Below are positions 1-64,000 of a stretch of DNA of 64,000 nt, piece by piece. Origin of the DNA: Marinomonas sp. SBI8L (GTDB lineage: Bacteria; Pseudomonadota; Gammaproteobacteria; Pseudomonadales; Marinomonadaceae); NCBI RefSeq assembly GCF_001624705.1, contig NZ_JSEO01000006.1, positions 62,001 to 126,000 on the forward strand. Reading direction: 5' to 3'. The translations under genes were made by a program, and so were the position numbers. Numbering within the stretch: position 1 is the first letter of the stretch; every line of letters starts with the position of its first letter. The notes under the pieces were generated by a model that searched no databases, was not told the origin of the DNA, and was given only the letters and a program-made list of their open reading frames with translations.

Positions 1-208
1 TGAATTTGGGCACCCGAGAGTGCAAAACGTGGTGATGTGCTCTTTCCACCACATAAATCGTATCAATTTGCACATAACCAAGATGATTGATGGCATTACA
101 AGCGCCTAACTTGCCACTTCCAAATGGTTGGGCTTGTAATAAACCTTGAGCAGTTAAAGCTAAACGACGAAGGCGCGTCATATCTTTGGAAGATTTAATT
201 TCAATCAT
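1..208 (-). CDS. ycaQ: YcaQ-like winged-helix DNA glycosylase, N-terminal part (cut by window start)
   Basis: The first 69 codons are visible; the rest lies before base 1. The translation has the family hallmark of a helical start with LALTAQGLL, then LGYVQIDTI and VVERAHHHVLHSRVPKF, the conserved opening of the HTH_42/DUF1006 family. In E. coli, YcaQ unhooks DNA interstrand crosslinks as a glycosylase. The catalytic region is outside the window, so activity cannot be judged. The start is the ATG whose complement lies at 206-208. Confidence 0.8.
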   Translation of the reverse strand, partial: MIEIKSSKDMTRLRRLALTAQGLLQAQPFGSGKLGACNAINHLGYVQIDTIYVVERAHHHVLHSRVPKF

Positions 209-282
209 CTTAGTTACTCATAAAATACAGATGAGTAAAAAATACTGTTTATATAAACAGTAGTCAAGATAATCAAATTAGA

Positions 283-792
283 TTAAACATTGAATGCTTG
301 GTGATAACTTACTTCACCCATTGGTAAAGGTAATGAGGTTAACACCTTAACGAGAAAGTATTGCGCCGGTACACCAGCTAAAGTCAGCTCACTGTCTGCC
401 TTGAAGCCAAAACGAGCGTAATATTCTGGCTCTCCTAATAAAACAACGCCTTGTGCACCCTGAGAGGCTAACTCATTTAAACCTTTTAAGATTAACTGAC
501 TACCAACCCCTTTACCTTGATACTCAGGTTTAACAGATACGGGGCCTAATCCAAACCATGAACTAGCTTCACCTGCAATTTTTACAGGTGAGAATGCAAT
601 ATGCCCTACTATGCCGGTTTCATTTTCAGCCACCAATGAAAGCGTCAATGCACCGCTATTCCTTAAACCATTAACAATAAGGTGTTCGCTCGGTTTGGCA
701 CCAGGTTCGTGATGTGGGTGATTTTCAAACGCTTGATAAGTAATGGCTTCAATCGCTTTATAATCAGCTGCATTTTCAAAACGTATTTTCAT
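283..792 (-). CDS. GNAT family N-acetyltransferase (YhbS-like)
   Basis: This 169-aa protein has a complete GNAT fold: an N-terminal MKIRFENAADYKAIEAI strand-helix, the substrate strand WFGLGPVSV, and the acetyl-CoA binding motif A QGKGVGSQL, followed by GVVLLGEPEYYARFGF. The GEPEYYARFGF segment is typical of the YhbS group. It would transfer an acetyl group from acetyl-CoA to a small molecule or protein amine; the acceptor cannot be read from sequence. It is a single gene lying upstream of the ycaQ-like gene on the same strand. Confidence 0.85.
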   Translation of the reverse strand: MKIRFENAADYKAIEAITYQAFENHPHHEPGAKPSEHLIVNGLRNSGALTLSLVAENETGIVGHIAFSPVKIAGEASSWFGLGPVSVKPEYQGKGVGSQLILKGLNELASQGAQGVVLLGEPEYYARFGFKADSELTLAGVPAQYFLVKVLTSLPLPMGEVSYHQAFNV

Positions 793-849
793 CGTTTAAA
801 TTTTTCTCTCAAATATTATAAAAATGAAGGTTTACACTAGCATGCTTAT

Positions 850-1575
850 TCATAAGCCCTTCACGCAAACATAAACAGAGTTTGTCGCTACGCCACCTTG
901 GAACGGATTATCAAATTTCACAACATGTGATTCAACCTTATCAAACACCGTTTTTAACAAGGTTTCAAAGCTTTCTTCAGGCAGGTTTTGTGACCACATG
1001 GCAAACACACCTTGTGGTTTAAGCTGCTCTGCCATCAATGCTAGTTTCTCAGTACAATAAAATGAGGCATTAGTGGCGGCAAGGAACTCAGTTGGCGAGT
1101 GGTCGATATCTAACAAGATAGCATCAAACTTTTTACCTGGTGCTTCAGGGTCAAAGCCATTATCAGGGTCAATAGCTAAATCAAAGAAGCTGCCATGAAT
1201 ATAGCGATTGCGAGGATCTGCATTTAATATTTTACCAAGAGGGACTAATTCCTCTTTGTGCCAACCAATCACAGTATCAAGAAAATCAACAACGAGTTGC
1301 TCCTTAATACGTGAATCTTTAAGTGCTGTGACGGCGGTATAACCCAGCCCTAAACCACCCACAACGACACTTAAATCATCCCCTTGTACTGCTGCAAGTC
1401 CAAGCTCTGATAACGCCTCTTCAGCATCAACAAACATACTCGACATTAAAAACTCTTCACCAAGCTTTACCTCATAAATATCCCGATCGCCAAGTGCAGG
1501 AATACGTCGCCTACGCAATGAAATTTCACCGATAGGTGAAGCTTGGCTATCAATTTCTTTAAAAAGTAGAGACAT
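850..1575 (-). CDS. Spermidine synthase-like class I SAM-fold protein
   Basis: The 241-aa protein has a Rossmann-type methyltransferase/spermidine-synthase core: a glycine-rich loop VVGGLGLGYTA near residues 70-81, an acidic strand end (VVDFLDTVIGWH), and DAILLDIDHSP, corresponding to the substrate-side aspartate region of spermine/spermidine synthases. It belongs to the family often annotated as spermidine synthase in gammaproteobacteria without a shown polyamine role. It could equally be a methyltransferase of unknown substrate. No partner genes of polyamine synthesis are adjacent. Confidence 0.7.
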   Translation of the reverse strand: MSLLFKEIDSQASPIGEISLRRRRIPALGDRDIYEVKLGEEFLMSSMFVDAEEALSELGLAAVQGDDLSVVVGGLGLGYTAVTALKDSRIKEQLVVDFLDTVIGWHKEELVPLGKILNADPRNRYIHGSFFDLAIDPDNGFDPEAPGKKFDAILLDIDHSPTEFLAATNASFYCTEKLALMAEQLKPQGVFAMWSQNLPEESFETLLKTVFDKVESHVVKFDNPFQGGVATNSVYVCVKGL

Positions 1576-1712
1576 ATTGGCTGTTTTCCTGAAGGTTCAT
1601 CTAAAAATTTTAATTGGAGCTGAGATTAAGGCCCCATTTAGCCATCATACAGGCTATAAGCAGAGTAACCTTTAATTAGAAAGTAAGGCCTTAATGAGAA
1701 GCTAATCTCTAA

Positions 1713-2429
1713 TTAGAAGCCAAGCATAAAGGAATGCACTCGATACTGATATTTTAACGAAATATTGTTTTCTAAGTATTGATACTCAGAGTTTGAAGGC
1801 GATGTTGCGATAAGATCACCATTAAACATAATATGATGACGTTTATAACTGGCTTCTAAATAGATACCTGTGGATAAACTGACGCCAGAATAGTTCACCT
1901 TTTCCGTCTGTCTAAAATTAGCATGATCAGAATTAGAGACAACAAAACTGCCTTCATGGTCCTGGTAACCTATCCCCATGCCTACCCCCGCTCTATATTG
2001 CCAAGTATCGGGTGTTTCACGAGCAAACTGGTAATAGAGAATTGGCGTTAAGTAGATGGATAGTCCTTCTATTTCGGTGCCTAAATTATTCAAATTAGAG
2101 GACACTGAACCCTCTGTTTGTACTTGTTTATCGAGCTTTGATGAGACAAAGTTCGCGGAAAAAGTATAGGACCAATTCTTATCGTCCCAGATATATTCAG
2201 GCTTTGTACGAATAGAAATACTGGGTACAAATTCAATACCATCCGTTGTGAATTTAGCCGCTTCCTGAGAGCTATTTTTATCAGTGATAGTAATGCTTCT
2301 ATCACCGAATGAAGGACCTAAAAGCACATCAAACCTTGTGGCAGACTGAGATTTTTCTGCAGAGAAGCTCTCATCTGCGTGACTATTCAAACATGGCATT
2401 AACACTAGAATTAAGAGAATACGGGGCAT
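1713..2429 (-). CDS. Outer-membrane beta-barrel-like protein
   Basis: I place the start at the ATG at 2429, giving 238 aa, because it begins a signal peptide (MPRILLILVLMPCLNSHADES) and has GGATG just upstream; an earlier in-frame ATG at 2549 would add an unlikely leader. The mature part alternates polar and hydrophobic residues, has Tyr/Ser/Gly-rich strands and ends in phenylalanine (HSFMLGF), as outer-membrane barrels do. Eight to ten strands seem likely from length. No specific family was recognised and the function is unknown. Confidence 0.65.
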   Translation of the reverse strand: MPRILLILVLMPCLNSHADESFSAEKSQSATRFDVLLGPSFGDRSITITDKNSSQEAAKFTTDGIEFVPSISIRTKPEYIWDDKNWSYTFSANFVSSKLDKQVQTEGSVSSNLNNLGTEIEGLSIYLTPILYYQFARETPDTWQYRAGVGMGIGYQDHEGSFVVSNSDHANFRQTEKVNYSGVSLSTGIYLEASYKRHHIMFNGDLIATSPSNSEYQYLENNISLKYQYRVHSFMLGF

Positions 2430-2582
2430 AATACATCCATATAAAAGCCCAAAAATGAGGCTTTCGAAATATAAAGCATAAGTTGTGATGCGCGCATTAT
2501 ATAAGAAAACCTTAATATTAATAATCTTCTTTTCATTCAACCTATTCATTATAATTAAAGCAGCTAAACCACTTTAACTCGC

Positions 2583-3803
2583 TTACTTATTTAGCTCGCT
2601 GAGATAGGTATCATCTTTGAACAGAATCACACACAAAAATAAACAAGCGCTTAACCCGCAAAAAACTGCAGATATTAAAATCGGTGCACTATGACTTAAA
2701 GTGAGTGATAAAGAACCGATAATAGCGACAATAACAGACGCTATACTCGTCATTGAGCTCAAACTTCCAAGCAACAACCCTGAACGTTCCTGCCCTAAAC
2801 ATTCAACAACATAAGCGGGAAAAGTACCGCTTAACAGAGCAATAGAAATGCCAGTTAGCATAAATGCATACAGCGACAAATTGACAAGTAAGAACACCAT
2901 TAACCCATACAAAGAGGCAAGCAGGCTCGCAAACACAATGTAAATTGCTTCTTTACTCATCATTTGGGTAAGTGTTTTCACTAAATATAGGCTTGTTAGT
3001 ATCATAAATGCACTCATAACAGCAGCATTAAAACCTATGTCTTTAGGCCCTAATTCATGCACACTCGTTAGCCAAACGGGAATAAAATGATATGCTCCTG
3101 TGGTACCTACTGCCATGACCAGCTGTACAACTAAAAGGCTTAAATAACCTTTATTGGAGAGAATTTTTGATAATGCTAATTTAGATTTTTTCTGAGCTGA
3201 ATTGAGAGTATTTTGTTTCGTCTCTTGTACCCAAAACAACACAATAAGCCAACAAAAAATATAAATCAGCATAGCTAATACAAAGGCAAACTCTACAGCA
3301 AGCTCACCTAAACTACCTCCTATGATTGGCCCTGCAAGCAAGCCAGAATATACGGCAGCATTTATTTTAGAAAGCATGATAGATTTATCCGCGTCGCCGG
3401 CTAAATCTGTCGCAATAGCCCTAGCCACCGACACATTACCTTCGCACAAACCGACACAAAAGCGCGTGGCTAAAAATAAAAGATAATTGCCATAATAAAG
3501 CGCTAAGGCACTGACAGCATAACCAATAACCGTAAAAATGAGTGACAGACTTAATAAACGCTTTCGCCCTATACGATCAGACCAAGCTCCCAGAACACTG
3601 CTACCGATAATCATGCCTAAGGGGTATGCAGCAATGACCGCCCCAAGCAATAACTCAGCTTGAATACCTAAAAAGCTATTCAATACATTGGGTGTATCGG
3701 CTAAAAATAAGGGAGCCAAAATGGGATAAGGAAATGAAACACCCGCACAGCCTAAAAATACAACAAGGATAACAGGGTAAAGTCGAAATTGATTATTTGT
3801 CAT
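2583..3803 (-). CDS. MFS transporter (DHA1-type, 12 TM)
   Basis: The 406-aa protein has about twelve hydrophobic segments and the MFS motif A between TM2 and TM3 (GAWSDRIGRKRLLSLSL). A further conserved arginine segment (ATRFCVGLCEGNVSVARAI) marks TM4. This fits a proton-coupled drug or metabolite exporter in the inner membrane, but the substrate is not deducible. It lies alone between a barrel protein and a VOC/GNAT pair, all on the minus strand. Confidence 0.85.
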   Translation of the reverse strand: MTNNQFRLYPVILVVFLGCAGVSFPYPILAPLFLADTPNVLNSFLGIQAELLLGAVIAAYPLGMIIGSSVLGAWSDRIGRKRLLSLSLIFTVIGYAVSALALYYGNYLLFLATRFCVGLCEGNVSVARAIATDLAGDADKSIMLSKINAAVYSGLLAGPIIGGSLGELAVEFAFVLAMLIYIFCWLIVLFWVQETKQNTLNSAQKKSKLALSKILSNKGYLSLLVVQLVMAVGTTGAYHFIPVWLTSVHELGPKDIGFNAAVMSAFMILTSLYLVKTLTQMMSKEAIYIVFASLLASLYGLMVFLLVNLSLYAFMLTGISIALLSGTFPAYVVECLGQERSGLLLGSLSSMTSIASVIVAIIGSLSLTLSHSAPILISAVFCGLSACLFLCVILFKDDTYLSELNK

Positions 3804-3861
3804 AGATCCTTCTATTCCATAAATTATTTAAATGATGTCCTTTAAAATAAAACTCATCGTT

Positions 3862-4260
3862 TTAAATGCTTTGCACTAATTCGATTTCTTCTCCATCAGG
3901 CCCTTGAATAAAAACAACACGTCTTGCAATTGTTTGCTCATCTTGCCCCTTAATATCAAAAGGCCCCCTAAGAATGGGAGCGCCTTTAGATTCAAGAAAT
4001 GCCATAGCAGTCTTCAAACATCTGACATTCAGGGCAAAGTGCACTAAAGCACCTAGGTTGCGCGCCTGATACATTTCAAAAGGGAATAACTCAATATAGG
4101 TGCCAGCACCTATCGCTACTTTTATATTTCCTTTATTACGACCAAGAGATTCATTCACCTCAAGGCCTAACACCTGAGTATAAAACCTAACCGATCTTTC
4201 TAAATCGGTGCAACTAATCGCAACATGACTTAAAGCAGTTTGGCCCAGTGAAATACTCAT
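3862..4260 (-). CDS. VOC family (glyoxalase-like) protein
   Basis: The 132-aa protein has the paired beta-alpha-beta-beta-beta units of the vicinal oxygen chelate fold: LSHVAISCTDLERSVRFYTQVLGLEV at the N-terminus and FIQGPDGEEIELVQ at the C-terminus. Candidate metal ligands are His near residue 12, Glu in the middle YIELFPF strand, His in ALVHFALNV and the C-terminal Glu. Its ATG overlaps the TGA of the upstream GNAT gene by four bases, so the two are probably translationally coupled. The substrate is unknown. Confidence 0.85.
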   Translation of the reverse strand: MSISLGQTALSHVAISCTDLERSVRFYTQVLGLEVNESLGRNKGNIKVAIGAGTYIELFPFEMYQARNLGALVHFALNVRCLKTAMAFLESKGAPILRGPFDIKGQDEQTIARRVVFIQGPDGEEIELVQSI

Positions 4261-4772
4261 AAGTTAGCTGCTACGATATTTGCTGTTGAAGCATTCTCGC
4301 TGATCGTTAACACCATCACAGTTTTTCTAACATCGTTATTCCCAACCCTATCCATTTCTGTCTTAACAGAGACGAATCCATACTTTTCATACAGTGCGAT
4401 ATTATGGTCTTCACACCGCAAATATAACGATTGAACCTTTAAGTGTTTTGCTTTTGCAATGGCCTCAAGAATCAATTTGCTAGAAACGCCTTTACCTCTG
4501 TGTTCACTCGGTACATACACGCCATCTAACCAATGATGCCAGTTGGGGTATTGTTCTAATTCGCGATATTTAAGCTCAGCAACACCCACTAACGCTTGAT
4601 CCATATGTGCCAGAATAGTCATAGGGAAAGTATCTTTATTAGCCCCTAATAAAACCTTCTCAGTTAACGTCGTTTTAACTGTTTCTGGCATACTGTGTCC
4701 CCATTCTACCAAATACCATTTAGCAATAAGGTGTGCATCTTGTTGATGATCTACTAACAATGAAATATCCAT
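4257..4772 (-). CDS. GNAT family N-acetyltransferase
   Basis: The 171-aa protein has the GNAT core with motif A EHRGKGVSSKLILEAI, the preceding strand WLDGVYV and the C-terminal LYLRCEDHNIALYEKYGF segment. The first gene of a two-gene unit, it overlaps the VOC gene by ATGA. Similar single-domain GNATs act on antibiotics, amino acids or peptides; nothing here indicates which. The pairing with a VOC protein could point to small-molecule detoxification, which is inference only. Confidence 0.85.
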   Translation of the reverse strand: MDISLLVDHQQDAHLIAKWYLVEWGHSMPETVKTTLTEKVLLGANKDTFPMTILAHMDQALVGVAELKYRELEQYPNWHHWLDGVYVPSEHRGKGVSSKLILEAIAKAKHLKVQSLYLRCEDHNIALYEKYGFVSVKTEMDRVGNNDVRKTVMVLTISENASTANIVAANL

Positions 4773-4826
4773 ATTTCCTCTAAAAAAATCTATTCATATA
4801 AATTTAAAAGGCTAGATAACAACCCC

Positions 4827-5273
4827 TTATATCCAGCGCCTTACCCTTTTACAGTAATTTTCATATTCCTGACCGAAGGTCTCTACCATCACCTTCTCTT
4901 CAAACGCGATGTACCACATATTGGTAATAATAACGAATAAGACTACCCATAAGAACGAGCTAATGGCAGCACCACTTACTAGTGCAACACCAAATAAGGC
5001 GATTACAAAACCAAGGTACATAGGATTTCGACTAAAACGATAAAGCCCTTCTGTCACCAACTTATCTGGCCGCTCAAATGTCATGATGTTGGTATCTCGT
5101 TTTTTAAATAGGTTTTTTCCTTTTATCGCCATCAAGTAGCCAATCAAGATCCAAGGTATGCCTAGCAAATTGTAGGGGAAAGCTAAATTATGACGCGAAC
5201 CTAATAACCAGCAACTAGCTAATATCAAAACAATAAAAAGTAAAAATAATATAGGTGGCAGTAGTTTTTTCAT
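4827..5273 (-). CDS. Isoprenylcysteine/phospholipid methyltransferase family membrane protein
   Basis: The 148-aa protein has four hydrophobic segments and the C-terminal signature of the ICMT/PEMT superfamily: LVTEGLYRFSRNPMYLGF, then an E-rich stretch (AFEEKVMVETFGQEYENYCKRVRRW). The RNPMYLG box and the Glu-Glu pair form the SAM-binding region in characterised relatives. It would methylate a lipid or lipid-like substrate at the inner membrane. Bacterial members are mostly of unknown substrate. The Crp/Fnr-type regulator gene lies just upstream and could share its transcript. Confidence 0.8.
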   Translation of the reverse strand: MKKLLPPILFLLFIVLILASCWLLGSRHNLAFPYNLLGIPWILIGYLMAIKGKNLFKKRDTNIMTFERPDKLVTEGLYRFSRNPMYLGFVIALFGVALVSGAAISSFLWVVLFVIITNMWYIAFEEKVMVETFGQEYENYCKRVRRWI

Positions 5274-5333
5274 TTTCGTTCTCCAATAAAGTGTTTAGTT
5301 ACTTTACTGGGAAATATTTGGCTTCACCTTTAC

Positions 5334-5924
5334 CTATGTTAAGTCCATCTCTTTTCTAATTCTAGATAAGCTCACATCTGTAATACCAAGGTACATAGCC
5401 ACATGCCTTAAGGGAATCAAATGACTTTCACCTTCAAATTCCTTTAAAAATATTTGATAACGCTCTCTTGCCGACAGAAGTAAAAAACTGGCTTCTCTCT
5501 TCTCTTTCTTTAACACAAGGCGTTCAAAAAGCTGTAGTAAAAAAGTCATTATATTTGAGTGTACTTGTGCAAGTTTTACGAGAGAAGCATAATCTATTGC
5601 CGCAACCCGACATGGGGTTATGGCTTGCGTATAAAAAGGACTAGGGCTGTTTTCAACTAAGGTACTAATACTGGCAAAAGCCCCACCAGCCCTTACTAAA
5701 GATTTATTTCTCTCTCTTCCTTCTTGATCAATATAAAAATATCGCCCAATCCCCTCAATCACAAAATAAATATTGTTTGGTTTATCATTGAAAGAAAAAA
5801 TCAAATCTTTTGGCTGATAAACCTTAATAGTCATTTCCGCTAACAACTTATCCCAGTCATCTTGCGTCAAGCTTACTCTTGTTGAGAAAACCCTAACTAA
5901 TTGATTTACCATTTCTGCTTTCAT
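5334..5924 (-). CDS. Crp/Fnr family transcriptional regulator
   Basis: The 196-aa protein has a cyclic-nucleotide-binding jelly roll (residues about 20-120, with YQPKDLIFSFNDKPNNIYFVIEGIG) and a C-terminal helix-turn-helix (RHVAMYLGITDVSLSRIRKEM). It contains too few cysteines for an FNR-type iron-sulfur cluster. The effector residue pattern differs from CRP, so ligand binding is uncertain. The group resembles regulators that act on their neighbouring methyltransferase or efflux genes; here the downstream gene is the ICMT-like protein. Confidence 0.8.
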   Translation of the reverse strand: MKAEMVNQLVRVFSTRVSLTQDDWDKLLAEMTIKVYQPKDLIFSFNDKPNNIYFVIEGIGRYFYIDQEGRERNKSLVRAGGAFASISTLVENSPSPFYTQAITPCRVAAIDYASLVKLAQVHSNIMTFLLQLFERLVLKKEKREASFLLLSARERYQIFLKEFEGESHLIPLRHVAMYLGITDVSLSRIRKEMDLT

Positions 5925-6087
5925 TTCATTCCTTGCCTTTCCATAGACGCTCTTAGAAACATGATACCAAGATTACAAGGCTAATCTTACCTAAAACAGC
6001 CTGAAACGAAGCCTTTAAGGCGAAGAAACCGACACCCCCCATAATAAAAATCATTAATTTTGGATTAAATATTTAACAAAAGATCAT

Positions 6088-6116
6088 CGGTCTCTTAATC
6101 TTTAAATAAGAGACCG
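6088..6116. promoter_or_regulatory. Inverted repeat upstream of the TetR gene, candidate operator
   Basis: Two perfectly complementary 10-base arms (CGGTCTCTTA and TAAGAGACCG) are separated by nine AT-rich bases. The site ends about 45 bases before the TetR start. TetR proteins usually bind palindromes of this kind at their own promoter, so this could be its operator. The gene itself is broken, so the site may be a relic. A transcriptional attenuator is less likely because no T-run follows. Confidence 0.4.
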
Positions 6117-6159
6117 CCAGACACTTAAATATTTCAAGTCAAGATAAACACCTTATGAA

Positions 6160-6807
6160 TTGGCAAAGAGCGAGAACAGACGACAAAAAAGTGAAAGGAA
6201 AGAGGCCATCTATCAGGCTGCTTTCACACTTTTTAAAGAAAAGGGTTACGAGGGTGTAAGTTTTAACGGCATTGCAGCTCAAGCAGGCTTTACCAAGTCC
6301 AATATGTACCGTTATTTCACCTCTAAAGAAGAAGTCTTTTTAAACGTGTTTGGGGATTTATTTGAAAACTAGTTTAACGATTTTATTAACCAGTTAAAGG
6401 CTTTTGACCATGAAGAAGATAGTCTCAAGTTTGCACAATCCTGGGTTGAAATCTTATTAAAACACCCAGAGTTTTTAGATCTGACTCCCCTTACGTTTAT
6501 TGCACTGGAAGCAAATTCATCCTACGAAGAGTTAATTGAGTTTAAACGTAAATCTAAAGGGCTTTTATATCAGCTAGCGCTTGAAATTAGCAGAATTTAT
6601 CCCGCTCTTGAAGGTGAGAATGCATTTCAATTTCTCACATTAAGTTATGCCGCAACAGCTAATTATTGGGCAGGTAGCAGGCAAAACGATGCGCTTAATC
6701 AGGTCTATGCCTTAGAAGAATTTCAAATGCTAAAGCCTGATTTCGAGCGCAACCTCATACGCTCTATTGTCATTATTATTAATGGCATAAAAGCAGAGAA
6801 AACCTAA
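6160..6807 (+). pseudogene. TetR/AcrR family regulator broken by an in-frame TAG
   Basis: The first 70 codons encode a textbook TetR DNA-binding domain (AIYQAAFTLFKEKGYEGVSFNGIAAQAGFTKSNMYRYF, shown here only for its pattern in pieces: AAFTLFKEKGYEGV, IAAQAGFTKSNMYRYF). A TAG stop at 6370-6372 ends it, but the same frame continues for 145 more codons with TetR-like C-terminal helices (FAQSWVEILLKHPEF, LTFIALEANSSYEELIEF) to a TAA at 6805-6807. The only in-frame start is a TTG at 6160 with a poor ribosome site. No frameshift is seen, so the damage is a single nonsense change, or readthrough occurs. Confidence 0.8.
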
Positions 6808-6879
6808 TTAAAAAACCCTGTTGTAACGAAAAAATGAACTTATTAAAGATCTAACTCACTTTTAGAAAGGTAAATAGCT

Positions 6880-7386
6880 ATGTCACATCATGCAGAAAAC
6901 ACAATTAAAGTTAACCTACCTGCTAAGCAAGTTTGGAACATACTTGACGACTATGCCAGTGTTGAGAAGTTTGCGACCACAATTACCTCCTCCCCTATCA
7001 TCAATGATATTCATCGAGGATTAGGTGCCAAACGTCGCTGCACCTTTAAAGATGGATCTAGTCTAGTTGAAGAGATCATCTAATATCAGGAAGGCCAAGG
7101 TTATACCATACTACTTTCTGATCACTCACTTCCTCTTAAAAGCATGCAAGCTAAAATGAGCGTTAAGGCAATCGATGCTAAATCTTGTGAAATTTTTATG
7201 TCGGCAGATTTCGTTGTAAAAGGCGGGCCGCTTGGCTTACTAATGGGAAGCCTTTTAATGCGCCCTATGATGAAAGGTGTATTTAAGAAAGTAATGACAG
7301 GCTTAGCCTATCATGCAGAAACAGGTGAGTTAATTGGCGAGAAACTACCTAAAAACACCCAAATAGATAAACTTATATTAGGCTAG
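6880..7386 (+). pseudogene. SRPBCC (START-like) family protein broken by an in-frame TAA
   Basis: The frame begins MSHHAENTIKVNLPAKQVWNIL, typical of the SRPBCC/polyketide-cyclase fold, with AGAAAGG-like ribosome site upstream. It meets TAA at 7081-7083 and then continues in the same frame with KMSVKAIDAKSCEIFMSADF and a C-terminal amphipathic helix (GLLMGSLLMRPMMKGVFKKV) to TAG at 7384-7386. The whole is 169 codons, a normal family length. It follows the broken TetR gene by about 70 bases and probably formed a regulator/target pair with it, both now disabled. Confidence 0.78.
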
Positions 7387-7497
7387 TTTAAATTTTCGAA
7401 TTAGTACAAAGGGACCAATAAGATCTAACTACGTAGTTCGGTGCACCATGTTATTTAGTACACCGAACAAGCTTTAATACACTACTCGAGAAACTAG

Positions 7498-8313
7498 TTA
7501 TCTATGAGAGTATAAAGAACGCAAGTAGAGATGCTCAGGGATTTTATCCGCAATCGTGGCATGTAACTCAGGCAATCTAGACCAATGTACACCCTGTCTG
7601 TGGTGATGAGCTGTGTGATAACCAAGGTTACCTGTCAATAGATTGAAGACACGATTTAAATTGTTATAAGAAGCTTCAAACTCATTCTCTGTGCTCAAGC
7701 CAGAATGATGATCATAGGTAACATAAGCCGTGAAAAGTAAGCTGGTAATCATAGGCAAAGCAAATAAGAAAAAGCCCGCGATAGGATTAAACCAAACAAG
7801 TAGGCCCACAATCAAAAAAGTAGGTGCTAGATAAGTTAAGAAAGGCTTAAGTTGCTTGGGAAAGCGTTTACCCACTGAATACCCTCTTGGGTAAGCTGTG
7901 ATAGCCACTTCAAGTGTATAGCCAATTACCCCCATCTTAGTGCCATCTTTACGTTGCCAGCGGCTCTCGTCCTTTTCTTGGTCAAGAAAGTTAATATGGT
8001 GACCTAATACATGGTGCAATCGCCATAGGTTTGTTGTCACACCAGTATGCAGTGCGTAAAAGAACTCCAAACCACGATTTAAAGCATCAGAGCGGAAAGT
8101 AAATAGATGCTGATGGTGGTGATTCCAAGCGCAAATAACCCCTTTTGGAATAATCATTAATAGGTAATAACCTATGAGTAAAACTGTGCTTTCAAGAGTG
8201 AAATAGAGAATAAAATCTAAGAGAGTAAGCGAAAGGATGATAGTAACGGGCCAGCGGTCTTCTTTATACTTAAAAATGCCGGTATGTTTTGAAGCTTTAG
8301 AGATATTTTTCAT
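7498..8313 (-). CDS. Fatty acid desaturase family membrane protein
   Basis: The 271-aa protein has the three histidine boxes of membrane di-iron desaturases: NHHHQH at residues 64-69, HHVLGHH at 100-106, and HTAHHHRQG near the C-terminus, with four or five membrane segments between them. These ligands bind two irons that activate oxygen for desaturation or hydroxylation of an acyl chain. Length is at the short end of the family. It faces the broken TetR/SRPBCC pair convergently, about 110 bases away; these could once have formed one locus. Confidence 0.85.
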   Translation of the reverse strand: MKNISKASKHTGIFKYKEDRWPVTIILSLTLLDFILYFTLESTVLLIGYYLLMIIPKGVICAWNHHHQHLFTFRSDALNRGLEFFYALHTGVTTNLWRLHHVLGHHINFLDQEKDESRWQRKDGTKMGVIGYTLEVAITAYPRGYSVGKRFPKQLKPFLTYLAPTFLIVGLLVWFNPIAGFFLFALPMITSLLFTAYVTYDHHSGLSTENEFEASYNNLNRVFNLLTGNLGYHTAHHHRQGVHWSRLPELHATIADKIPEHLYLRSLYSHR

Positions 8314-8916
8314 TTGAGTCCAATCTAACGATTAATCATGGTTACAGCGTTCCTTGCTAAAAATTAATGATGTCTATGGTGAACAAGTCTCTGGCAACTA
8401 AAGGTAGTCAAACTCCCCTGTTTGCTCTCCTAAAACGACTTGAGTGTTATTATTTTGTTCAAATTACTAAGCTTTTCCCTCAAAAAACCAAACAGTTAAA
8501 AAAGGGAACCTACTTTAGCGCGGGCTACTATAACTGCAAATGCGACAAACGTGTTAATTTTTTGATTTATTTACAGAAGCGTTGACATAAGGCGGGCATA
8601 AAATGTGACAAAGCCTAGGGAGCCTACGAATACGTCCTCCCGCCTCAGCGTGTGGATAAAAGCCGCTAGATTTATGGCGAGGAGCGCAACTTAATAGTTA
8701 TTCTATTGATAAGGTTCTCAACGTAAAGATAGGGCTTTAGACCACGCCCTTCGGGTCTTTGAAGAATACCTAAACGGCATTTCAGAAAAAGTAACACCCT
8801 GTGTTGTCACTTCTCGAAAGGTACTTACACAGACTTTCTATTAATAAACGCAAAGTAACGTCTTGTGTGATATTTTTCCCCATATACCTTAGAAAAACAG
8901 ACTGAGAAGAGGTGAC
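8314..8916. other. Gene-free stretch with a structured element (about 8586-8910)
   Basis: No convincing gene is present. The first half carries AT-rich promoter-like sequence. From about 8586 to 8910 the sequence turns GC-richer and shows several hairpins, for example AGACC...GGGTCT around 8740-8758, the palindromic ATAGTTATTCTAT near 8697, and GAAGTGACAACACAGG/CCTGTGTTGTCACTTC sense reading near 8803-8815. Minus-strand reading frames are interrupted by several stops. It resembles conserved non-coding or repeat elements seen between genes in marine gammaproteobacteria, but I cannot name it. Confidence 0.35.
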
Positions 8917-9351
8917 TTAATCGCAGGTTCCCTTGGGAACCTGTGAATTGAGGTGTATCTGCATCTTAAAATATAAAACACCTGATTTATTAAACTCTTC
9001 ACCTTGTTTTTCCATACCTAGCTTTTCATAAAACCCAGCAGCCGTTATACGGGCATCACACCAGAAAAGCCTTATCCCCTCGTGTTGAAGTTCTCTCATA
9101 ATGTACTTTATCAAGTGAGAACCAATCCCTAACCCTTGAAATGCGTTTAAAGTGGCAAATTTTCTAAGCCTTGCAACATCTTTATTTTTATAGACAGAAG
9201 CGACGCACACTAAACTCCCTGCCTTGTATACGCCATAATGTTGCGCGTCCTCATCACCATCAACCTGACAAAAGCTTATTGGTTTATCTGGCCATAAGAC
9301 CTCTTGTCTTAAGGGCAGAGCGTCTTGCCAATTGATAGCTCGTATTTCCAC
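8917..9351 (-). CDS. GNAT family N-acetyltransferase
   Basis: The 144-aa protein has a GNAT core with motif A FQGLGIGSHLIKYIM and the later LFWCDARITAAGFYEKLGM strand-helix. The N-terminal half (PLRQEVLWPDKPI) resembles acyltransferases annotated as ElaA or unnamed GNATs. Catalytic residues are not predictable. It stands next to a broken GNAT gene on the same strand; the two are not closely similar to each other, so this is not a recent duplication. Confidence 0.83.
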   Translation of the reverse strand: MEIRAINWQDALPLRQEVLWPDKPISFCQVDGDEDAQHYGVYKAGSLVCVASVYKNKDVARLRKFATLNAFQGLGIGSHLIKYIMRELQHEGIRLFWCDARITAAGFYEKLGMEKQGEEFNKSGVLYFKMQIHLNSQVPKGTCD

Positions 9352-9408
9352 TGATACTCCTCGTATACAAAGTGGCAGGAAAAAGAGTAGATAAACTAGT
9401 TAAGCCGA

Positions 9409-10179
9409 CTAGCTTTTCACCCAAACTTGTCGGGTGCCATCGGAATTAAAACCCACACTATAACAGTTTTTCTGACTAACACTTTCTAGGATGACATCCG
9501 TTAAAATCAATTCGGAACCTTGCGTAAGCGCATCTTCAATTCGAGCATTTAAAAGAGCCAATTGACAACCTCTACCTCGCAAGCTTTCTTGCGTAAAGGC
9601 ATTAGCTAAAATCGCAACATCATTTTTCACATAAGATGTCGCCCAGGCACAAGGCTCACCATGAAAGTAAGCAATAAAAGTACGGAATGATTCAGTACAG
9701 TAAAACAACTTTTTCTCTTTCCAAATTTGGTCAGTACAAGTAACACCTGATGTTTTCAAAAGCGCTAAAAAGTCATCCGCTTTATTTTCTTGCCAGCGCT
9801 CAACTGTCACATTATTCAGTTTCATATGGTTAAGTTTTGCTTGAGAGCGATTTAAACTCAAAAAAGCATGCTGGTATTCTGGCTAATAACCTCTTTCATC
9901 TAACCAATGTTTCAAATCGTCGTTCATCAAACCTGCTTCAATACTAATTTCAGGCTGGAAGCCATGGCCGTATAAACGATAAAGACTGGTTAAATAGTCC
10001 AGATCACAAGACTAATAAATTAAAATTTGATTATCAAATTCACGTGTTTTGTCTATATAAGCTAATAATCCAGATGATTCGAGAACAGCTAGCTCACTTG
10101 GAAGCATAGTCGATAAGCTACGTTTATTATTAAATCGAAAATAACGGCTATAAGCGTCTCTTGCCCTTTTAATCTGCAT
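9409..10179 (-). pseudogene. Two-part GNAT acetyltransferase broken by two in-frame TAG stops
   Basis: Reading from the ATG at 10179 the frame runs MQIKRARDAYSRYFRF..., meets TAG at 10012-10014 (codon 56), resumes with DLDYLTSLYRLYGHGF, meets a second TAG at 9883-9885 (codon 99), and continues without a shift through EYQHAFLSLNRSQAK into a GNAT domain (TQESLRGRGCQLALLNARIE) that stops at 9409. The full frame is 257 codons. The last 150 codons alone could start at a TTG (9861) or ATG (9825), but neither has a ribosome site. The acetyl-CoA loop is intact, so decay looks recent. Confidence 0.75.
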
Positions 10180-10560
10180 TGTTCCCTCAATGATTTAACT
10201 TAATTCTGATCTACCTGATCAAAAGTAATGACTTTAAATACCCATCTGATCAAAAACTTTTTTAATCCATGATTTTTCATAGTTAAAGAAGCATTCACGA
10301 CAAGCACATAATATTTATTTTTCTATAAATTACAAACACTTATATTAATATTACACCTCATGCTTTTAATTAATAATAAATATAACAATAAATCATTTAA
10401 TCGAAAAGGTGATGAGATGCTTAGCTCAGACTAATAAAACAGGGCGAATTTATGAATAAAAAAGTCATTAATACAAAAATATCAGACCTAAAAAGCATAG
10501 AGAGCTAATAAAAAAGCACATTAGAATTGACAAATATACAGAAGCGTTAACCTTAGAAAC
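10180..10560. other. AT-rich gene-free stretch
   Basis: Very AT-rich. Two tiny plus-strand frames follow ribosome-like sites: a 5-codon frame at about 10417 after AAAGGTGATGAG and an 18-codon frame at about 10452 (MNKKVINTKISDLKSIES then two stops). I see no supported gene, operator or terminator. It separates the broken GNAT gene from the DUF2252 gene. Confidence 0.3.
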
Positions 10561-11859
10561 CTAGGTTCGAATTTGGTCTTTTAGCCATAACCAGTCTTCT
10601 GTTACCTGTTTTGCGTAAGCGAGGCTAGATAGCTTTATCTCGTCAATACAAGTAGGTAAAGACAAGACTACACTCTGCTCAAAAGCCAAAGAGCGCCTGT
10701 CGCCACGGCAATGAGCTAAAGCCAAAGCTTTACCACAAGCAACGGCGTAATCAACAAAACCTCCTTTTAGCGCAGCTTTTTTACCTAAGGCAATATCTTC
10801 AGGGTCGATACCTACTTTTGCATGATGCCGAGAACGAATTAACCAATGCTCATTTTTCCATTCAACTTCATCTAATACTAAATCCGGAAAACGTTGCATT
10901 TTACGCTGACACATAATCGTTAAATGGGCAGGATTTAAACGGTTGTTAGGACTCAATCCCGGGAAAAAATAGATAGGAGCAGCCTCTCTCTGCTTTTTAA
11001 CTTCAACAAGATGACATAAGGCTAAATCTTCAAACCCTTTATAGTCTTTTGGGCCAATTAAAAAGTAATAACGTGACATATTCACCGAGCCTGTGCCTGC
11101 ATTTTTACGAGCAACAATATCCCAGATATAATCATCCATGTAAGGCGCAAAGGTATCCGCCAGTTCATGATAAAGCGCGTCATCCAAAGGTTGGAACTTG
11201 TCCTCTAAATCCTTAAAAGATAAAGACGTGCCTTCAAACTTAATCGCTTTGGCTAATGTGCTTTTTAGATGAAATTGTTCTCCCCCAATTGCTCGCCTTT
11301 GTGCTTTTTTAGAGGGCTTACTCAAGATAGAAAAGTTTTCCAGGGCACTTCTATCCATGGCCATGTGTCGATGCTCTTGGCCATTAAGACCTAGTTCGCA
11401 AATAGATAAATAGCCTTTTAAGAAAGACTCAATCCCTTGTTCAACTTGTGATTGAGTCACTACTTCGTCCGTTGCCTCAGCCTCTAGTCGACAGTGCTCA
11501 GTAGATAAAGCCAAGCTGCAGCAGAACCTTAATAAATCCCATTCAGGACGGCCAATACAGGCATCATCGAAATCATTTGGCGAGAAGATAACACTCTCCC
11601 CATGGGAACCTTCTTCCGTTAAAAAACCGAAGTTTGAAGTATGGCAATCTCCCATCACACAGGTTAAAGGCAGGCTCTTCAAAGCCTCAGGGACAACTAA
11701 GGTGCCAGAAGCAATATCAGCATAAAAAAGTTGAGCAGATCCACGATAAAATACAAAAGGTGATAGCGCCATTTTCTGGTACTTGGCTTCCTCTTTTGTG
11801 ATCTTAACTCCATCAATACGTGTTAACTCTCGGGTTACCAGTTCAGCTCTTAATGTCAT
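10561..11859 (-). CDS. DUF2252 family protein
   Basis: The 432-aa protein carries the DUF2252 hallmarks: an N-terminal PFVFYRGSAQLFYADIA, then VMGDCHTSNFGF, and SPNDFDDACIGRPEWDLLRF. These resemble the brace and catalytic loop of aminoglycoside-phosphotransferase/protein-kinase-like folds (H-x-x-N and D-F-D), so a phosphotransferase or related nucleotide-using role is plausible but unproven. Length fits the family. It appears to be a single gene, lying downstream of a LysR gene on the same strand. Confidence 0.8.
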   Translation of the reverse strand: MTLRAELVTRELTRIDGVKITKEEAKYQKMALSPFVFYRGSAQLFYADIASGTLVVPEALKSLPLTCVMGDCHTSNFGFLTEEGSHGESVIFSPNDFDDACIGRPEWDLLRFCCSLALSTEHCRLEAEATDEVVTQSQVEQGIESFLKGYLSICELGLNGQEHRHMAMDRSALENFSILSKPSKKAQRRAIGGEQFHLKSTLAKAIKFEGTSLSFKDLEDKFQPLDDALYHELADTFAPYMDDYIWDIVARKNAGTGSVNMSRYYFLIGPKDYKGFEDLALCHLVEVKKQREAAPIYFFPGLSPNNRLNPAHLTIMCQRKMQRFPDLVLDEVEWKNEHWLIRSRHHAKVGIDPEDIALGKKAALKGGFVDYAVACGKALALAHCRGDRRSLAFEQSVVLSLPTCIDEIKLSSLAYAKQVTEDWLWLKDQIRT

Positions 11860-11924
11860 ATTGTCTCTCCCTATTTCCCTACACTAATCAAATTGAAATA
11901 AGCTTAAAACCAACGAAATAATGT

Positions 11925-12836
11925 TTACTTCTCCATGCCTATTTCTTCTTCTAAAAAGCTTAAAAAAGCATCTAATTTAGGCGAAAGTGCACGCTTCTGA
12001 TGATAAAACGCAAAACGATCAATATCTGGTTGTTCAAAATCAGCTAATAATTGAATTAATGCACCATCCTTCAACGCTTCCTCAACGTAGACAGAATAGG
12101 TATTTAGAATTCCCAATCCCTGTAATGCACCTTCAATAGAAACCGGAATATGATTACTGATGTAACGGCTTTGAACCTCAAAGGCAAACTCTCCCTTTTC
12201 CGGGTTAGAGAATTTCCATTGATTAAATAAACGATCGCCTCCTTTATGGAGAATAACACTGTGTGCCTTTAACTCTTGAGGATAAGTTGGCGTACCATTA
12301 GCCTCAAGATACTCAGGGCTTGCTACTAAAATGGGTAATAAGGGCTTAATTGGCAAGCAATATAGACCTAGATCTGCACCTGGCTTTTTAGATCGAATAG
12401 CCACATCGTAACCATCCCGTTTTAAATCTCGCCAGTGGTTTGATAAATCGAGTTCAACCTCAAGTTCAGGGTAAAGCTTCATAAACTTGGGCATAAGCGG
12501 TGCAAGTAAATGTAGCCCTAAAGAGACAGGAGTCGTTACCATGAGCTTACCTTTAGGTGTTCCTTGTGCTTGTTTTGTTTCGTTTTCTAACTCATCCAAC
12601 TCATTCAAAATAAATTCAGCTTTATCATAGTAACGCTGGCCAGTATCCGTTAAAGACATGGTACGAGTACTTCTGACCACTAGCTGAGTCTGTAGCTCTT
12701 TCTCCAGTAGTTGTATGGCTTTACTGACCGTAGGACTTTTTATCTGTAAACGTTCTGCCGCCTTCGCAAAAGAACCCGCTTTAACCAAGGTAACGAAAAT
12801 TCGCATTCGCTGAAACTTATCTCCATGTCGTGACAT
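11925..12836 (-). CDS. LysR family transcriptional regulator
   Basis: The 303-aa protein has the LysR winged HTH at residues about 8-65 (FVTLVKAGSFAKAAERLQI, SPTVSKAIQLLEKEL) and a periplasmic-binding-like effector domain behind it (KGKLMVTTPVSLGLHLLAPLMPKF). It belongs to the CrgA/DhcR-like group. It is divergent from the MFS gene at 12947 with a 110-base shared control region, so that exporter is its most likely target, along with its own promoter. Confidence 0.88.
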   Translation of the reverse strand: MSRHGDKFQRMRIFVTLVKAGSFAKAAERLQIKSPTVSKAIQLLEKELQTQLVVRSTRTMSLTDTGQRYYDKAEFILNELDELENETKQAQGTPKGKLMVTTPVSLGLHLLAPLMPKFMKLYPELEVELDLSNHWRDLKRDGYDVAIRSKKPGADLGLYCLPIKPLLPILVASPEYLEANGTPTYPQELKAHSVILHKGGDRLFNQWKFSNPEKGEFAFEVQSRYISNHIPVSIEGALQGLGILNTYSVYVEEALKDGALIQLLADFEQPDIDRFAFYHQKRALSPKLDAFLSFLEEEIGMEK

Positions 12837-12946
12837 ATCGTCTTATTAGTTCCTTTAAACTAAGAATGAATTAGATATTAAGTGTATTACACTATTTTAA
12901 GTTATCAAATAGACTTGCCAACCTTATTTATAGCAAGGGTTAGCCG

Positions 12947-14173
12947 GTGAATATCTATTTGTACCTTAATCGTTTTATGACAGCTCTAGCAGACTATGGT
13001 CTGATGTTCTTAATCCCCTTATTTGTCTTTCAAACTACACAAAGCGCCCAATTGGCTGGTCTCGCATTTACGATTGAGTATTTGGTTAAGGTATTTTTTA
13101 GTCCTGTGGCGGGCCTATTAATCGATAGATATCCGTTAATCAAGCTGATGAGCCTAGTTAATATCACTAGAGCTTTTGTGAGCATTTTTGTCGCGACAGG
13201 GTTATTCTTTATTGATGGGCAAAATAACCAAATAATTTTTGCTCTCGTAGTAACCCTATCTGTGTTTAATGGCTTTGGTTTTGCCATCAATTTTATGGCA
13301 CAAGAGACCTTACTAACCCAATTAATAGAGTCGAAATACTTTTCTAAGGTACAAGCTAAGGTGCAAAGTTTAGAGCAAACAGCCTTGGTAACAGCCCCCA
13401 TCATCTTTGCCGCTGCGTTAAGCATTGTTGAATTTCATTGGGTTTTAGCAAGTTTCATATTCATTTTTATCATTGCAAACATGGCGTTATTAAAAGGCGC
13501 TAAACAAGATGTATTTGATGAACCTTCAGATCGCTTGCTCTCATTAAAACAACGACTTGCTGCAAACTTTAGCGTCGGGCAGAGTTATCTGTTTAATTCC
13601 AAGCCACTACAGCGAATTGTCTTGTCAACTTTCTTATTAAATCTTATTTATGGCACTTTATTAGCCATTGGTGCGCCTGCAGTAATTGGGTACTTTGAAA
13701 AAGATGCAGGTAGCTTTGCGAGCTTACAAACGGCAGGTGCCCTTGCCTCCATCATTGTACTCATCATGATAGTCAGTCTATCGGATCGTACGACACCAAC
13801 ACAACTTGGCATCATTGCCTTTGTGTGTGTGAGCCTAGGAGGTTTTATCTCAGGCTTTGCCAACAGCTTTGAACTTTTTGTTATTGGTGCCATGCTCATT
13901 CTCGGGTTTGATGGCATGTTCAACGTTTACATTCGTACTCGAAGAATGGAAATCATAGCTCGAAAAGATTACAGCAAGGTAATGGGGTTATTAATGATAG
14001 TGAACAATGTCAGTAAACCCTTATCCGGTTTGATTGTTTTTAGCCTTGGGCATTGGTTCTCCGTATTAGAAATACTCATTTTTGCTACAACATTTGCCAG
14101 CATTCTGACCTTTAGCCTCAAGCTATTCCACACCTCAGAGAAGGAAAGCACCTTGCTAGAAAGCACAGAATAA
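12947..14173 (+). CDS. MFS transporter
   Basis: The 408-aa protein starts with a GTG (NIYLYLNRFMTALADYGLMF) and has about twelve membrane segments. The loop after TM2 (GLLIDRYPLIKLMSLVN) is a variant motif A with D-R but without the second RK pair, as in enterobactin-exporter-like and MFS_3 members. It is transcribed away from a LysR regulator. Substrate unknown; a drug or siderophore-like exporter is possible by family. Confidence 0.83.
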   Translation: MNIYLYLNRFMTALADYGLMFLIPLFVFQTTQSAQLAGLAFTIEYLVKVFFSPVAGLLIDRYPLIKLMSLVNITRAFVSIFVATGLFFIDGQNNQIIFALVVTLSVFNGFGFAINFMAQETLLTQLIESKYFSKVQAKVQSLEQTALVTAPIIFAAALSIVEFHWVLASFIFIFIIANMALLKGAKQDVFDEPSDRLLSLKQRLAANFSVGQSYLFNSKPLQRIVLSTFLLNLIYGTLLAIGAPAVIGYFEKDAGSFASLQTAGALASIIVLIMIVSLSDRTTPTQLGIIAFVCVSLGGFISGFANSFELFVIGAMLILGFDGMFNVYIRTRRMEIIARKDYSKVMGLLMIVNNVSKPLSGLIVFSLGHWFSVLEILIFATTFASILTFSLKLFHTSEKESTLLESTE

Positions 14174-14208
14174 CTTAAGAAACAGCGACGAGAGGGTTTA
14201 TGGACTGA

Positions 14209-15381
14209 CTAGCTTGTTAGGCCTTGCATCCAAAACTCTCTTAACTGATTAGCAGAGACGCTTGTACCTAACTGAGATGGATCAGACTTTACGCTTGCTT
14301 CAACTGATGAAGAGAAAATACGACTAGCAAGCTGACGTCCAATATTTTGAGTGGCAGTAGTCTTATCTATGCGACTTTGATAATACTGATTTAAGACCTC
14401 TTCCAAATTATTAGTATTGCCAGATTGACTATATTCTTGTGCGTTATACTCATTGAGAAGATTCACTAAATGCCAAGCATCTTCTAATGCCTGACAGGCA
14501 CCTTGGCCCGAAGTGGGTAAAGGTGCATGCGCCGCATCTCCGATAATGAGCACATTACCTTTATGCCAATAAGGTAAAGGCGCTATATCATGAACAAGAA
14601 TACGGTTAAGTGACGCAGGCTCATAATGCCTCAATATTGTTTTAACCGCATCAGGCCAAGCTTGAAAGCGTTCATGCATCTCTTCATACCATTCAGACAA
14701 GGGTCTTTCTCTATCAAGCTGAGTAGACCAAGCTGCAGCCCAATAACAGCGCCCTCCTTTTACAGAAACGATGCCAAAGCGCTCAGCATCACCTCGATAA
14801 TCTTGTATCGCCTCTTCTAATGCATGAGTCTCTAACTGAGCTGTACCAATAATATTCACAAAACCTTGGTAACTAGGCGCTACAGAGTCATTAAATAGAT
14901 GTTGTCTCACTACAGACCTCATACGCCCATCCGCACCGACGACTAAATCGACACCTTGCGCTATTGCTTCAATATCTTGCGCTTTGATTGCAGATGAAAA
15001 TCTTATGCTTCCACCTAATGCCACCAACTTATTCTCTAAAATAGTCATCAAGTCACGACGCAAAATACTGACCGAACGGTACCCACAAAGCCGATTTACT
15101 TCTTTTATATCAAGTTCTGCTTTTAGTTGCCCTTCGTTATCGTATTGCTGCATAAACATAGGCAAACCACCCTTTTCCAATACCGCTTTATCAAGACTAA
15201 GCTTTTGCATTACAAACATGGCATTTGGCCATAAGGTAATACCGGCACCCATGGTTTTAAGGCCCGCATTGGCTTCATAAACACTCACTCGATACCCTTT
15301 TTTAATCGCCAAAATAGCTAGGGCTAAACCCGCTATACCAACACCAACAATGGCAATGTGCTTTACTGCTTTTGCTTTCAT
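14209..15381 (-). CDS. FAD-dependent aromatic monooxygenase-like protein
   Basis: The protein (about 390 aa) opens with the FAD-binding dinucleotide fold IAIVGVGIAGLALAILA and continues with ITLWPNAM, the DG motif (VVGADGRMRSVVR) and the second FAD motif VLIIGDAAHAPLPTSGQG, the order found in salicylate-hydroxylase-type class A flavin monooxygenases. These use NAD(P)H and oxygen to hydroxylate a small aromatic or related substrate. I choose the ATG at 15381; an in-frame GTG at 15393 is possible. It is divergent from the LysR gene at 15496, its likely regulator. Confidence 0.85.
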   Translation of the reverse strand: MKAKAVKHIAIVGVGIAGLALAILAIKKGYRVSVYEANAGLKTMGAGITLWPNAMFVMQKLSLDKAVLEKGGLPMFMQQYDNEGQLKAELDIKEVNRLCGYRSVSILRRDLMTILENKLVALGGSIRFSSAIKAQDIEAIAQGVDLVVGADGRMRSVVRQHLFNDSVAPSYQGFVNIIGTAQLETHALEEAIQDYRGDAERFGIVSVKGGRCYWAAAWSTQLDRERPLSEWYEEMHERFQAWPDAVKTILRHYEPASLNRILVHDIAPLPYWHKGNVLIIGDAAHAPLPTSGQGACQALEDAWHLVNLLNEYNAQEYSQSGNTNNLEEVLNQYYQSRIDKTTATQNIGRQLASRIFSSSVEASVKSDPSQLGTSVSANQLREFWMQGLTS

Positions 15382-15495
15382 ATTGATTACCACGCCTTTA
15401 TCTCAAAATTAAATTCGAAATAGAGTGTGACAAACTCATTCATTAGGATAAATTAGCAATTATTAAATAGTTAATCCCATTTAATGAGTTAATTT

Positions 15496-16383
15496 ATGAT
15501 TGAGAAAATTGAAACCCAATGGCTACTTAGCTTTAAAAGTGTCTACGAACAATTAAGTTTTAAATTAGCTGCGGAGCAACTTCAGCTACCTAGTTCGAAT
15601 GTGAGTCGTCACGTATCTCTATTAGAAAAGTCGCTGAATTCACGTTTATTGGAGAGAACGACACGAAAAATGCAGGCAACAGCTGCAGGCACAAAACTCT
15701 ATCACTCACTAATACCTTTAATGCAAGCGATGGATGATGCATTAGAGGAAGTCTCGTTACATGGAGAATCAGTGTCTGGTCACCTTAAAATGATCACACC
15801 AGATCTGCCTTTTATGGGAGATATCATTGCCGACTTTTGTCTAGAGCATCCGCAGATCCAATTAAGTTGTGATACTCAATTAAACCCCTCTGAAAGCTTG
15901 ATGGATGGGTTTGATCTGATACTCAGTTTTGGCCGTGGGCCACTCGAAGATTCTGGCTGGGTAGCAAAAGAAATACTACGTTGGACAAGCTGCGTCGTAG
16001 CATCACCCTCTCTGCTCAAAGAGCATGCCGTACCAAGTACATTGAATGAACTTAGCAAATCCCCCTGTATTACGAGTTTATCTGTGTTACAGGGCACGCC
16101 TTGGCGCTTTAAAAACCAAGAAAAGCTACAAGTGGAGTCCAGCTATAAAGTGAATAGCGGCAACCTTGCCAAGGCAGCAGCGCTAAAAGGTTTGGGTTTT
16201 GCCATATTACCACTGCACGCTTGCCGAACAGAAATAGACAAAGGGGATTTAATTGAAATTAAACTTGATGAAACACCAGAAGACTTAGTATTACACGCTT
16301 TTTACTCGGGACGAAAATACCCGCTTCAGAAAGTTAAAGCCTTTTTGACGCACCTATCTTCTAGGCTAGAAAAGAGCCCTTAA
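15496..16383 (+). CDS. LysR family transcriptional regulator
   Basis: The 295-aa protein has the LysR HTH (FKSVYEQLSFKLAAEQLQL, SSNVSRHVSLLEKSL) followed by a type-2 periplasmic-binding-like domain (GHLKMITPDLPFMGDII). It is divergently transcribed from the flavin monooxygenase with about 110 bases between starts, the classical layout in which the LysR protein controls both. The inducer is unknown. Confidence 0.88.
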   Translation: MIEKIETQWLLSFKSVYEQLSFKLAAEQLQLPSSNVSRHVSLLEKSLNSRLLERTTRKMQATAAGTKLYHSLIPLMQAMDDALEEVSLHGESVSGHLKMITPDLPFMGDIIADFCLEHPQIQLSCDTQLNPSESLMDGFDLILSFGRGPLEDSGWVAKEILRWTSCVVASPSLLKEHAVPSTLNELSKSPCITSLSVLQGTPWRFKNQEKLQVESSYKVNSGNLAKAAALKGLGFAILPLHACRTEIDKGDLIEIKLDETPEDLVLHAFYSGRKYPLQKVKAFLTHLSSRLEKSP

Positions 16384-16413
16384 TAAACTCTAGCTAGTTT
16401 TGGCAGATACCCA

Positions 16414-17280
16414 TTAGATATCCTGATAAATCCACATTAGCCCTTTTGTTAGGCCAATTGGAAAGGTTGAGTAATGGTCCGTACCTTGAACCACCTCACC
16501 TTTTAATTGCAAACTATGATATCCACGAGATTCTAAACGTTTTATAAAGCGTTTATGGCCATCTACCATATCGTTACGCATGCCATTTGCCATTGTTTCT
16601 AACGCACCAGTGGCCATAAACACTTTAGCGTTCAAGCTTGTATGCTGGCTCGCGTAGGTATTCTCAAGCACAAAAATCAAATCCTTTTTAAACCACAATG
16701 ATGGACTAGTGAGCACATAGGCAGAGAACAGCTCAGGCTTTGTCACTAGCACCCAAGCAGCAAAAGAGCCACCTAAAGAGTGTCCCGCTAGCATTCGTTT
16801 ATTTGTATCCGTACGATATTGACCTTCAATAAGAGGAAAAATTTCTTTCTGAATAAAATCTAAATAAGCAGGCGCGCCACCTGTCTTATAGTTCACCCAA
16901 CTTTTATCTACTTCGGGCGTGAGATCACGCACTCGGCTAAATTGACCATTTTCTCCTTTAGCAAAAGAGATCCCTACCAAAATCGCCTTATCCATACTAG
17001 GAAAGTGCGTCACGCCAGAAGCAACCTTAAAGGTATGTGGTCCATCATTTAAATATAAAACAGGATAGCGTTTGGACTGGCTATTCTCGTCAAAATAGCC
17101 TCGTGGTAGCTTTATATAGAGTTCATAATCACGCCCTAACAGCTGAGATTCAATTGCTAAAATATGGCTATTCGTTAATTTGAAGGAGTTATTTAATTCG
17201 GGCTCAGTAAGCTCAATAGAGCCCGCTTTAAGGTTCAACGAGACGCTAAATAAAAGAGATAAGAGTAGAGCTTTCATCAT
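16414..17280 (-). CDS. Secreted alpha/beta-hydrolase esterase (enterochelin-esterase-like)
   Basis: The 288-aa protein starts with a signal peptide (MMKALLLSLLFSVSLNLKAGS). The hydrolase core has RYPVLYLNDGPHTF at strand 3-4, the nucleophile elbow AGHSLGGSFA with Ser about residue 167, and a C-terminal catalytic His candidate in GTDHYSTFPIGL. This is the COG2819 putative esterase family, which includes IroE-like and S-formylglutathione-hydrolase-like members. The location is probably the periplasm. Substrate unknown. Confidence 0.83.
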   Translation of the reverse strand: MMKALLLSLLFSVSLNLKAGSIELTEPELNNSFKLTNSHILAIESQLLGRDYELYIKLPRGYFDENSQSKRYPVLYLNDGPHTFKVASGVTHFPSMDKAILVGISFAKGENGQFSRVRDLTPEVDKSWVNYKTGGAPAYLDFIQKEIFPLIEGQYRTDTNKRMLAGHSLGGSFAAWVLVTKPELFSAYVLTSPSLWFKKDLIFVLENTYASQHTSLNAKVFMATGALETMANGMRNDMVDGHKRFIKRLESRGYHSLQLKGEVVQGTDHYSTFPIGLTKGLMWIYQDI

Positions 17281-17370
17281 AGTGCTTTGTTTACCATTCC
17301 TTTGTGAAGTTTTAAAGTTCCATTTACATCATATAAAACATCTTGAGCACTCTAACTATAAAGATTGCGA

Positions 17371-17541
17371 TTAATCTTTCTTCTCAATGCTGATAGCAAT
17401 ATTTTTACTCGAACCTGCAAACCACTTTTGTACATAAATAGAGCCTACAATGGGCGCTTTCCCTTCCTCTGGTACTTCTTTATAACGGACACTATTTTTG
17501 GTTTCTTTTTCAAATTCAAAATTAACGACAGTGCTAGACAT
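17371..17541 (-). CDS. Small conserved-looking hypothetical protein (56 aa)
   Basis: A short frame from ATG at 17541 to TAA at 17371 encodes 56 residues (MSSTVVNFEFEKETKNSV at the start, FAGSSKNIAISIEKKD at the end). An AAGGA ribosome site stands eight bases before the ATG, and the composition (charged strands, a central YVQKWF) looks like a real folded peptide. It sits alone between the esterase and the pseudouridine synthase. I do not recognise its family. Confidence 0.6.
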   Translation of the reverse strand: MSSTVVNFEFEKETKNSVRYKEVPEEGKAPIVGSIYVQKWFAGSSKNIAISIEKKD

Positions 17542-17731
17542 AAAGTTTCCTTATATAATTTTTCGGTTTGAGTTTTCTGCCCTCTTAAAATCGCTATATT
17601 ATTCAGCAAGACAGGAGCAAATTAAGTCAATAGTTCATAAGATAACTATTTGACTCTTATAAGAAAAGTAACAATAACAACAAACCTATTATTTGTTTAA
17701 AATAGACTAATCAGCTTAAACAGATTTAAAG

Positions 17732-18655
17732 ATGGATTACTCAATGTCAATATCTAAACAGCCTTCAAAACTCAGCTTGCCGCAGGTTAACCCTGGTGTG
17801 ACGACTGTTTTAGAATATCTGATTATTAAATTCTCCTTTATAGATGCCACTATTTGGCGACAACGTATGCTTGATGGCAAGGTACATTGGCACGATGGCT
17901 CATTAATCACAGTCGACTCGGCTTTTCTGCCCCAACAACGGGTTTACTATTACAGAGAAGTTGAAAACGAACCTCAGATCCCCTTTGAAGAAACGATTCT
18001 ATTTCAAGACCAAGATATTTTAGTGGCTTATAAGCCTCATTTTTTACCTGTGACACCTGGAGGGGTTTATGTGAATGAGTGTTTGCAAAACCGCTTGAGA
18101 CGTCGCACAGGCATTGAGTCACTCCAGGCATTACATAGATTAGACAGGGTCACTGCTGGGTTAGTCATTTTTTCGGTTAATCCTGAAACGAGCCAAGGTT
18201 ATCATGAGTTATTCGAAACAAGGCAGATAGACAAAACCTATCAAGCCATTGCCAAGATAGACGCAAATGAAAGTCTTATCGATCAAGAATGGCAGGTAAA
18301 AAACCGCATTGTGAAAAGCAAACCTAGCTTTCGCATGCAAATTTTAGAAGGTAGCGAAAACAGCAAACAAGCTAATAGCCATTCTATTATTCGTTGTACT
18401 CAACAAGCTGATGAATTGGCTTTATTCGAATTAAAGCCCGTCACAGGTAAAACCCATCAATTACGTCTTCATATGCAGTCATTAGGCTGGCCGATTTTAA
18501 ATGATAAATACTACCCAGAATTAGAACCTCAATCTGCCGATAACTATCAAGCCCCATTACAGCTTCTCGCGAAAGAGCTTGAGTTTATCGACCCAATATC
18601 TCAGCAGCCAAGACACTTTATTTATGAAGGAAACCTAACGTTAAGTCACAAATAA
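17732..18655 (+). CDS. RluA family pseudouridine synthase
   Basis: The 307-aa protein has the RluA catalytic motif HRLDRVTAGL with catalytic Asp at residue 138, preceded by a possible S4-like N-terminal part and ILVAYKPHFLPVTPGG. The C-terminal KPVTGKTHQLRLHM is the second conserved block. It would isomerise uridine to pseudouridine in rRNA or tRNA. The group resembles RluA-type proteins of unclear target; I do not assign a specific site. Confidence 0.88.
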   Translation: MDYSMSISKQPSKLSLPQVNPGVTTVLEYLIIKFSFIDATIWRQRMLDGKVHWHDGSLITVDSAFLPQQRVYYYREVENEPQIPFEETILFQDQDILVAYKPHFLPVTPGGVYVNECLQNRLRRRTGIESLQALHRLDRVTAGLVIFSVNPETSQGYHELFETRQIDKTYQAIAKIDANESLIDQEWQVKNRIVKSKPSFRMQILEGSENSKQANSHSIIRCTQQADELALFELKPVTGKTHQLRLHMQSLGWPILNDKYYPELEPQSADNYQAPLQLLAKELEFIDPISQQPRHFIYEGNLTLSHK

Positions 18656-18659
18656 CGCT

Positions 18660-18971
18660 TTAGCTTTGACCTACAATATTATAAAAAACTGGCTCAACAG
18701 TTTCATACATATCCATCAACTTAGCAGGGATAGGTTCTCCAGGCCTTGCTGGCCCTAAAATCTCAAACAGCTCACTAATATGGGCATCCAAAGCCTCTTG
18801 GTTTTCCCACTGTTCGTATAAAACAAAGTCTGTTGGAATATCTCGATTTTGATTAAATATGTAAGAAGCACATCCCTTTTTGGTCGTTTTCTCGGTTAAT
18901 AAACGAATCATTTCAAGAAATTCTTCCAATTTTTGTTCTTTTACTTTTGCATGAAGCATGACAGTAAGCAT
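18660..18971 (-). CDS. Antibiotic biosynthesis monooxygenase (ABM/YgiN) domain protein
   Basis: The 103-aa protein is a single ABM ferredoxin-like domain: MLTVMLHAKVKEQKLEEFLE, SYIFNQNRDIPTDFVLYEQW, and the helix ALDAHISELFEI. Such proteins dimerise and include quinol monooxygenase YgiN and heme-degrading relatives; many have no known substrate. It converges on the pseudouridine synthase with only four bases between stop codons. Confidence 0.82.
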   Translation of the reverse strand: MLTVMLHAKVKEQKLEEFLEMIRLLTEKTTKKGCASYIFNQNRDIPTDFVLYEQWENQEALDAHISELFEILGPARPGEPIPAKLMDMYETVEPVFYNIVGQS

Positions 18972-19029
18972 TTATGCATAACTCCCTTTATTGGTTTGCT
19001 TTTTATGAGTGGCTGTATCGAACCAGACT

Positions 19030-19545
19030 CTAATTTACATACTGGCTAACAAAACGGTTTAGCTCAGATACGGTTTTGATTATATGCACGGTTTGATGAC
19101 TAGACCTTGCCTTAAGAGTCTCTAAGAAATCGTTATTCCAAAACTTTGGACACAAGCGTAATGTTTTATAGCTTTGTATTGAGCCCTTTATGACTGAACT
19201 ACCCTCAGGCCAGCCTTCAGGTTTCACTACGACACCTTTAATCATCCGCTTTGTCACAAACCAGTAACTAGATAAATATGGAAGGTCGATATAAACCAAG
19301 GTATCTGCTGCATCTAAACGCTGTTTAAATGCGCCCATTGGGCCAAAACCATCTATTATCCAAGTTTCAGATGAGAGTATCTCATCATGGGTTTTATCAA
19401 AGGTTTCACGCTCAATCATGTCACCGTTTTTTTGATAAAGGATTGAATCTAGTTGATACAAAGGGATGCTCGTCGCTAAGGCTAGAGACTTGCTTAAACG
19501 TGATTTACCACTTCCGGGCTTTCCAAATACGGCTATTTTTTTCAT
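19030..19545 (-). CDS. P-loop kinase-like protein (adenylate kinase / DNA topology modulation type)
   Basis: I choose the ATG at 19545 (171 aa): it is preceded by TAGGAATTAAC and begins directly with MKKIAVFGKPGSGKSRLSK, a Walker A loop at residues 8-15. Further marks are PLYQLDSILY, IIDGFGPMG and the DLPYLSSYWF strand, as in the FlaR/AAA_17 family of small nucleoside-monophosphate-kinase-like proteins. A longer frame upstream to 19683 has no ribosome site and crosses the terminator-side sequence. The phosphate acceptor is unknown. Confidence 0.8.
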   Translation of the reverse strand: MKKIAVFGKPGSGKSRLSKSLALATSIPLYQLDSILYQKNGDMIERETFDKTHDEILSSETWIIDGFGPMGAFKQRLDAADTLVYIDLPYLSSYWFVTKRMIKGVVVKPEGWPEGSSVIKGSIQSYKTLRLCPKFWNNDFLETLKARSSHQTVHIIKTVSELNRFVSQYVN

Positions 19546-19585
19546 GTTAATTCCTACAAAAGAGATTAATCCCATGAGGTAGAAA

Positions 19586-19614
19586 CAAAAAACCCACCTC
19601 ATGAGGTGGGTTTG
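19586..19614 (-). terminator. Rho-independent terminator
   Basis: An 11-base perfect stem (AACCCACCTCA / TGAGGTGGGTT) with almost no loop is followed on the minus strand by a run of T (GGGTTTTTTGTTTC). It lies downstream of the TPR gene at 19777-20259 and upstream of the kinase-like gene, separating their transcripts. Confidence 0.8.
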
Positions 19615-19776
19615 ATAAGTTATATGCATCAAGTATCCACCATTCCTAAGGAATGGCAATAATTCGTACCTGCTGCATATCAAGATTCATTTTCATCAGT
19701 TCATATTTATATATTAGAAATTCCTTGTCAATAGCCATTGGTAACACATTCTCTTTGAAGTTCGAAGAATCAAAAA

Positions 19777-20259
19777 TCACCAAGTTTTATCTAAATCAGC
19801 GGCATAAAGACGTATGGCTTTTTGATAATCCTTAATTGTATTTGCATTTATGGTATTGATTAACAGTTCAAGTAATAATGAAACAGCTTCTTTATGTCGC
19901 CCAAGATTATAAAGACACATGGCATAAAAAGGCTTGACTTCAATTGCTTCTGGAAAGGAAATAAGCGTTTTGTCAAAGTAACCAAGCGCTAGTTCATAAT
20001 CCCCTAAACTACGATAGGTACTGGCTAGACCAAACATTGTTTCAAAGCGCTCTTCAGAAGAAATAGGTCCCTTTAATGCCAACTTATAATGTTTTATTGC
20101 CTCTGTTTCCTTCCCTTCATTATCAAACGTCCATGCAATATGAAGGTTTGCTTTTGCTGCATAAGCCTTATCTTGAAGCATTTTTTTGAGCAATATACGT
20201 GATTCTTCATACTTACCCTCACCTCTTAAGGCAATAGATTGCTTGATAATCTGTTCCAT
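19777..20259 (-). CDS. Tetratricopeptide repeat protein
   Basis: The 160-aa protein is built of about four TPR-like helix pairs: IKQSIALRGEGKYEESRIL, NLHIAWTFDNEGKETEAIKHY, GLASTYRSLGDYELALGYF and YAMCLYNLGRHKEAVSLL. No signal peptide or other domain is seen, so it is probably a cytoplasmic scaffold. It resembles small TPR proteins found in Bacillus and proteobacteria next to unrelated genes. A strong terminator follows. Confidence 0.82.
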   Translation of the reverse strand: MEQIIKQSIALRGEGKYEESRILLKKMLQDKAYAAKANLHIAWTFDNEGKETEAIKHYKLALKGPISSEERFETMFGLASTYRSLGDYELALGYFDKTLISFPEAIEVKPFYAMCLYNLGRHKEAVSLLLELLINTINANTIKDYQKAIRLYAADLDKTW

Positions 20260-20303
20260 AAAAATTAGATCCCTGATACTTACTTGAGTAACAATTTAAA
20301 AAA

Positions 20304-21209
20304 TTAATAATGCCCTTTAATTCGCTCGACTAAAAAATCTACCGCTACTTTAATTTTAGGCACCTTATAGCGCTGTTTTTGATATAGGAGATAAATCGCC
20401 AGCCCTGGTTTTTGGGTAATGCTCACTTGAGGTTGAATATCTAGCTCAACCAGTTCCCCTCTTTCTACGTAAGGTTTTAAGATCCAACGAGGCATCATAA
20501 CGATACCTTTCCCTTGTACCGCTTTATCAAGTAACCATTCATCCGCATTGCTGATTACCACAGCAGGAGCAGACACATCACGCCATTGCCCATCAATTTC
20601 ACATAACCAAGGATGAGGGCCAGATGGCATGCGGTAGTAGATCCCCTTATGTTGAGGAAGCTCTAAAGCAGATTTTGGCGTTCCCATTTGCGCTAAGTAG
20701 TCAGGTGATGCAACAGGGTAAAAGGTGTTATCAATCAAAGGTAAAGCCACGACTCGCTCATTAGGTGCATGACCGCCACGTATTGCTATATCAACTTCAT
20801 CGTAACTTAAGCTTGCGAGCTCATCACTTAAACTTACGTCTAAAATTAAATCAGGATACATCTCACTTAATTCATCTAATAGAGGCAGCAGAATACGCTC
20901 ACCCACACCCGGCATAGCGCTAATCGTAAGCTTACCGCTTGGCACAGTCTGATAACTTCTCACTACCTCATTACTTTTCTCTAATTGATTAAGCACTTCG
21001 CTGACTTGCAGATAATACTCACGGCCCACCTCAGTTGGCTGAACCACGCGCGTTGTGCGCTTTAACAATGTTGCCCCTAGGCTTTCTTCTAGATCTGAAA
21101 TACGACGAGACAAGGAAGAAGACGGCACAGAAAAAAACGCTGCGGCTTTACTAAAATTGCCTAACTCAACAATTTTAACAAAGTATTTTAATGCCCTGAG
21201 TTGATCCAT
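20304..21209 (-). CDS. LysR family transcriptional regulator
   Basis: The 301-aa protein has a LysR HTH (FVKIVELGNFSKAAAFFSV, SSLSRRISDLEESL) and an effector domain (GKLTISAMPGVGERILLPLL). It is divergent from the quinone-oxidoreductase-like gene at 21383 across 173 bases. LysR regulators in this arrangement typically activate the neighbouring reductase in response to electrophiles or its substrate; that is inferred from layout only. Confidence 0.88.
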   Translation of the reverse strand: MDQLRALKYFVKIVELGNFSKAAAFFSVPSSSLSRRISDLEESLGATLLKRTTRVVQPTEVGREYYLQVSEVLNQLEKSNEVVRSYQTVPSGKLTISAMPGVGERILLPLLDELSEMYPDLILDVSLSDELASLSYDEVDIAIRGGHAPNERVVALPLIDNTFYPVASPDYLAQMGTPKSALELPQHKGIYYRMPSGPHPWLCEIDGQWRDVSAPAVVISNADEWLLDKAVQGKGIVMMPRWILKPYVERGELVELDIQPQVSITQKPGLAIYLLYQKQRYKVPKIKVAVDFLVERIKGHY

Positions 21210-21382
21210 TTGTTTTACACCTAAGTTATTTTCTCATCAATTAATGTCTTTTAGACAATAAAGAAAGCTATTTTAGACCATATATCTATCAAAAATTATA
21301 ACTTAGCATACCTCTATTGCTTCAACATTGCTTTGTTTTAGAAAAGTGATGAATACAAAAATGACTCTTTAGGATAACTATT

Positions 21383-22381
21383 ATGACTAGCTATAAAGCG
21401 ATAAATCTTAACAAACACCATGTTACAGGCCCGATTACCCCAGACTTTTTCCAAGCAGTGCAACTAGAAAAGCCAGCTGTAAAAGAAGGTGAATTACTGG
21501 TTAAGCAAAACCACATGTCACTGGACCCAGCCATGTTTGGTTGGATGAACGCTGATACGGGAAGCTATATTCCTCCAGTTGAACTTGGCACAGTCATGCG
21601 CAGCTTTGGCATTGGTGAAGTGATTGAATCTAACCACCCAGATTTTAATATAGGTGATCGAGTAACAGGCATGATGGGATGGCAAGAGCTCTACTTAAGC
21701 AATGGAGAAGGACTAGATAAGGTTGATGCCCCTCTTCCTGATGCAGATGTGCTCTCTCTCTTCGCCCTTCCAGGCTTAACAGCGACACAAGGGCTATTTA
21801 ATGTGGGTCAACCTAAAGCGGGTGAAACACTTGTGGTAACGGGTGCAGCAGGCTCTGTTGGCTCTATTGTTGGTCAACTTGCTAAGGCAGATGGATTAAA
21901 TGTTATTGGCATTGTGGGAAGCGATGATAAGGCAGACTGGATAGTTAATGAACTTGGCTTTGATGGCGCGATTAACTACAAATCTGATGACCTTGATGCA
22001 CAACTAGCAAAATTAGCACCTAAAGGCATTGATCTATTCTTTGAGAATACAGGCGGTCCAATCCAACACCATATTTACAATAGAATGAATGAACATGGTC
22101 GTATTATTGTCTGTGGTTTGATTGCAGATTATGAAGCGGGTGAACCACAAGCCGCTCCAAGCTGGTCAAATATCATCAAGAAGCGATTAAGAGTCGAAGG
22201 TTTTGTCATGACAGACCACTTCCAAAATGCACCTGCTCTGTTAGAAAAGTTCGCCCCTTATGTTATGGAAGGCAAAATCAAGCACAGGTCACATGTATTA
22301 GAAGGGCTAGAGTCAGCAATGACAGGACTAAACCTTTTCACAACAGGTGAAAACAAAGGCAAGTTGATTGTCCGCTTATAA
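21383..22381 (+). CDS. NADP-dependent MDR-family oxidoreductase (CurA/YncB-like)
   Basis: The 332-aa protein has the zinc-free medium-chain reductase pattern: N-terminal NHMSLDPAMFGWMN, the ALPGLTATQGLFNVG hinge, the Rossmann loop VTGAAGSVGSIVGQLAK and FENTGGPIQHHIYNRMN. This is the leukotriene-B4-dehydrogenase/curcumin-reductase family, which reduces alpha,beta-unsaturated ketones or aldehydes with NADPH. No zinc-ligand cysteines are present. It is controlled by its own transcript end at 22396-22433 and probably by the divergent LysR gene. Confidence 0.88.
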   Translation: MTSYKAINLNKHHVTGPITPDFFQAVQLEKPAVKEGELLVKQNHMSLDPAMFGWMNADTGSYIPPVELGTVMRSFGIGEVIESNHPDFNIGDRVTGMMGWQELYLSNGEGLDKVDAPLPDADVLSLFALPGLTATQGLFNVGQPKAGETLVVTGAAGSVGSIVGQLAKADGLNVIGIVGSDDKADWIVNELGFDGAINYKSDDLDAQLAKLAPKGIDLFFENTGGPIQHHIYNRMNEHGRIIVCGLIADYEAGEPQAAPSWSNIIKKRLRVEGFVMTDHFQNAPALLEKFAPYVMEGKIKHRSHVLEGLESAMTGLNLFTTGENKGKLIVRL

Positions 22382-22395
22382 TTGATAATTACATG

Positions 22396-22433
22396 CTCAG
22401 GTAATATTTAGTCAAATATTGCCTGAGTTTTTT
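22396..22433 (+). terminator. Rho-independent terminator of the MDR reductase gene
   Basis: A 14-base imperfect stem (CTCAGGTAATATTT / AAATATTGCCTGAG) with a four-base loop is followed by six T on the plus strand. The stem overlaps the last codons and stop of the convergent DUF4269 gene, which ends at 22412. Confidence 0.85.
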
Positions 22434-22987
22434 ATCATAGTTTTCAATTGATTATCATCGAGCCTTTCTAACTCAAGAAAAGCTAAAAATGGGTCTCCTT
22501 TTAAACCTAGTATATGAGCAAAAGCAGGCTCAGTTTTTAAGCCTGAAACCTTAAGGTTTTTAACTTGTTGCCTTAAACCTTCTCCACCGACTTTTAAACA
22601 ACGATCCATCATAACTAAATGTCGATACGCAGATTGCTTTTCAGTATTAAGCCTTAAGCCAAAAATTTCGACCTCAATATCATCAATAAAAAAAGACGTT
22701 ACGACCTCCTCATAATTCGACAACCTCTCCCATTGTTTATAACCAGAGCAGCTTCCATACCTATCATTTAGGATATTTTTGAAGATATTTAGGTCATTAT
22801 GCTGACAAATAATGTCTAAATCAGAACCTACGATATCAAGGTCTACACAAACCGTACTGACTAAAATAGGGTTAAAAGCAGACAGGGATTCAAGAACTTT
22901 ATACTCCTTTAGCAACATAAAAGCCTGACGCTGGCTTTTCGTTCCGCTTTCAAGATAAGCGATATCTTTCCAATTATTAATCTGCAT
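22412..22987 (-). CDS. DUF4269 family protein
   Basis: The 191-aa protein matches the DUF4269 pattern: GTKSQRQAFMLLKEYKVLE, CVDLDIVGSDLDIIC, and HLVMMDRCLKVGGEGLR near the middle, with LKTEPAFAHILGL toward the end. The DLDIVGSDLDI segment recalls the paired acidic residues of nucleotidyltransferase folds, so the family may be a minimal nucleotidyltransferase; no activity is known. Its start overlaps the GNAT gene upstream by 11 bases, which suggests co-expression. Confidence 0.75.
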   Translation of the reverse strand: MQINNWKDIAYLESGTKSQRQAFMLLKEYKVLESLSAFNPILVSTVCVDLDIVGSDLDIICQHNDLNIFKNILNDRYGSCSGYKQWERLSNYEEVVTSFFIDDIEVEIFGLRLNTEKQSAYRHLVMMDRCLKVGGEGLRQQVKNLKVSGLKTEPAFAHILGLKGDPFLAFLELERLDDNQLKTMIKNSGNI

Positions 22988-23465
22988 ACGTTTTAATACT
23001 CATTACCTTATGATTTGGCTCACTCTCAGTATCCACTTCACACCAACCTATATCCTGATATAGCTGAGGCACATTCGTATAAGCATATAAGTATGCTTGC
23101 TTAAACAAACAGGCCTTATTCACTCCCGCTCGAATAAGGGCTTTAGCCAAACCTTTACCTCGCTGTTCTGGTTTAACAAATACCGCGTTAATCCAGATAA
23201 CCTCAGCTTCACGATTTGGTTCTTTGAATCGAGAAAAAGCCAAGCCACCAACTAATTCATTATCCAATGTTGCAACAATGACGGCTGGCAAATTTGAACT
23301 CTGATTATAGTCATTGTTAAGTTGAAAATCGGCCCATTCAGACTGAAATAGACTCTCTACTTCATCTAAATAAAGAGAATTTTTCTCTATCTCTCTAATT
23401 TCAAACTTCTCTCTTTGAGTCATATACTTTCTACTTAAGTCGTTGAATAGGACGAGTTGTTTCAC
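22977..23465 (-). CDS. GNAT family N-acetyltransferase
   Basis: The 162-aa protein has the GNAT core VIWINAVFVKPEQRGKGLAKALIRAGVNKA split here as VIWINAVFVKPEQRGKG and LAKALIRAGVNKA, followed by YLYAYTNVPQLYQDIGW. It is the first gene of a two-gene unit with the DUF4269 gene. An acetyltransferase next to a nucleotidyltransferase-like protein recalls small-molecule modification gene pairs, but no drug-specific motif is visible. Confidence 0.85.
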   Translation of the reverse strand: MKQLVLFNDLSRKYMTQREKFEIREIEKNSLYLDEVESLFQSEWADFQLNNDYNQSSNLPAVIVATLDNELVGGLAFSRFKEPNREAEVIWINAVFVKPEQRGKGLAKALIRAGVNKACLFKQAYLYAYTNVPQLYQDIGWCEVDTESEPNHKVMSIKTYAD

Positions 23466-23495
23466 TCTTGCTATAGCAGTCTTTTAAGATGCTTA

Positions 23496-23852
23496 TTACG
23501 CAATAAAGACAAACACACTAACCAATAAGAAAACTATCCAAGATAAGTGTTTGCCTTTAGAAGCGAAAAGAGCCACTAAGCTGTGCGCTAAAAATGTCAC
23601 ACTAATTATCTCATTAATAGTTAGAAGGTGGTTATCTGGGTTAGCAAGATAAACAAGTATCGCAGCAAACCCAAACCAGGCCAGTGTCGTTAGATGCCAA
23701 GCAAATCTCAGAGTACTTTTAGTGAAACCGGTACCACCAAATAACTTGGGGAGATTATCTCTTTTGAACAAACGTTGCAGTATGTATTTTTCACCTAAAA
23801 ATGAATGAACACATCCAATGAAAACCAATAAAAAAGCACTTATGTAGAGCAT
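23496..23852 (-). CDS. Small integral membrane protein (four TM)
   Basis: The 118-aa protein has four hydrophobic segments (LYISAFLLVFIGCVHSFLG, TLRFAWHLTTLAWFGFAAILV, INEIISVTFLAHSLVALF, HLSWIVFLLVSVFVFIA). Conserved-looking His residues lie in the first three segments. Marine proteobacteria encode many such proteins annotated only as hypothetical. It is 30 bases upstream of the GNAT gene on the same strand and may belong to its operon. Confidence 0.6.
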   Translation of the reverse strand: MLYISAFLLVFIGCVHSFLGEKYILQRLFKRDNLPKLFGGTGFTKSTLRFAWHLTTLAWFGFAAILVYLANPDNHLLTINEIISVTFLAHSLVALFASKGKHLSWIVFLLVSVFVFIA

Positions 23853-24037
23853 ATTTCGTCCTTAATCTAAGCCGTCGTTCGCAGGTTAAGCATTAAAGTT
23901 TATTAATATTAACACAGTTAATATTAATAAATCTAAGTGATTTCTGCGAGGACATATAAGAAATGAACAACCGTCTAGATAGGCAAATGTGTAGCGGCTA
24001 ATTTTTAAACTATGAGGTTAAAACTAAAACTGAACAT

Positions 24038-24067
24038 TTAAAACCACTTTAGAAAAAGTGGTTTTAA
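24038..24067 (-). terminator. Hairpin terminator after the coiled-coil membrane protein gene
   Basis: A long stem TTTAAAACCACTTT / AAAGTGGTTTTAAA closes a four-base loop, with flanking A and T making it usable on either strand. It lies about 20 bases beyond the stop of the minus-strand gene at 24088. Confidence 0.6.
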
Positions 24068-24087
24068 ATGATGGTTTGGGAGAGTAG

Positions 24088-25539
24088 CTAAGTCGCTGAA
24101 GTTGGTTCGTTAGCTAACAAAGCCTTCGCTTTTGCTTCTTCTTTCCTACCCGCGAGCCTATTTAGGTGCAATCCAGAAAGCGTCAACGCAATACCTGTAA
24201 TAGAACCAATAAAGGCTAAAGATCCAAACCAAATTAAGCCGACTAAGGTTAAGGTATCTTTCTTAATCTCTTTATAATGGGTCACGTTATCAACATAAGA
24301 GGCCATACGATAAATCTGGTTCGATAGAGCAAGTGTATTGGTTTCGCTCTCTACAACACGAATATCAAAACGTAATTGATTATTCTCTTTTTTAAGGTCA
24401 TTGATGTAACGCTTTTGTTCAGCAAACGCTTTATTTATCGAGTTAAGCTGCTGGTTTAAACGACCCATAGCAGTATTCTTCTCTTTCTCTAACTTTTCCT
24501 TATGTGCCGATAAGCTAGAGTCACTGGCAGAAATCGCTTTAACATATCTATCATTAATGTAATCGATATTTTCTTGTTTTTGACTAATCATATCCTGCTT
24601 GAGGTTCAGCAAGTCAGCATAATAGCTATCCAAGAATTCAACAGATTTTACATCCAGTGTTTTCTCTTCCCCTGTGATAGTTTTATCATTGATATTGGCG
24701 AGTTGATCCTCGGCGTAACGTATTTTCTCATCGTATTCTCGCTTCACCTGGTTAGAAGTAAAAAAACTACTCTCTTCCACAGCAACGTCTTTCTCAGCTC
24801 TTAACAACTCAATTTTATCTAACAGTCGCGTTCTTTCTTGCTGCGCGAGATTAACGGAGTCTTGAGATCGTGTCAGAACCGTTTGAAAACGCTCTTCCTT
24901 TTTCTCTGATAACTCTTTTAATAAATCAGATTTTTCGACTTTAAGCTGAATCAACTCTTCTCGCGCGGTATCAAGTTGAATCTTAAGGCCTGAAGCTTCT
25001 TTTGAGAGATTTTTATTCGTTTGAGCAGCAGACGCAAACTTCTCGTCGAAATTTTTAGCAATCACATCCCTGCTCACATTAATGCTCTGTGTTTTCGATT
25101 GATAATCTTCTAAGGCCAAAAGAATGTTTTCTTCATTAACCTGAATCTTATTTTCAATTTCACCAATTGAGATTTCGTTTAAATTGATTTGATTGTTAAT
25201 TGATGAAAACGCCCTTTCAAATCCATTTAATAGGGTTTCAAAGGTAATAATACAAAGAAAACTAATGATAATAAGGTACATCAAAAAAGATTTCTTAGCG
25301 TTCCACAAACCAATCACAAATGGAATTTTGGTCAGCTCAACCAGCGATATCATCACAAAGGGTGCAGATAAGGTAAGTTTACTTACCAGATTATCGCCAT
25401 CGACAAGAAGAGATACCGAAATACAAAGGCCTATAAAAACAACAATTAGCTCAACTATCCAAGCGATCTTACGCAGAAAGCGGCTGTGTTTATAAAGGGT
25501 TTTAATATCGTTATCGAGGGAGGCGTTAAGATTACTCAT
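24088..25539 (-). CDS. Membrane protein with a long central coiled coil
   Basis: The 483-aa protein has three membrane segments near the N-terminus (about residues 25-50, 55-78, 85-105), a charged heptad-rich region of about 300 residues (for example REELIQLKVEKSDLLKELSE, KEKLEKEKNTAMGRLNQQL) and one membrane segment near the C-terminus (LVGLIWFGSLAFIGSITG). The topology puts a long coiled coil between two membrane anchors. No enzymatic motif is seen and I recognise no characterised family. The gene stands alone with its own upstream region and terminator. Confidence 0.7.
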   Translation of the reverse strand: MSNLNASLDNDIKTLYKHSRFLRKIAWIVELIVVFIGLCISVSLLVDGDNLVSKLTLSAPFVMISLVELTKIPFVIGLWNAKKSFLMYLIIISFLCIITFETLLNGFERAFSSINNQINLNEISIGEIENKIQVNEENILLALEDYQSKTQSINVSRDVIAKNFDEKFASAAQTNKNLSKEASGLKIQLDTAREELIQLKVEKSDLLKELSEKKEERFQTVLTRSQDSVNLAQQERTRLLDKIELLRAEKDVAVEESSFFTSNQVKREYDEKIRYAEDQLANINDKTITGEEKTLDVKSVEFLDSYYADLLNLKQDMISQKQENIDYINDRYVKAISASDSSLSAHKEKLEKEKNTAMGRLNQQLNSINKAFAEQKRYINDLKKENNQLRFDIRVVESETNTLALSNQIYRMASYVDNVTHYKEIKKDTLTLVGLIWFGSLAFIGSITGIALTLSGLHLNRLAGRKEEAKAKALLANEPTSAT

Positions 25540-25878
25540 GCAGTTAATGACTACCTTGTAAATTAAGAGCGATTAATAAGAAATTGGGCGCATGAATAAT
25601 AATTGGCTTGTCATGTCAGAATGGCTAAACACTGATCAGAAAAGTAAGAATCCAGTGTTATCAAAGATAAGCCAAGCTTGGCTCCAGTCCGATTTTGATA
25701 ACATTGAGGCGCACGACATTATGTGAGCCTTCATGATATGGGTCAAGATATGAACCTGTAATAAATTTTACAAATTATTATCGATATGTAAATGATATGT
25801 TATTAATCTTGCTATGAATTATTAGATTGGCAGTTATTTACCTTCAGACCTAATCTGGCAAACATTTATCTATTTATG
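25540..25878. other. Gene-free stretch
   Basis: An AT-rich 339-base gap holding the presumed promoter of the coiled-coil protein gene (near 25600). No open frame with a ribosome site, hairpin terminator or repeat stands out. Confidence 0.4.
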
Positions 25879-26358
25879 CTACTTTTGCCCGATATGGTTA
25901 GATAACATCACTAATAGTTTAAATATGTTGTGTAATCTCACACCCAAACGTAATGGCTTTTTATTCTCTTTAATATTTATTGCGGCTTTAATTACGGAGA
26001 TTTTGGCGTAAATATTTTCGAACATTCTTTGCGTATCCCAGCCATGATATCGCTCTAACTGTTTAACACCTCTTGTACTTTCAGAGCCAATTTTTGAACG
26101 CTTTAGCGCATTAAAATTAAAACCTTCAGCCAAAGCATGCCTAAATGCAGAATCCTTTAACTGGGGAATAAGCTGAAGATAACCAGATTCAGTTTCAACA
26201 TATAAGCGAATTAGCTCTATATTTTCCTGTAGTTCCATTGCAAGGGTTCTTTTGAGTCCGCGATTACCCGCAATCCATTTGTATAAAGAGCTACTTATCT
26301 TTTCAGCACTATTCATTGCTACGAACGCGTCTTTTACTACCACTCTTCCCCCTGTCAT
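25879..26358 (-). CDS. Hypothetical protein (159 aa)
   Basis: The protein is predicted mainly helical and basic (YKWIAGNRGLKRTLAMELQENIELIRL in pieces: NRGLKRTLAMEL, QENIELIRLYVETESGYL). A tract LGVRLHNIFKLLVMLSNHI closes it. The start is uncertain: the ATG at 26358 has a weak ribosome site and MNSAEK at 26316 is an alternative. No family is recognised. It is transcribed in the same direction as the DinB-like gene about 60 bases upstream. Confidence 0.55.
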   Translation of the reverse strand: MTGGRVVVKDAFVAMNSAEKISSSLYKWIAGNRGLKRTLAMELQENIELIRLYVETESGYLQLIPQLKDSAFRHALAEGFNFNALKRSKIGSESTRGVKQLERYHGWDTQRMFENIYAKISVIKAAINIKENKKPLRLGVRLHNIFKLLVMLSNHIGQK

Positions 26359-26417
26359 CCATTAATCAATTTAGCTACTAATTTACTAACTTAAGTAAAA
26401 GCAAATTATTAGGCGAC

Positions 26418-26840
26418 TTAAGCCCATTTAGTTGAATCTGGCAACTTGTATCCAAGCCCATAAATATGGCGTATTAATTGACCTTCATGCATGGTTTCAT
26501 GCTCCAACAAGCTAACTAAAAGCTCATCTCTGGCTTGTGTCCAGTTATCAACGGCTTTTATAGATTGTTCGAATAGCATCTTAGAGGAATTTAATGCATT
26601 AATAATCTCTTCTAGATTTTCATCACTCTCTAATGAACAAGAAAAACCATCCCAGACACCTTTGCAAAGTGAGCAAGAATAGCTTTCTCTAGCACCAACA
26701 ATACACCACATATGCTCACCAACCGACTTGCTTTTAGCAATGTCTAACTGCTGTGTTAGCAATTTAGTCTCTATACTTTCAACGATATCTAAAATTGACT
26801 TAAAACGTGATTCAATATTCTTTATAACGATATTTCTCAT
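26418..26840 (-). CDS. DinB-like four-helix metalloenzyme family protein
   Basis: The 140-aa protein has the helical DinB/YfiT layout, with a first histidine in SVGEHMWCIVGARES and the C-terminal motif LEHETMHEGQLIRHIYGL, in which His residues spaced over the last helix complete a three-His metal site. Members bind zinc or nickel and include thiol transferases and S-transferases; most are uncharacterised. Two extra cysteines (CSLCKGVWDGFSC) sit between. Its substrate is unknown. Confidence 0.72.
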   Translation of the reverse strand: MRNIVIKNIESRFKSILDIVESIETKLLTQQLDIAKSKSVGEHMWCIVGARESYSCSLCKGVWDGFSCSLESDENLEEIINALNSSKMLFEQSIKAVDNWTQARDELLVSLLEHETMHEGQLIRHIYGLGYKLPDSTKWA

Positions 26841-26983
26841 TGTCTATCATTCCTTGGATTTAATTAAGACATCTACTGAACCTAGCTCTCTTCGTTACTA
26901 AACCTATCATTTCCTCATAACGAGAGTCGGAATATTTTAAAATAGGAAGTAAGGTAATAAATTTAAGAGCAGACAAATGATGC

Positions 26984-27403
26984 TTACTCTTTAATAGTGT
27001 TCTCTTGTTGAGAGTCTAAATAACATACCGCTTGTAACTTGTTTCCGTCTGGATCACGCACATAAGCCGCATAATAATTTGGACCATAGTCCTCTCTAAT
27101 TCCAGGAGCACCTTCATCAGAGCCACCATTAGCAATCGCTTCCTTATAAAAAATATTAACCACTTCTTTGGAAACGGCCTGAAAGGCCACATGAGTACCA
27201 TTTCCCCAAGTAGCAGGTTGTCCATCATAAGGTTTATACAAATACACATGCGGCATGGCGCCTTTAACCGCATACAGAGGCGGCTTACCTTTAGGCTTTG
27301 GGATACGGCTAAAACCTAAGGGTCTTAGAGCTGCATCATAAAATATAATAGCTCTTTCATAATCATTCGTACCCAATGTAATGTGGCTGATGATTGCTTC
27401 CAA
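26984..27403 (-). CDS. VOC family (glyoxalase-like) protein
   Basis: I place the start at a TTG (27403), which has AAGGA eight bases upstream and gives MEAIISHITLGTNDYERAI, the normal beginning of this family; a longer frame to 27487 would add 28 atypical residues. The C-terminal half has YAAYVRDPDGNKLQAVCY, the usual closing strand with its metal-ligand position. The protein is 139 aa. It belongs to the same subfamily as the VOC gene at 29263, judging by the shared GAPGIR and DGN/DGH patterns. Confidence 0.8.
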   Translation of the reverse strand: MEAIISHITLGTNDYERAIIFYDAALRPLGFSRIPKPKGKPPLYAVKGAMPHVYLYKPYDGQPATWGNGTHVAFQAVSKEVVNIFYKEAIANGGSDEGAPGIREDYGPNYYAAYVRDPDGNKLQAVCYLDSQQENTIKE

Positions 27404-27597
27404 AATACTATCCTTTTGTTTTTTAAGCCTGCTAGCATAGCACTGCCTGTACACCTGATTCATTTGATGACGAATTATCTTAATCACCTATCCGATCAAG
27501 CTGTGAGCAATTCATCTCTTATTACCTATTAATATGTACTTCAAAAAAACACAAATAAAAACGATTATCATTTGCGCCTTTGAAATAAAAATGAGAA

Positions 27598-27622
27598 CAT
27601 AATGTTATAACATAACATTATG
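27598..27622 (+). promoter_or_regulatory. Zur-type operator upstream of the L31/L36 genes
   Basis: A 25-base palindrome has perfect 11-base arms (CATAATGTTAT and ATAACATTATG) and a three-base centre. It fits the gammaproteobacterial Zur consensus (GTTATA-n-TATAAC) with one mismatch. It overlaps the ribosome site of the L31 gene, so zinc-loaded Zur would repress it. The paired genes encode zinc-free ribosomal proteins, the classical Zur targets, which supports the reading. Confidence 0.8.
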
Positions 27623-27630
27623 AGGTAAAG

Positions 27631-27885
27631 ATGAAACCGAATATCCACCCTAAGTATCAGAAAGTAGTTTTCCACGACACGGTGGCAGATACCTATTTTG
27701 TCATTGGCTCAACGATTAAAACCGAGCGAACTATTGAATATCAAGGCAGCACTTACCCTTACGTCACTATTGATGTTTCTAGCGTCTCACACCCTTTTTA
27801 CACAGGTGAGCAACGTGCTACACAGAAAGATGGCCGAATTTCTAGGTTCAAGAATCGTTTTGGTAATATAAGAGGTAGATCGTGA
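27631..27885 (+). CDS. rpmE2: Alternative ribosomal protein L31 type B (zinc-independent)
   Basis: The 84-aa protein matches L31 type [18 protein letters not shown], then [21 protein letters not shown] and [12 protein letters not shown]. It lacks the C-x-x-C zinc ribbon of the primary L31, so it can replace the zinc-bearing form when zinc is scarce and free that zinc. A Zur-type palindrome overlaps its ribosome site (GAGG). The stop overlaps the GTG of the L36 gene (GTGA), coupling the two. Confidence 0.93.
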
Positions 27886-28025
27886 AAGTATTAAGCTCTC
27901 TAAAGAGCGCAAAGAAACGCCATCCAGATTGCCAGGTCGTAAAACGTCGCGGCCGCACATTTGTAATATGTAAATCAAATCCTAGATTTAAAGCAGTACA
28001 AGGAACAAGTAAGAAGAAGCGTTAA
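27882..28025 (+). CDS. rpmJ2: Alternative ribosomal protein L36
   Basis: A GTG start inside the L31 stop region opens a 47-aa frame, too short for usual gene calling. It reads [18 protein letters not shown], then [18 protein letters not shown], the pattern of the YkgO-type L36 paralogue, which lacks the full C-C-C-H zinc site of canonical L36. It forms a two-gene operon with rpmE2 under the Zur-type operator. The frame ends in TAA at 28023-28025. Confidence 0.9.
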
Positions 28026-28047
28026 TCACGTTGTGGTTAAAATCAAA

Positions 28048-28081
28048 AGGATAAGTGCCTCAATATTAAGGCGCTTATCCT
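28048..28081. terminator. Bidirectional hairpin terminator
   Basis: A stem AGGATAAG-GCCT / AGGC-CTTATCCT with an eight-base loop lies between the plus-strand L31/L36 operon and the convergent GNAT gene. On the minus strand it is followed by CTTTTGATTTT. Confidence 0.65.
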
Positions 28082-28132
28082 GCAATTTAGAGACAGAAAT
28101 AAACTTAATTAACAGCAATATCTCTAACAATA

Positions 28133-28606
28133 TTATTTGGTGAGATTCCCCACCATAATGTACTGAGGGCCAGCTTCACCGCCTAGGTATTGCTCACCCG
28201 TTTCTTCAAATCCCCCTTTTAGATAGCACATCTTTGCACCAGGGTTCTTACAATTTACAGTGAGATATATGAGATCAAAACCTGAGTAGCTTTGTTTTAA
28301 ATAAGGAAATAATGCTTTTACAGCGCCAGTACCTATCCCCTTCCCTTGCTGATTCACATCGACAACAAAAGCTCTTAACCCCAATGCATTTTGTTGGCAG
28401 AAGGGGTAATTATCAGAATAAGCAGTATCTATTTTAAAAAAACCAACCAGCACACCATCATGTTTAATGACATGTAAATGTATCGAGTCACTGCCATCTT
28501 CAAGAAATTCTTCTGCCGTACCTGCAAATTTCACTTGCTCATCCGCCAAACTCACCTTTTTAACATCCTCAAGGTGAGATTCATTTAATTTCTCAATTGT
28601 TATCAT
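28133..28606 (-). CDS. GNAT family N-acetyltransferase
   Basis: The 157-aa protein has the GNAT core LRAFVVDVNQQGKGIGTGAVKALFP in the pieces LRAFVVDVNQQGKGIG and TGAVKALFPYL, followed by IYLTVNCKNPGAKMCYLKGGF. The NCKNPGAKMCYLKGGF segment is the Asn-and-Tyr part that usually places the general acid. Acceptor unknown. It stands alone, closing on the L31/L36 operon. Confidence 0.85.
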   Translation of the reverse strand: MITIEKLNESHLEDVKKVSLADEQVKFAGTAEEFLEDGSDSIHLHVIKHDGVLVGFFKIDTAYSDNYPFCQQNALGLRAFVVDVNQQGKGIGTGAVKALFPYLKQSYSGFDLIYLTVNCKNPGAKMCYLKGGFEETGEQYLGGEAGPQYIMVGNLTK

Positions 28607-28697
28607 TCCGCTTCCTTACTATTCAAAATTATATAGAGATTGATAATTAACGGTAACAGTTTCAAATCTTTATTTGTCGAATTGACTTAAGCGCTTT

Positions 28698-29132
28698 CTA
28701 TTGAGCACTTCTTAAATATAATTTAGAGGTGATAAATGCCGCGACCAAGGTTTCAACTAAAGCAAGTGGCAAAACAATAAGCAGATAGCTCCAGCTTGAA
28801 AGGCCCATATTTGCTAAACCTACCCAAAATAGTAAAAAGAAAAAGCACCAAGACATGAAACCACTGATTAAAATTGACTTAATATTGTTTCCAAAGGCTT
28901 TAGCGCAAAGCCAAAAGAGAAAGACATATAAGGCAGTTAGTAAGGTATCCCATACGCCCCAGATTGCAAAAATACCCCAATTCATATCTGCAACATTTGG
29001 CACGACCGATAAGTAATCATGCATCTCTGGTCTAACGAGCACAAAGTATCTAAATACTTCTGATGCATTTACCCATAAACTCACTAAGATAGTAATGACA
29101 ATAAAGTCCTTAGTATTGAAATGTTTTTCCAT
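28698..29132 (-). CDS. Small integral membrane protein (four TM)
   Basis: The 144-aa protein has four hydrophobic segments: FIVITILVSLWVNASEVFRYF, the WGVWDTLLTALYVFLFWL segment, SILISGFMSWCFFFLLFWVGL, and YLLIVLPLALVETLVAAFI. There is no signal for a known enzyme. The pattern resembles uncharacterised proteins of marine bacteria. It is a single gene between a GNAT and a VOC gene. Confidence 0.6.
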   Translation of the reverse strand: MEKHFNTKDFIVITILVSLWVNASEVFRYFVLVRPEMHDYLSVVPNVADMNWGIFAIWGVWDTLLTALYVFLFWLCAKAFGNNIKSILISGFMSWCFFFLLFWVGLANMGLSSWSYLLIVLPLALVETLVAAFITSKLYLRSAQ

Positions 29133-29262
29133 CTAATATTAATCCTAATCACATTTTTTGGTTTAAATAAGACCTTGCTAAATTGAATAAATTCATTCTC
29201 CCTAATGTATTTATTCTAAGGTTTAATGTTTAAACAAAAACCTGCTTTGAAGGCCAAATTAT

Positions 29263-29628
29263 TTACTCACCTTCATGACACACCATTTCAATATTGTGTC
29301 CATCAGGGCCAATCACAAACGCAGCGTAATATTGGCCGCTATAATTAGGTCGTATACCTGGTGCGCCATTATCTTTAGCGCCCGCTTCTAATGCTAAGCG
29401 ATGAAAGTCGTCAACTTGATTTCGGTTCACAGCGACAAACGCCAAGTGTAAGTGCGAAGGTACCTCTTCTACTAGGCGAATACATAATGAAGACTTTCCG
29501 TCTGTACTGATTTCAATGCCCAGCGATCCTTCAGAAACATACTCTAAACCAATAGGCTCTAATACCTTAAGATAAAAGCTTTTGCTTACTTCATAATTAC
29601 TCGCACTGATTACAACATGGTCAAACAT
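29263..29628 (-). CDS. VOC family (glyoxalase-like) protein
   Basis: The 121-aa protein is a single VOC domain: MFDHVVISASNYEVSKSFY at the N-terminus with His as metal-ligand candidate, HLHLAFVAVN in the middle, and NIEMVCH at the end. The GAPGIRPNYSGQYYAAFV block is shared with the VOC gene at 26984, so both belong to one subfamily. The family includes proteins of unknown role often annotated glyoxalase/bleomycin-resistance. It follows a 72-aa gene on the same strand. Confidence 0.85.
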   Translation of the reverse strand: MFDHVVISASNYEVSKSFYLKVLEPIGLEYVSEGSLGIEISTDGKSSLCIRLVEEVPSHLHLAFVAVNRNQVDDFHRLALEAGAKDNGAPGIRPNYSGQYYAAFVIGPDGHNIEMVCHEGE

Positions 29629-29673
29629 ATTGCCTCTTAAAGGGTCTTTGCTTTGTAACAGGTTTATTGGTCA

Positions 29674-29892
29674 TCAGTCATCATCTTGCATAGGTATGGT
29701 GTGCTTACCTGAATCAAGTCCTGCTAACCTCTCAGCGATGTTTGCTTTATCTTCATCCGATATAGAAATAGACTCGTCAGATGGATCAAAAAAGTGTTTA
29801 TCTGTTGAAGCATCAAATTTTATTTTTCCAAGTATGTCGCCATTCGTATTAATGCAATCTAATTCTTGCTGGATTGGCCAAAAAAGCACCAT
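29674..29892 (-). CDS. Small acidic hypothetical protein (72 aa)
   Basis: The frame starts at the ATG at 29892 behind AGAGG and encodes an acidic 72-residue protein (QQELDCINTNGDILGKIKF, FFDPSDESISISDEDKANI). No membrane segment or signal peptide is present. The VOC gene follows after 45 bases, so the two may be co-transcribed. I do not recognise the family. Confidence 0.5.
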   Translation of the reverse strand: MVLFWPIQQELDCINTNGDILGKIKFDASTDKHFFDPSDESISISDEDKANIAERLAGLDSGKHTIPMQDDD

Positions 29893-30068
29893 CTAAAACC
29901 TCTTTTAAAACGTGTCTTAAAGTAAAAATAATCCCAGATAATATTCGACTCTAAGACACAATACAATTTATCAAGATTGTCGTTATTATTAGTTATGACT
30001 ATTTATATATGTTTGTTCTAATGCTTTTTTTAAATTAACAACGGCACCTTATTTAACAGAAATCATAC

Positions 30069-31907
30069 TTAAGAAGAACAACTAAGGTGAGACACACCGC
30101 CTAACGCAAAGAATTGCGGCGGCTTCAATCGGTAATATTTATCCTCTACTTCCTGTGATTGTTCTGCATAAGGTTGCGTCATCACTTCCTGCAACTCATG
30201 AATGAGGCTGTAATCACCTATTGCAGCTTGCTGATAAGCAGGCACAACTAACCACTCTCTCAAAATGTATTTGGGGTTAACTAACTTCATTTGAGTAGAA
30301 ATCGCTTCAAGAGAGTTTGAAGACGCAGAGTTAGCATCAAGAGAATGATTGAGTAGTGCTTGCCATTTAGCTAGCCACTTAGTCCAACGCTCTTCCATCT
30401 CTAAGCTTTCTTTATCTTGCGTTGCACCAGTGTAAAAACTCTTCTTAAGTGGGCTAATATCCTCAGGAATAGATGAAAGCTCACGGAAGAAAATAGTGTA
30501 ATCAACTGGCGTTTGCACCATAAGAATCTGCACTTCGTTAAGCACTTCTCTAAACTCTTTTTTAAGCTTTGCTTTAGACTCATCTTTAACGTCTTCTTCC
30601 ATCTCTATCGATAGAGACCCAAGACCCAGCTTACTCGCCCACATTCTTTCCATCTGCGTTTGTATTTCTGCTGGAAAGCTCGTTTCGATGTCATTAAGCG
30701 TTTGCAAAAACTCAGGATGTGTTTCAAGCAAAGGCCTTAACGCCGAGCAAAAAGAGCCAAAATTTTTCTGAGCTGCATTAGTTTGATTCATAAAGGAGAA
30801 ATGTTGCCCTCCTCCAGTCCAAGGCTGGTAATACGGGTGGAACACATCGCAAAAACCAAAGGGGCCATAATCAAGGGTAAAGCCACCAGCAGCACAATTA
30901 TCACTGTTAAAATTACCCTGACAAAAGCCAACACGAATCCAGTTTGCAATTAAAGACATTAGACGTGTACGAAACTCACGAGCAAGTGTGACAACTTTTT
31001 CAGGGGTTGAGAGTTGCTTATCAATAACATCCGCGTACTCACGATCAATCAAATGTAATACGATTTTTTCAAGCTCTTGCAATGCCTGTGGATGCTCGTC
31101 TGCACGAGCACGACGAGCAAAAAGCTCAAGCTGCCCTACTCGTAAAAATGAAGGCGCGACTCGTGTCGAAATCGCAACCGCTTCAGAGACAAGTCTATCT
31201 GGATCTTCTGAACGTGAACCTTCTGAATACCAAGGCCTATCAACCTTTTCTGATTTAGAGACATAAAAGCTTAAAGAACGAGATGTGGGGACACCCAAAG
31301 CATGCATATTTTCTTGCGCTAAAAACTCACGAACGCTAGAACGTAAAACCGCACGTCCATCTGCCCCACGACAATAGGGTGTCGGGCCACCACCCTTTAA
31401 CTGCATTTCCCAACGTTTGCCATTAATCACAGCTTCAAGCACAGATACCGCCCTACCATCACCATATCCGTTACCCGTACGAAACGGACACTGCTGAGTG
31501 TATTCAGTGCCATAAATAGAAAGTGCGTAACCCGTCGCCCAACCAAACTTTTTCATCGGTTCAGGCACTTGAGACATATCACCAGAGAACATCCCCATAA
31601 AAGCAGGGTCTTGAGCTAGAGTGTCAGCAAAACCAAGTTCTGAGAAAAACTGCTTACTGTGCCCTATATATTCTGGATCTTGAATGGGTGTCGGTTTAAC
31701 CGGGACATAATGCCCTGAAAAGACTTGGCGCGGATAATGGTCATCCCCTGTTTCAGTTGCTTCTGGGTCACAATTAAGTGAATCCATCAGTGAATAATCT
31801 GCTAACTTGGCAAGGTCCCCAAGTGTTGAAATAGATATAGAGGAATCAAGTGTCGAATCAGCCGCTGTATTAGCTGAAGAGTTGGTCTGAGGCTGTCGGT
31901 TTGTCAT
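30069..31907 (-). CDS. selO: Protein adenylyltransferase SelO (YdiU)
   Basis: The 612-aa protein carries the SelO signature: [40 protein letters not shown], and the active-site region [20 protein letters not shown], with Asn and Asp as the metal-binding pair. SelO is a pseudokinase-fold enzyme that transfers AMP from ATP to Ser, Thr or Tyr of redox-related proteins. The length is larger than E. coli YdiU (about 480) because of an N-terminal low-complexity extension and insertions. There is no selenocysteine; the C-terminus ends in SCSS. Single gene. Confidence 0.92.
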
Positions 31908-32077
31908 AGTGTTGATACCAAGGCTCGTATACTAGCATTTCAAGATAATAAATTTTTATAACGAGTATCTTACCTTGTTATTGATATCAATTTTTAGTTT
32001 TGTGCGTTTATTTTCTTTCTATCAGTCATTCCCTATTAAGATGGAATAAGCAGCGAAAAAGCGTTCAGAAGTATTTC

Positions 32078-32494
32078 TTATAAATGTTTTTGATAGAATA
32101 TCTTATCGACGCCCGCTTTTGGGTAATCAGTAAATCGACCAACTTCTTGAAATCCAGCCGATTCATAAAACTCGGGCGCTTGAAACGAATAGGTATCTAA
32201 AAACATATTAATCGCACCTCGCTTTATCGCTTCTTGCTCCATCAACTTAAGCACCTGTGTGCCATAACCTAAACCCCGTAAAGGTTCTGATAACCAAAAG
32301 TATTTCAGGTGAAAAGCAGTAAAGATTAGCTTACCAACCGCGCCTCCTAATACACCTCCATCCTCATTTCGATAAAAGTAACCTAACGAGGTTTCATCAA
32401 GATCAGGAAAGTAGGGTTCGTTGAAAGCTGATAAGCCGTTATAAATATCAGAGATCTCCTTATCAGAAGGCGATACGATCAAATCTATCTTCAT
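32078..32494 (-). CDS. GNAT family N-acetyltransferase
   Basis: The 138-aa protein has the strand LKYFWLSEPLRGLGYGTQVLKLME with the pyrophosphate loop RGLGYGTQ and the C-terminal FLDTYSFQAPEFYESAGF. The pattern resembles the group in which FLDTYSFQA and YE-x-x-GF are conserved. Acceptor unknown. Confidence 0.83.
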   Translation of the reverse strand: MKIDLIVSPSDKEISDIYNGLSAFNEPYFPDLDETSLGYFYRNEDGGVLGGAVGKLIFTAFHLKYFWLSEPLRGLGYGTQVLKLMEQEAIKRGAINMFLDTYSFQAPEFYESAGFQEVGRFTDYPKAGVDKIFYQKHL

Positions 32495-32607
32495 TTATTC
32501 TCACACTAATACAGAAAATGCTTTTAGAAAAATGGATACTTATTGCTCCCCAAAGGCGTCAGTATCATTCATAGTCATTACACGGGACGCAGCGCTTGAA
32601 CAAAGAG

Positions 32608-33036
32608 TCAGGCCGACTCATACACCTTAGGCTGATGTAACTCCATAAAGGTATCTGGCGATGCTAATGCTTTAAAGCCAAACTGTTCATATAAACCGTG
32701 AGCATCACGTGTGGCTAAGGCCATACGGCGTAAGCCTTGTAGTTGAGGATGCGCTAAAATCTGTTGCATTAAGCGCTTACTCAAACCCTTACCTCGATGC
32801 TCATCTAAAATAAATACGTCCGCCAAATAGGCAAAAGTAGCTGAATCCGTCACCATTCTAGCAAAGCCGATTTGATTCCCAGACTCAGTAAATACACCAA
32901 AACACAGTGAATTTCGCACTGCCTTTTTCATCGTTTCTAAAGGAATGTTTTTAGCCCAATAGGAGTTTGAAATATATTTATGAATAACGGATAAGTCCAT
33001 ATCTGTATATTCACTGCTGATTCTATAACCTTCCAC
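32608..33036 (-). CDS. GNAT family N-acetyltransferase
   Basis: The 142-aa protein has the GNAT motif DEHRGKGLSKRLMQQIL and the later ATRDAHGLYEQFGF. An N-terminal YRISSEYTDMDLSVIHKYI fits the group of orphan acetyltransferases with the LADVFIL-EHRGKG core. It is transcribed in the same direction as the GNAT gene at 32078 but 110 bases apart; the two are different subfamilies. Confidence 0.85.
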   Translation of the reverse strand: MEGYRISSEYTDMDLSVIHKYISNSYWAKNIPLETMKKAVRNSLCFGVFTESGNQIGFARMVTDSATFAYLADVFILDEHRGKGLSKRLMQQILAHPQLQGLRRMALATRDAHGLYEQFGFKALASPDTFMELHQPKVYESA

Positions 33037-33172
33037 AACCTACTTCCTTCATTCAAATTGAGATTCTAATAATAGCGCTACTCTACACTCATTATTAAAT
33101 GGTTCAAACTAGGCATGAAAGAAACAACAACCCGCTATTCTGTAATATTATCGATGAAGGATTTATTAACCA

Positions 33173-33676
33173 TCACACACAACCTTCAATGTATTTTATT
33201 GCTGAATTAGTCCCTAATCTAAAAGATGTGACGATATCATCAAAGGTTTCAAAGATGACTCCATTTCCATTAGATAAACTCACCTCAATATATTCACCTC
33301 TTTCAAAGTCATAAGGATGAGCACTAATCTTTGGATTTTTATAAGCGGACAATATGTCGTTTTTAGATGACCCGACGGTAACACCTCTTTGTGTAAGCAC
33401 TAAATTTGATCGAACCTCAATTCTTACAACAACCTCTGATAAAATCATAAAAATAGGAAGATCAGCATTTTGCGTCGGGTATAGGTGATAACAGTCAATG
33501 TCTTCAGTTTCAAATTCTAATTGAGAAGCGATTTTATCAGACTCATAGTCCTTAAGCGTATGAATAGCCTCAGCAACCGGCATTCCAATATTTACCCCGC
33601 TAAAAGAATCATCAGATAAAGACATAGCATGAGAAAAGTTGCTGATTAAAAACATTGTTATTAGAAACTTACGCAT
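33173..33676 (-). CDS. Secreted hypothetical protein (167 aa)
   Basis: An N-terminal signal peptide (MRKFLITMFLISNFSHAMS) is followed by a domain with VNIGMPVAEAIHTLKDYES and VTVGSSKNDILSAYKNPK. The two short repeats of VG-x-P/S...I...Y suggest a duplicated small fold. The protein is likely periplasmic. I do not recognise a characterised family; it is a single gene. Confidence 0.6.
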   Translation of the reverse strand: MRKFLITMFLISNFSHAMSLSDDSFSGVNIGMPVAEAIHTLKDYESDKIASQLEFETEDIDCYHLYPTQNADLPIFMILSEVVVRIEVRSNLVLTQRGVTVGSSKNDILSAYKNPKISAHPYDFERGEYIEVSLSNGNGVIFETFDDIVTSFRLGTNSAIKYIEGCV

Positions 33677-33825
33677 AGTTTTCCTTGTAACATTACGAGT
33701 ACAGGCACTTTATCAAAGCAGCCTCTTTAAAAGAGATCAAACCTAATATTAACTAAATAAGATCCACGTTCTAAATTGAAGAGTTTAATATTGTGGAAAA
33801 AAAGCACTCTATTTAGCGAATAAAG

Positions 33826-34713
33826 TCAGCGTCTAATTGTAGATAAAACCACGTACTCGCCATGATGTAAAAGTTGATTAAGCGGCTGTTTAATAAATTC
33901 TTCCACCATCTTATTCGTATCTGACTTAGAGATTAACTCGGCATTAACCGTCGAAAGAAAAGAGCTCATATCCTGGCTAGCAAGGGTAAACTTAAGGGGC
34001 TCCCCTACTGCTTTTAAATAAAACGGAAGCAGGCGTCGCATATTATTTTTGCTTGAATGAGGCGGCTCTAGGCTGGTAAAACAAAACATGCACGCTTTTT
34101 GCGTTAACTTTGCCATAGACTCAAACAGCAAACGTATATCGCTTTCACTCAGATACATGAGTACACCTTCAGCAATGAAGAGTGTATTTAATTCAGGATC
34201 AAAATCAGAGTATTGGCTCAGCTCCGTTTGCAAATTCTGATGACTAAAATCCACTTCAAGAAAGTGAAAATTCTCTGAGTCCACAGTATTTACTAATGCC
34301 GTTTGCTTATATTGACTGGTGCTTGGGTGATCTATCTCGATAAAGTTAATCTGTTTATATTTGCTGTGTAATTGCCACAATAAACAATCAAAACCAGCAC
34401 CTAGATTCACAATCTGAGTGTAGCCATCAGCAATGGCCTGTTCAGTAATTTGCTCAATTTTGGACTTTCTTAAAGCATAATGAAGTCTAATCCCCGGCAA
34501 TAAAGCCCACTCTTGCACATCTGCGATTCTATGATACAAAGCACTATTGCACTGAGTCAGCCGCTTAGCGCCTTCTTGCGACATAGCTAGGATCTTTTGG
34601 GCGTTTATGCGTGTTTCTTCACTCACTAGATACTTATGATTGGAATACAACCCCACATAGAGTAAACCTTGCAAAACAGTAAACGCTTTTGAACTAACAG
34701 ATTTTTCACTCAT
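33826..34713 (-). CDS. Leucine-carboxyl-methyltransferase-type SAM-dependent methyltransferase
   Basis: The 295-aa protein follows the LCMT/PPM pattern: IVNLGAGFDCLLWQLHSKY as the SAM loop, NFIEIDHPSTSQYKQ as the acidic strand, and TLFIAEGVLMYLSESDIRLL as motif IV. Relatives methylate carboxyl groups, for example polyketide or small-acid carboxylates. It lies 26 bases downstream of an N-acyl amino acid synthase-type gene and most likely shares its transcript, so its substrate may be the acyl product of that enzyme. Confidence 0.82.
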   Translation of the reverse strand: MSEKSVSSKAFTVLQGLLYVGLYSNHKYLVSEETRINAQKILAMSQEGAKRLTQCNSALYHRIADVQEWALLPGIRLHYALRKSKIEQITEQAIADGYTQIVNLGAGFDCLLWQLHSKYKQINFIEIDHPSTSQYKQTALVNTVDSENFHFLEVDFSHQNLQTELSQYSDFDPELNTLFIAEGVLMYLSESDIRLLFESMAKLTQKACMFCFTSLEPPHSSKNNMRRLLPFYLKAVGEPLKFTLASQDMSSFLSTVNAELISKSDTNKMVEEFIKQPLNQLLHHGEYVVLSTIRR

Positions 34714-34739
34714 TACTTTACATACCTAAAGTGAACAGA

Positions 34740-35576
34740 TTATTTTTTGGAGTGGGTATGGTCCAATTGCTCAGTCAACTCCATTCCCAGATGACGATAT
34801 AGCTTTCTAAAACCCACAGGCATACGTTCAGCCATATCAGAGACCCTGCAATAAAAAGGCGCTCTCATCCCATGATACTGTATTTTCGGACCAACTTGCT
34901 GAAGAGAAAACCCAAGCAGACTCAGCTTTTTAGCTAACTTAGGCTCCATCATGACAAAAATATGATCGATATTATTCATTCGACAAATATTACCTGCCGA
35001 TAAATACAAACCAACGGCAATTAACGGAAAAGTACGCATTTCTTTTTCTGTAAATTTATTAACATCGATACCTGTGTCAGTGGCTAAGCCTTGGTATTTA
35101 TCGTGTTTTCTGCGACGAAACCTAGGGTTAACCGCCAATCTAGAGACTTCACCTAATTGATCACGCGGAAAGTCGCTAGGCTTAATGTCGCACTGTTCTA
35201 ATAGTTCTTTGCAATGAACCTCAATTGGCAGTAAATCCGATTCATCTTTTGAATGTACAATACGCACAGTACCAGCACAGTCATGGCTGGAGGTATGCTG
35301 AATAAGACAATGATAAGCGTGATGATCCATCTCATCTCTTTCTGTCTTATCAGATTCCAAAGGAAGGAAGTTCATTTCTTCACAATACACCAAATGGCGA
35401 AGCTGCTGGCTCACCGCTAACTCGTCACTATCTTGGACAGCAACAGGGGCTAAGTATTGATTAAAATGCTGTGACAGTTGATCCGATTTATAAGCCACAA
35501 CAGCTTTTTTAACTGACTCAACTAAAGGCTTCATGAAGGAGGAACGAGCTACTTTTTTTACCAATTTAATAGTCAT
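34740..35576 (-). CDS. N-acyl amino acid synthase-type acyltransferase (exosortase-associated family)
   Basis: The 278-aa protein matches the TIGR03694-like family: LRHLVYCEEMNFLPLE, DHHAYHCLIQH, CAGTVRIVH, LPIEVHCKELL, LGEVSRLAVNPRFRRR, and IFVMMEPKLAKKLSLLGF. The family shares the FeeM N-acyl amino acid synthase/autoinducer-synthase-type GNAT fold and uses acyl-ACP as donor. Here there is no exosortase in the window. It is followed by a carboxyl-methyltransferase-like gene, which suggests an N-acyl amino acid that is then methylated. Confidence 0.82.
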   Translation of the reverse strand: MTIKLVKKVARSSFMKPLVESVKKAVVAYKSDQLSQHFNQYLAPVAVQDSDELAVSQQLRHLVYCEEMNFLPLESDKTERDEMDHHAYHCLIQHTSSHDCAGTVRIVHSKDESDLLPIEVHCKELLEQCDIKPSDFPRDQLGEVSRLAVNPRFRRRKHDKYQGLATDTGIDVNKFTEKEMRTFPLIAVGLYLSAGNICRMNNIDHIFVMMEPKLAKKLSLLGFSLQQVGPKIQYHGMRAPFYCRVSDMAERMPVGFRKLYRHLGMELTEQLDHTHSKK

Positions 35577-35792
35577 CGGTACCTACTATCTATTCTTATA
35601 ATTTTAATTAGACAATCATAATAAAAGAATATATCACACCAACTGAATAAGACTCACTTCGATTTGATTAATATTTTATATTTGAAGAACTGAAGTGCCT
35701 ATTAAGTTCAGAGCCTAATTTAGAATGTTACACCTATGCTTTAAACAAGGTTTTAAACAAGAGATGCCTACAACTTGCTTCCATATAGCCCT

Positions 35793-37406
35793 CTAAAGAA
35801 TATCCAAATTATATAAATGGAGCTCGGCTTGTTCTAAAACTTCCGCCTTATCTTGGTCTGATTTCTTTCGCCAATTTGCGTAAACCATGTTGGTACGCGG
35901 GTTTCGAGCAAATGCTTCTTGATGACGGTCCATAAAATGCCAATACATTGCATTTAATGGACAGGCGTCCTCGCCAACTGTTTTACTCACCTTGTAATGG
36001 CAGTCGCCGCAATAATCACTCATTTTATTAATGTAATTTCCACTGGCAGCATAGGCTTTAGAGCCAACAATGCCACCATCAGCAAATTGGCTCATGCCTC
36101 GGGTGTTAGGCATTTCCACCCATTCGATAGCATCAATATATATCCCTAAATACCAGTTATCGACCTGATCTGTCGTAATACCAGCAATCAAACAAAAATT
36201 ACCAGTGACCATCAAGCGCTGAATATGATGAGCATAAGCGAAGGTTAGCGATTGATTGATCGCATGTTGCATACAGGACATGCGTGTATCACCTGTCCAA
36301 AACCATTTAGGCAAAGAACGATTCGCATTAAGATGATTGTGCTTTGAGTATTCAGGCATATTGGCCCAATAAATACCTCGCACAAACTCTCGCCACCCTA
36401 AAATTTGTCTGACAAAGCCTTCAATTTGAGCAAGGCTAATTAAGTTATGATTTTGTTGAAAGTAAACGATGGCCGTATCAATCACATGTTTAGGGCTTAT
36501 TAACTTGCTATTTAGCGCAAAAGAGAGCCTCGAATGATATAAGCTCCAACCCTTATCTTCGCCTAAAAAGCTCAATTTACCTGTCATGGCGTCCTGAAAT
36601 TTACCGAAATTTGGTAAACAGTACTGACAAAAAAAGTGAAGAAGTTCGACGGCTTGTAACCGTGTGACAGGCCATAATAAAGACTCTTCAACTTTCCCTA
36701 TCGTCGGTATTTTATGGCGATTAATACGCTTTAAAATATCACTCACGTCATTGGCAAAGACCAGAGGTTCTGGAATATCGGCTAAATCCACTTTTTTAAG
36801 TTTATTGCGGTTATCTTGATCAAAGTTCCATTGTTGACCAAGGGGTTCCCCTGCTTCCATTAACACATCAAATTTGGTTCTAAGTTTTCGATAAAAGCTT
36901 TCTAACCTATGGCGTTTTTCCGACGAAAAGTAATTCGATAATGCTTTATCTTCTATGAAGAAATGCTCACTTTCATGGTGAGTTACTGTTACTTCCTGCT
37001 TAAGTGACTGCTGGTGAAGTGACAGCTTCTGCTGATGCGAAAGCGTTTTTGAGAAATCAGCTAGCTGCTGACGTAAACGGTACTCATCAGGTAATTGATA
37101 TTCAAATCGTGCAATTTCATGTTTGGATATCAGTTCATATAATAAACTAGGTAAATCAGGATAATGAGCCGTATCATCAAGGGTTAAATATTCGACTTGA
37201 TGCCCTGCTTGACTCAGCGCTTTAGCAAAAGCTTCCATGGCGGCAAAAAAAGCACATATCTTTTGTACATGATGTGTCGTGTATGTGGCTTCTTGGTACA
37301 ACTCCGCAACCACATACAAGGTATCGTCATCTTTATCACTAAACCAAGAATGACTGGCATTGAGTTGATCACCTAAAATCAGACGTAGACGCTTATTATG
37401 ATTCAT
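35793..37406 (-). CDS. phrB: Iron-sulfur cryptochrome/photolyase (FeS-BCP, (6-4)-type)
   Basis: The 537-aa protein belongs to the deoxyribodipyrimidine-photolyase-related family: RLILGDQLN at the N-terminus, a FAD domain with HHIQRLMVTGNFCLIAG, and QFADGGIVGSKAYAASGNYI. Four cysteines (about 378, 466, 469, 482; in RMSCMQ, YCGDC and DACPLN) have exactly the spacing 88, 3 and 13 of the [4Fe-4S] ligands of Agrobacterium PhrB. It repairs UV-induced pyrimidine lesions, probably (6-4) photoproducts, with light. A DUF2256 gene lies upstream. Confidence 0.9.
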   Translation of the reverse strand: MNHNKRLRLILGDQLNASHSWFSDKDDDTLYVVAELYQEATYTTHHVQKICAFFAAMEAFAKALSQAGHQVEYLTLDDTAHYPDLPSLLYELISKHEIARFEYQLPDEYRLRQQLADFSKTLSHQQKLSLHQQSLKQEVTVTHHESEHFFIEDKALSNYFSSEKRHRLESFYRKLRTKFDVLMEAGEPLGQQWNFDQDNRNKLKKVDLADIPEPLVFANDVSDILKRINRHKIPTIGKVEESLLWPVTRLQAVELLHFFCQYCLPNFGKFQDAMTGKLSFLGEDKGWSLYHSRLSFALNSKLISPKHVIDTAIVYFQQNHNLISLAQIEGFVRQILGWREFVRGIYWANMPEYSKHNHLNANRSLPKWFWTGDTRMSCMQHAINQSLTFAYAHHIQRLMVTGNFCLIAGITTDQVDNWYLGIYIDAIEWVEMPNTRGMSQFADGGIVGSKAYAASGNYINKMSDYCGDCHYKVSKTVGEDACPLNAMYWHFMDRHQEAFARNPRTNMVYANWRKKSDQDKAEVLEQAELHLYNLDIL

Positions 37407-37421
37407 TTTTATCTTAACCTT

Positions 37422-37489
37422 CTGTTGGCTTAGAACACCTGCTGGCTTAGAACACTTGCTGACTTAGAACACCTGCTGACTTAGAGCAC
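37422..37489. repeat. Tandem repeat, 4 x 17 bp
   Basis: Four head-to-tail copies of a 17-base unit (consensus CTGCTGACTTAGAACAC on the plus strand) occupy the 5' leader between the DUF2256 and photolyase genes; copies differ at one to three positions. On the minus strand they lie just ahead of the photolyase start at 37406. Confidence 0.9.
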
Positions 37490-37496
37490 CTTTCTA

Positions 37497-37658
37497 TCAG
37501 ACATCATTACTTTCGATTAACAAGTGTCTTTCATTGCGACAGCGCTTAGAGCAATACTTGACCTGCTCCCAATCCTTTTGCCACTTTTTTCGCCAGCTAA
37601 ATGGACGTTTACAAGACTGACAAGTTTTTTGAGGTAAATGCGCTTTACGGTGCTTCAT
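37497..37658 (-). CDS. DUF2256 zinc-ribbon-like protein
   Basis: From the ATG at 37658 the frame gives 53 residues: KHRKAHLPQKTCQSCKRPFSWRK, here noted as KTCQSCKRPFSWRKKWQKDW, then VKYCSKRCRNERH. The C-x-x-C plus C-x-x-x-C set and the RPFSWRKKW core identify DUF2256, a tiny protein nearly always next to cryptochrome/photolyase genes. An earlier in-frame ATG at 37748 would add an atypical leader. It sits directly upstream of the photolyase. Confidence 0.85.
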   Translation of the reverse strand: MKHRKAHLPQKTCQSCKRPFSWRKKWQKDWEQVKYCSKRCRNERHLLIESNDV

Positions 37659-37734
37659 ATGGATCAGATTTGTTATTTGTCTATAGATTAATGCATACAA
37701 ACCAGTACGCATTTTTTCCTTGTTTAGTTCACTC

Positions 37735-38142
37735 ATCAATCCAGGCATCGCTTATGAGCAAGATGGCGGAGTGCTTTCTGGCTTCATCCCTGTTGAAGAG
37801 CGTATCTAAGTATGGGGGTCGCTCGATACTCGTTGGCCAGTGGTGCACACCAAAGACCTTGCCAAGGCCTACCGACTGGTTTTAGAACAAGGAAAATCAG
37901 ACAGTGCTTACAATGTTTGCAGCGAACAAGGCGTAACGGTAGGAGACATTGCCATGGCTCGTTCCAAGAAATTCAATCTCATTAAACCTCTCCGTGCTTT
38001 ATCCAGAAAAGACGTACTTTCAGAAGAAGGAGATTGGGCGCTTGGCCCTATGCTCAATCAATGTATGAGCGCTGAGAAAATCATAAACGAGCTAGGCTGG
38101 CACCCTGATTACACTAGCATTGTTAACATGGCAGCTGAATAA
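37735..38142 (+). pseudogene. C-terminal fragment of an NAD-dependent epimerase/SDR protein
   Basis: The frame reads INPGIAYEQDGGVLSGFIP, reaches TAA at 37807-37809, then continues in frame as TRWPVVHTKDLAKAYRLVLE and ends with IINELGWHPDYTSIVN. The order NPG-x-x-Y-G, WPVVH-x-x-D-L and LGW-P is the C-terminal half of extended SDR epimerases. The N-terminal NAD-binding half is missing, so this is a relic. It lies beside the IS30 element. Confidence 0.75.
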
Positions 38143-38317
38143 GGTTTGTTACTTTGCGGATTTAGCAAATTGAAACTTTTCCTGCTTTTTAAACTTGGTC
38201 GATAAGGTGTGATTGCCTCTTTGCTTAGGATGGCTTCAAAGGTGAAAGGAAACCAGTACTTATTTGATAAGACCTATATTTGATAAGACCTAAAACGAGC
38301 CTAGCATCCCGTACTCT

Positions 38318-39351
38318 AAATAGAAGTGCACCACCTATAATTATTTTTAATTAAGTTGAGGTGGATTATGAAGAAGAAATACACGCATTTAACTTTATTT
38401 GAAAGAAGACGATTATTCATTTGGTATCATTATGAAAAACGCTCAATTAGAGAGATTGGAAGGCTTTTAGGTCGCTCACATTCAACCATAAGTAGAGAAG
38501 TCAGAAGAAACAAATCATATTATTATGTCCCTACTTATTACCCTAATCCTGCCCATACAGACTATCGCAGCAGAATGAGAAAGCGTGTTCAAAGACTTAA
38601 ATTAAATAACCCAGAGCTTCTCAACTATGTTGTACAAAAACTAAAACGAGGCTGGACACCTCAAATCATCTCAGGCCGGATCAAATTAACAGGTGAGGTG
38701 GGATATATTTGTCATGAGTCCATATATCAATACATTTACAAATATGCTCCAGAACTCATTAAGTACCTGCCTAGAAAGCATAAACGTCGTCGTAAGAAGC
38801 GCCCAGCCAGAAGGTATATTAGCAAAACAAGCCTTAAAACAAGCATTTTAGATAGACCTATAGAGGTGAATGAGCGCTTAAGTTTTGGTCACTGGGAAAG
38901 TGACTCTATAGAGTCGAAAGGACGTAAATTAGCATTAAATGTTGTTGTAGAAAGAGTCACACGGCTTACGCATATTACTAAATTAAGCTCGAAAAAAGCT
39001 GTAATCACCAAAAATGCACTGATCAAAAAGCTATCAAAACATCCAAAAGAGTCTGTACGTTCCATCACTTATGATAATGGCACTGAGAATGCTAGTCATA
39101 TAAAAGTAAACGAGCACCTAGGCTGTGAATCTTATTTTTGTCAGCCCTATCATAGCTGGGAAAAAGGAGCTGTTGAACAAGTTAACAGCCTAATCAGACG
39201 ATATCTGCCAAAGGGTACAGACTTCAGTGAAGTATCAGATAAAGCTATTTTAGCAATTGAAATTTCCATAAACACAAGACCAAGAAAGTGCCTTAGTTTT
39301 AAGACACCTATTGAAAGCTATAATGAAAGGTGTGGTGCACTTCTATATTGA
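38318..39351 (+). mobile_element. IS30 family insertion sequence
   Basis: Imperfect terminal inverted repeats sharing the core ATAGAAGTGCACCAC flank one transposase gene (left end near 38318-38335, right end near 39329-39350). The right repeat overlaps the end of the gene, as is common for IS30. A target duplication could not be resolved. The element sits between the epimerase fragment and the first integron cassette remnant, so it may have disrupted the end of the array. Confidence 0.85.
38368..39351 (+). CDS. IS30 family transposase
   Basis: The start is the ATG at 38368 behind GAGGTGG (327 aa). The N-terminal HTH (HLTLFERRRLFIWYHYEKRS, IGRLLGRSHSTISREVRRN) and the DDE catalytic core (HWESDSIES, SITYDNGTENASH, QPYHSWEKGAVEQVN) are complete, so the protein looks intact. 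It would cut and join the IS ends. The element contains no other gene. Confidence 0.9.
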   Translation: MKKKYTHLTLFERRRLFIWYHYEKRSIREIGRLLGRSHSTISREVRRNKSYYYVPTYYPNPAHTDYRSRMRKRVQRLKLNNPELLNYVVQKLKRGWTPQIISGRIKLTGEVGYICHESIYQYIYKYAPELIKYLPRKHKRRRKKRPARRYISKTSLKTSILDRPIEVNERLSFGHWESDSIESKGRKLALNVVVERVTRLTHITKLSSKKAVITKNALIKKLSKHPKESVRSITYDNGTENASHIKVNEHLGCESYFCQPYHSWEKGAVEQVNSLIRRYLPKGTDFSEVSDKAILAIEISINTRPRKCLSFKTPIESYNERCGALLY

Positions 39352-39376
39352 ACCTGGGCATGGGTCGTTTTTAGAG

Positions 39377-39490
39377 TTAGGTTGGGTGTCCCGTTAGTAT
39401 GTTTCCCGTTAGTATGTTTAGAAGCAATATAACCTGATATTGCCACTCAGTTGCTATCTCTTCATATTCTTCAGTGACTTCAACTTCCAT
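39377..39490 (-). pseudogene. Truncated cassette-borne small gene
   Basis: From an ATG at 39490 with a GAGGTAAGC ribosome site the frame gives MEVEVTEEYEEIATEWQYQV and then runs into a direct repeat CCCGTTAGTATGTTT (two copies, about 39392-39420) and stops at 39377. The start lies 17 bases beyond attC site 1, exactly where a cassette gene should begin. The 3' part and its own attC are missing, probably lost when the IS30 region was rearranged. Family unknown. Confidence 0.5.
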
Positions 39491-39506
39491 GCTTACCTCG
39501 AATGAC

Positions 39507-39587
39507 TTTTAACGCCTTTAGCAGCGGCGAACGTAGTGAGTCCAGCCCACGTCCCTTTGTGGGCAACGCTGGCTAAACTTGTTAAAT
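39507..39587 (-). other. Integron attC site 1 (81 bp)
   Basis: The site runs from GTTAAAT (39581) to TTTTAAC (39507); in gene orientation it reads ATTTAAC...GCGTTAAAA with inner complementary arms around GCCAGCG and CGCTGC. It follows directly after the stop of the 101-aa membrane protein gene. Confidence 0.85.
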
Positions 39588-39590
39588 GAT

Positions 39591-39896
39591 TTAGCCGATA
39601 ACAACGGCTACTCCAAATGTAATTACGGTAGCAAAAATTAAAGGCAGTAGACTCAATTGAGCCTGCTTAGTTTTAATCTTTTTAGCTATTAAAGTTGTAG
39701 CCAATATCAATTGAGCGACCAATATTGGTGATGTAAAAACCAATATATAAAAGTAGCCCTCTAAGCCTTCGTAATAGCCAGTTTTACCAAATTCAATTGC
39801 ATAGTCTGCAATGACAAAGTACCCATAAATGACAATTGCAGTAACAAGCACTGCTAGTATCCAGTTAATTGTAACAAGTTTATTATTCATGAGCAT
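39591..39896 (-). CDS. Cassette-borne small membrane protein (three TM)
   Basis: The 101-aa protein has three hydrophobic segments (LVTINWILAVLVTAIVIYGYF, FYILVFTSPILVAQLILATTL, LSLLPLIFATVITFGVAVV). The first ATG (39896) lies inside the core of attC site 2 and a second ATG follows two codons later. attC site 1 begins four bases after the stop, so this is a complete integron cassette. Function unknown. Confidence 0.75.
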   Translation of the reverse strand: MLMNNKLVTINWILAVLVTAIVIYGYFVIADYAIEFGKTGYYEGLEGYFYILVFTSPILVAQLILATTLIAKKIKTKQAQLSLLPLIFATVITFGVAVVIG

Positions 39897-39996
39897 TTAA
39901 CGCCTAAATAACAGGCTAAGTAATTGTTGGCTAAAATGTGAAACGAAGTGGAACGCAGCCAACTGTTACGTGTCCTTGTTTATTTTCTTGTTATAT
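39895..39996 (-). other. Integron attC site 2 (102 bp)
   Basis: In gene orientation the site runs ATATAAC (39990-39996) to GCGTTAAAT (core ATTTAAC at 39895-39901 on the plus strand), with complementary inner arms including GTTGGC and GCCAAC. The core abuts the start codon of the 101-aa gene. Confidence 0.85.
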
Positions 39997-40548
39997 TTCA
40001 AAGTACTCAGATTTAATTAACCCAAAGCACTTAAGGTCGTGAAACTGATTTTTCCAGTAGCCACTTTGGCGTCTTATACCTTCCTCTTTAAATCCAACTT
40101 TTAGAAGAAGTGATTCAGATGCTAGGTTTCCCGGAACAGTATCACCTTGAATACGATTAAGTTCACCGCAAGATAGCTCACCTAAAAATGCAGCTTTAAC
40201 CATTCGATGAACTGCCTCAGTAGTAAAGCCCGCCCCCCAATATTTAGGCAATAAATCATATCCAAGAACTGCATTTTTCATTTTGGGGCTCCAAGAGTTA
40301 AAACCACAAGTCCCTATAAGTTGATTTGTTTCTTTTAGGCGGATGGCCCAACGAATACCCGAGCCTTCTTCAAAGCGAGAGTTAAAAAAATCTATTAAAT
40401 TACTAGCTTCAGATATTTCAGTAAAAGCTTCTAGATCATAATATTCGACAACTGAGTTGTTTGAAAATAACTCAAAGAGATTATTCGAATCTCCGCTAGT
40501 TAATTTATCTAGCTTTAAGCGATTTGTCTCTAAAATAGGAAATGACAA
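39991..40548 (-). CDS. Cassette-borne GNAT acetyltransferase (RimL type)
   Basis: The 185-aa protein starts at a TTG (40548) preceded by AAGGAGG. It has the RimJ/RimL pattern: LETNRLKLDKLTSGDS, GTCGFNSWSPKMKNAVLGYD, LPKYWGAGFTTEAVHRMV and NLASESLLLKVGFKEEG. This family acetylates N-terminal alanines of ribosomal proteins or antibiotics; cassette-borne members may confer drug tolerance but no evidence here. Its 3' end overlaps attC site 2 and its 5' end follows attC site 3, so it is a complete cassette. Confidence 0.88.
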   Translation of the reverse strand: MSFPILETNRLKLDKLTSGDSNNLFELFSNNSVVEYYDLEAFTEISEASNLIDFFNSRFEEGSGIRWAIRLKETNQLIGTCGFNSWSPKMKNAVLGYDLLPKYWGAGFTTEAVHRMVKAAFLGELSCGELNRIQGDTVPGNLASESLLLKVGFKEEGIRRQSGYWKNQFHDLKCFGLIKSEYFEI

Positions 40549-40565
40549 CCTGAATCCTCCTTGAA

Positions 40566-40626
40566 ATATAACGCCAAGCTAAGCGGCGCAGTTTACTACG
40601 TCCAAAGCTTGAGCGCCTTGTTAAAT
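40566..40626 (-). other. Integron attC site 3 (61 bp)
   Basis: In gene orientation the site reads ATTTAAC (GTTAAAT at 40620-40626) ... GCGTTATAT (ATATAAC at 40566-40572), with complementary AAGGCGCTCAAGC and GCTTAGC/TTGGCG arms. It is the shortest site of the array. Confidence 0.85.
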
Positions 40627-40630
40627 GCAG

Positions 40631-40879
40631 TCACGTCCACCCGAGCTCAGCATAAGTTTTCTTATCATGTTCTGGAAAATCCGTGGTGTACTCTCCCCAG
40701 CCCATATATTCATAATACTTGGTCATTGCTTCGAAATTTGATGAGGCTTCGCAAGTCCAAATAAGTTTAGCACCAGCCACTAAAAGGTTTCTAGCTCCAT
40801 CGCCTCGGGGGCCAGACAAACAAAACGTTTGCTCGTCCTCATTTTCAATCCAGAGTTCATGTTTCATATATATTGGCAT
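40631..40879 (-). CDS. Cassette-borne hypothetical protein (82 aa)
   Basis: The frame begins at an ATG within the core of attC site 4 (40879; another ATG follows at 40867) and ends four bases before attC site 3. It encodes an acidic, aromatic-rich small protein (ELWIENEDEQTFCLSGPRG, YYEYMGWGEYTTDFPEHDK). I recall similar small proteins in gammaproteobacterial cassettes but no function. The exact fit between two attC sites supports a real gene. Confidence 0.7.
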   Translation of the reverse strand: MPIYMKHELWIENEDEQTFCLSGPRGDGARNLLVAGAKLIWTCEASSNFEAMTKYYEYMGWGEYTTDFPEHDKKTYAELGWT

Positions 40880-40958
40880 TTAACGCCCACATAAAAGGCG
40901 GAGCGTCAGCGACGTCCAGCGCAACGTAGTGGAGCGGTTTTTCATGTGTTTGTTATGA
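40878..40958 (-). other. Integron attC site 4 (81 bp)
   Basis: In gene orientation the site reads CATAAC (GTTATGA at 40952-40958) ... GGGCGTTAAAT (ATTTAAC at 40878-40884) with a GCGTCAGCGACGTC/GACGTCGCTGACGC central palindrome. It separates the 82-aa cassette gene from the next frame upstream. Confidence 0.85.
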
Positions 40959-40959
40959 G

Positions 40960-41184
40960 TTACTTGCACGATAGTAACTCCATTGAAATTAACGAGACCC
41001 ATAGGACAATAAATGCTATTGAAAGCAATTCCATCATGAAACTTACTGATGGTTTTTTTAGAACCAGTCCGTCTAGCGCTTTTCTGAGACCAGAATGCTT
41101 ACTAAAACCGATACTTTCATTCAGTTTTAATAAGACATCCATTTTAAAAGAGATCAGAAACAACTTCAGCTGAATGAAACTCAC
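40960..41184 (-). CDS. Probable cassette gene, small C-terminally anchored protein (74 aa)
   Basis: The frame ends at TAA (40960-40962), exactly at the edge of attC site 4, which supports coding. It starts at GTG (41184) or at an ATG 14 codons later. The product has one C-terminal hydrophobic segment (LLSIAFIVLWVSLISMELL). No upstream attC is seen; the Y1 transposase lies there instead, so the cassette may have been altered. Function unknown. Confidence 0.45.
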   Translation of the reverse strand: MSFIQLKLFLISFKMDVLLKLNESIGFSKHSGLRKALDGLVLKKPSVSFMMELLSIAFIVLWVSLISMELLSCK

Positions 41185-41348
41185 TTTTCCATTTTTTTGT
41201 ATTTTATTTATCAGAAGGAAGAAAAACCTGTAAATCGAAGCTCAATTACAAAGAATTAGCAATGAGTTTCAAACTGAAGCCACGAGCAACCCTCGCGTTA
41301 ACGATATTAAGGTTTAATTAAAATAGAACTGAATTTAGTGAGCTAAAC

Positions 41349-42326
41349 CTAAGAAAGAAGCCGCTTACAAGCACCTAATCCCGGTCGTCGTTGCAACTCC
41401 GTATGCTCACAATACTCAGCTAAGTAAGCTTCGGAACCAACTGCTGCTTTAAAGTGTTTCTCAAAGCCTGTGCTAACTTCAAGCCACTGCTCTGATGTGA
41501 GGTTAATTCGCTGAAGTATAGGAGCCAGTGAAATATCTAAAGACCCTTTTTTATCTGACCAAATCACCCTACCCGTTAGATCAATCAACTCTAGATAATC
41601 CGTGAGTTTGAAAGGCAAACCTTCTGGCTGGTCTTCTCTTTCATAGCCAATAAAGGGAAATAAAGTGTTGGGTTGAGTTTGATTCGCTTTGGCAACTTCG
41701 ATACGCGTTTTGATACTCGTATGCTTTGAGGTTTCTGATGTTGCTTCCATCTTGGCACGAACGGGGTTTAAGTCAACGTATGCCATACAAGCTACAAGAG
41801 CCGACTCATCAAGCAATGCTTGAGATTTAAACCGCCCTTCCCAAAATCGGCCTGTACATTTGTCTTCATTGTTGGCCATACGAGCAATTGGCTCATTCAG
41901 CTCTCGCATAAACCAACTTATGTCACAAAGACGCTCACGATACTTCTCACAACTTTCATAAACAGAGGCTAATTCTAACTCAGCCAGATCCATGTTTTCT
42001 AAATACTTTTCAGTGAACTGGGTACCTTTATGCAGTAAACGCCAACGTTCTAACACTTCTCTGATAGACCAGTTATTGGCTTTCTCAGTATTAACATGAA
42101 GGACTAAGTGGGTGTGATTGCTCATAACGGCATAGGCACAGACATCTATCGCAAAGATAGCAGCAAGAGACAATATCTTATCTTCTATCCAGCCTCTCCT
42201 GTGCTCATAGCTTTGCCCTGTTAGCTCATCTTGGCCACACAGAAAAGCACGTCTCACGCAACGGGAAACACAGTTATAATAAGTGGTGTCTTGCAAACTT
42301 ATTAGAGTCTTACGTGGTTTAGGCAT
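41349..42326 (-). CDS. Y1 (REP-associated/IS200-like) transposase
   Basis: The start is the ATG at 42326 behind GAGGAATC (325 aa). The first part has the HUH-type features: QDTTYYNCVSRCVRRAF, the MSNHTHLVLHV metal-binding motif, and FMRELNEPIARMAN with a Tyr-containing helix nearby. Such proteins act on single-stranded hairpins and are often single-copy (REP-associated, RAYT type). It interrupts the cassette array; no terminal repeats were identified. It may be domesticated or a mobile cassette passenger. Confidence 0.8.
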   Translation of the reverse strand: MPKPRKTLISLQDTTYYNCVSRCVRRAFLCGQDELTGQSYEHRRGWIEDKILSLAAIFAIDVCAYAVMSNHTHLVLHVNTEKANNWSIREVLERWRLLHKGTQFTEKYLENMDLAELELASVYESCEKYRERLCDISWFMRELNEPIARMANNEDKCTGRFWEGRFKSQALLDESALVACMAYVDLNPVRAKMEATSETSKHTSIKTRIEVAKANQTQPNTLFPFIGYEREDQPEGLPFKLTDYLELIDLTGRVIWSDKKGSLDISLAPILQRINLTSEQWLEVSTGFEKHFKAAVGSEAYLAEYCEHTELQRRPGLGACKRLLS

Positions 42327-42486
42327 ATTAGATTCCTCATCCTTGAGTGAATTCAATAAAACTAGATCATGGTTGAATAACAGTCAAATTAGAGTGGGTG
42401 ATGGGATGGACGCTCCAAAGTAGTACCGGCGTCATAATGCGCCAAACTGTATGTGTAAGCATCAGTTAATACTAAGGAGCGTCCAC

Positions 42487-43512
42487 ATGAATAAGATTAA
42501 TACGATTGCCATTGATTTAGCAAAGAATGTTTTTCAAATTTGTATTCTTTCACCTGATCAAAAGGTTCTTAAAAACAAACAAGTTTCTCGAGCTCAGTTG
42601 CCTTTAATTCTGGCTAAACAAGAGAAGTCTATTGTTGCCATGGAAGCCTGTTATTCAAGTCACTATTGGGCGCGTTTATTTGCGGATATGGGCCATGATG
42701 TACGTATCATTCCTGCACAACATGTGAAACCTTTTGTTCGAGGGAACAAGAATGATCATAATGATGCCCTTGCTATCGCCGAAGCGTCATCAAGGCCCAA
42801 TATCAATTTTGTACCTTTGAAAACAATTGAACAGCAAGATATTCAAGCACTGCATCGCATTAGAGATAAGTTAATCTCTCGTCGAACTAGTATCGTTAAT
42901 CAAGCTCGTGGATTATTAAGTGAGTACGGCATTATTATGCCAAAAGGCTTATCCAGTTTTACCAAACATATCGCCCTAGTACTCGACCCTGCTGATACGA
43001 GACTAACATCTCGTCTCAAGCTTCAACTAGCTGAGGTAAAAGAAGAGTATGACACTTTATCAAGACGTCGATTATCCATACAAAGGGAGTTAGATGAGTA
43101 TGTTCTTGAAAATAAACTTTGTCAGCGACTCATGACCATTCCGGGTATCGGGATTATCAATGCCACTGCATTGTTTGCTGCAATTGGCAATGCCAGCCAG
43201 TTTGAAAACCCGAGGAAACTCTCTGTTTGGCTGGGCCTTACACCCAAGCAACATGCCAGTGGTGGCAAATCTTTTGTGGGAAGAATGAGCAAACGAGGTA
43301 ATCAGTATTTACGTAAGCAGCTGATACATGGCGCCAGAACCTTAATCCACCGTACAAAAGAGAAAAATGATAAGTTCTCTGTCTGGGTGAAACAATTGGT
43401 TGAACGACGAGGCGTACATATAGGTGTTGTAGCAATCGCAAATAGATTAGCAAGGCTTACTTGGATTTTGCTTCACCGAAATGAGGATTATAAAACCGTA
43501 TCCACTTCATGA
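42487..43512 (+). CDS. IS110 family transposase (DEDD type)
   Basis: From the ATG at 42487 behind AAGGAG, 341 aa. The N-terminal RuvC-like DEDD domain reads NTIAIDLAKNVFQICIL, IVAMEACYSSHYWARLF and RGNKNDHNDALAIAEA; the C-terminal Transposase_20 domain has LMTIPGIGIINATALFAAIG and LSVWLGLTPKQHASGGK with the conserved serine region. The gene looks intact. Confidence 0.92.
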   Translation: MNKINTIAIDLAKNVFQICILSPDQKVLKNKQVSRAQLPLILAKQEKSIVAMEACYSSHYWARLFADMGHDVRIIPAQHVKPFVRGNKNDHNDALAIAEASSRPNINFVPLKTIEQQDIQALHRIRDKLISRRTSIVNQARGLLSEYGIIMPKGLSSFTKHIALVLDPADTRLTSRLKLQLAEVKEEYDTLSRRRLSIQRELDEYVLENKLCQRLMTIPGIGIINATALFAAIGNASQFENPRKLSVWLGLTPKQHASGGKSFVGRMSKRGNQYLRKQLIHGARTLIHRTKEKNDKFSVWVKQLVERRGVHIGVVAIANRLARLTWILLHRNEDYKTVSTS

Positions 43513-43857
43513 TAGAAAATAACTAAAGAGTTAAACAACCAAAACAGATCTAACCAAAGTCGACGAACATTTGATGTAAAAGCGGGTTTTCCTCACTTAA
43601 CGACAGTCTGGATAGGACAAGGTTCTTGAAACCGAGTGGGTGATAAAGACAGTTAAGTACGGATCTCATCAAGGCCAGAAAACCAACAAAAAGCGTTTTC
43701 ATAACAGGCCGGATATATGTCTAGTACGACCCTTCATCGAGTTAGTGGAATTGGTAAAGATCAAAAGTGGTTAATAAGAAAAAGACAAAACCACTTAATA
43801 TTCAGAATTAAAAAGTGGTTTGGGTAACTATTGCCTTGACGGCACGGGAGCGTCCAT
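43513..43857. other. Non-coding 3' part of the IS1111-type element
   Basis: No gene is present. The stretch ends in the right subterminal repeat. A hairpin with arms AAACCACTT / AAGTGGTTT (about 43784-43822) lies near the end. Recombination in IS110 elements is guided by non-coding ends, so this stretch may carry a bridge-type RNA or terminal structure; that is inference from the family. Confidence 0.45.
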
Positions 43858-43973
43858 ATATGTCCTATTAGTGTTTCCCAAATAGATTTGACTATTGATG
43901 AGGCAATAAACATAAAAACAGTTACTACTGCTGAAATTAGAGCAGCAATGATCTTTGGATCAACATCATTCAT
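43858..43973 (-). pseudogene. Cassette gene interrupted by the IS1111-type element (N-terminal part)
   Basis: The frame starts MNDVDPKIIAALISAVVTVF with a single membrane segment (ALISAVVTVFMFIASSIV), continues SIWETLIGH and runs into the IS end; later codons belong to the IS. The start lies 19 bases beyond the core of attC site 5, where a cassette gene should begin. The remainder may lie left of the element near 42405, but I could not show it. Confidence 0.6.
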
Positions 43974-43991
43974 TCATCATATTCCGATTGT

Positions 43992-44087
43992 GCTTAACGC
44001 CCGTATTTGCGGCGGTTTTGTAGTGAGGCACGAACGGAAAAACCGTCCAAGCCACGTAGTGGCTGATGCAACATGCGTTTGTTATAC
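43992..44087 (-). other. Integron attC site 5 (96 bp)
   Basis: In gene orientation the site reads GTATAAC (GTTATAC at 44081-44087) ... GCGTTAAGC (GCTTAAC at 43992-43998), matching the G-TT core consensus exactly at the 3' end, with CGTTTGTTATA-type arms. It follows the stop of the 152-aa gene. Confidence 0.85.
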
Positions 44088-44540
44088 GCAGAATTTAGCA
44101 ACAGCGTCTTCATATACAGGTCTATATTTATCAAACAAAGGCATTGCGTGCTCAATAGCCTTAGATTCCGCTAAGTCATGCCAGCCAAAATAATCTTCGG
44201 CTATATAAAGTTCTTGCCTCTCATTTTCAGGCAATTCCAAATCAAGGTTATGTAAGATGCGATTTATTACGTTATATAAAGACAATTTACCTTCTGAATA
44301 TTCTTTCGCTGCTTCCCCAGCTAGAAATTCCTTACTTGGCTCCCCATAGACTTGATAAGAGTTGCTAATTAATTCGATTATCTCTGCAACATCTGAAGCC
44401 AAAGATACTTTCTCAATAAAGGGGTCAATTCCTTGATCAGAATATTGTGCGTATGCCCACGCAATTACTTGATCATATGACATGTAATTCTTCTTGAGAA
44501 AATAGCTAAGTATATTGTAATCGTCAGTACTAAACTTCAT
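44082..44540 (-). CDS. Cassette-borne hypothetical protein (152 aa)
   Basis: The frame ends inside the core of attC site 5 and starts ten bases beyond the core of attC site 6, a perfect cassette layout. The acidic, largely helical product reads DDYNILSYFLKKNYMSYDQV at the start and FDKYRPVYEDAVAKFCV at the end. I recognise no family. There are no membrane segments. Confidence 0.75.
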   Translation of the reverse strand: MKFSTDDYNILSYFLKKNYMSYDQVIAWAYAQYSDQGIDPFIEKVSLASDVAEIIELISNSYQVYGEPSKEFLAGEAAKEYSEGKLSLYNVINRILHNLDLELPENERQELYIAEDYFGWHDLAESKAIEHAMPLFDKYRPVYEDAVAKFCV

Positions 44541-44550
44541 ATATGAATAG

Positions 44551-44623
44551 CGTATAACGCCTTATATAAACCGTACGAAGCATCGGGCGGCCGCAGGGTG
44601 CGAATTTAATATTCTTGTTATGT
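44551..44623 (-). other. Integron attC site 6 (73 bp)
   Basis: In gene orientation: ACATAAC (GTTATGT at 44617-44623) ... GGCGTTATAC (GTATAAC at 44551-44557). Inner bases include the GCGGCCGC palindrome near 44587-44594. It follows the 97-aa cassette gene. Confidence 0.85.
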
Positions 44624-44911
44624 GTTTGATTCATGAGTATTCCAATTCAGTGATGGGCACACATTAGAGGCATGAATTTTTGCCTCTTCTAAGGAGTTAT
44701 AAGCTCCACCCTGAAAAGAATCTGCTAATCGGTATTCACCTATTCGAACACCGTAGAATTCACCATATTGATCTTCGCTAAGATCTGGCTCATCTTCATA
44801 ATCACCTGAGCCAGCCTTAAAGTTTGATTTAACAATATGAACTTCGCGCTTTATTAAATCATCATAAAGCCAAGTCCCACTGAGAACCTTTACTTCTATT
44901 ATTTCAACCAT
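44618..44911 (-). CDS. Cassette-borne hypothetical protein (97 aa)
   Basis: The frame lies between attC sites 6 and 7, starting with ATG GTT GAA at 44911. The product has a beta-rich start (MVEIIEVKVLSGTWLYDDL) and a C-terminal SLEEAKIHASNVCPSLNW. Its YDEP/DLSEDQYGEFYGVRIG central part is acidic. Family unknown. The precise cassette boundaries support it as a real gene. Confidence 0.72.
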   Translation of the reverse strand: MVEIIEVKVLSGTWLYDDLIKREVHIVKSNFKAGSGDYEDEPDLSEDQYGEFYGVRIGEYRLADSFQGGAYNSLEEAKIHASNVCPSLNWNTHESNT

Positions 44912-44927
44912 GGTTCAGCCCACTGAC

Positions 44928-44999
44928 ACATAACGCCACGCTCTGCGGATATTTTTGAGCGCCAGCGAGAAAATATTCCGTAGCAGCGCCTTGTTATGT
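44928..44999 (-). other. Integron attC site 7 (72 bp)
   Basis: In gene orientation the site reads ACATAAC (GTTATGT at 44993-44999) ... GGCGTTATGT (ACATAAC at 44928-44934), perfectly symmetrical ends, with AAGGCGCTGCTACGGAATATT and its near-complement AATATCCGCAGAGCGT forming the stem. Confidence 0.88.
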
Positions 45000-45003
45000 G
45001 GTT

Positions 45004-46056
45004 TCATCTGGGTAACTTCATTAAGAAATCATCCACTTTTTCAAAGAGAATTTCATTTGGATCATCACCAGATATTTTGCTATCTATTAAAGCTTTGATA
45101 ATTTCATCATCCAAGTTTATAATTAATTTACCGTGCTCTCTCATAGCCCCTTGGCATGCAACTAAAGCATTATCTGACGGCCCTTCCCTAGAAATTAAAA
45201 AGCAAACCTTACGCTTAGCTTTTTCGAATAGGTATTTTTCGGTTGAATAGACTTGAGACTGACCAATCTTGTCTTGGTAATTCTTAAATTCAAACAACAC
45301 ATACCTAGAATCCAAATTTGATGAAATAAACTTCCATACAGTGGATTTATCTACAACTCGACAAATCAAATCATAACGATGAAGATCATCTGTTGTTCTT
45401 TCCTGCTGATGCCAGCCTTTTAGATCTCCATCAAAAAGATATTGTAGAATCTCACTCATGGTATCTTCATAGTCATAACAACCATCTCGCCCATGAGGTA
45501 TTAATTTCAGTTTATCTTTAAACTGAGAACCCAATATTTCGTTTTTTGAGGGTTCATTCCCTTTCGATGAAAAGTTGATTTTATCAGGATGCAAAATACT
45601 GGATAAGTCATCGTGCAACTTTCTCTCTGACAAGTCCACTTCACATAATTTTACGAGCCGTCCCAATAACTCCAAATCAATACTAGCAAGTGATAGCAAG
45701 CTATCTAAATTGACTATCTGAATATCATAATCGTCTTCGACTCTTTTCTGTATTTCTGGCTTGATATCTGCTGCAACAATCAGTACTGCTTTTCCAACAC
45801 TCATAGAGCGAGCAGAATTAACGAGCCTTTCAGCTGAAGCTTTTAATGCAGATGTGGGGTATGTGGTATTACGAGTGTATTTTACTTCAAATACAACTTT
45901 GTCCTGATCATCGGGCTCTTTTGCAATGATATCAACGCCCATATCAATCATGGGATCTTGATTATCTACATTCCACTGATTTGCACTTAAAATGTCTTTA
46001 CACAAATCTTCCAGCGCATAGCCAACTCTAGAACTAAAGCCACTTTTAATTTTCAA
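45004..46056 (-). CDS. Cassette-borne protein with two PD-(D/E)XK-like nuclease motifs
   Basis: The 350-aa protein shows an N-terminal Mrr-like restriction endonuclease domain (LEDLCKDILSANQWNV, MGVDIIAKEPDDQDKVVFEV with D...E-V-K catalytic residues around 40-60) and a second similar set toward the C-terminus (RYDLICRV ... YVLFEFKNYQDK, D...E-F-K). It is the first cassette of the array as read on the minus strand, just after a GTTATGT core at 46099. A role in restricting foreign DNA is plausible by family but not shown. No signal or membrane segment. Confidence 0.72.
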   Translation of the reverse strand: MKIKSGFSSRVGYALEDLCKDILSANQWNVDNQDPMIDMGVDIIAKEPDDQDKVVFEVKYTRNTTYPTSALKASAERLVNSARSMSVGKAVLIVAADIKPEIQKRVEDDYDIQIVNLDSLLSLASIDLELLGRLVKLCEVDLSERKLHDDLSSILHPDKINFSSKGNEPSKNEILGSQFKDKLKLIPHGRDGCYDYEDTMSEILQYLFDGDLKGWHQQERTTDDLHRYDLICRVVDKSTVWKFISSNLDSRYVLFEFKNYQDKIGQSQVYSTEKYLFEKAKRKVCFLISREGPSDNALVACQGAMREHGKLIINLDDEIIKALIDSKISGDDPNEILFEKVDDFLMKLPR

Positions 46057-46466
46057 TATATATCCCTTTCGAAAGACTAACTCTTATACTGCTCGACCAC
46101 ATAACAGCTTAATAATGCGCACGCTCGATTTGTCCGATTTATCCACCGCACCCAAACGTCACATCTACTTAATTAATTTAAAGAAAGGTTACTTATCAAC
46201 TGAAGACCTTCCTGGCTAAACGCGCATGCGCGTTATTTCGATTTCTATTTTTGCATGTAGGACGCGGTTATTTTCGTGCCCTTCTCATAACTTATTGATT
46301 CTACATATTTTAAAAATGGGCACAATGATAAAGCGTGCCAACTATCACTAGACTCAAGAATTGAGATGGGGTTCTCAATAAAACGCCATTTAAAGTAGAC
46401 ACAACAACTACTAATTAACTCATCAAGACTGACTATTAAGCCAGTCTTGATGACACTAAATAAAGT
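46057..46466. other. Gene-poor stretch at the upstream end of the cassette array
   Basis: Contains a GTTATGT-type core (46099-46105), either an attI/attC half-site or a degenerate attC extending to about 46238, and a perfect 16-base palindrome AACGCGCATGCGCGTT (46219-46234). From about 46250 to 46400 the minus strand reads ISILESSDSWHALSLC-like residues without a start codon, possibly a gene remnant. A stem CATCAAGACTG / CAGTCTTGATG (46421-46452) follows the gene at 46467. No integrase gene is visible. Confidence 0.45.
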
Positions 46467-46814
46467 TTAACGAATAGCAATACGCTGGATGACAGGAAAT
46501 GAACCTAGACTATCTGTTTGAGGAAAAGTGTGGCAAATATCATCACGGATAGAGAAATATACTTTCTTATTAGCTGCTTTCGCAGCCAAAAGCACGCTCA
46601 ATGCACCTTGAGTGTCGTATGAAGGTAACATTGCATACGTATCTGTTTGATCACAATTAGCAGGGTTTTCCACCCCACCAATTGGTATGAACCCAATACT
46701 GTGATCTGGATATCCAGCAAACACATAATCAATATCTGCACTAGTAAAGACAGCTTCTGCATGTAGAGCTGGCGATACAACTAAAGCTAAAGCAAGTATT
46801 TTAAGGCTTTTCAC
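46467..46814 (-). CDS. Small secreted protein with one cysteine pair (115 aa)
   Basis: A signal peptide (MKSLKILALALVVSPALHAE) leads a mature domain of about 95 residues with two cysteines (ENPANCDQTDTYAML and IRDDICHTFPQ) that could form one disulfide. The AALLAAKAANKKVYFSI-type strand recalls small periplasmic proteins of the SubB-like oligomer fold, a tentative resemblance. A hairpin at 46421-46452 follows. Single gene. Confidence 0.6.
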   Translation of the reverse strand: MKSLKILALALVVSPALHAEAVFTSADIDYVFAGYPDHSIGFIPIGGVENPANCDQTDTYAMLPSYDTQGALSVLLAAKAANKKVYFSIRDDICHTFPQTDSLGSFPVIQRIAIR

Positions 46815-46943
46815 TATCTATTCCTTTTATAGTTTAGGGTGTTCTAATGCGGTCAGGCCACACTAGTGAAACCATACTAATTCAGTTTAAAACCCAAGAT
46901 AAAGCATTAATATCAATTAATTAGTTTTTGGTTCGAACCAACC

Positions 46944-49028
46944 TCACACCTCCCTTCTACTCAAAAACATCTCCGCACTCGCCTCTTCCGCACTATCATC
47001 CTCAAGCGCTATCACCTGCGCTTTGGCAAATACATTGGGCAAGGTGTTGTTCATAAAAAATAACCCTGACTGTATCTTCCCCTGATAAAACGCTTGCTCT
47101 TCTGGCTCAAGGCTGCTTTCTGCCTTTTTTGGCTCATGGCTGCCATTAGCAACTAGCGCCCTCTTCGCCACCATCATGCTATCCAGCAGCAACCAACCTA
47201 AGGTGACTTCTGCCATCATTTCTAAGAAGCGTGTGGATACGGCAAAAATACGTTCCATTTTTTGCTGACGTATCCAGCTGCCCATGAGTTTGTGTGTTTC
47301 CACTAGGCAGTTTAATGCGTCTTCCAGTCGCTTGGCTTGTGGTGCAAAAGCAGAGAAAGTGGCTTCATCACTTTTAGCTGTGGTTAAGAAGCTCATGATT
47401 TCCTCTTGGTACAAGGCTAAAAGCTTTGAATGTCTGCCCATGGCGAGCTTGTCTCTAAACAAGTCGGCAGATTGAACAAAGTTAGTCCCTTCCCAAAGTG
47501 ACATCACCTTGATATCTCTAGCATATTGCTCCACAGGATTATCTGAAATGTAACCATGGCCGCCATAAACTTGAATCGCTGTTTCGGCTACGTGAAAGGC
47601 TTGGTCTGAGGTGTAGGCTTTGACAATAGGTGTGAGTAGATTTACCAGAGATTGATGGCGGTAGGCTTGAGCCTCAATTTTCTCCTTATCTTCTGCTGTG
47701 TGGCTCTGTTCAAACTGCTCTGGGTTTGCCTGCCTGATATTGAGGTTCATCAATTGGGATTGATGCATGCAAAGCTTGAGTATCAGAGCACGACAGCCTT
47801 CTACCTTGCTCTTCATCTCCAACAACATGCGCTTCACATCTATGTGATCGATAATGGCAACCCGCTGCGCTCTGGGGTTAAAAGCTTCTTTAAAACTAGT
47901 ACCTTGAATACGATTGCCCGCGTATTCTGCAGCATTTAAGTAAGCGCTAGATGCCATGCCCAAAGCGTAAATACCGGTTGCAATACGGGCGAGATTCATC
48001 ATGGTCATGAGTTGTTTTAGACCGACCTTTTCCCTTTCGCCCAAGAGATAACCGTAACAAGGTGCTGCTTGCCCAAAGCTAATTTGCGCTGTGGCACAGC
48101 CATGTAACCCCATCTTTTGCTCTAACCTGACACAGCGCACGCCATTATCGATATGAGAGCCTAAACAAGAGTCTAAATCAGAACCTAATTGAGAGCCTTT
48201 TTGCTCTTCTTTTTGGTGAGCGACAGAACCATTCATGTCGCCAAGCTGATACCTTGGTACCACAAAACAAGACAAACCCACTGTGCCTTTTTTCGCCCCT
48301 TCGACTCTAGCAAGTACGATATAAGCAATGTTGTCGTTTAAATCATGCATGCCCGCAGAGATAAAGATCTTCTCTCCTTCAATGCGATACATGCCATTAT
48401 CTTGTTTGACGGCCTTGGTCCGAATATTACCCACATCTGAGCCTGCATCAGGTTCTGTCATACAAAGACAAGCCGCAAAATCATTCTTGGCTAAAGGCTC
48501 ACAGAATCGCGATTTGAGCTGATCGTCGCCAAACTTGTCGATTAAATACAAGGCGGGGCTGGCAAAACCTGAATAAATCATAAAGGCAGGATTGGCCCCC
48601 ATAAAGATCTCATTAATACTTTGGGAGATAAGATAAGGCGCACCTAGGCCATCGTATTCTAATGGGGAGCCTAATCGACCCCAACCAGTCTCTTTATAGC
48701 TTTCCCAAAGTTGCTCAAAGCCAGGCGGTAGGATGACCTTGCCTGCTTGTTCTTTATCACAGGCCTCTTCCTGCTCACCTGCTTCATAAGAAAGCCTCGC
48801 CCCTTGGCGGTCACTGACCTGATATAAAGGCCCCATTTCTTGATAGGAAAAGTCTTTGGCGTGCGTGATTAAGTATTGGCAGAAGGCTTGGTCAAATTCA
48901 GGATAAATCTGGCTATCTAGCACTGTGTCTTGGGCGCGAAACTGCTCCCACAGTAAAAACATCTGGTCTCTTAAATCTACTCGAAAGGCATTCGTTTCTT
49001 TTGCTGAATTATTCGATTTTGTGTCCAT
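46944..49028 (-). CDS. Large acyl-CoA dehydrogenase (FadE/DmdC-like)
   Basis: The 694-aa protein has the acyl-CoA dehydrogenase fold: CMTEPDAGSDVGNIRTKAV (FAD-binding strand), GEKIFISAGMHDL, the HGCATAQISFG segment, VYGGHGYISDNPVEQYARD, and a catalytic glutamate candidate in MSLWEGTNFVQSAD. About 90 C-terminal residues and a glutamine-rich insert (near residue 270) are extra, as in long DmdC-type proteins. It would oxidise an acyl-CoA or acyl-carrier thioester. It is the last gene of the large minus-strand cluster, 77 bases after the barrel protein. Confidence 0.82.
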   Translation of the reverse strand: MDTKSNNSAKETNAFRVDLRDQMFLLWEQFRAQDTVLDSQIYPEFDQAFCQYLITHAKDFSYQEMGPLYQVSDRQGARLSYEAGEQEEACDKEQAGKVILPPGFEQLWESYKETGWGRLGSPLEYDGLGAPYLISQSINEIFMGANPAFMIYSGFASPALYLIDKFGDDQLKSRFCEPLAKNDFAACLCMTEPDAGSDVGNIRTKAVKQDNGMYRIEGEKIFISAGMHDLNDNIAYIVLARVEGAKKGTVGLSCFVVPRYQLGDMNGSVAHQKEEQKGSQLGSDLDSCLGSHIDNGVRCVRLEQKMGLHGCATAQISFGQAAPCYGYLLGEREKVGLKQLMTMMNLARIATGIYALGMASSAYLNAAEYAGNRIQGTSFKEAFNPRAQRVAIIDHIDVKRMLLEMKSKVEGCRALILKLCMHQSQLMNLNIRQANPEQFEQSHTAEDKEKIEAQAYRHQSLVNLLTPIVKAYTSDQAFHVAETAIQVYGGHGYISDNPVEQYARDIKVMSLWEGTNFVQSADLFRDKLAMGRHSKLLALYQEEIMSFLTTAKSDEATFSAFAPQAKRLEDALNCLVETHKLMGSWIRQQKMERIFAVSTRFLEMMAEVTLGWLLLDSMMVAKRALVANGSHEPKKAESSLEPEEQAFYQGKIQSGLFFMNNTLPNVFAKAQVIALEDDSAEEASAEMFLSRREV

Positions 49029-49105
49029 TGTTACGTCCTTTTTCTTATTCTTTTAAGATATTTTTTGTCCATTTAGCGATTAACAGACCATTAATTAACA
49101 CGTGA

Positions 49106-50587
49106 TTAAAAGTCCCATTTAAAAACCGCTCGTAAGGTATTTTCATTGGGGTTCAAGCCATATTCGCAGTCACTGCAACCTTGGTAGGCTTCAAACTGAA
49201 AACGGCTGGTGAGATTGGCATTCCAAGATTTAAGCAATTCCAATCGATGCAATTGGCTGTCATCATCCAAGTTGAGTTGCACGCTTTGTCGGTATTGCCA
49301 AAGCCCATCAGATAAGGGGCTGGAATACATAAAATAGAGGTAGTTTTGGCGAAGTTGGCCGTAGTTCAAGCTATCTAACGCAGAGCCCATGTAGGCATAA
49401 TCCGCGCTCGAACCTAAACCAGAGCTGATATTAGTAAAGGCCGTATCACTATTGGATGAGATGTAATCCCACTCCCCTTCACTAAACCCGTGCTCGCTAT
49501 GAAGATATTCAAGCCGAAAGTTAGCGCCAGACTCTGTGGTATAAGCCGCGCCCAACAACACCTGCTGCCAAGCACTTTGTGTGCTTTCATCAAAACTAGT
49601 GCCGTTATAGTCTGCCAGCAAACTGCTAGTCGTTTGGTTTCTTTGGTGCTGTAAACTCCACTGGGCACGCAGGGTCATGGCATCGGTTAATAATCGGCTC
49701 ACACTCAAGGCATAATTAAGGGATTGGCCCGGTAATTTATGTAAGATGAGCTCAGCATCGGCCCCACCTTGATAACCCAGTCTCAACACATATTGCTGAT
49801 TGGCTCTGTAGCTAACCTTAGTAAGGTCATCATCTTCAAGCTCGGCCACTAAGGCCTGATAAAACCAATCTCCCTGATTACGGCTCAAGCTTGCCATCAT
49901 CCAACCTTCTTGCTGTAAAAGGTCATCTTGATCCGAATAAGGCTGATCACGATAAGGCCTTAACAAGTTAGTGAGATTCCAATTAAAGCCATTACTCCAT
50001 TCTGTTTTGATACGCCCTGCTTGTGCCTGCCATTGATAGTCTTTTGAATACCAATTGAGATACGCCTCAAGCACTTTTAGCTCATCGCTATCTCTTCTTT
50101 CGTCGCTTGAAGCAAACAGATCTTGCACCTCATATTGCGCTAAGATACGTGTGCGGGCACTCAATCCCGCAAGGCTATCTTCTAGGTTTAACTTAGCCCC
50201 ATAATCCAAGGCGTTTAGCTGTTTATCTTCATTGAATCGAGCCAAGTTAGGGTTGAACGCATGATCTTGGTTGATATCATTCAACTGAAGGTAGGTCATG
50301 GCTGAGACACTTTGGGTGAGCACAGAGTTTTCAGAAAGCTTAGCTTCCTCCTCTTTGGCTAGAGGTTGAATCAAGGTGTCACTCCCGCTAGCAAAAGGAT
50401 CAGTAGGTACATCAGAGGTTGCAAAAGGGTCTACAGGCCCAGCAGCGCCTACAGTTGCAGCACTTATATTAGCTGCACTTACATTAGCCATATGAGACGA
50501 ACCCGCAAAACAAACACTCAAACCTAGTATTTGAGCAACTCGATGCTTGCTTAAGCAAAGATCTTTAATGAGAAAAAAGCGGCTCAT
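49106..50587 (-). CDS. Outer-membrane beta-barrel protein of the export module
   Basis: The 493-aa protein begins with a long signal peptide (FCFAGSSHMANVSA region) and a Ser/Asp-rich linker, then many amphipathic strands rich in Tyr, Trp and Leu (YEVQDLFASSDERRDSDELK-type turns), ending with the aromatic AVFKWDF, as outer-membrane porins do. It resembles the DUF1302-like barrels that accompany LolA-like and FtsX-like proteins. Its ATG overlaps the stop of the LolA-like gene (ATGA), so it belongs to the same operon. Confidence 0.75.
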   Translation of the reverse strand: MSRFFLIKDLCLSKHRVAQILGLSVCFAGSSHMANVSAANISAATVGAAGPVDPFATSDVPTDPFASGSDTLIQPLAKEEEAKLSENSVLTQSVSAMTYLQLNDINQDHAFNPNLARFNEDKQLNALDYGAKLNLEDSLAGLSARTRILAQYEVQDLFASSDERRDSDELKVLEAYLNWYSKDYQWQAQAGRIKTEWSNGFNWNLTNLLRPYRDQPYSDQDDLLQQEGWMMASLSRNQGDWFYQALVAELEDDDLTKVSYRANQQYVLRLGYQGGADAELILHKLPGQSLNYALSVSRLLTDAMTLRAQWSLQHQRNQTTSSLLADYNGTSFDESTQSAWQQVLLGAAYTTESGANFRLEYLHSEHGFSEGEWDYISSNSDTAFTNISSGLGSSADYAYMGSALDSLNYGQLRQNYLYFMYSSPLSDGLWQYRQSVQLNLDDDSQLHRLELLKSWNANLTSRFQFEAYQGCSDCEYGLNPNENTLRAVFKWDF

Positions 50588-51366
50588 AAATTAACAATCG
50601 CTTCTTTACTAAAGCGCGCATCGGGCAAGTCAGTGGCACGATAGTTATCAAATAGCATCCAAGTGTAGCTGCCTTCAATGAGAGGGTCCGTTAGCAACAT
50701 TTTATGTATCTTAAGCTCGCCATTAAAATCTTTAAACGCCTTGTAATCAGCGGTTTTCAGTAGCTTGCCTGAGCGTGCATAATACTCACTTCGAATTGGC
50801 TTATAAGGGGCATTTTCTTCTAACCAGAAGACGACTTTTTGATAGCTTACTGACTTGTTCTTAGCGGTTAAAATCAGCTTAATTTGCCCTTGGGACTTAT
50901 CACTTTCTTCACTAGAAAGCGCAGCATCATAATCAAGCGCTAAGTTAGAACCTGTCACATCGCCGTTGCTGGTTTCACCCAATAAACGCTGCGCAGGAGA
51001 GATACGAATAACCTTGCGAGTCCCTGGAATATAAAGCCACATATCATTATCTTGTTTGAGCAAGACACGGCCTTTTTGTCTTGCGGGAGACTCAAAAGTC
51101 ACTAGAGACTTCACCGCCTTTACATCCACACTTAACTGGTTTGTGCGTGCATCACGACCCGCTTTATAACTCACATTGGTAATGTCAAAGCTAAAGCCAG
51201 CGTTATCAAGGCCACGAAAAGCATCAATCTTCTCAACCAACAATTCTGCCGTGATAGAAGATTGCGCTTGGCTCACGCCGCTTACAAAACAAGCTAGAAA
51301 GGCGATGCCGCTTGAGATCAGAAGACGCCTATTAAAAGCGGCTCTTAAAAAATCATTAAAAAACAT
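50584..51366 (-). CDS. LolA-like outer-membrane lipoprotein-sorting family protein
   Basis: The 260-aa protein has a signal peptide (LLISSGIAFLACFVSGVSQA) and the COG2834-like beta-sheet core: AGFSFDITNVSYKAG, KGRVLLKQDNDMWLYIPG, TRKVIRISPAQRLLGE and NGDVTGSNLALDYDAALS. Such periplasmic proteins carry a lipid or lipoprotein from the inner-membrane ABC transporter to the outer membrane. It lies between the ABC permease and the barrel, overlapping the latter. Confidence 0.82.
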   Translation of the reverse strand: MFFNDFLRAAFNRRLLISSGIAFLACFVSGVSQAQSSITAELLVEKIDAFRGLDNAGFSFDITNVSYKAGRDARTNQLSVDVKAVKSLVTFESPARQKGRVLLKQDNDMWLYIPGTRKVIRISPAQRLLGETSNGDVTGSNLALDYDAALSSEESDKSQGQIKLILTAKNKSVSYQKVVFWLEENAPYKPIRSEYYARSGKLLKTADYKAFKDFNGELKIHKMLLTDPLIEGSYTWMLFDNYRATDLPDARFSKEAIVNL

Positions 51367-51387
51367 ACTGCTATCCTTTAGAGAAAT

Positions 51388-52629
51388 TTACGCGGAGCGC
51401 ATGGCTTGGTTAATCAACAAACGAGAGGCTTTAAAGGCGGGATAAATACTCGCAAGTACAGCCACCAGCACACCGGTTAAGGCGGTTTGCCACACCACGG
51501 TCCATTCCACAAAAATACGGATGGGATAGCTTTGGCTACTACCAGGGGGGGTCGGCATGATGAACTCTGCCAAGGTGATGCTATTGGCCATAAAGATGCC
51601 AAGCAGCACCCCTAACGCACTGCCAAAAAGCCCTAAGTAACTAGCTTCGGTGAGAAACAGCATCATAACTTCGTGGCGCGTAGCCCCTAACGCACGGATA
51701 GAGCCGATCTCTGGTGTACGCTCCATCACGGCCATCATCATGGTATTGGCGATACTCAAAGCGGCGATAAAGAGCACAATGATTTTTAGAAAACCAAAGA
51801 CCCCATCAAACAGATTCACCACTTCATGGTAATAATCAGCAAGCTGAGACCAAGAACGCATTTCAAGGGTGAGCCCTTCTTGTTCAAACAATTGGCTTAA
51901 CTTATCCATCACGATTTGGGTTTGTGCTGTGTCTTTTAACAGCACGACTAAGCGACTGACCCCTTGCGTAAATTGCAGGTCTTGAGCGTGGCTTAAATTA
52001 ATACGCAATAGTCGGTTATCCACTTCACGGGTACCGGTATTTATCGCCCCGACAATTTGCACATCTACCGCATTCACAGCGCCATCAGCCGTTGAGGCTA
52101 ATAAGGTAAGGTAATCCCCAATATTGGCATTTAAGGCGTTATAAAGGCCTTGCCCCACGAGCGCACCCGCTTGATCTTCTGGGAACAAATCTTCCCCTTC
52201 AATCAAGGTAATGGCTGAGCTTAAAAGCGCCTCTTTATCTGGGTCTATACCATTCCCCACCACAGCGACCGATTGATTGCCGTTCGTGATCAGACCAGAA
52301 AAGTCCAACCTTGGGGTTAATAGCTCAACTTCAGCCAGACCTGACACCAAGTCAGAAACTTGCTGCACTTGCTCTTGGATTAACAAATACTTTTCTGGCT
52401 CAATATGGCCATATTGATTAAAGCCTGCTTGATAGATTTGTAAGTGACCTAGCTGTGAGCGAATCATGTTTTCACGCATACCTTCGTACATAGAGGCCAC
52501 AAAGCCACCAAAAAGAATCAAGCTCACGACACCAATCTGGATAGATAACAAGGTAATCAGGCTACGGCGACGGTTTCTCAGTACATTTAATAGTGCGATT
52601 TTATAGCGAAAAAAGTTAATCGATAACAT
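51388..52629 (-). CDS. ABC transporter permease, FtsX/MacB/LolE-like
   Basis: The 413-aa protein has one N-terminal membrane segment (LITLLSIQIGVVSLILFGGF), a large periplasmic domain of about 220 residues, and three C-terminal segments (FGFLKIIVLFIAALSIANTM, LGLFGSALGVLLGIFMANS, TALTGVLVAVLASIYPAF). The ERTPEIGSIRALGATRHEVM block is typical of FtsX-domain permeases. It would work with the ATPase at 53589 to lift a lipophilic substrate from the inner membrane. It follows the TPR lipoprotein gene by four bases. Confidence 0.88.
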   Translation of the reverse strand: MLSINFFRYKIALLNVLRNRRRSLITLLSIQIGVVSLILFGGFVASMYEGMRENMIRSQLGHLQIYQAGFNQYGHIEPEKYLLIQEQVQQVSDLVSGLAEVELLTPRLDFSGLITNGNQSVAVVGNGIDPDKEALLSSAITLIEGEDLFPEDQAGALVGQGLYNALNANIGDYLTLLASTADGAVNAVDVQIVGAINTGTREVDNRLLRINLSHAQDLQFTQGVSRLVVLLKDTAQTQIVMDKLSQLFEQEGLTLEMRSWSQLADYYHEVVNLFDGVFGFLKIIVLFIAALSIANTMMMAVMERTPEIGSIRALGATRHEVMMLFLTEASYLGLFGSALGVLLGIFMANSITLAEFIMPTPPGSSQSYPIRIFVEWTVVWQTALTGVLVAVLASIYPAFKASRLLINQAMRSA

Positions 52630-52632
52630 ACC

Positions 52633-53592
52633 TTAAACCTCCTCTAGCCTTTTAGTTGCAAGGACTGACCACTTAGATTGCGATACGGGGCCTGATGCTG
52701 AATCAGAGCCTTCACTCGCCGTATTTGATAGCGCCTGCCAGAGTGATTTCGCACTTTCTAGCTGATCATTTTTATAAAAAGATAAGGCCAAATAATAATC
52801 AACAAATTCAATAAATAATTTATCTTGTTTTTTTAATGGTGATTTTTTAGCTGATTCGACTATCGATTTAGAAAGCAATTTAGAATCCTGAACTTGCCCA
52901 CCTTCCTTCTCATGTAAAAGAACATTTTTCAGTAGCGAAAGGTCTTCAACCGCAAAGCTCGCCCGATTTAAAAAGGCCGGCATATTGGCGTAACTGAGCC
53001 CACGCAAAAGCCTGACACCTAGGTGATTTGGGGCTTTTTTCACGGCTCTATCCATATAGCGCATACCTTTACGAGACAAGAGATTCATCTGCCCAAGATC
53101 CGCTTGATAGAAGATGGATTGATAACTTAATGCGCTGCCCATGGCCGCCATCAATTCATAGTCCTGCTCACCTTGTTCTGCACTGAATTCACTGGCACGA
53201 GTTAACCCTTGGGTAATGGCTTCAAGCTTGGCTAAGGTCTGGTTTTTATCCGAGGAAAAGAGAGTCAACCTCAATAAGAGCTGCTGTTTTACCTCTTCTT
53301 GCGTCAAACCTGTGTTTGAGCCTTCTTTTTCATTTAGTACCTTTAATAAGGCTTCTTGCTCAGCTTGATCCGCCCCTATAGCACTGGGTAATTGGTAATC
53401 CGAAAGCAAATAGGTTTGCTTAACTTTATTTTGAGCAGCATTTTGAGCTTCATTTGCCACCTTGCTTGATGCTGCATTCGCATTAATGCTCGCCTCGTCT
53501 GAGCAAGCCACCAGCAAGCTGGCTGTTAGCGCCAAAGGCAAAAAGAGCTGTGCTTTTATTGCGTTAGGAGATTGTTTAAAAAAACGCCTCAT
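52633..53592 (-). CDS. TPR-like lipoprotein of the export module
   Basis: The 319-aa protein starts with a lipoprotein signal (LALTASLLVACSDEAS, lipobox LLVAC). The rest is helical with TPR-like pairs (GLSYANMPAFLNRASFAVED, FVDYYLALSFYKNDQLESAK). It likely sits in the inner or outer membrane periplasmic face. Its start overlaps the ATPase stop by four bases, which places it inside the transport operon. The role may be recruiting or scaffolding the exporter. Confidence 0.75.
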   Translation of the reverse strand: MRRFFKQSPNAIKAQLFLPLALTASLLVACSDEASINANAASSKVANEAQNAAQNKVKQTYLLSDYQLPSAIGADQAEQEALLKVLNEKEGSNTGLTQEEVKQQLLLRLTLFSSDKNQTLAKLEAITQGLTRASEFSAEQGEQDYELMAAMGSALSYQSIFYQADLGQMNLLSRKGMRYMDRAVKKAPNHLGVRLLRGLSYANMPAFLNRASFAVEDLSLLKNVLLHEKEGGQVQDSKLLSKSIVESAKKSPLKKQDKLFIEFVDYYLALSFYKNDQLESAKSLWQALSNTASEGSDSASGPVSQSKWSVLATKRLEEV

Positions 53593-54299
53593 GCCGCGAC
53601 CCTCTGTTTATCCTGCAAGATACAGCCATCCCTAAGCTCAATGACACGAGATGCCTGCTCCAACACATAGTCATGGTGAGTGGCAAAAATAAAGGTGATG
53701 CCTTGGCGATTGAGCTGCTTCATCAGCGCCATAATGCTTTGGGCATTCTCTGAATCCAGATTCGCTGTTGGCTCATCCGCGAGGATAATATCTGGCTCTG
53801 TAACCAAAGCTCTTGCGATCGCCACCCTTTGCATTTGCCCGCCAGAAAGCTGATTGGGCTTGTGATTAACAAAGTCCGCCAACCCCACTCTTTCCAAGGC
53901 GACTAGGGCTTTTGCTTTATTCTCTTTATGACTAGAAGCCCCCGCCGCTTTTCCCCCTGTTCTTAGCGACAGTGGATATTGCACATTCTCAAGGGCCGTC
54001 AGCACAGGCAAGAGATTGAAAGACTGGAAGATAAAGCCGATATGATCGCGGCGCACATGGGACTTTTGTCTGTCACTCATAGGCCCAAGTGCCTTGCCAG
54101 CAATGGCGATTTCACCCTCGTCCGCTTCATCCATCGCGCCAATTAGGTTTAGCAAGGTGCTTTTACCACTGCCGCTCGCGCCTTTCAGTACCAAGAACTC
54201 CCCTTTATCTACCGCTAAATCAATTTGATTTAGGGCACAAACTCGGCTTTGGCCTAGGGTAAAAAAGCGCGACACCTTAGCTAAGTTAACCAACCTCAT
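53589..54299 (-). CDS. ABC transporter ATP-binding protein (LolD/MacB-like)
   Basis: The 236-aa protein has a full ABC set: Walker A GASGSGKST (residues about 40-47), Q-loop FIFQSFNLLP, signature LSGGQMQRVAIARAL, Walker B IILADEPTANLD and the H-loop FIFATHHD. It is the only ATPase of the cluster. LolD-like proteins pair with FtsX-type permeases, matching the gene at 51388. Confidence 0.93.
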   Translation of the reverse strand: MRLVNLAKVSRFFTLGQSRVCALNQIDLAVDKGEFLVLKGASGSGKSTLLNLIGAMDEADEGEIAIAGKALGPMSDRQKSHVRRDHIGFIFQSFNLLPVLTALENVQYPLSLRTGGKAAGASSHKENKAKALVALERVGLADFVNHKPNQLSGGQMQRVAIARALVTEPDIILADEPTANLDSENAQSIMALMKQLNRQGITFIFATHHDYVLEQASRVIELRDGCILQDKQRVAA

Positions 54300-55036
54300 G
54301 CTGCGCCTCGCTCGCCATCATGAATCGAGATAAAGTCTGCTTCCATCTTGCTGAAATGTTCAAGATCACTGGCTTTTTTCTCAGGGATAGCCTTATAAAG
54401 CTCTAAATAAGTTTGGATTTTATTAGCATCAACAGCATCACCTTTAAACAGGTAAGCTTGTGCCATAGATAGGTAAAACTGAGACTTCACCTCATCAGGA
54501 ATATACTGCCCCTGTTTATCTAGCAGGCTGGTAAACCATTTCTCATCTTCAAATACTTGATCGAACAAGGGGTTGATATCACCAATGTTGGCAAAGGTCG
54601 CCATACGGATAAGACGAACCGATAAGTCATTAGGCGCTGCAATCACAGCTTGGCTAATATTCTTGAGCGAGTCATTTAGCTTATAAAGCTTGTATAGCCC
54701 CATGGATAAATCCAACATTGCACCCGATTCTTTCGCTCTATTCGCGTTGTACCAAGCTTTTGCTAGAGGGTCATTTGGTGCTAACTCGACAGCTTTCCCT
54801 AAGTAGTCAGCAGCCAGCGCTATGTCGTTATGTAAGGTGTATTGGCTACCTATCTCGATCAGTAGATCCAAATCTTCAGGCTCTGTTTTAAGCGATTGCT
54901 TTAGAGCAGCCATATTCATTTGAGCATCCTTGTTATAAGCCTGCTTAGGAAACTCAATTGGCGCAGCACCCGTGAACCAGGCCACCACATTGCCAATAAT
55001 GAAACTCGTTAATACAAAACTCAGGACTTTTTTCAT
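54296..55036 (-). CDS. Membrane-anchored TPR protein
   Basis: I choose the ATG at 55036 behind GAGGGAAAG (246 aa): an N-terminal membrane anchor (VLSFVLTSFIIGNVVAWFTG) is followed by TPR units (LLIEIGSQYTLHNDIALAADYLGKAVE in pieces IEIGSQYTLHND and DYLGKAVELAPNDPLAKAW, plus LSMAQAYLFKGDAVDANKI). A longer frame begins at 55078. Its stop overlaps the ATPase start (ATGA). It probably scaffolds the export complex at the inner membrane. Confidence 0.78.
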   Translation of the reverse strand: MKKVLSFVLTSFIIGNVVAWFTGAAPIEFPKQAYNKDAQMNMAALKQSLKTEPEDLDLLIEIGSQYTLHNDIALAADYLGKAVELAPNDPLAKAWYNANRAKESGAMLDLSMGLYKLYKLNDSLKNISQAVIAAPNDLSVRLIRMATFANIGDINPLFDQVFEDEKWFTSLLDKQGQYIPDEVKSQFYLSMAQAYLFKGDAVDANKIQTYLELYKAIPEKKASDLEHFSKMEADFISIHDGERGAA

Positions 55037-55147
55037 TCTCTTTCCCTCTGACGCATACAAATAAGCTGACCCAGACAAGAAGAACCAAGCGTTTAAGCTA
55101 GGCCTCTTAACTTAGGTCATGCCGGTGCGAACACTTCCTATTCTGGG

Positions 55148-55396
55148 TTAAACAAAGTTATCTGACGCTTCAAGTAGCTGAGCATCCATATCACGCAGCG
55201 TAGTGAACTCATCAAAAATCAAGGCTTCTGGATCACTCACATCTGTATAAATTTGCTCGCAAATGAGAATCACCTCCACCACATTTAATGAATCCACCCC
55301 TAGCTCACCAAGGGGCGTATCAGCATCGATAGCATCCTTGTTTAGCATTTCGGCAACTTGTGCTTGTAGGTCTGTTAGTTGGCTTTTATCTGACAT
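55148..55396 (-). CDS. Acyl carrier protein
   Basis: The 82-aa acidic protein has the phosphopantetheine attachment site in LGELGVDSLNVVEVI with Ser at residue 36, and the helical ACP pattern from DLQAQVAEML to LRDMDAQLLE. AAGGAAAC precedes the ATG. It carries thioester-bound intermediates, here most likely for the ketosynthase-like, dehydrogenase and halogenase-like proteins encoded upstream. It lies 110 bases before the TPR gene start and 129 bases after the AsnB-like gene. Confidence 0.92.
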   Translation of the reverse strand: MSDKSQLTDLQAQVAEMLNKDAIDADTPLGELGVDSLNVVEVILICEQIYTDVSDPEALIFDEFTTLRDMDAQLLEASDNFV

Positions 55397-55525
55397 TTTG
55401 TTTCCTTTTTATTGTTGTTTAATTAACTAAAATCATTACCAATTACATTGCTCAATTAAGCTTTCATTGAAGACTTAATTGAGATTTAGAGAACGTTTTA
55501 TAACGCGCTCTCAATAGAAAACCTT

Positions 55526-57007
55526 CTATAAAGAGCAGCCTAAATGGCGTGATAGATGGTCTAGCGTTAGGCTTTTCATGCAAAAAGCATCCACTTGCGA
55601 CCGTTTATCTTGCTGTTTAATCAGTTTGGCTGTGAGAGGCGGTGCAGCGACTTTAAGCAAGCTGTGTGTCACCGGTTTATAACCATGCAGCATCAGCCTT
55701 TGCATGGCATCGTAGAGATTCACCAAGCTGTCATCCTGCGGGTCAAAATAGACCTTAGAGGCCGTTTTAAGCCACTGGTTATCATTTGGAATCAATGCAA
55801 GTACGGATTGCTCTATCACCCTAGCCGCAAACCCGTGTGTTAAAGCGACAAACTGCACCTCTTTTCCTAAACCTTCGGCGAGTAGCCTTTCTTGCTGCCA
55901 CTGGTTAGGTAAACGCACGGTAAGATCTAACCAAAGTTCAAAACTAGGCGTTGTCACTTGACCCTGATGAAAGCTCAGCATTTGAGTTTGATACTCTTGC
56001 CTTAACTTAAGCTGTGTTTGGCGCTGCTGCTTAAATGCCTGACTTAACCCAGATTTAAACAGCGGTCCGTATAAGGATTTAAGCGACTTAATGTCTAATA
56101 AGGCATTCTTGTCCCAGGCCTGATTCAACTCAGCCAGCTGACTAGCAATACCAAGACCAGTACCAAGAGCAGCTACTTGTCTTTGTGTAGATTCCGCCTG
56201 ACCTTGCAAGCGATATAAGCCTGTTTTACTTTGATAAGCGTCTGATGAATCCGCCATCAGATTATCCAATAAGCAGAGTTGTCCTAACTGAGTGACAGGT
56301 TCACTTAATAACCTTGAAACCAAAGGTAACGCCATAAATGCATTGAACTTACCCTCTTTTAACAGGCCAATTGCTTCATCTTCTTTGACACTGGCTTGCT
56401 TATTTTCTAGTTGCCCGCACTCTGACTTAGCCGCTTGAGATTCTGCCTTAGCCATTTGGGATTCTGACTTAGCCGCTTGAGAGCCAAGCTGATTAAGACA
56501 AAGCTTTTCTTGCAGACTTAGAGTTTTATGGGCAAGGCATTTTGCTTTAATGCCCGTTTGTCCAGAGGCAATCTGCCAAATTTGGCTCTCGCCATTGGCT
56601 AATTGCCTCACTCCTTTCACTAGAGTTAATGGCGGCACCAGATAAGATTGAGTAAAGAGCTGGCCTATGGCATCTGCGTCTAACTCGGCACCTGTTATGA
56701 AGTCATTCATGCTAGAGCTTAGTGCAAACTCAGCCTCATTCGATTTATAAAAAAGGCGGTAGCTTGAAAAAGCAGAACAAGTAATAAAACACTCAGGTAG
56801 ATTGCTTTTATCTGATGAGCCTTCGATTGGCAGTATCAGACGATAATCCCCCAATACCTTTTGATTGAAGTCCAGTTTCCACGCTTGAAAAGCCGCTTTT
56901 AGCAAAGTCTGCAAAGAGGTATCCTCTGCCAACTCTAACTCTTGAATCAGGCTTTGGCGGTTAGTTAAATAACCATCGAAAAGAAAGCTATTATGATCAC
57001 ATATCAT
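55526..57007 (-). CDS. Degenerate asparagine-synthetase (AsnB)-like protein
   Basis: The 493-aa protein matches AsnB only in parts: AFQAWKLDFNQKVLGDYRLI and LFTQSYLVPPLTLVKGVRQL correspond to the glutaminase-domain end and the linker; WLDLTVRLPNQWQQERLLAE to the synthetase C-domain. The N-terminal catalytic Cys (normally second residue) is replaced by Ile-Cys at positions 2-3 without the usual processing context, and no SGGxDS pyrophosphate loop is present. Residues about 180-205 hold AKSE/AKAE repeats (SQAAKSESQMAKAESQAAK). It may be a structural or binding subunit rather than an amidotransferase. Confidence 0.65.
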   Translation of the reverse strand: MICDHNSFLFDGYLTNRQSLIQELELAEDTSLQTLLKAAFQAWKLDFNQKVLGDYRLILPIEGSSDKSNLPECFITCSAFSSYRLFYKSNEAEFALSSSMNDFITGAELDADAIGQLFTQSYLVPPLTLVKGVRQLANGESQIWQIASGQTGIKAKCLAHKTLSLQEKLCLNQLGSQAAKSESQMAKAESQAAKSECGQLENKQASVKEDEAIGLLKEGKFNAFMALPLVSRLLSEPVTQLGQLCLLDNLMADSSDAYQSKTGLYRLQGQAESTQRQVAALGTGLGIASQLAELNQAWDKNALLDIKSLKSLYGPLFKSGLSQAFKQQRQTQLKLRQEYQTQMLSFHQGQVTTPSFELWLDLTVRLPNQWQQERLLAEGLGKEVQFVALTHGFAARVIEQSVLALIPNDNQWLKTASKVYFDPQDDSLVNLYDAMQRLMLHGYKPVTHSLLKVAAPPLTAKLIKQQDKRSQVDAFCMKSLTLDHLSRHLGCSL

Positions 57008-58131
57008 GCCTGCGCTCCTTGCTCTGCTTCGCTTTTTCCAGCCTCGCTTTTCACTGGGCCACTCTTCACAAATGCGGCTTTATCCTGCTTTTTAGCTGAA
57101 ATCGGGCTGACTTCCGCTTGATCATCCAGCTCGCTTTCACTTGTCTGATCGTCTATCTGGTCGTCTGTCTGATCATTTGAAGCGGTCATCTCAAAAATGC
57201 TGGCAAGCCAATTAGGCAACACCTGACACGCAGCGGGTAAAATACGAATATGATTTAGTTTTGGCACCTTAATTAGGGACTTAGCTAAATCTGGCCCTAA
57301 GTGCCAATGAAATACCGTATCAAGCAAGCTAGAGTGAATGACCTCATCCTCTTCACCAACCAACATAAGGGTTGGCACCTTGATACGATTAAAGGCATTG
57401 GGATAATCATTGATGTCACAAGACAGCATGAGGTTATAGCTGTAATCCAACACACGCCCTTCTAGTTTGGCCATCCGCTCGCTCGCCGGAAAACTCAAAA
57501 TCGGCTTATGACGAAAACCTGGAATCAACTTGGCTAACCAAAAAGCCTTCATATTGAGTATTGGCGCATACTGCAAAGCGGCCTCTGGCACGGGGCCATG
57601 GACTTTCGCTTGGCGAAAGTAAGTCAACCTATATTGCAAAGCCGAAGACGGCTGAGGGTATCGCACCGTCTCTAATGGCCCATTGATCGCAGGAGAAACG
57701 AAGGCCACAGCCTTAATCTCATCACAGCTGTACTTATCGATATAGCGCAAACAGACCACAGCACCCGCTGAGTGCCCACCTATCACAATGGCAGCCTTTT
57801 CATCTTGGCTTTTGATATGGGCAATCATGTCAGCCAGATCATCTTCTAACTGACCCACATAATGAAGATCCCCCGGCTTACCTTGAGATTCCCCATGACC
57901 ACGCCAATTAAGCAGACAAGTTTGGTAACCTTTACCAGACAGAGCCTTAGCAATATTGGCGTAACGTCTTGAGTTATAGGTGCTGCCATGAAGGAAGATG
58001 AAGCACACTTTGCTAATCTCATCACTGCTGTTTGCGGCGATATCTTGAGCTAACGCCCCTTCGGGAGAAAACTCATCATAGGCGAGACGCACACCATCCC
58101 TGGCTAAAAAGCTCCTTTTTTCCATTAGCAT
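57004..58131 (-). CDS. Alpha/beta hydrolase (monoacylglycerol-lipase-like) with an acidic tail
   Basis: The 375-aa protein opens LARDGVRLAYDEFSPEG and continues with FIFLHGSTYNSRRYA (oxyanion hole), LLNWRGHGESQGKPGD, the nucleophile elbow VIGGHSAGAVVCL (Ser near residue 115), and the closing PTLMLVGEEDEVIH and KLNHIRILPA. The final 60 residues are repetitive and acidic (SDQTDDQIDDQTSESELDDQ type). It could release or transfer acyl groups in the pathway as a thioesterase. Its start overlaps the halogenase-like stop and its stop overlaps the AsnB-like start. Confidence 0.82.
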   Translation of the reverse strand: MLMEKRSFLARDGVRLAYDEFSPEGALAQDIAANSSDEISKVCFIFLHGSTYNSRRYANIAKALSGKGYQTCLLNWRGHGESQGKPGDLHYVGQLEDDLADMIAHIKSQDEKAAIVIGGHSAGAVVCLRYIDKYSCDEIKAVAFVSPAINGPLETVRYPQPSSALQYRLTYFRQAKVHGPVPEAALQYAPILNMKAFWLAKLIPGFRHKPILSFPASERMAKLEGRVLDYSYNLMLSCDINDYPNAFNRIKVPTLMLVGEEDEVIHSSLLDTVFHWHLGPDLAKSLIKVPKLNHIRILPAACQVLPNWLASIFEMTASNDQTDDQIDDQTSESELDDQAEVSPISAKKQDKAAFVKSGPVKSEAGKSEAEQGAQA

Positions 58132-60272
58132 GTGCCTTCCTTTTCAGTCTCTGTCGCTTCCTCTTGACCAAGCTGCACACGCTCTTCTGCGTCAACTGTT
58201 TGCGACTCTCTTTCCATTTGCGCAAGTAATCTTTCTGCCGCGATTTTGCGGGTTGGCACTTCGACATCCTGAATAGGGTCACTCATGATGCTTTCATCGG
58301 TTTGACGACAGAATTGCAAGAAATAAGGCACGGTGAAAGGCATGTGAATGTATTCTTGCTCTTGTGCCCACAACGCCTTAGCTTGCTTTGTCAGAAGTGC
58401 CATATCATCCTGAGTTAACCCATTTTTAGTGCAGGCAATATAAACATCGCCTGATTCAAACGACATCTCATCAATACTTGCGACAAGCTCGCCTTCTTGA
58501 AATTCCAGCTCACTTTGCTCAATAAGTTTTTGCGTTAAAGCGACATTAATATCCTGTATCAAGTCTGGCAAATCAGCCTTAGTGAAACTGTCTTTCGTCA
58601 GGATTTGCGGTAGGTTCAAACACTCTTGCACCAAGTTACGGCTAGCAAACTTTTTAAGATTCAAACGACTTCCTGTGACTTGCAGATAAATACTGGCCCA
58701 GAGTTTGGTATGTAGATCGATACGACGACCATCTTTACCCTTGTCGCCCATTTCGAAAACAAAATAGCGATAAATTTCGGCACCAGATTCAAAAAAGCCA
58801 ATCGAGTTACGGTCAAAATAACGACCTTCGTAGTTTAGAGTTTCAGCTGTTTCTAGAATTTGTCGATTGAGCTTTTTCTCTAACGCCAAATAACCACGGC
58901 GTAAATGACTCTTAGATTGCCACCTTTCAAGGTCGACAAAATTATCCGCCATGTAGTCCCAAGCGGTTTCTAAGAAATAGGTCGCCGTGATGTAAGCCAA
59001 GATAGGAGAACACAACTCACCACAATCCAGCACGGGCGTCACATTGTTCACATGACTATAAATACGCTGGTAGAACTCATGGGCTTGCTGGTTAAGTACC
59101 GGCAAGTTTTGCGCTAATTTTGTAATGGCTTCGCTTTCATCTTCAGTGGCAAAGTCCTCACAGATGGTTTTGCAAATACCATCATTGAAAAGCGAAATCA
59201 TATCGCCGCCAAAGCTGAACAAAGGGTCTAGGAACATGGCAGCAAAACCTGTGGTTGCCCACCTATGTTCGCTCATGTACTTCTCACCTCGGTAAGCAAG
59301 TTGCCCCCAAGCTTCAAAGTCCTCCATTTGCGCGCCGTCAAGAAGATCAGCAAGACCTTTATGACTCTTCAAGAAAGCCATGAATTCATCCCTTTTTACA
59401 GGGCGTTTTTTCATCCTTTCTTTGTCACAATCCACACCAATACTGGTAAAGCCACCACTTAACGGAATGACCCAAATCCAATACCCTTCTCCCGTAAAGT
59501 GAATCGTCGATAGGAAACGTCCATTCACTTTACGACGCCATTCTTTTGGCCCTAGTGCATCGATATCTTTGATATTGCTAAAACGCGCCCAAGTAGAAGC
59601 GTTTTGCGGCACATCACGTCTATGATGCAGCTTGTATTTTTTGGCGATAAGCCCCGCTTTACCACTAGCATCCACCAGCCAGCGACAGCTGACGGTTTGC
59701 CCCATAGGGTCAATACTTTCTCCAAGTGCTGGACAATCAAATTGCACTAGATGTGGCGCCGCATGGATACTCTCATCTATTTCCAAATCTTTAACGCGCG
59801 CACCAAGCAGAATATCAATGCCCATTTCGCGATTCATGGCAACCAAGTCTTCTTCTAGCCTTGCCCTATCAAGCTGAAAAGCTGGATGTGGCGGAATATT
59901 TGAAGTGCCGTGCTCACTCATTTCGTGCAGCTCTAAGTCATGATTTTCTGAATCAAACAAGAACCTCAAGCCATTTTTTGGCAGATGATTACGATACAAG
60001 TAGTTCGCTAAACCAAGACGGTGCATGAAGTAATGGCCTGTCATTTCAACCGTTGCTTCACCGACTTTCGCCTTGTATTCAGTGGCCGCATCCAACTGCA
60101 CAATGGAAAGCTCTGGTCGGCTCATTTTCAACTGCCTTGCTAAGGTTAACCCCGCCCATCCCGCACCAATAATCACCACATCATAACTAGGCTTAACTTT
60201 GGTGGTTAGGTTAGCTTGCATAAAAGCAGGGCCTGCTTTTACTTGCTCAGTCACGCTAGACATTCCGTTCAT
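58125..60272 (-). CDS. FAD-dependent halogenase-like protein
   Basis: The 715-aa protein has the flavin fold (VVIIGAGWAGLTLARQLK, residues about 32-49), the family box KVGEATVEMTGHYFM near 69-83, and the halogenase signature WIWVIP at 265-270, followed by MFLDPLFSFGGDM. A candidate catalytic lysine is Lys99 (LPKNGLRF). This fits FAD-dependent halogenases that make HOCl/HOBr-equivalents for aromatic or ACP-bound substrates. It is about 200 residues longer than typical members, with a C-terminal extension of helical character. The start has TAGGAGTAG upstream. Confidence 0.75.
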   Translation of the reverse strand: MNGMSSVTEQVKAGPAFMQANLTTKVKPSYDVVIIGAGWAGLTLARQLKMSRPELSIVQLDAATEYKAKVGEATVEMTGHYFMHRLGLANYLYRNHLPKNGLRFLFDSENHDLELHEMSEHGTSNIPPHPAFQLDRARLEEDLVAMNREMGIDILLGARVKDLEIDESIHAAPHLVQFDCPALGESIDPMGQTVSCRWLVDASGKAGLIAKKYKLHHRRDVPQNASTWARFSNIKDIDALGPKEWRRKVNGRFLSTIHFTGEGYWIWVIPLSGGFTSIGVDCDKERMKKRPVKRDEFMAFLKSHKGLADLLDGAQMEDFEAWGQLAYRGEKYMSEHRWATTGFAAMFLDPLFSFGGDMISLFNDGICKTICEDFATEDESEAITKLAQNLPVLNQQAHEFYQRIYSHVNNVTPVLDCGELCSPILAYITATYFLETAWDYMADNFVDLERWQSKSHLRRGYLALEKKLNRQILETAETLNYEGRYFDRNSIGFFESGAEIYRYFVFEMGDKGKDGRRIDLHTKLWASIYLQVTGSRLNLKKFASRNLVQECLNLPQILTKDSFTKADLPDLIQDINVALTQKLIEQSELEFQEGELVASIDEMSFESGDVYIACTKNGLTQDDMALLTKQAKALWAQEQEYIHMPFTVPYFLQFCRQTDESIMSDPIQDVEVPTRKIAAERLLAQMERESQTVDAEERVQLGQEEATETEKEGTC

Positions 60273-60301
60273 CTATCTACTCCTAAGTGTCACATTGTTA
60301 A

Positions 60302-61345
60302 TTATTCGGTGATCGTTTCTGACCAGCGAAAATAATGATTATTGATACCCCGATATTGGGTTTGCGGGTATTTCAGGGTATGTTTTACCTGCTGGTAGTA
60401 ACTTGCCTTACATTCGTTTTTGACATGCAAAGCCGCTTGATAAGCACTTTGATCTGATTTGATACAGCACTCACTGAGTGATGACTGAGTTAAGGCTTGA
60501 TCGGCTTTAAGGCCACGACTTATCAGCATGCAACCTAAACGACCGCCACCTCCCAATGTCATCAATAACAAAGGGCCTTTCGCCAATGCTGCTTGGTATC
60601 CCTGCAATTCAAAAAGAGGCTTGAGGCTTAAAAAGTGTTGCTGCCCCTGCTCTGCACTCGCAAGCCATTCACTGGTGGCAAAAGGGCCAGATAGCCGCTC
60701 TTGTAAGGCAAGCTCTAACTTCTTTCCCCATTGGGAACTAATGGCAAAGGAAACAGGCTGAGTCGCCTCTGGTAGTTGCTTGATGTAGTCTTCGAACATC
60801 AGCAAAAGTTTTTGTGTGCCCGACATACCAAGGGGCTGAGAAAGTATGTCGCACTGCATTATGATGATGTCTTTTGGTTCAGCGTGTTTTTTACGCAATA
60901 CACACAAGCCAACGCAATTAAGCACAGTTAAACCATCTTGTTCGTCGTCATTGCCCACACCTAAAGAGTTTAAACAGGCTTGCTGCAAGCCTTGATCTAG
61001 CTCTAGCGCAATCACCAAGCAATCTTGGCTTTGCGATTGGCTCGCCTCAAACACAGCCGCATGAAAGCTGGTACAAGCGGCGCTGACAAATCGCAACTGA
61101 CAGCCTTTTTGCATCAAATCCCGAGCAAACTCGCGAATTTTGGTATTTAGCAAAGGCTTCACTTCTCCTGCGCTAATCAAGAGCACTTGCTCTGGCAAAG
61201 TCGTTAGCTGATTTAACTGAGCTTCAAGCAAACTTAAACCATGACCCACCGAAAGCACCTGCCTTGCCCAAAGGGACTCAATCACCATGCTAGCCACAGC
61301 AAGGTTTTCTGTAGGCGCAGAGCTAAAAGAAGCATCAAATTGCAT
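60302..61345 (-). CDS. Ketosynthase-like (thiolase-fold) protein
   Basis: I place the start at the ATG at 61345 behind GAGGAG (347 aa); a longer frame to 61474 overlaps the upstream gene too far. The active-site cysteine candidate lies in FVSAACTSFHAAVFEAS and the C-terminal glycine-rich GGGGRLGCMLI fits the thiolase-superfamily end. The middle part lacks the clear His-His pair of KAS enzymes, so catalysis or a partner role (chain-length factor-like) is uncertain. Its ATG overlaps the 182-aa gene by 11 bases. Confidence 0.7.
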   Translation of the reverse strand: MQFDASFSSAPTENLAVASMVIESLWARQVLSVGHGLSLLEAQLNQLTTLPEQVLLISAGEVKPLLNTKIREFARDLMQKGCQLRFVSAACTSFHAAVFEASQSQSQDCLVIALELDQGLQQACLNSLGVGNDDEQDGLTVLNCVGLCVLRKKHAEPKDIIIMQCDILSQPLGMSGTQKLLLMFEDYIKQLPEATQPVSFAISSQWGKKLELALQERLSGPFATSEWLASAEQGQQHFLSLKPLFELQGYQAALAKGPLLLMTLGGGGRLGCMLISRGLKADQALTQSSLSECCIKSDQSAYQAALHVKNECKASYYQQVKHTLKYPQTQYRGINNHYFRWSETITE

Positions 61346-61883
61346 TATCACACTCCTCTTTGGCAGCAATACCAAACTCAGCCAATGATTCAATAAGTTG
61401 AGCAAAGCAGGCCTCTTCACGAGAAACATCAAACTGGCTTTGGCTATACAAACTGAGATGCATTTGATTTTCACCTTGCTCTAGCTGATACCTAAGCAAG
61501 TGATCATCAATCACCAACAGCCTTGAGACGTCACCTTTTGATACACCCTCTTTTAGACGTAATACTTCAGGCTGAATGTCTTGCATCAAGAGCACATTAG
61601 GTTCTAATAAAACAGCGGGTAAACGCATACCACCTGGCATTGAAAGGCGAATAAGAAAGTTTACTTCGCCTTCAAAACACGCATTTGCCTGCTTCACAAA
61701 GCGCTCTAAAATTTGATAGTGCTCAGCAAAATTCAGGTAAATCGGTGCCTTACTGGAAGGCAATAAAGCAAAGACTTCAAAGTCGTTTTCACTTTCTAGC
61801 GGCATATATCTCGCAAGAGCAGCAGACAACTTACCTTCAAAAGGCACACGCTTAAGCTCGCCTTTAAAATGCAGCCTATTCAT
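61335..61883 (-). CDS. Unknown protein between the two ketosynthase-like genes (182 aa)
   Basis: The start is the ATG at 61883 behind GGAGG; an earlier ATG at 61898 lacks that spacing. The product is soluble with strands ALLPSSKAPIYLNF, FLIRLSMPGGMRLPAVL and MHLSLYSQSQFDVS. No family was recognised. Both ends overlap its neighbours (stop 11 bases into the ketosynthase-like gene), so it is fixed in the operon and may be a partner subunit of the ketosynthase-like pair. Confidence 0.6.
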   Translation of the reverse strand: MNRLHFKGELKRVPFEGKLSAALARYMPLESENDFEVFALLPSSKAPIYLNFAEHYQILERFVKQANACFEGEVNFLIRLSMPGGMRLPAVLLEPNVLLMQDIQPEVLRLKEGVSKGDVSRLLVIDDHLLRYQLEQGENQMHLSLYSQSQFDVSREEACFAQLIESLAEFGIAAKEECDNAI

Positions 61884-62733
61884 AGCTCGCCTCCTCATTC
61901 AGAATTAAATGAGTGTCTTGATTCACTCGCACCTCTGCCATGGCAAAATAACCATTCAGTGCAAGCGAGGCTGCCATGTATTTTTGCTCTTCTAAGGGTG
62001 GGTTTTCCAAGCTATGGCAAAGTATGGATAACCAAGGATCTGAACCAAAACAATGGCCCCAGTTATGGTGTAAATCCGGCAAGCGCCATTGCTTAGCCAA
62101 TAGTTTGTTAAACATTTCTTGAATGTGTTCAGGAAAAAACGGCAACGCCAGACAAACATTATCTCTGCCTGTCACGGTACGCCTTACGACTGTGGCAAAT
62201 TCAGCCATAGAGTTATGGGTCAGCGCACATTGAGTAATGAGTTCATTACTGACTTCACCTGTGACTTCAAGCAAAACCGTAGTGATACCAAAACCAGACT
62301 CATGCCAGTTCTCGTTATAGCGCCAAAAAGTCAGATCATAGAGATTGGCATCTAAAATACTGACCAAAAGGAAGCGCTTCTTCTCTGCCTTGGCATAAGT
62401 TAGATAATGGCGTAAGGAATAACCCCAAGAGGCACATTCATAGGCATTGATATAAGTATCTGGATTATTAGGACCAAGCGCCGTTAGCTTTTCAGCCACA
62501 TCAGACCAAGCAATATCCCCTGTGGTAAATGGCATCTCTACCATGGTCGAGCACAGGAAATGCCTATCTATCTGGTTTCTTTCCTCTTCTGAAAGCTTGG
62601 CGAGCACCTGCTCTGTCTGGGTATGAATTAATCCAGACAGCCATTCAAAACTTGCCTCTATACTTGGCCTTTGCTGATAAAGGCAAGACTTAAGCGGCTG
62701 AAAACCTATCCCTCTTACGGTTAAAGCACTCAT
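61876..62733 (-). CDS. Ketosynthase III-like protein
   Basis: The 285-aa protein reads TYINAYECASWGYSLRHYL with a candidate active-site cysteine at about residue 103 in the same context as KAS III, then RFLLVSILDANLYDLTFW, and a C-terminal HHNWGHCFGSDPWLSIL that resembles the His/Asn part of the thiolase fold. It is shorter than KAS III (about 320) and may need a partner. Its ATG overlaps the stop of the dehydrogenase-like gene (ATGA). Confidence 0.68.
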   Translation of the reverse strand: MSALTVRGIGFQPLKSCLYQQRPSIEASFEWLSGLIHTQTEQVLAKLSEEERNQIDRHFLCSTMVEMPFTTGDIAWSDVAEKLTALGPNNPDTYINAYECASWGYSLRHYLTYAKAEKKRFLLVSILDANLYDLTFWRYNENWHESGFGITTVLLEVTGEVSNELITQCALTHNSMAEFATVVRRTVTGRDNVCLALPFFPEHIQEMFNKLLAKQWRLPDLHHNWGHCFGSDPWLSILCHSLENPPLEEQKYMAASLALNGYFAMAEVRVNQDTHLILNEEASYE

Positions 62734-63782
62734 CGTCTCGCCCTCTTTTGCTTAGCGTATATCTCGAAAAAGCAGCGGTACGAGCTTCCTTCCATTTTAG
62801 TGAAACCCAGTAAATCCCTTTGATCAGCAAAGCTTTTTACTTTATTGCTTGCTACCAAGTTTGCTAATAGCTCATTACTAGCAAACTTCAGCGCTAACAC
62901 CTGATCTACGCTGTGAATGGAGAAATCCGGTTGAGCCAAAAAGTGATCGGCAAAACCCAAGATAAAATCGATATTGGTTTTAAGTTCGGCATCCATATCT
63001 AATCGATTTTCTTTATCTAGCCACAAAAGGTGGTGCATTAAGGCTTTGACAAAACGTGGACGCACTAAGGTTAAAAAGCGGTTTACACTGGCCATGCCAC
63101 CTTTCTTCAGGATCTGATCTGGGCTGACTTTCACCTCACCCACCACATTGCCTAATTGCAAAGCACCATCAAGATAAGCACTGCCGACCTTGTCCTGCTT
63201 GAGTTCTTTTGACTGCTCGGGAGTAAGCATTAAAGTAATGGGGTAAGGCTTACCTGATTGTTTAACCACCAGCATGACAAAGCCTAAATTATGAGCTTCT
63301 ATCCCCCATTTTTTATTGACTTTTAGATGATACATATCGGTTTCATCTGGACTCACCGACAACTCTGTAGACCAATTAGCTAGGCTTGGGCCACCTGCAT
63401 CTGTCATTAAAAAATGTCCAAAAATATCTTTCTCAAGCCAAGCATCTACCTGAGTTTGCTGCGCTTCTGTGGCTGTCAGGTTGAGCATAATAGAGCCAAA
63501 CAGCCCGATAATTTGATGAAAATGTGGGCCAAAGCCCGTCTCTTTTATGGCCTTTGTTAACTCATCAATAACAAAGGTTTGCTCAAACTGAGGCAAAGGC
63601 TGCTTTACCTTGGCAACACTTAAGGGCAAACGTTGACTGAAATCATCTTCAATCAAAATTTCCGAATCTAATAGCGATAAACAAGTTTGGTTAATCATGC
63701 GATCTAGGCTTTCAGGCAAGGCTTTGTAGCCAGCCAAAGGCGCAGTGATAAAGCCACCAAAAAGTTGTGATAAATCATTCAT
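62730..63782 (-). CDS. Acyl-CoA dehydrogenase-like protein
   Basis: The 350-aa protein is weakly similar to acyl-CoA dehydrogenases: HFLMTDAGGPSLANWSTELSV corresponds to the flavin strand, VNKKWGIEAHNLGFVMLVV to the following region, and LLGFTKMEGSSYRCFFEI to the C-terminal helix pair with a glutamate in place of the catalytic one. It would oxidise a carrier-bound acyl or amino-acyl chain. It begins ten bases after the decarboxylase stop. Confidence 0.7.
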   Translation of the reverse strand: MNDLSQLFGGFITAPLAGYKALPESLDRMINQTCLSLLDSEILIEDDFSQRLPLSVAKVKQPLPQFEQTFVIDELTKAIKETGFGPHFHQIIGLFGSIMLNLTATEAQQTQVDAWLEKDIFGHFLMTDAGGPSLANWSTELSVSPDETDMYHLKVNKKWGIEAHNLGFVMLVVKQSGKPYPITLMLTPEQSKELKQDKVGSAYLDGALQLGNVVGEVKVSPDQILKKGGMASVNRFLTLVRPRFVKALMHHLLWLDKENRLDMDAELKTNIDFILGFADHFLAQPDFSIHSVDQVLALKFASNELLANLVASNKVKSFADQRDLLGFTKMEGSSYRCFFEIYAKQKRARR

Positions 63783-63791
63783 AATGATGGC

Positions 63792-64000
63792 CTATTCGAT
63801 AATGTAAGTTTTAGCTTGGGGAAGCTTGAGAAATGGCGTGACCGTATAGCTAGCGTTATAGGCTCCACAGTGATCGTAAACACAGATGTCGCCAGCTTGC
63901 GGCAATAGATGCTCATCCGTTTGCTTACCGATTACATCGTCTTTAGAGCAAGAGCTCCCGACATAAGTACAAGCACCCTTTTCCGTCTCATCAGAAGTAG
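63792..64000 (-). CDS. Fold-III PLP-dependent decarboxylase, C-terminal part (cut by window end)
   Basis: The last 68 codons show the C-terminal active-site region of the LysA/SpeC-type decarboxylases: TYVGSSCSKDDVIGK with the Cys-x-x-Asp motif, then LPQAGDICVYDHCGAYNAS with the Tyr of the PLP site. The start and substrate-specific residues lie outside. By neighbours it may decarboxylate an amino acid used as an aminoacyl starter. The stop is TAG at 63792-63794. Confidence 0.8.
   Translation of the reverse strand, partial: TSDETEKGACTYVGSSCSKDDVIGKQTDEHLLPQAGDICVYDHCGAYNASYTVTPFLKLPQAKTYIIE

Follow-up and report, generated by a model that had tools for sequence, protein, structure and literature searches.

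A putative halogenase-bearing relative of the Burkholderia afc pathway in Marinomonas and other marine Gammaproteobacteria

Gene content and conservation of the operon

The stretch of DNA analysed here (the window) comprises 64,000 nucleotides of Marinomonas sp. SBI8L (assembly GCF_001624705.1, contig NZ_JSEO01000006.1, positions 62,001 to 126,000 of the forward strand). It contains an operon of 17 genes, named A to Q, in a single minus-strand run that continues beyond the window end; the limits assigned by a first-pass annotation, 46944..64000, truncate it. All the genes listed in that annotation are present, and the tightly overlapping, unidirectional arrangement it described is real: with mechanically assigned start codons, 8 of the 16 junctions show an overlap, which measures 4 bases in five cases (ATGA type) and 7, 23 and 140 bases in the others. 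The 140-base overlap between E and F probably reflects a misplaced start codon, as both relatives compared start at residue 63 of the window version of F; the true start of F probably lies near 61288, and with this correction 7 of 16 junctions overlap. The genes are the following (window coordinates unless stated):

A, adjoining B and reaching contig position 128626, minus strand: AMP ligase, AfcQ-like (Pfam)
B, 63792..64000, continuing to contig position 126961, minus strand: PLP decarboxylase, 389 aa, AfcP homologue with a BtrK-like active-site motif (Pfam)
C, 62730..63782, minus strand: AfcJ homologue (36% identity to the Burkholderia arboris homologue)
D, 61876..62733, minus strand: KAS III-like acyltransferase, AfcL homologue (homology, predicted fold, aligned Cys)
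E, 61335..61898, minus strand: weak AfcM homologue, 187 aa (profile match)
F, 60302..61474, minus strand: KAS-like motifs only (motifs and weak profile match)
G, 58125..60272, minus strand: flavin-dependent halogenase-like protein, 715 aa, with a long C-terminal region (profile and motifs)
H, 57004..58131, minus strand: alpha/beta hydrolase, candidate release enzyme (Pfam Hydrolase_4, E 1.5e-28)
I, 55526..57007, minus strand: AsnB glutaminase-domain-like pseudoenzyme (profile comparison)
J, 55148..55396, minus strand: ACP, AfcK-like (Pfam PP-binding)
K, 54296..55078, minus strand: TPR-like protein, N-terminal hydrophobic stretch seen by eye (position, sequence)
L, 53589..54299, minus strand: LolD/MacB-type ABC ATPase (Pfam ABC_tran, NCBIfam; 42% identity to the B. 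arboris homologue)
M, 52633..53592, minus strand: TPR-like lipoprotein, lipobox-like LVAC seen by eye (sequence; in position in related loci)
N, 51388..52629, minus strand: LolC/E-type FtsX permease (Pfam FtsX and MacB_PCD; 32% identity to the B. arboris homologue)
O, 50584..51366, minus strand: LolA-like periplasmic carrier (Pfam LolA_like, E 8.9e-40; 32% identity to the B. arboris homologue)
P, 49106..50587, minus strand: predicted outer-membrane protein, putatively a barrel (in position in related loci)
Q, 46944..49028, minus strand: acyl-CoA-dehydrogenase family, AfcE/BolQ-type (Pfam ACAD domains)

The 3' end of B lies at window position 63792, and most of the protein is encoded outside the window. 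The families first proposed mostly hold, with Pfam identifying the halogenase, hydrolase, ACP, ABC, FtsX, LolA_like, one acyl-CoA dehydrogenase, PLP decarboxylase and AMP ligase, while the KAS-likeness of F and the dehydrogenase-likeness of C find weak or indirect support. K, M and P have no Pfam match.

Relatives were collected by a search anchored on the halogenase, and the co-occurrence of the other genes is conditioned on it. In this search the operon was found in at least 18 titled gammaproteobacterial contigs, most of them with names that suggest a marine origin; among the matches listed, all 17 genes are present in 16 of the 18, the other two being interrupted by contig ends, and in several loci Q runs off the end of the fetched stretch. 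K is in position in 17 of the 18 loci as first fetched, among the matches listed, and also in Pleionea from a second fetch. By record title the genera are Pseudoalteromonas, Marinomonas, Microbulbifer, Pleionea, Colwellia and Thalassomonas, together with metagenome bins. The same gene set is also present in two genomes (G189 and G015), and because it recurs in these as well as in the titled contigs, its recurrence exceeds chance. The first-pass annotation named genes lying usually apart as an observation that would refute it; this did not occur in the loci found, which were themselves reached through one of the genes.

Relationship to the afc, bolagladin and vicenistatin pathways

The Burkholderia afc cluster contains homologues of 10 of the 17 genes (A to E, J and Q, with L, N and O of the export module). 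This cluster directs the synthesis of AFC-BC11, an antifungal product of the Burkholderia cepacia complex whose biosynthesis was explained in 2025 (PMC12186527). The homologues of all ten are clustered in B. arboris, in a locus whose other genes also fit afc: AurF-like, KAS III, citrate-synthase-like, TauD, a second AMP ligase, methyltransferase, FAD oxidase and fatty-acid desaturase. Its carrier serine is residue 40 and its KAS III cysteine residue 111, the numbers given for AfcK and AfcL in the available text of PMC12186527. According to the same text, an adenylating enzyme working without condensation domains loads l-Asp iteratively, side-chain-first, onto a sole carrier protein, and a PLP decarboxylase then yields beta-alanine, with dehydrogenation expected next (PMC12186527).

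The first-pass annotation recognised no described pathway with this gene set. For the seven core genes (A to E, J and Q) and the export part (L, N, O) this must be revised in favour of afc, whereas the full set including the halogenase-like protein was not found among the papers listed on dehydro-beta-alanine, halogenases, marine clusters and afc/bolagladin, a coverage that papers touching few of these topics could escape. None of the listed papers on halogenases and marine gene clusters mentions dehydro-beta-alanine, and the single listed paper on afc or bolagladin mentions neither Pseudoalteromonas nor Marinomonas nor Microbulbifer.

Differently from afc, the window operon contains no fatty-acyl ligase and no lipid-tailoring genes. 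The B. arboris counterparts labelled AfcN and AfcO, both described as essential in afc (PMC12186527), and AfcC, AfcF, AfcS and AfcT matched none of 26 stretches, representing 21 clusters, at E 1e-3, which counts against the afc assignment. A second AMP ligase of the AfcA type (fatty acyl-AMP ligase) is likewise missing from the clusters scanned, where 20 of 25 stretches have a single AMP-ligase ORF, gene A (two of these stretches containing one and the same ORF), and 5 have none. Conversely, the window operon adds the flavin-halogenase-like G, the AsnB-like pseudoenzyme I, the hydrolase H, the KAS-like F and the TPR-like K and M. These six have no credible match in the B. arboris afc locus and P only a weak one, so homology leaves the second half of the route unexplained.

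Two other pathways share parts of the core. Bolagladin biosynthesis (BolO/BolC/BolN/BolM-BolP/BolQ) uses an Asp ligase, a stand-alone ACP, a BtrK-like decarboxylase, KAS III proteins and an acyl-CoA-dehydrogenase-type desaturase, but it feeds an NRPS and its product carries a citrate-primed fatty chain (PMC7756342), neither gene kind being seen in the window operon. In vicenistatin biosynthesis, VinN/VinL/VinO provide a side-chain ligase, carrier and decarboxylase acting in the same order; however, they feed a polyketide synthase, and the available text of PMC11284099 does not mention a halogenase or Lol-like export. In both pathways the three enzyme types serve a single unit, in vicenistatin a starter unit (PMC11284099, PMC7756342), which raises the possibility that A, J and B provide a single beta-alanyl (or dehydro-beta-alanyl) unit for one acylation, rather than building an oligomer. 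The absence from the scanned clusters of the fatty-acyl ligase, which in afc (AfcA) is reported to fix the chain as a trimer (PMC12186527), is consistent with this. Against it, AfcQ is described as adding Asp iteratively in vitro (PMC12186527), and the afc locus also shares C, D and E by neighbourhood, genes not mentioned for vicenistatin in the text available (PMC11284099). We regard single-unit use as rather unlikely.

Evidence for the individual enzymes

A shares only about 30% identity with its B. arboris counterpart in afc. Its R309 and K501 are spaced by 192 residues, and the B. arboris protein has a pair at the same spacing; the selectivity Arg311 and catalytic Lys503 of AfcQ are also 192 apart (PMC12186527). 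The FDYG aspartate, the selectivity arginine (in TECKR) and the catalytic lysine are each kept in 17 of 17 A sequences, which points to an adenylating enzyme of the VinN type, with a pocket that departs from that of B. arboris (ECKR versus EAFR). B, with 38% identity to its B. arboris homologue, is a predicted carrier-acting PLP decarboxylase: its C-S/N-K and DGG motifs are closer to BtrK (CTPED, DGG) than to the CETGD of the diaminopimelate decarboxylase compared, and lysA, the first NCBIfam model, scores far under its cut-off (134 versus 297.9 bits). The second-ranked models, TIGR03098 for A and TIGR03099 for B, would suit an exosortase A-associated amino-acid ligase/decarboxylase module with another role in envelope decoration; this is improbable, as the scores fall far under the curated cut-offs (212.4 versus 592.35 and 128.3 versus 478.45 bits) and the afc comparison accounts for more genes. 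The carrier J shares 52% identity with the B. arboris homologue, its serine aligns with AfcK Ser40, the DS[LM]N motif is present in 18 of 18 members, and each cluster in the gene maps has a single J homologue.

Q resembles AfcE throughout its length (39% identity to the B. arboris homologue, E 1e-139) and carries [LI]WEGT[NS] in all 14 members reaching the motif, 5 of the 19 sequences ending before it. C has neither a Pfam match nor a profile match to Q. KMEGSSYRC is conserved in all 18 members and also in the B. arboris homologue, and a weak collinear match (E 0.032) connects C to an ACAD domain from Tritonibacter. Its homologue AfcJ is reported to be dehydrogenase-type and essential in afc (PMC12186527). 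The predicted structure of D has the thiolase fold of KAS III, with the Cys before a helix and with PqsBC and ChlB3 among the 50 structural matches listed, and its Cys100 lines up with B. arboris Cys111, suggesting an AfcL-type enzyme. F keeps Cys134 and TLGGGGR in 18 of 18 members each; hhalign profile comparison gave a weak match to FabH (E 0.034) and none to FabF or the afc KAS III. E matches the B. arboris homologue of AfcM, called UDP-glycosyltransferase-type (PMC12186527), at profile E 7e-9 and 22% identity, the reverse search matching 4 of 26 stretches.

In the hydrolase H, the GHS nucleophile motif is conserved in all 19 members. I resembles the AsnB glutaminase domain (hhalign probability 97.1, E 5.9e-11), but the near-start MCG and the SGGxD[ST] loop are both lacking in all 19 members (one of them is truncated, and its complete copy lacks them too). 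I is therefore read as a pseudoenzyme and not as an asparagine synthetase B, which would have an N-terminal Cys glutaminase start and that loop.

GxGxxG-type, PKN lysine and WxWxIP motifs mark flavin-dependent halogenases. G has all three, GxGWxG and the PKN lysine in 18 of 19 members (18 of 18 each in those covering them, one truncated member lacking that stretch) and WxWxIP in 19 of 19, and halogenase activity is suggested by these motifs. Among solved structures its best profile matches are the carrier-protein halogenases PltA (E 4.6e-27), ChlB4 and CmlS, with which it shares the FAD-binding half; it differs in a substrate that is presumably non-aromatic and in a long C-terminal region left uncovered by these matches, which end at profile position 377 of 643. 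This early end, along with weak matches to models of flavoproteins not named halogenases (QhpG, LodB, GoxB), would fit another flavin monooxygenase or carrier-bound oxidase and a product without halogen, an alternative of some weight that we consider less than probable given the ranking of the carrier-protein halogenases and the motif conservation. PltA as best match also brings to mind a pyrrole-type pathway with an extra decarboxylase, A, J, Q and G presumably paralleling the proline ligase, carrier, dehydrogenase and halogenase of pyoluteorin-type routes. However, A retains the side-chain-activating arginine of VinN/AfcQ, Q is AfcE-like along its full length and, to our knowledge, the pyoluteorin route has no place for a decarboxylase; this origin is very improbable.

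Proposed route and significance

Homology, conserved motifs, the structure predicted for D and the conservation of the gene set make it likely that the operon encodes a variant of the afc pathway, equipped with a halogenase, in marine Gammaproteobacteria. The first reading, of a modified acyl or amino-acyl product built on a single carrier protein and served by a dedicated export module, is supported and can now be specified through the afc homology: the predicted product is a dehydro-beta-alanine peptide, possibly halogenated, and probably a compound not yet isolated.

In the proposed route, drawn from homology to afc enzymes that have been assayed, A would adenylate the side-chain carboxylate of l-Asp and load it onto J; B would then strip the alpha-carboxylate, giving a beta-alanyl thioester whose free amine accepts the next Asp, so that no condensation domain would be required. 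Q, perhaps with C, would turn the beta-alanyl units into dehydro-beta-alanine; deletion of bolQ is reported to place beta-alanine instead of dehydro-beta-alanine in bolagladin (PMC7756342). D may accept the chain on its cysteine and pass it to an acceptor, and H may release the product. More speculatively, G could halogenate an electron-rich enamide carbon, and L/N, O and P could carry the product across the envelope, with K and M in accessory roles. In its most specific form, put forward tentatively and less likely than not, G would add bromine or chlorine to the nucleophilic alpha carbon of carrier-bound dehydro-beta-alanine enamides, and the resulting halo-enamide oligomers would be delivered to the outer membrane by the dedicated Lol-like system.

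Carrier-bound assembly of dehydro-beta-alanine peptides without condensation domains was reported in 2025 for the Burkholderia cepacia complex (PMC12186527). Lacking the fatty-chain genes and accompanied by a halogenase-like enzyme, the same core occurs here in six genera (by record title) as well as in metagenome bins; its retention outside Burkholderia without those genes indicates which parts form the transferable core. An orphan cluster of marine hosts gains a concrete, testable product prediction and, if this is true, halogenated oligo-dehydro-beta-alanine would be a new chemotype from condensation-domain-free peptide synthesis outside Burkholderia.

Organization and conservation of the operon

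The carrier-protein biosynthesis and export operon proposed by the first-pass annotation is a real, one-strand gene run, and the same set occurs in at least 16 titled loci. The run and its surroundings comprise the following features:

46944-64000, minus strand: sixteen genes in a single run, the final one cut by the window end
contig past the window: genes B (PLP decarboxylase) and A (AMP ligase), which bring the run to 17 genes, A to Q
before gene A: a gap of about 1.4 kb, then a regulator, AraC-like by eye
45004-46056: a restriction-endonuclease-like (Mrr_cat) gene immediately downstream of the operon and beyond the region that matches Marinomonas sp. MED121

The remaining genes encode AfcJ-like (C), KAS III-like (D) and weakly AfcM-like (E) proteins, F with KAS-like motifs, halogenase-like G, a hydrolase (H), AsnB-like I, a carrier protein (J), TPR-like K and M, an ABC ATPase (L), an FtsX permease (N), a LolA-like protein (O), a predicted barrel (P) and an acyl-CoA-dehydrogenase family member (Q).

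Titled genomes were scanned with a three-member halogenase alignment and two peptide patterns, an approach to which clusters without G are invisible; at least 20 loci were obtained, 18 of them strong, and two being distant Bacillota matches without the cluster. All 17 genes lie in one fetched stretch in 15 of the 18 strong loci, although several of these stretches end inside Q; in Pleionea the remaining genes are found in a second stretch, so that 16 of 18 are complete among the matches listed, while stretches L032 and L035 start within the cluster owing to contig ends. Titles among the matches listed include Pseudoalteromonas, Marinomonas, Microbulbifer, Pleionea, Colwellia and Thalassomonas, together with metagenome bins labelled Bermanella, Algicola, Alteromonadaceae and others. 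Pseudoalteromonas denitrificans is one of the carriers. L032 and L036 are 96-100% alike at the protein level despite titles of different families; bin contamination is therefore possible, and the pair may count as one. Q is the last gene in 12/18 loci, lies between F and G in 5/18, and is at the front beside G in Pleionea.

Some loci display local peculiarities. In L015 (8578-12107; genome G015) L, N and O are each broken into two reading frames, indicating sequencing error or decay. A GDSL-lipase-like gene is present upstream of A in L029, where it was scanned, and in L030, L034 and L036, as judged by a like start. A TauE/SafE sulfite-exporter-family gene follows P in L026 and L028 (scanned) and in L035 (by likeness of start), which prompted the idea of a sulfonate. 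A second ABC/FtsX/LolA-like/barrel export set is found in Pleionea (L104, contig C42, 11811-16703), with 43, 33, 32 and 22% identity to L, N, O and P, respectively, and no biosynthetic genes beside it in the stretch read.

Relation to the afc pathway

A plasmid-collection search with gene B led to a Burkholderia arboris locus in which A, B, C, D, E, J, L, N, O and Q all have homologues and which has other genes fitting afc, the Burkholderia cluster that produces AFC-BC11. Its gene order, designated by the operon homologues, is C, J, D, E, AurF, KAS III, B, A, and its residue numbers Ser40 and Cys111 match those in the afc paper (PMC12186527). On the basis of order, residue numbers and families, these genes probably correspond to AfcJ to AfcQ.

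AFC-BC11 is described there as sensitive to light, with absorbance near 326-336 nm. That paper also reports that AfcQ adenylates and iteratively loads Asp in vitro, that AfcP decarboxylates it on the carrier in vitro, and that AfcK is the sole carrier of the pathway; AfcL catalyzes a KAS III-like transfer in vitro and its deletion abolishes the product, AfcE is the expected dehydrogenase, deletion of afcJ, afcM, afcN, afcO or afcP leaves the product absent, and afcD and afcI (outer-membrane channel) are dispensable (PMC12186527). In the bolagladin (bol) cluster, bolQ deletion is reported to yield the beta-alanine analogue (PMC7756342).

Counterparts of AfcQ, AfcP, AfcK, AfcL, AfcJ and AfcE match 20 to 22 of the 26 marine stretches (21 clusters), whereas that of AfcM matches 4/26 and, at E 1e-3, the B. 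arboris barrel only one. The B. arboris AurF-like, KAS III, citrate-synthase-like, methyltransferase, FAD oxidase, TauD and desaturase proteins match none of the 26 stretches at E 1e-3. Its fatty-acyl ligase matches 19/26 at the same threshold, the four places shown all falling inside gene A, and an ORF scan of the marine stretches revealed no second AMP ligase. Conversely, F, G, H, I, K and M are additional in the marine clusters. We judge the operon to be a distinct variant: its core has homology to a pathway elucidated in 2025, and its second half goes beyond what that pathway explains. The first-pass statement that no described pathway with this gene set was recognized is only partly right. 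No published description of the cluster was found under general terms or strain names among the papers listed. Exosortase-type, diaminopimelate-decarboxylase and pyrrole readings of the pathway were set aside.

An apparent further cluster of the same general type was observed on a Tritonibacter mobilis plasmid (L111, 5900-25149), with these components:

a fusion protein of PLP decarboxylase and acyl-CoA dehydrogenase
three KAS III-like proteins, one under the Pfam cut-off
two carrier proteins and three AMP-ligase-type genes
P450, ABC and FtsX genes

Single proteins and proposed pathway

Both its profile and its motifs mark G as halogenase-like. The G profile gave nothing better than E 0.4 against 49 kb of the Burkholderia locus; AfcF was rejected as a relative, the FAD oxidoreductase among the ORFs scanned there being FAD_binding_4, another family. 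By profile, I is related to AsnB through the glutaminase domain, and it lacks the AsnB catalytic motifs, in agreement with its first-pass description as a degenerate AsnB-like protein. The C, D and F profiles had no credible match among PDB sequences (best E 0.14), and hhalign matched neither C with Q nor D with F, using alignments of low diversity. With the afc member added, the D profile matches a small KAS set (E 5e-7), and neither FabH alone nor the afc KAS III alone. F has motifs like those of KAS enzymes but gave no firm profile match.

Homology to the reconstituted enzymes and the kept residues suggest that the pathway would start with Asp loading, decarboxylation and extension via the amine as acceptor (steps 1-2). 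Q, homologous to the AfcE counterpart, would then perform a dehydrogenation (step 3), and D, homologous to AfcL and with a predicted KAS III fold, a transfer (step 4). In beta-acylamino-acrylate thioesters the alpha carbon is nucleophilic, and flavin halogenases supply electrophilic halogen; on these chemical grounds, G might halogenate the enamide carbon. With no fatty acyl-AMP ligase in the cluster, the amine may be capped by F or by a ligase encoded at another genomic site.

Probable recombination and horizontal transfer

Comparison of the host, Marinomonas sp. SBI8L, with MED121 revealed two regimes of DNA identity. L, N, O, P and Q, as well as the neighbouring gene at 46467-46814, share 90-94%, at or above the 87-89% baseline of a fabF region (one region only), and M 81%. 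Identity is 61-82% for the AraC-like gene and for the ten genes in the K-to-A span covered by the per-gene table (C is absent from it), and their synonymous sites are saturated or undefined. It looks as if recombination exchanged the biosynthetic half (54296-64000 and beyond) and left the export half (46467-54299) in place.

The cluster is rare in the genus, class and phylum samples, which overlap and each include the host. The D profile matched 2/49 genomes in the genus sample, namely those of the host and MED121, and, in the class, 1/369, the host itself; the F profile matched 2/398 genomes in the phylum sample, and the D profile with the Burkholderia member added 2/398. A search with G in 293 genomes of the order gave eight matches: three are this cluster and five are 30-38% identical, with no such gene set in the stretches read around these five, of which two (L011 and L012) span only about 4 kb and one (L017) is a short contig. 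Among plasmids, 58 records matched G, none covering 80% of the query. G+C content is 44.7% at 46944-64000 versus 38.7% at 1-46000. A tree was built from six concatenated proteins in 18 rows, without the incomplete L035. In it the two Marinomonas strains cluster with Pseudoalteromonas (support 100/100), and Bermanella, labelled as the same family, stands apart from them. This grouping, together with the patchy distribution and the G+C content, suggests that the cluster spread by horizontal transfer.
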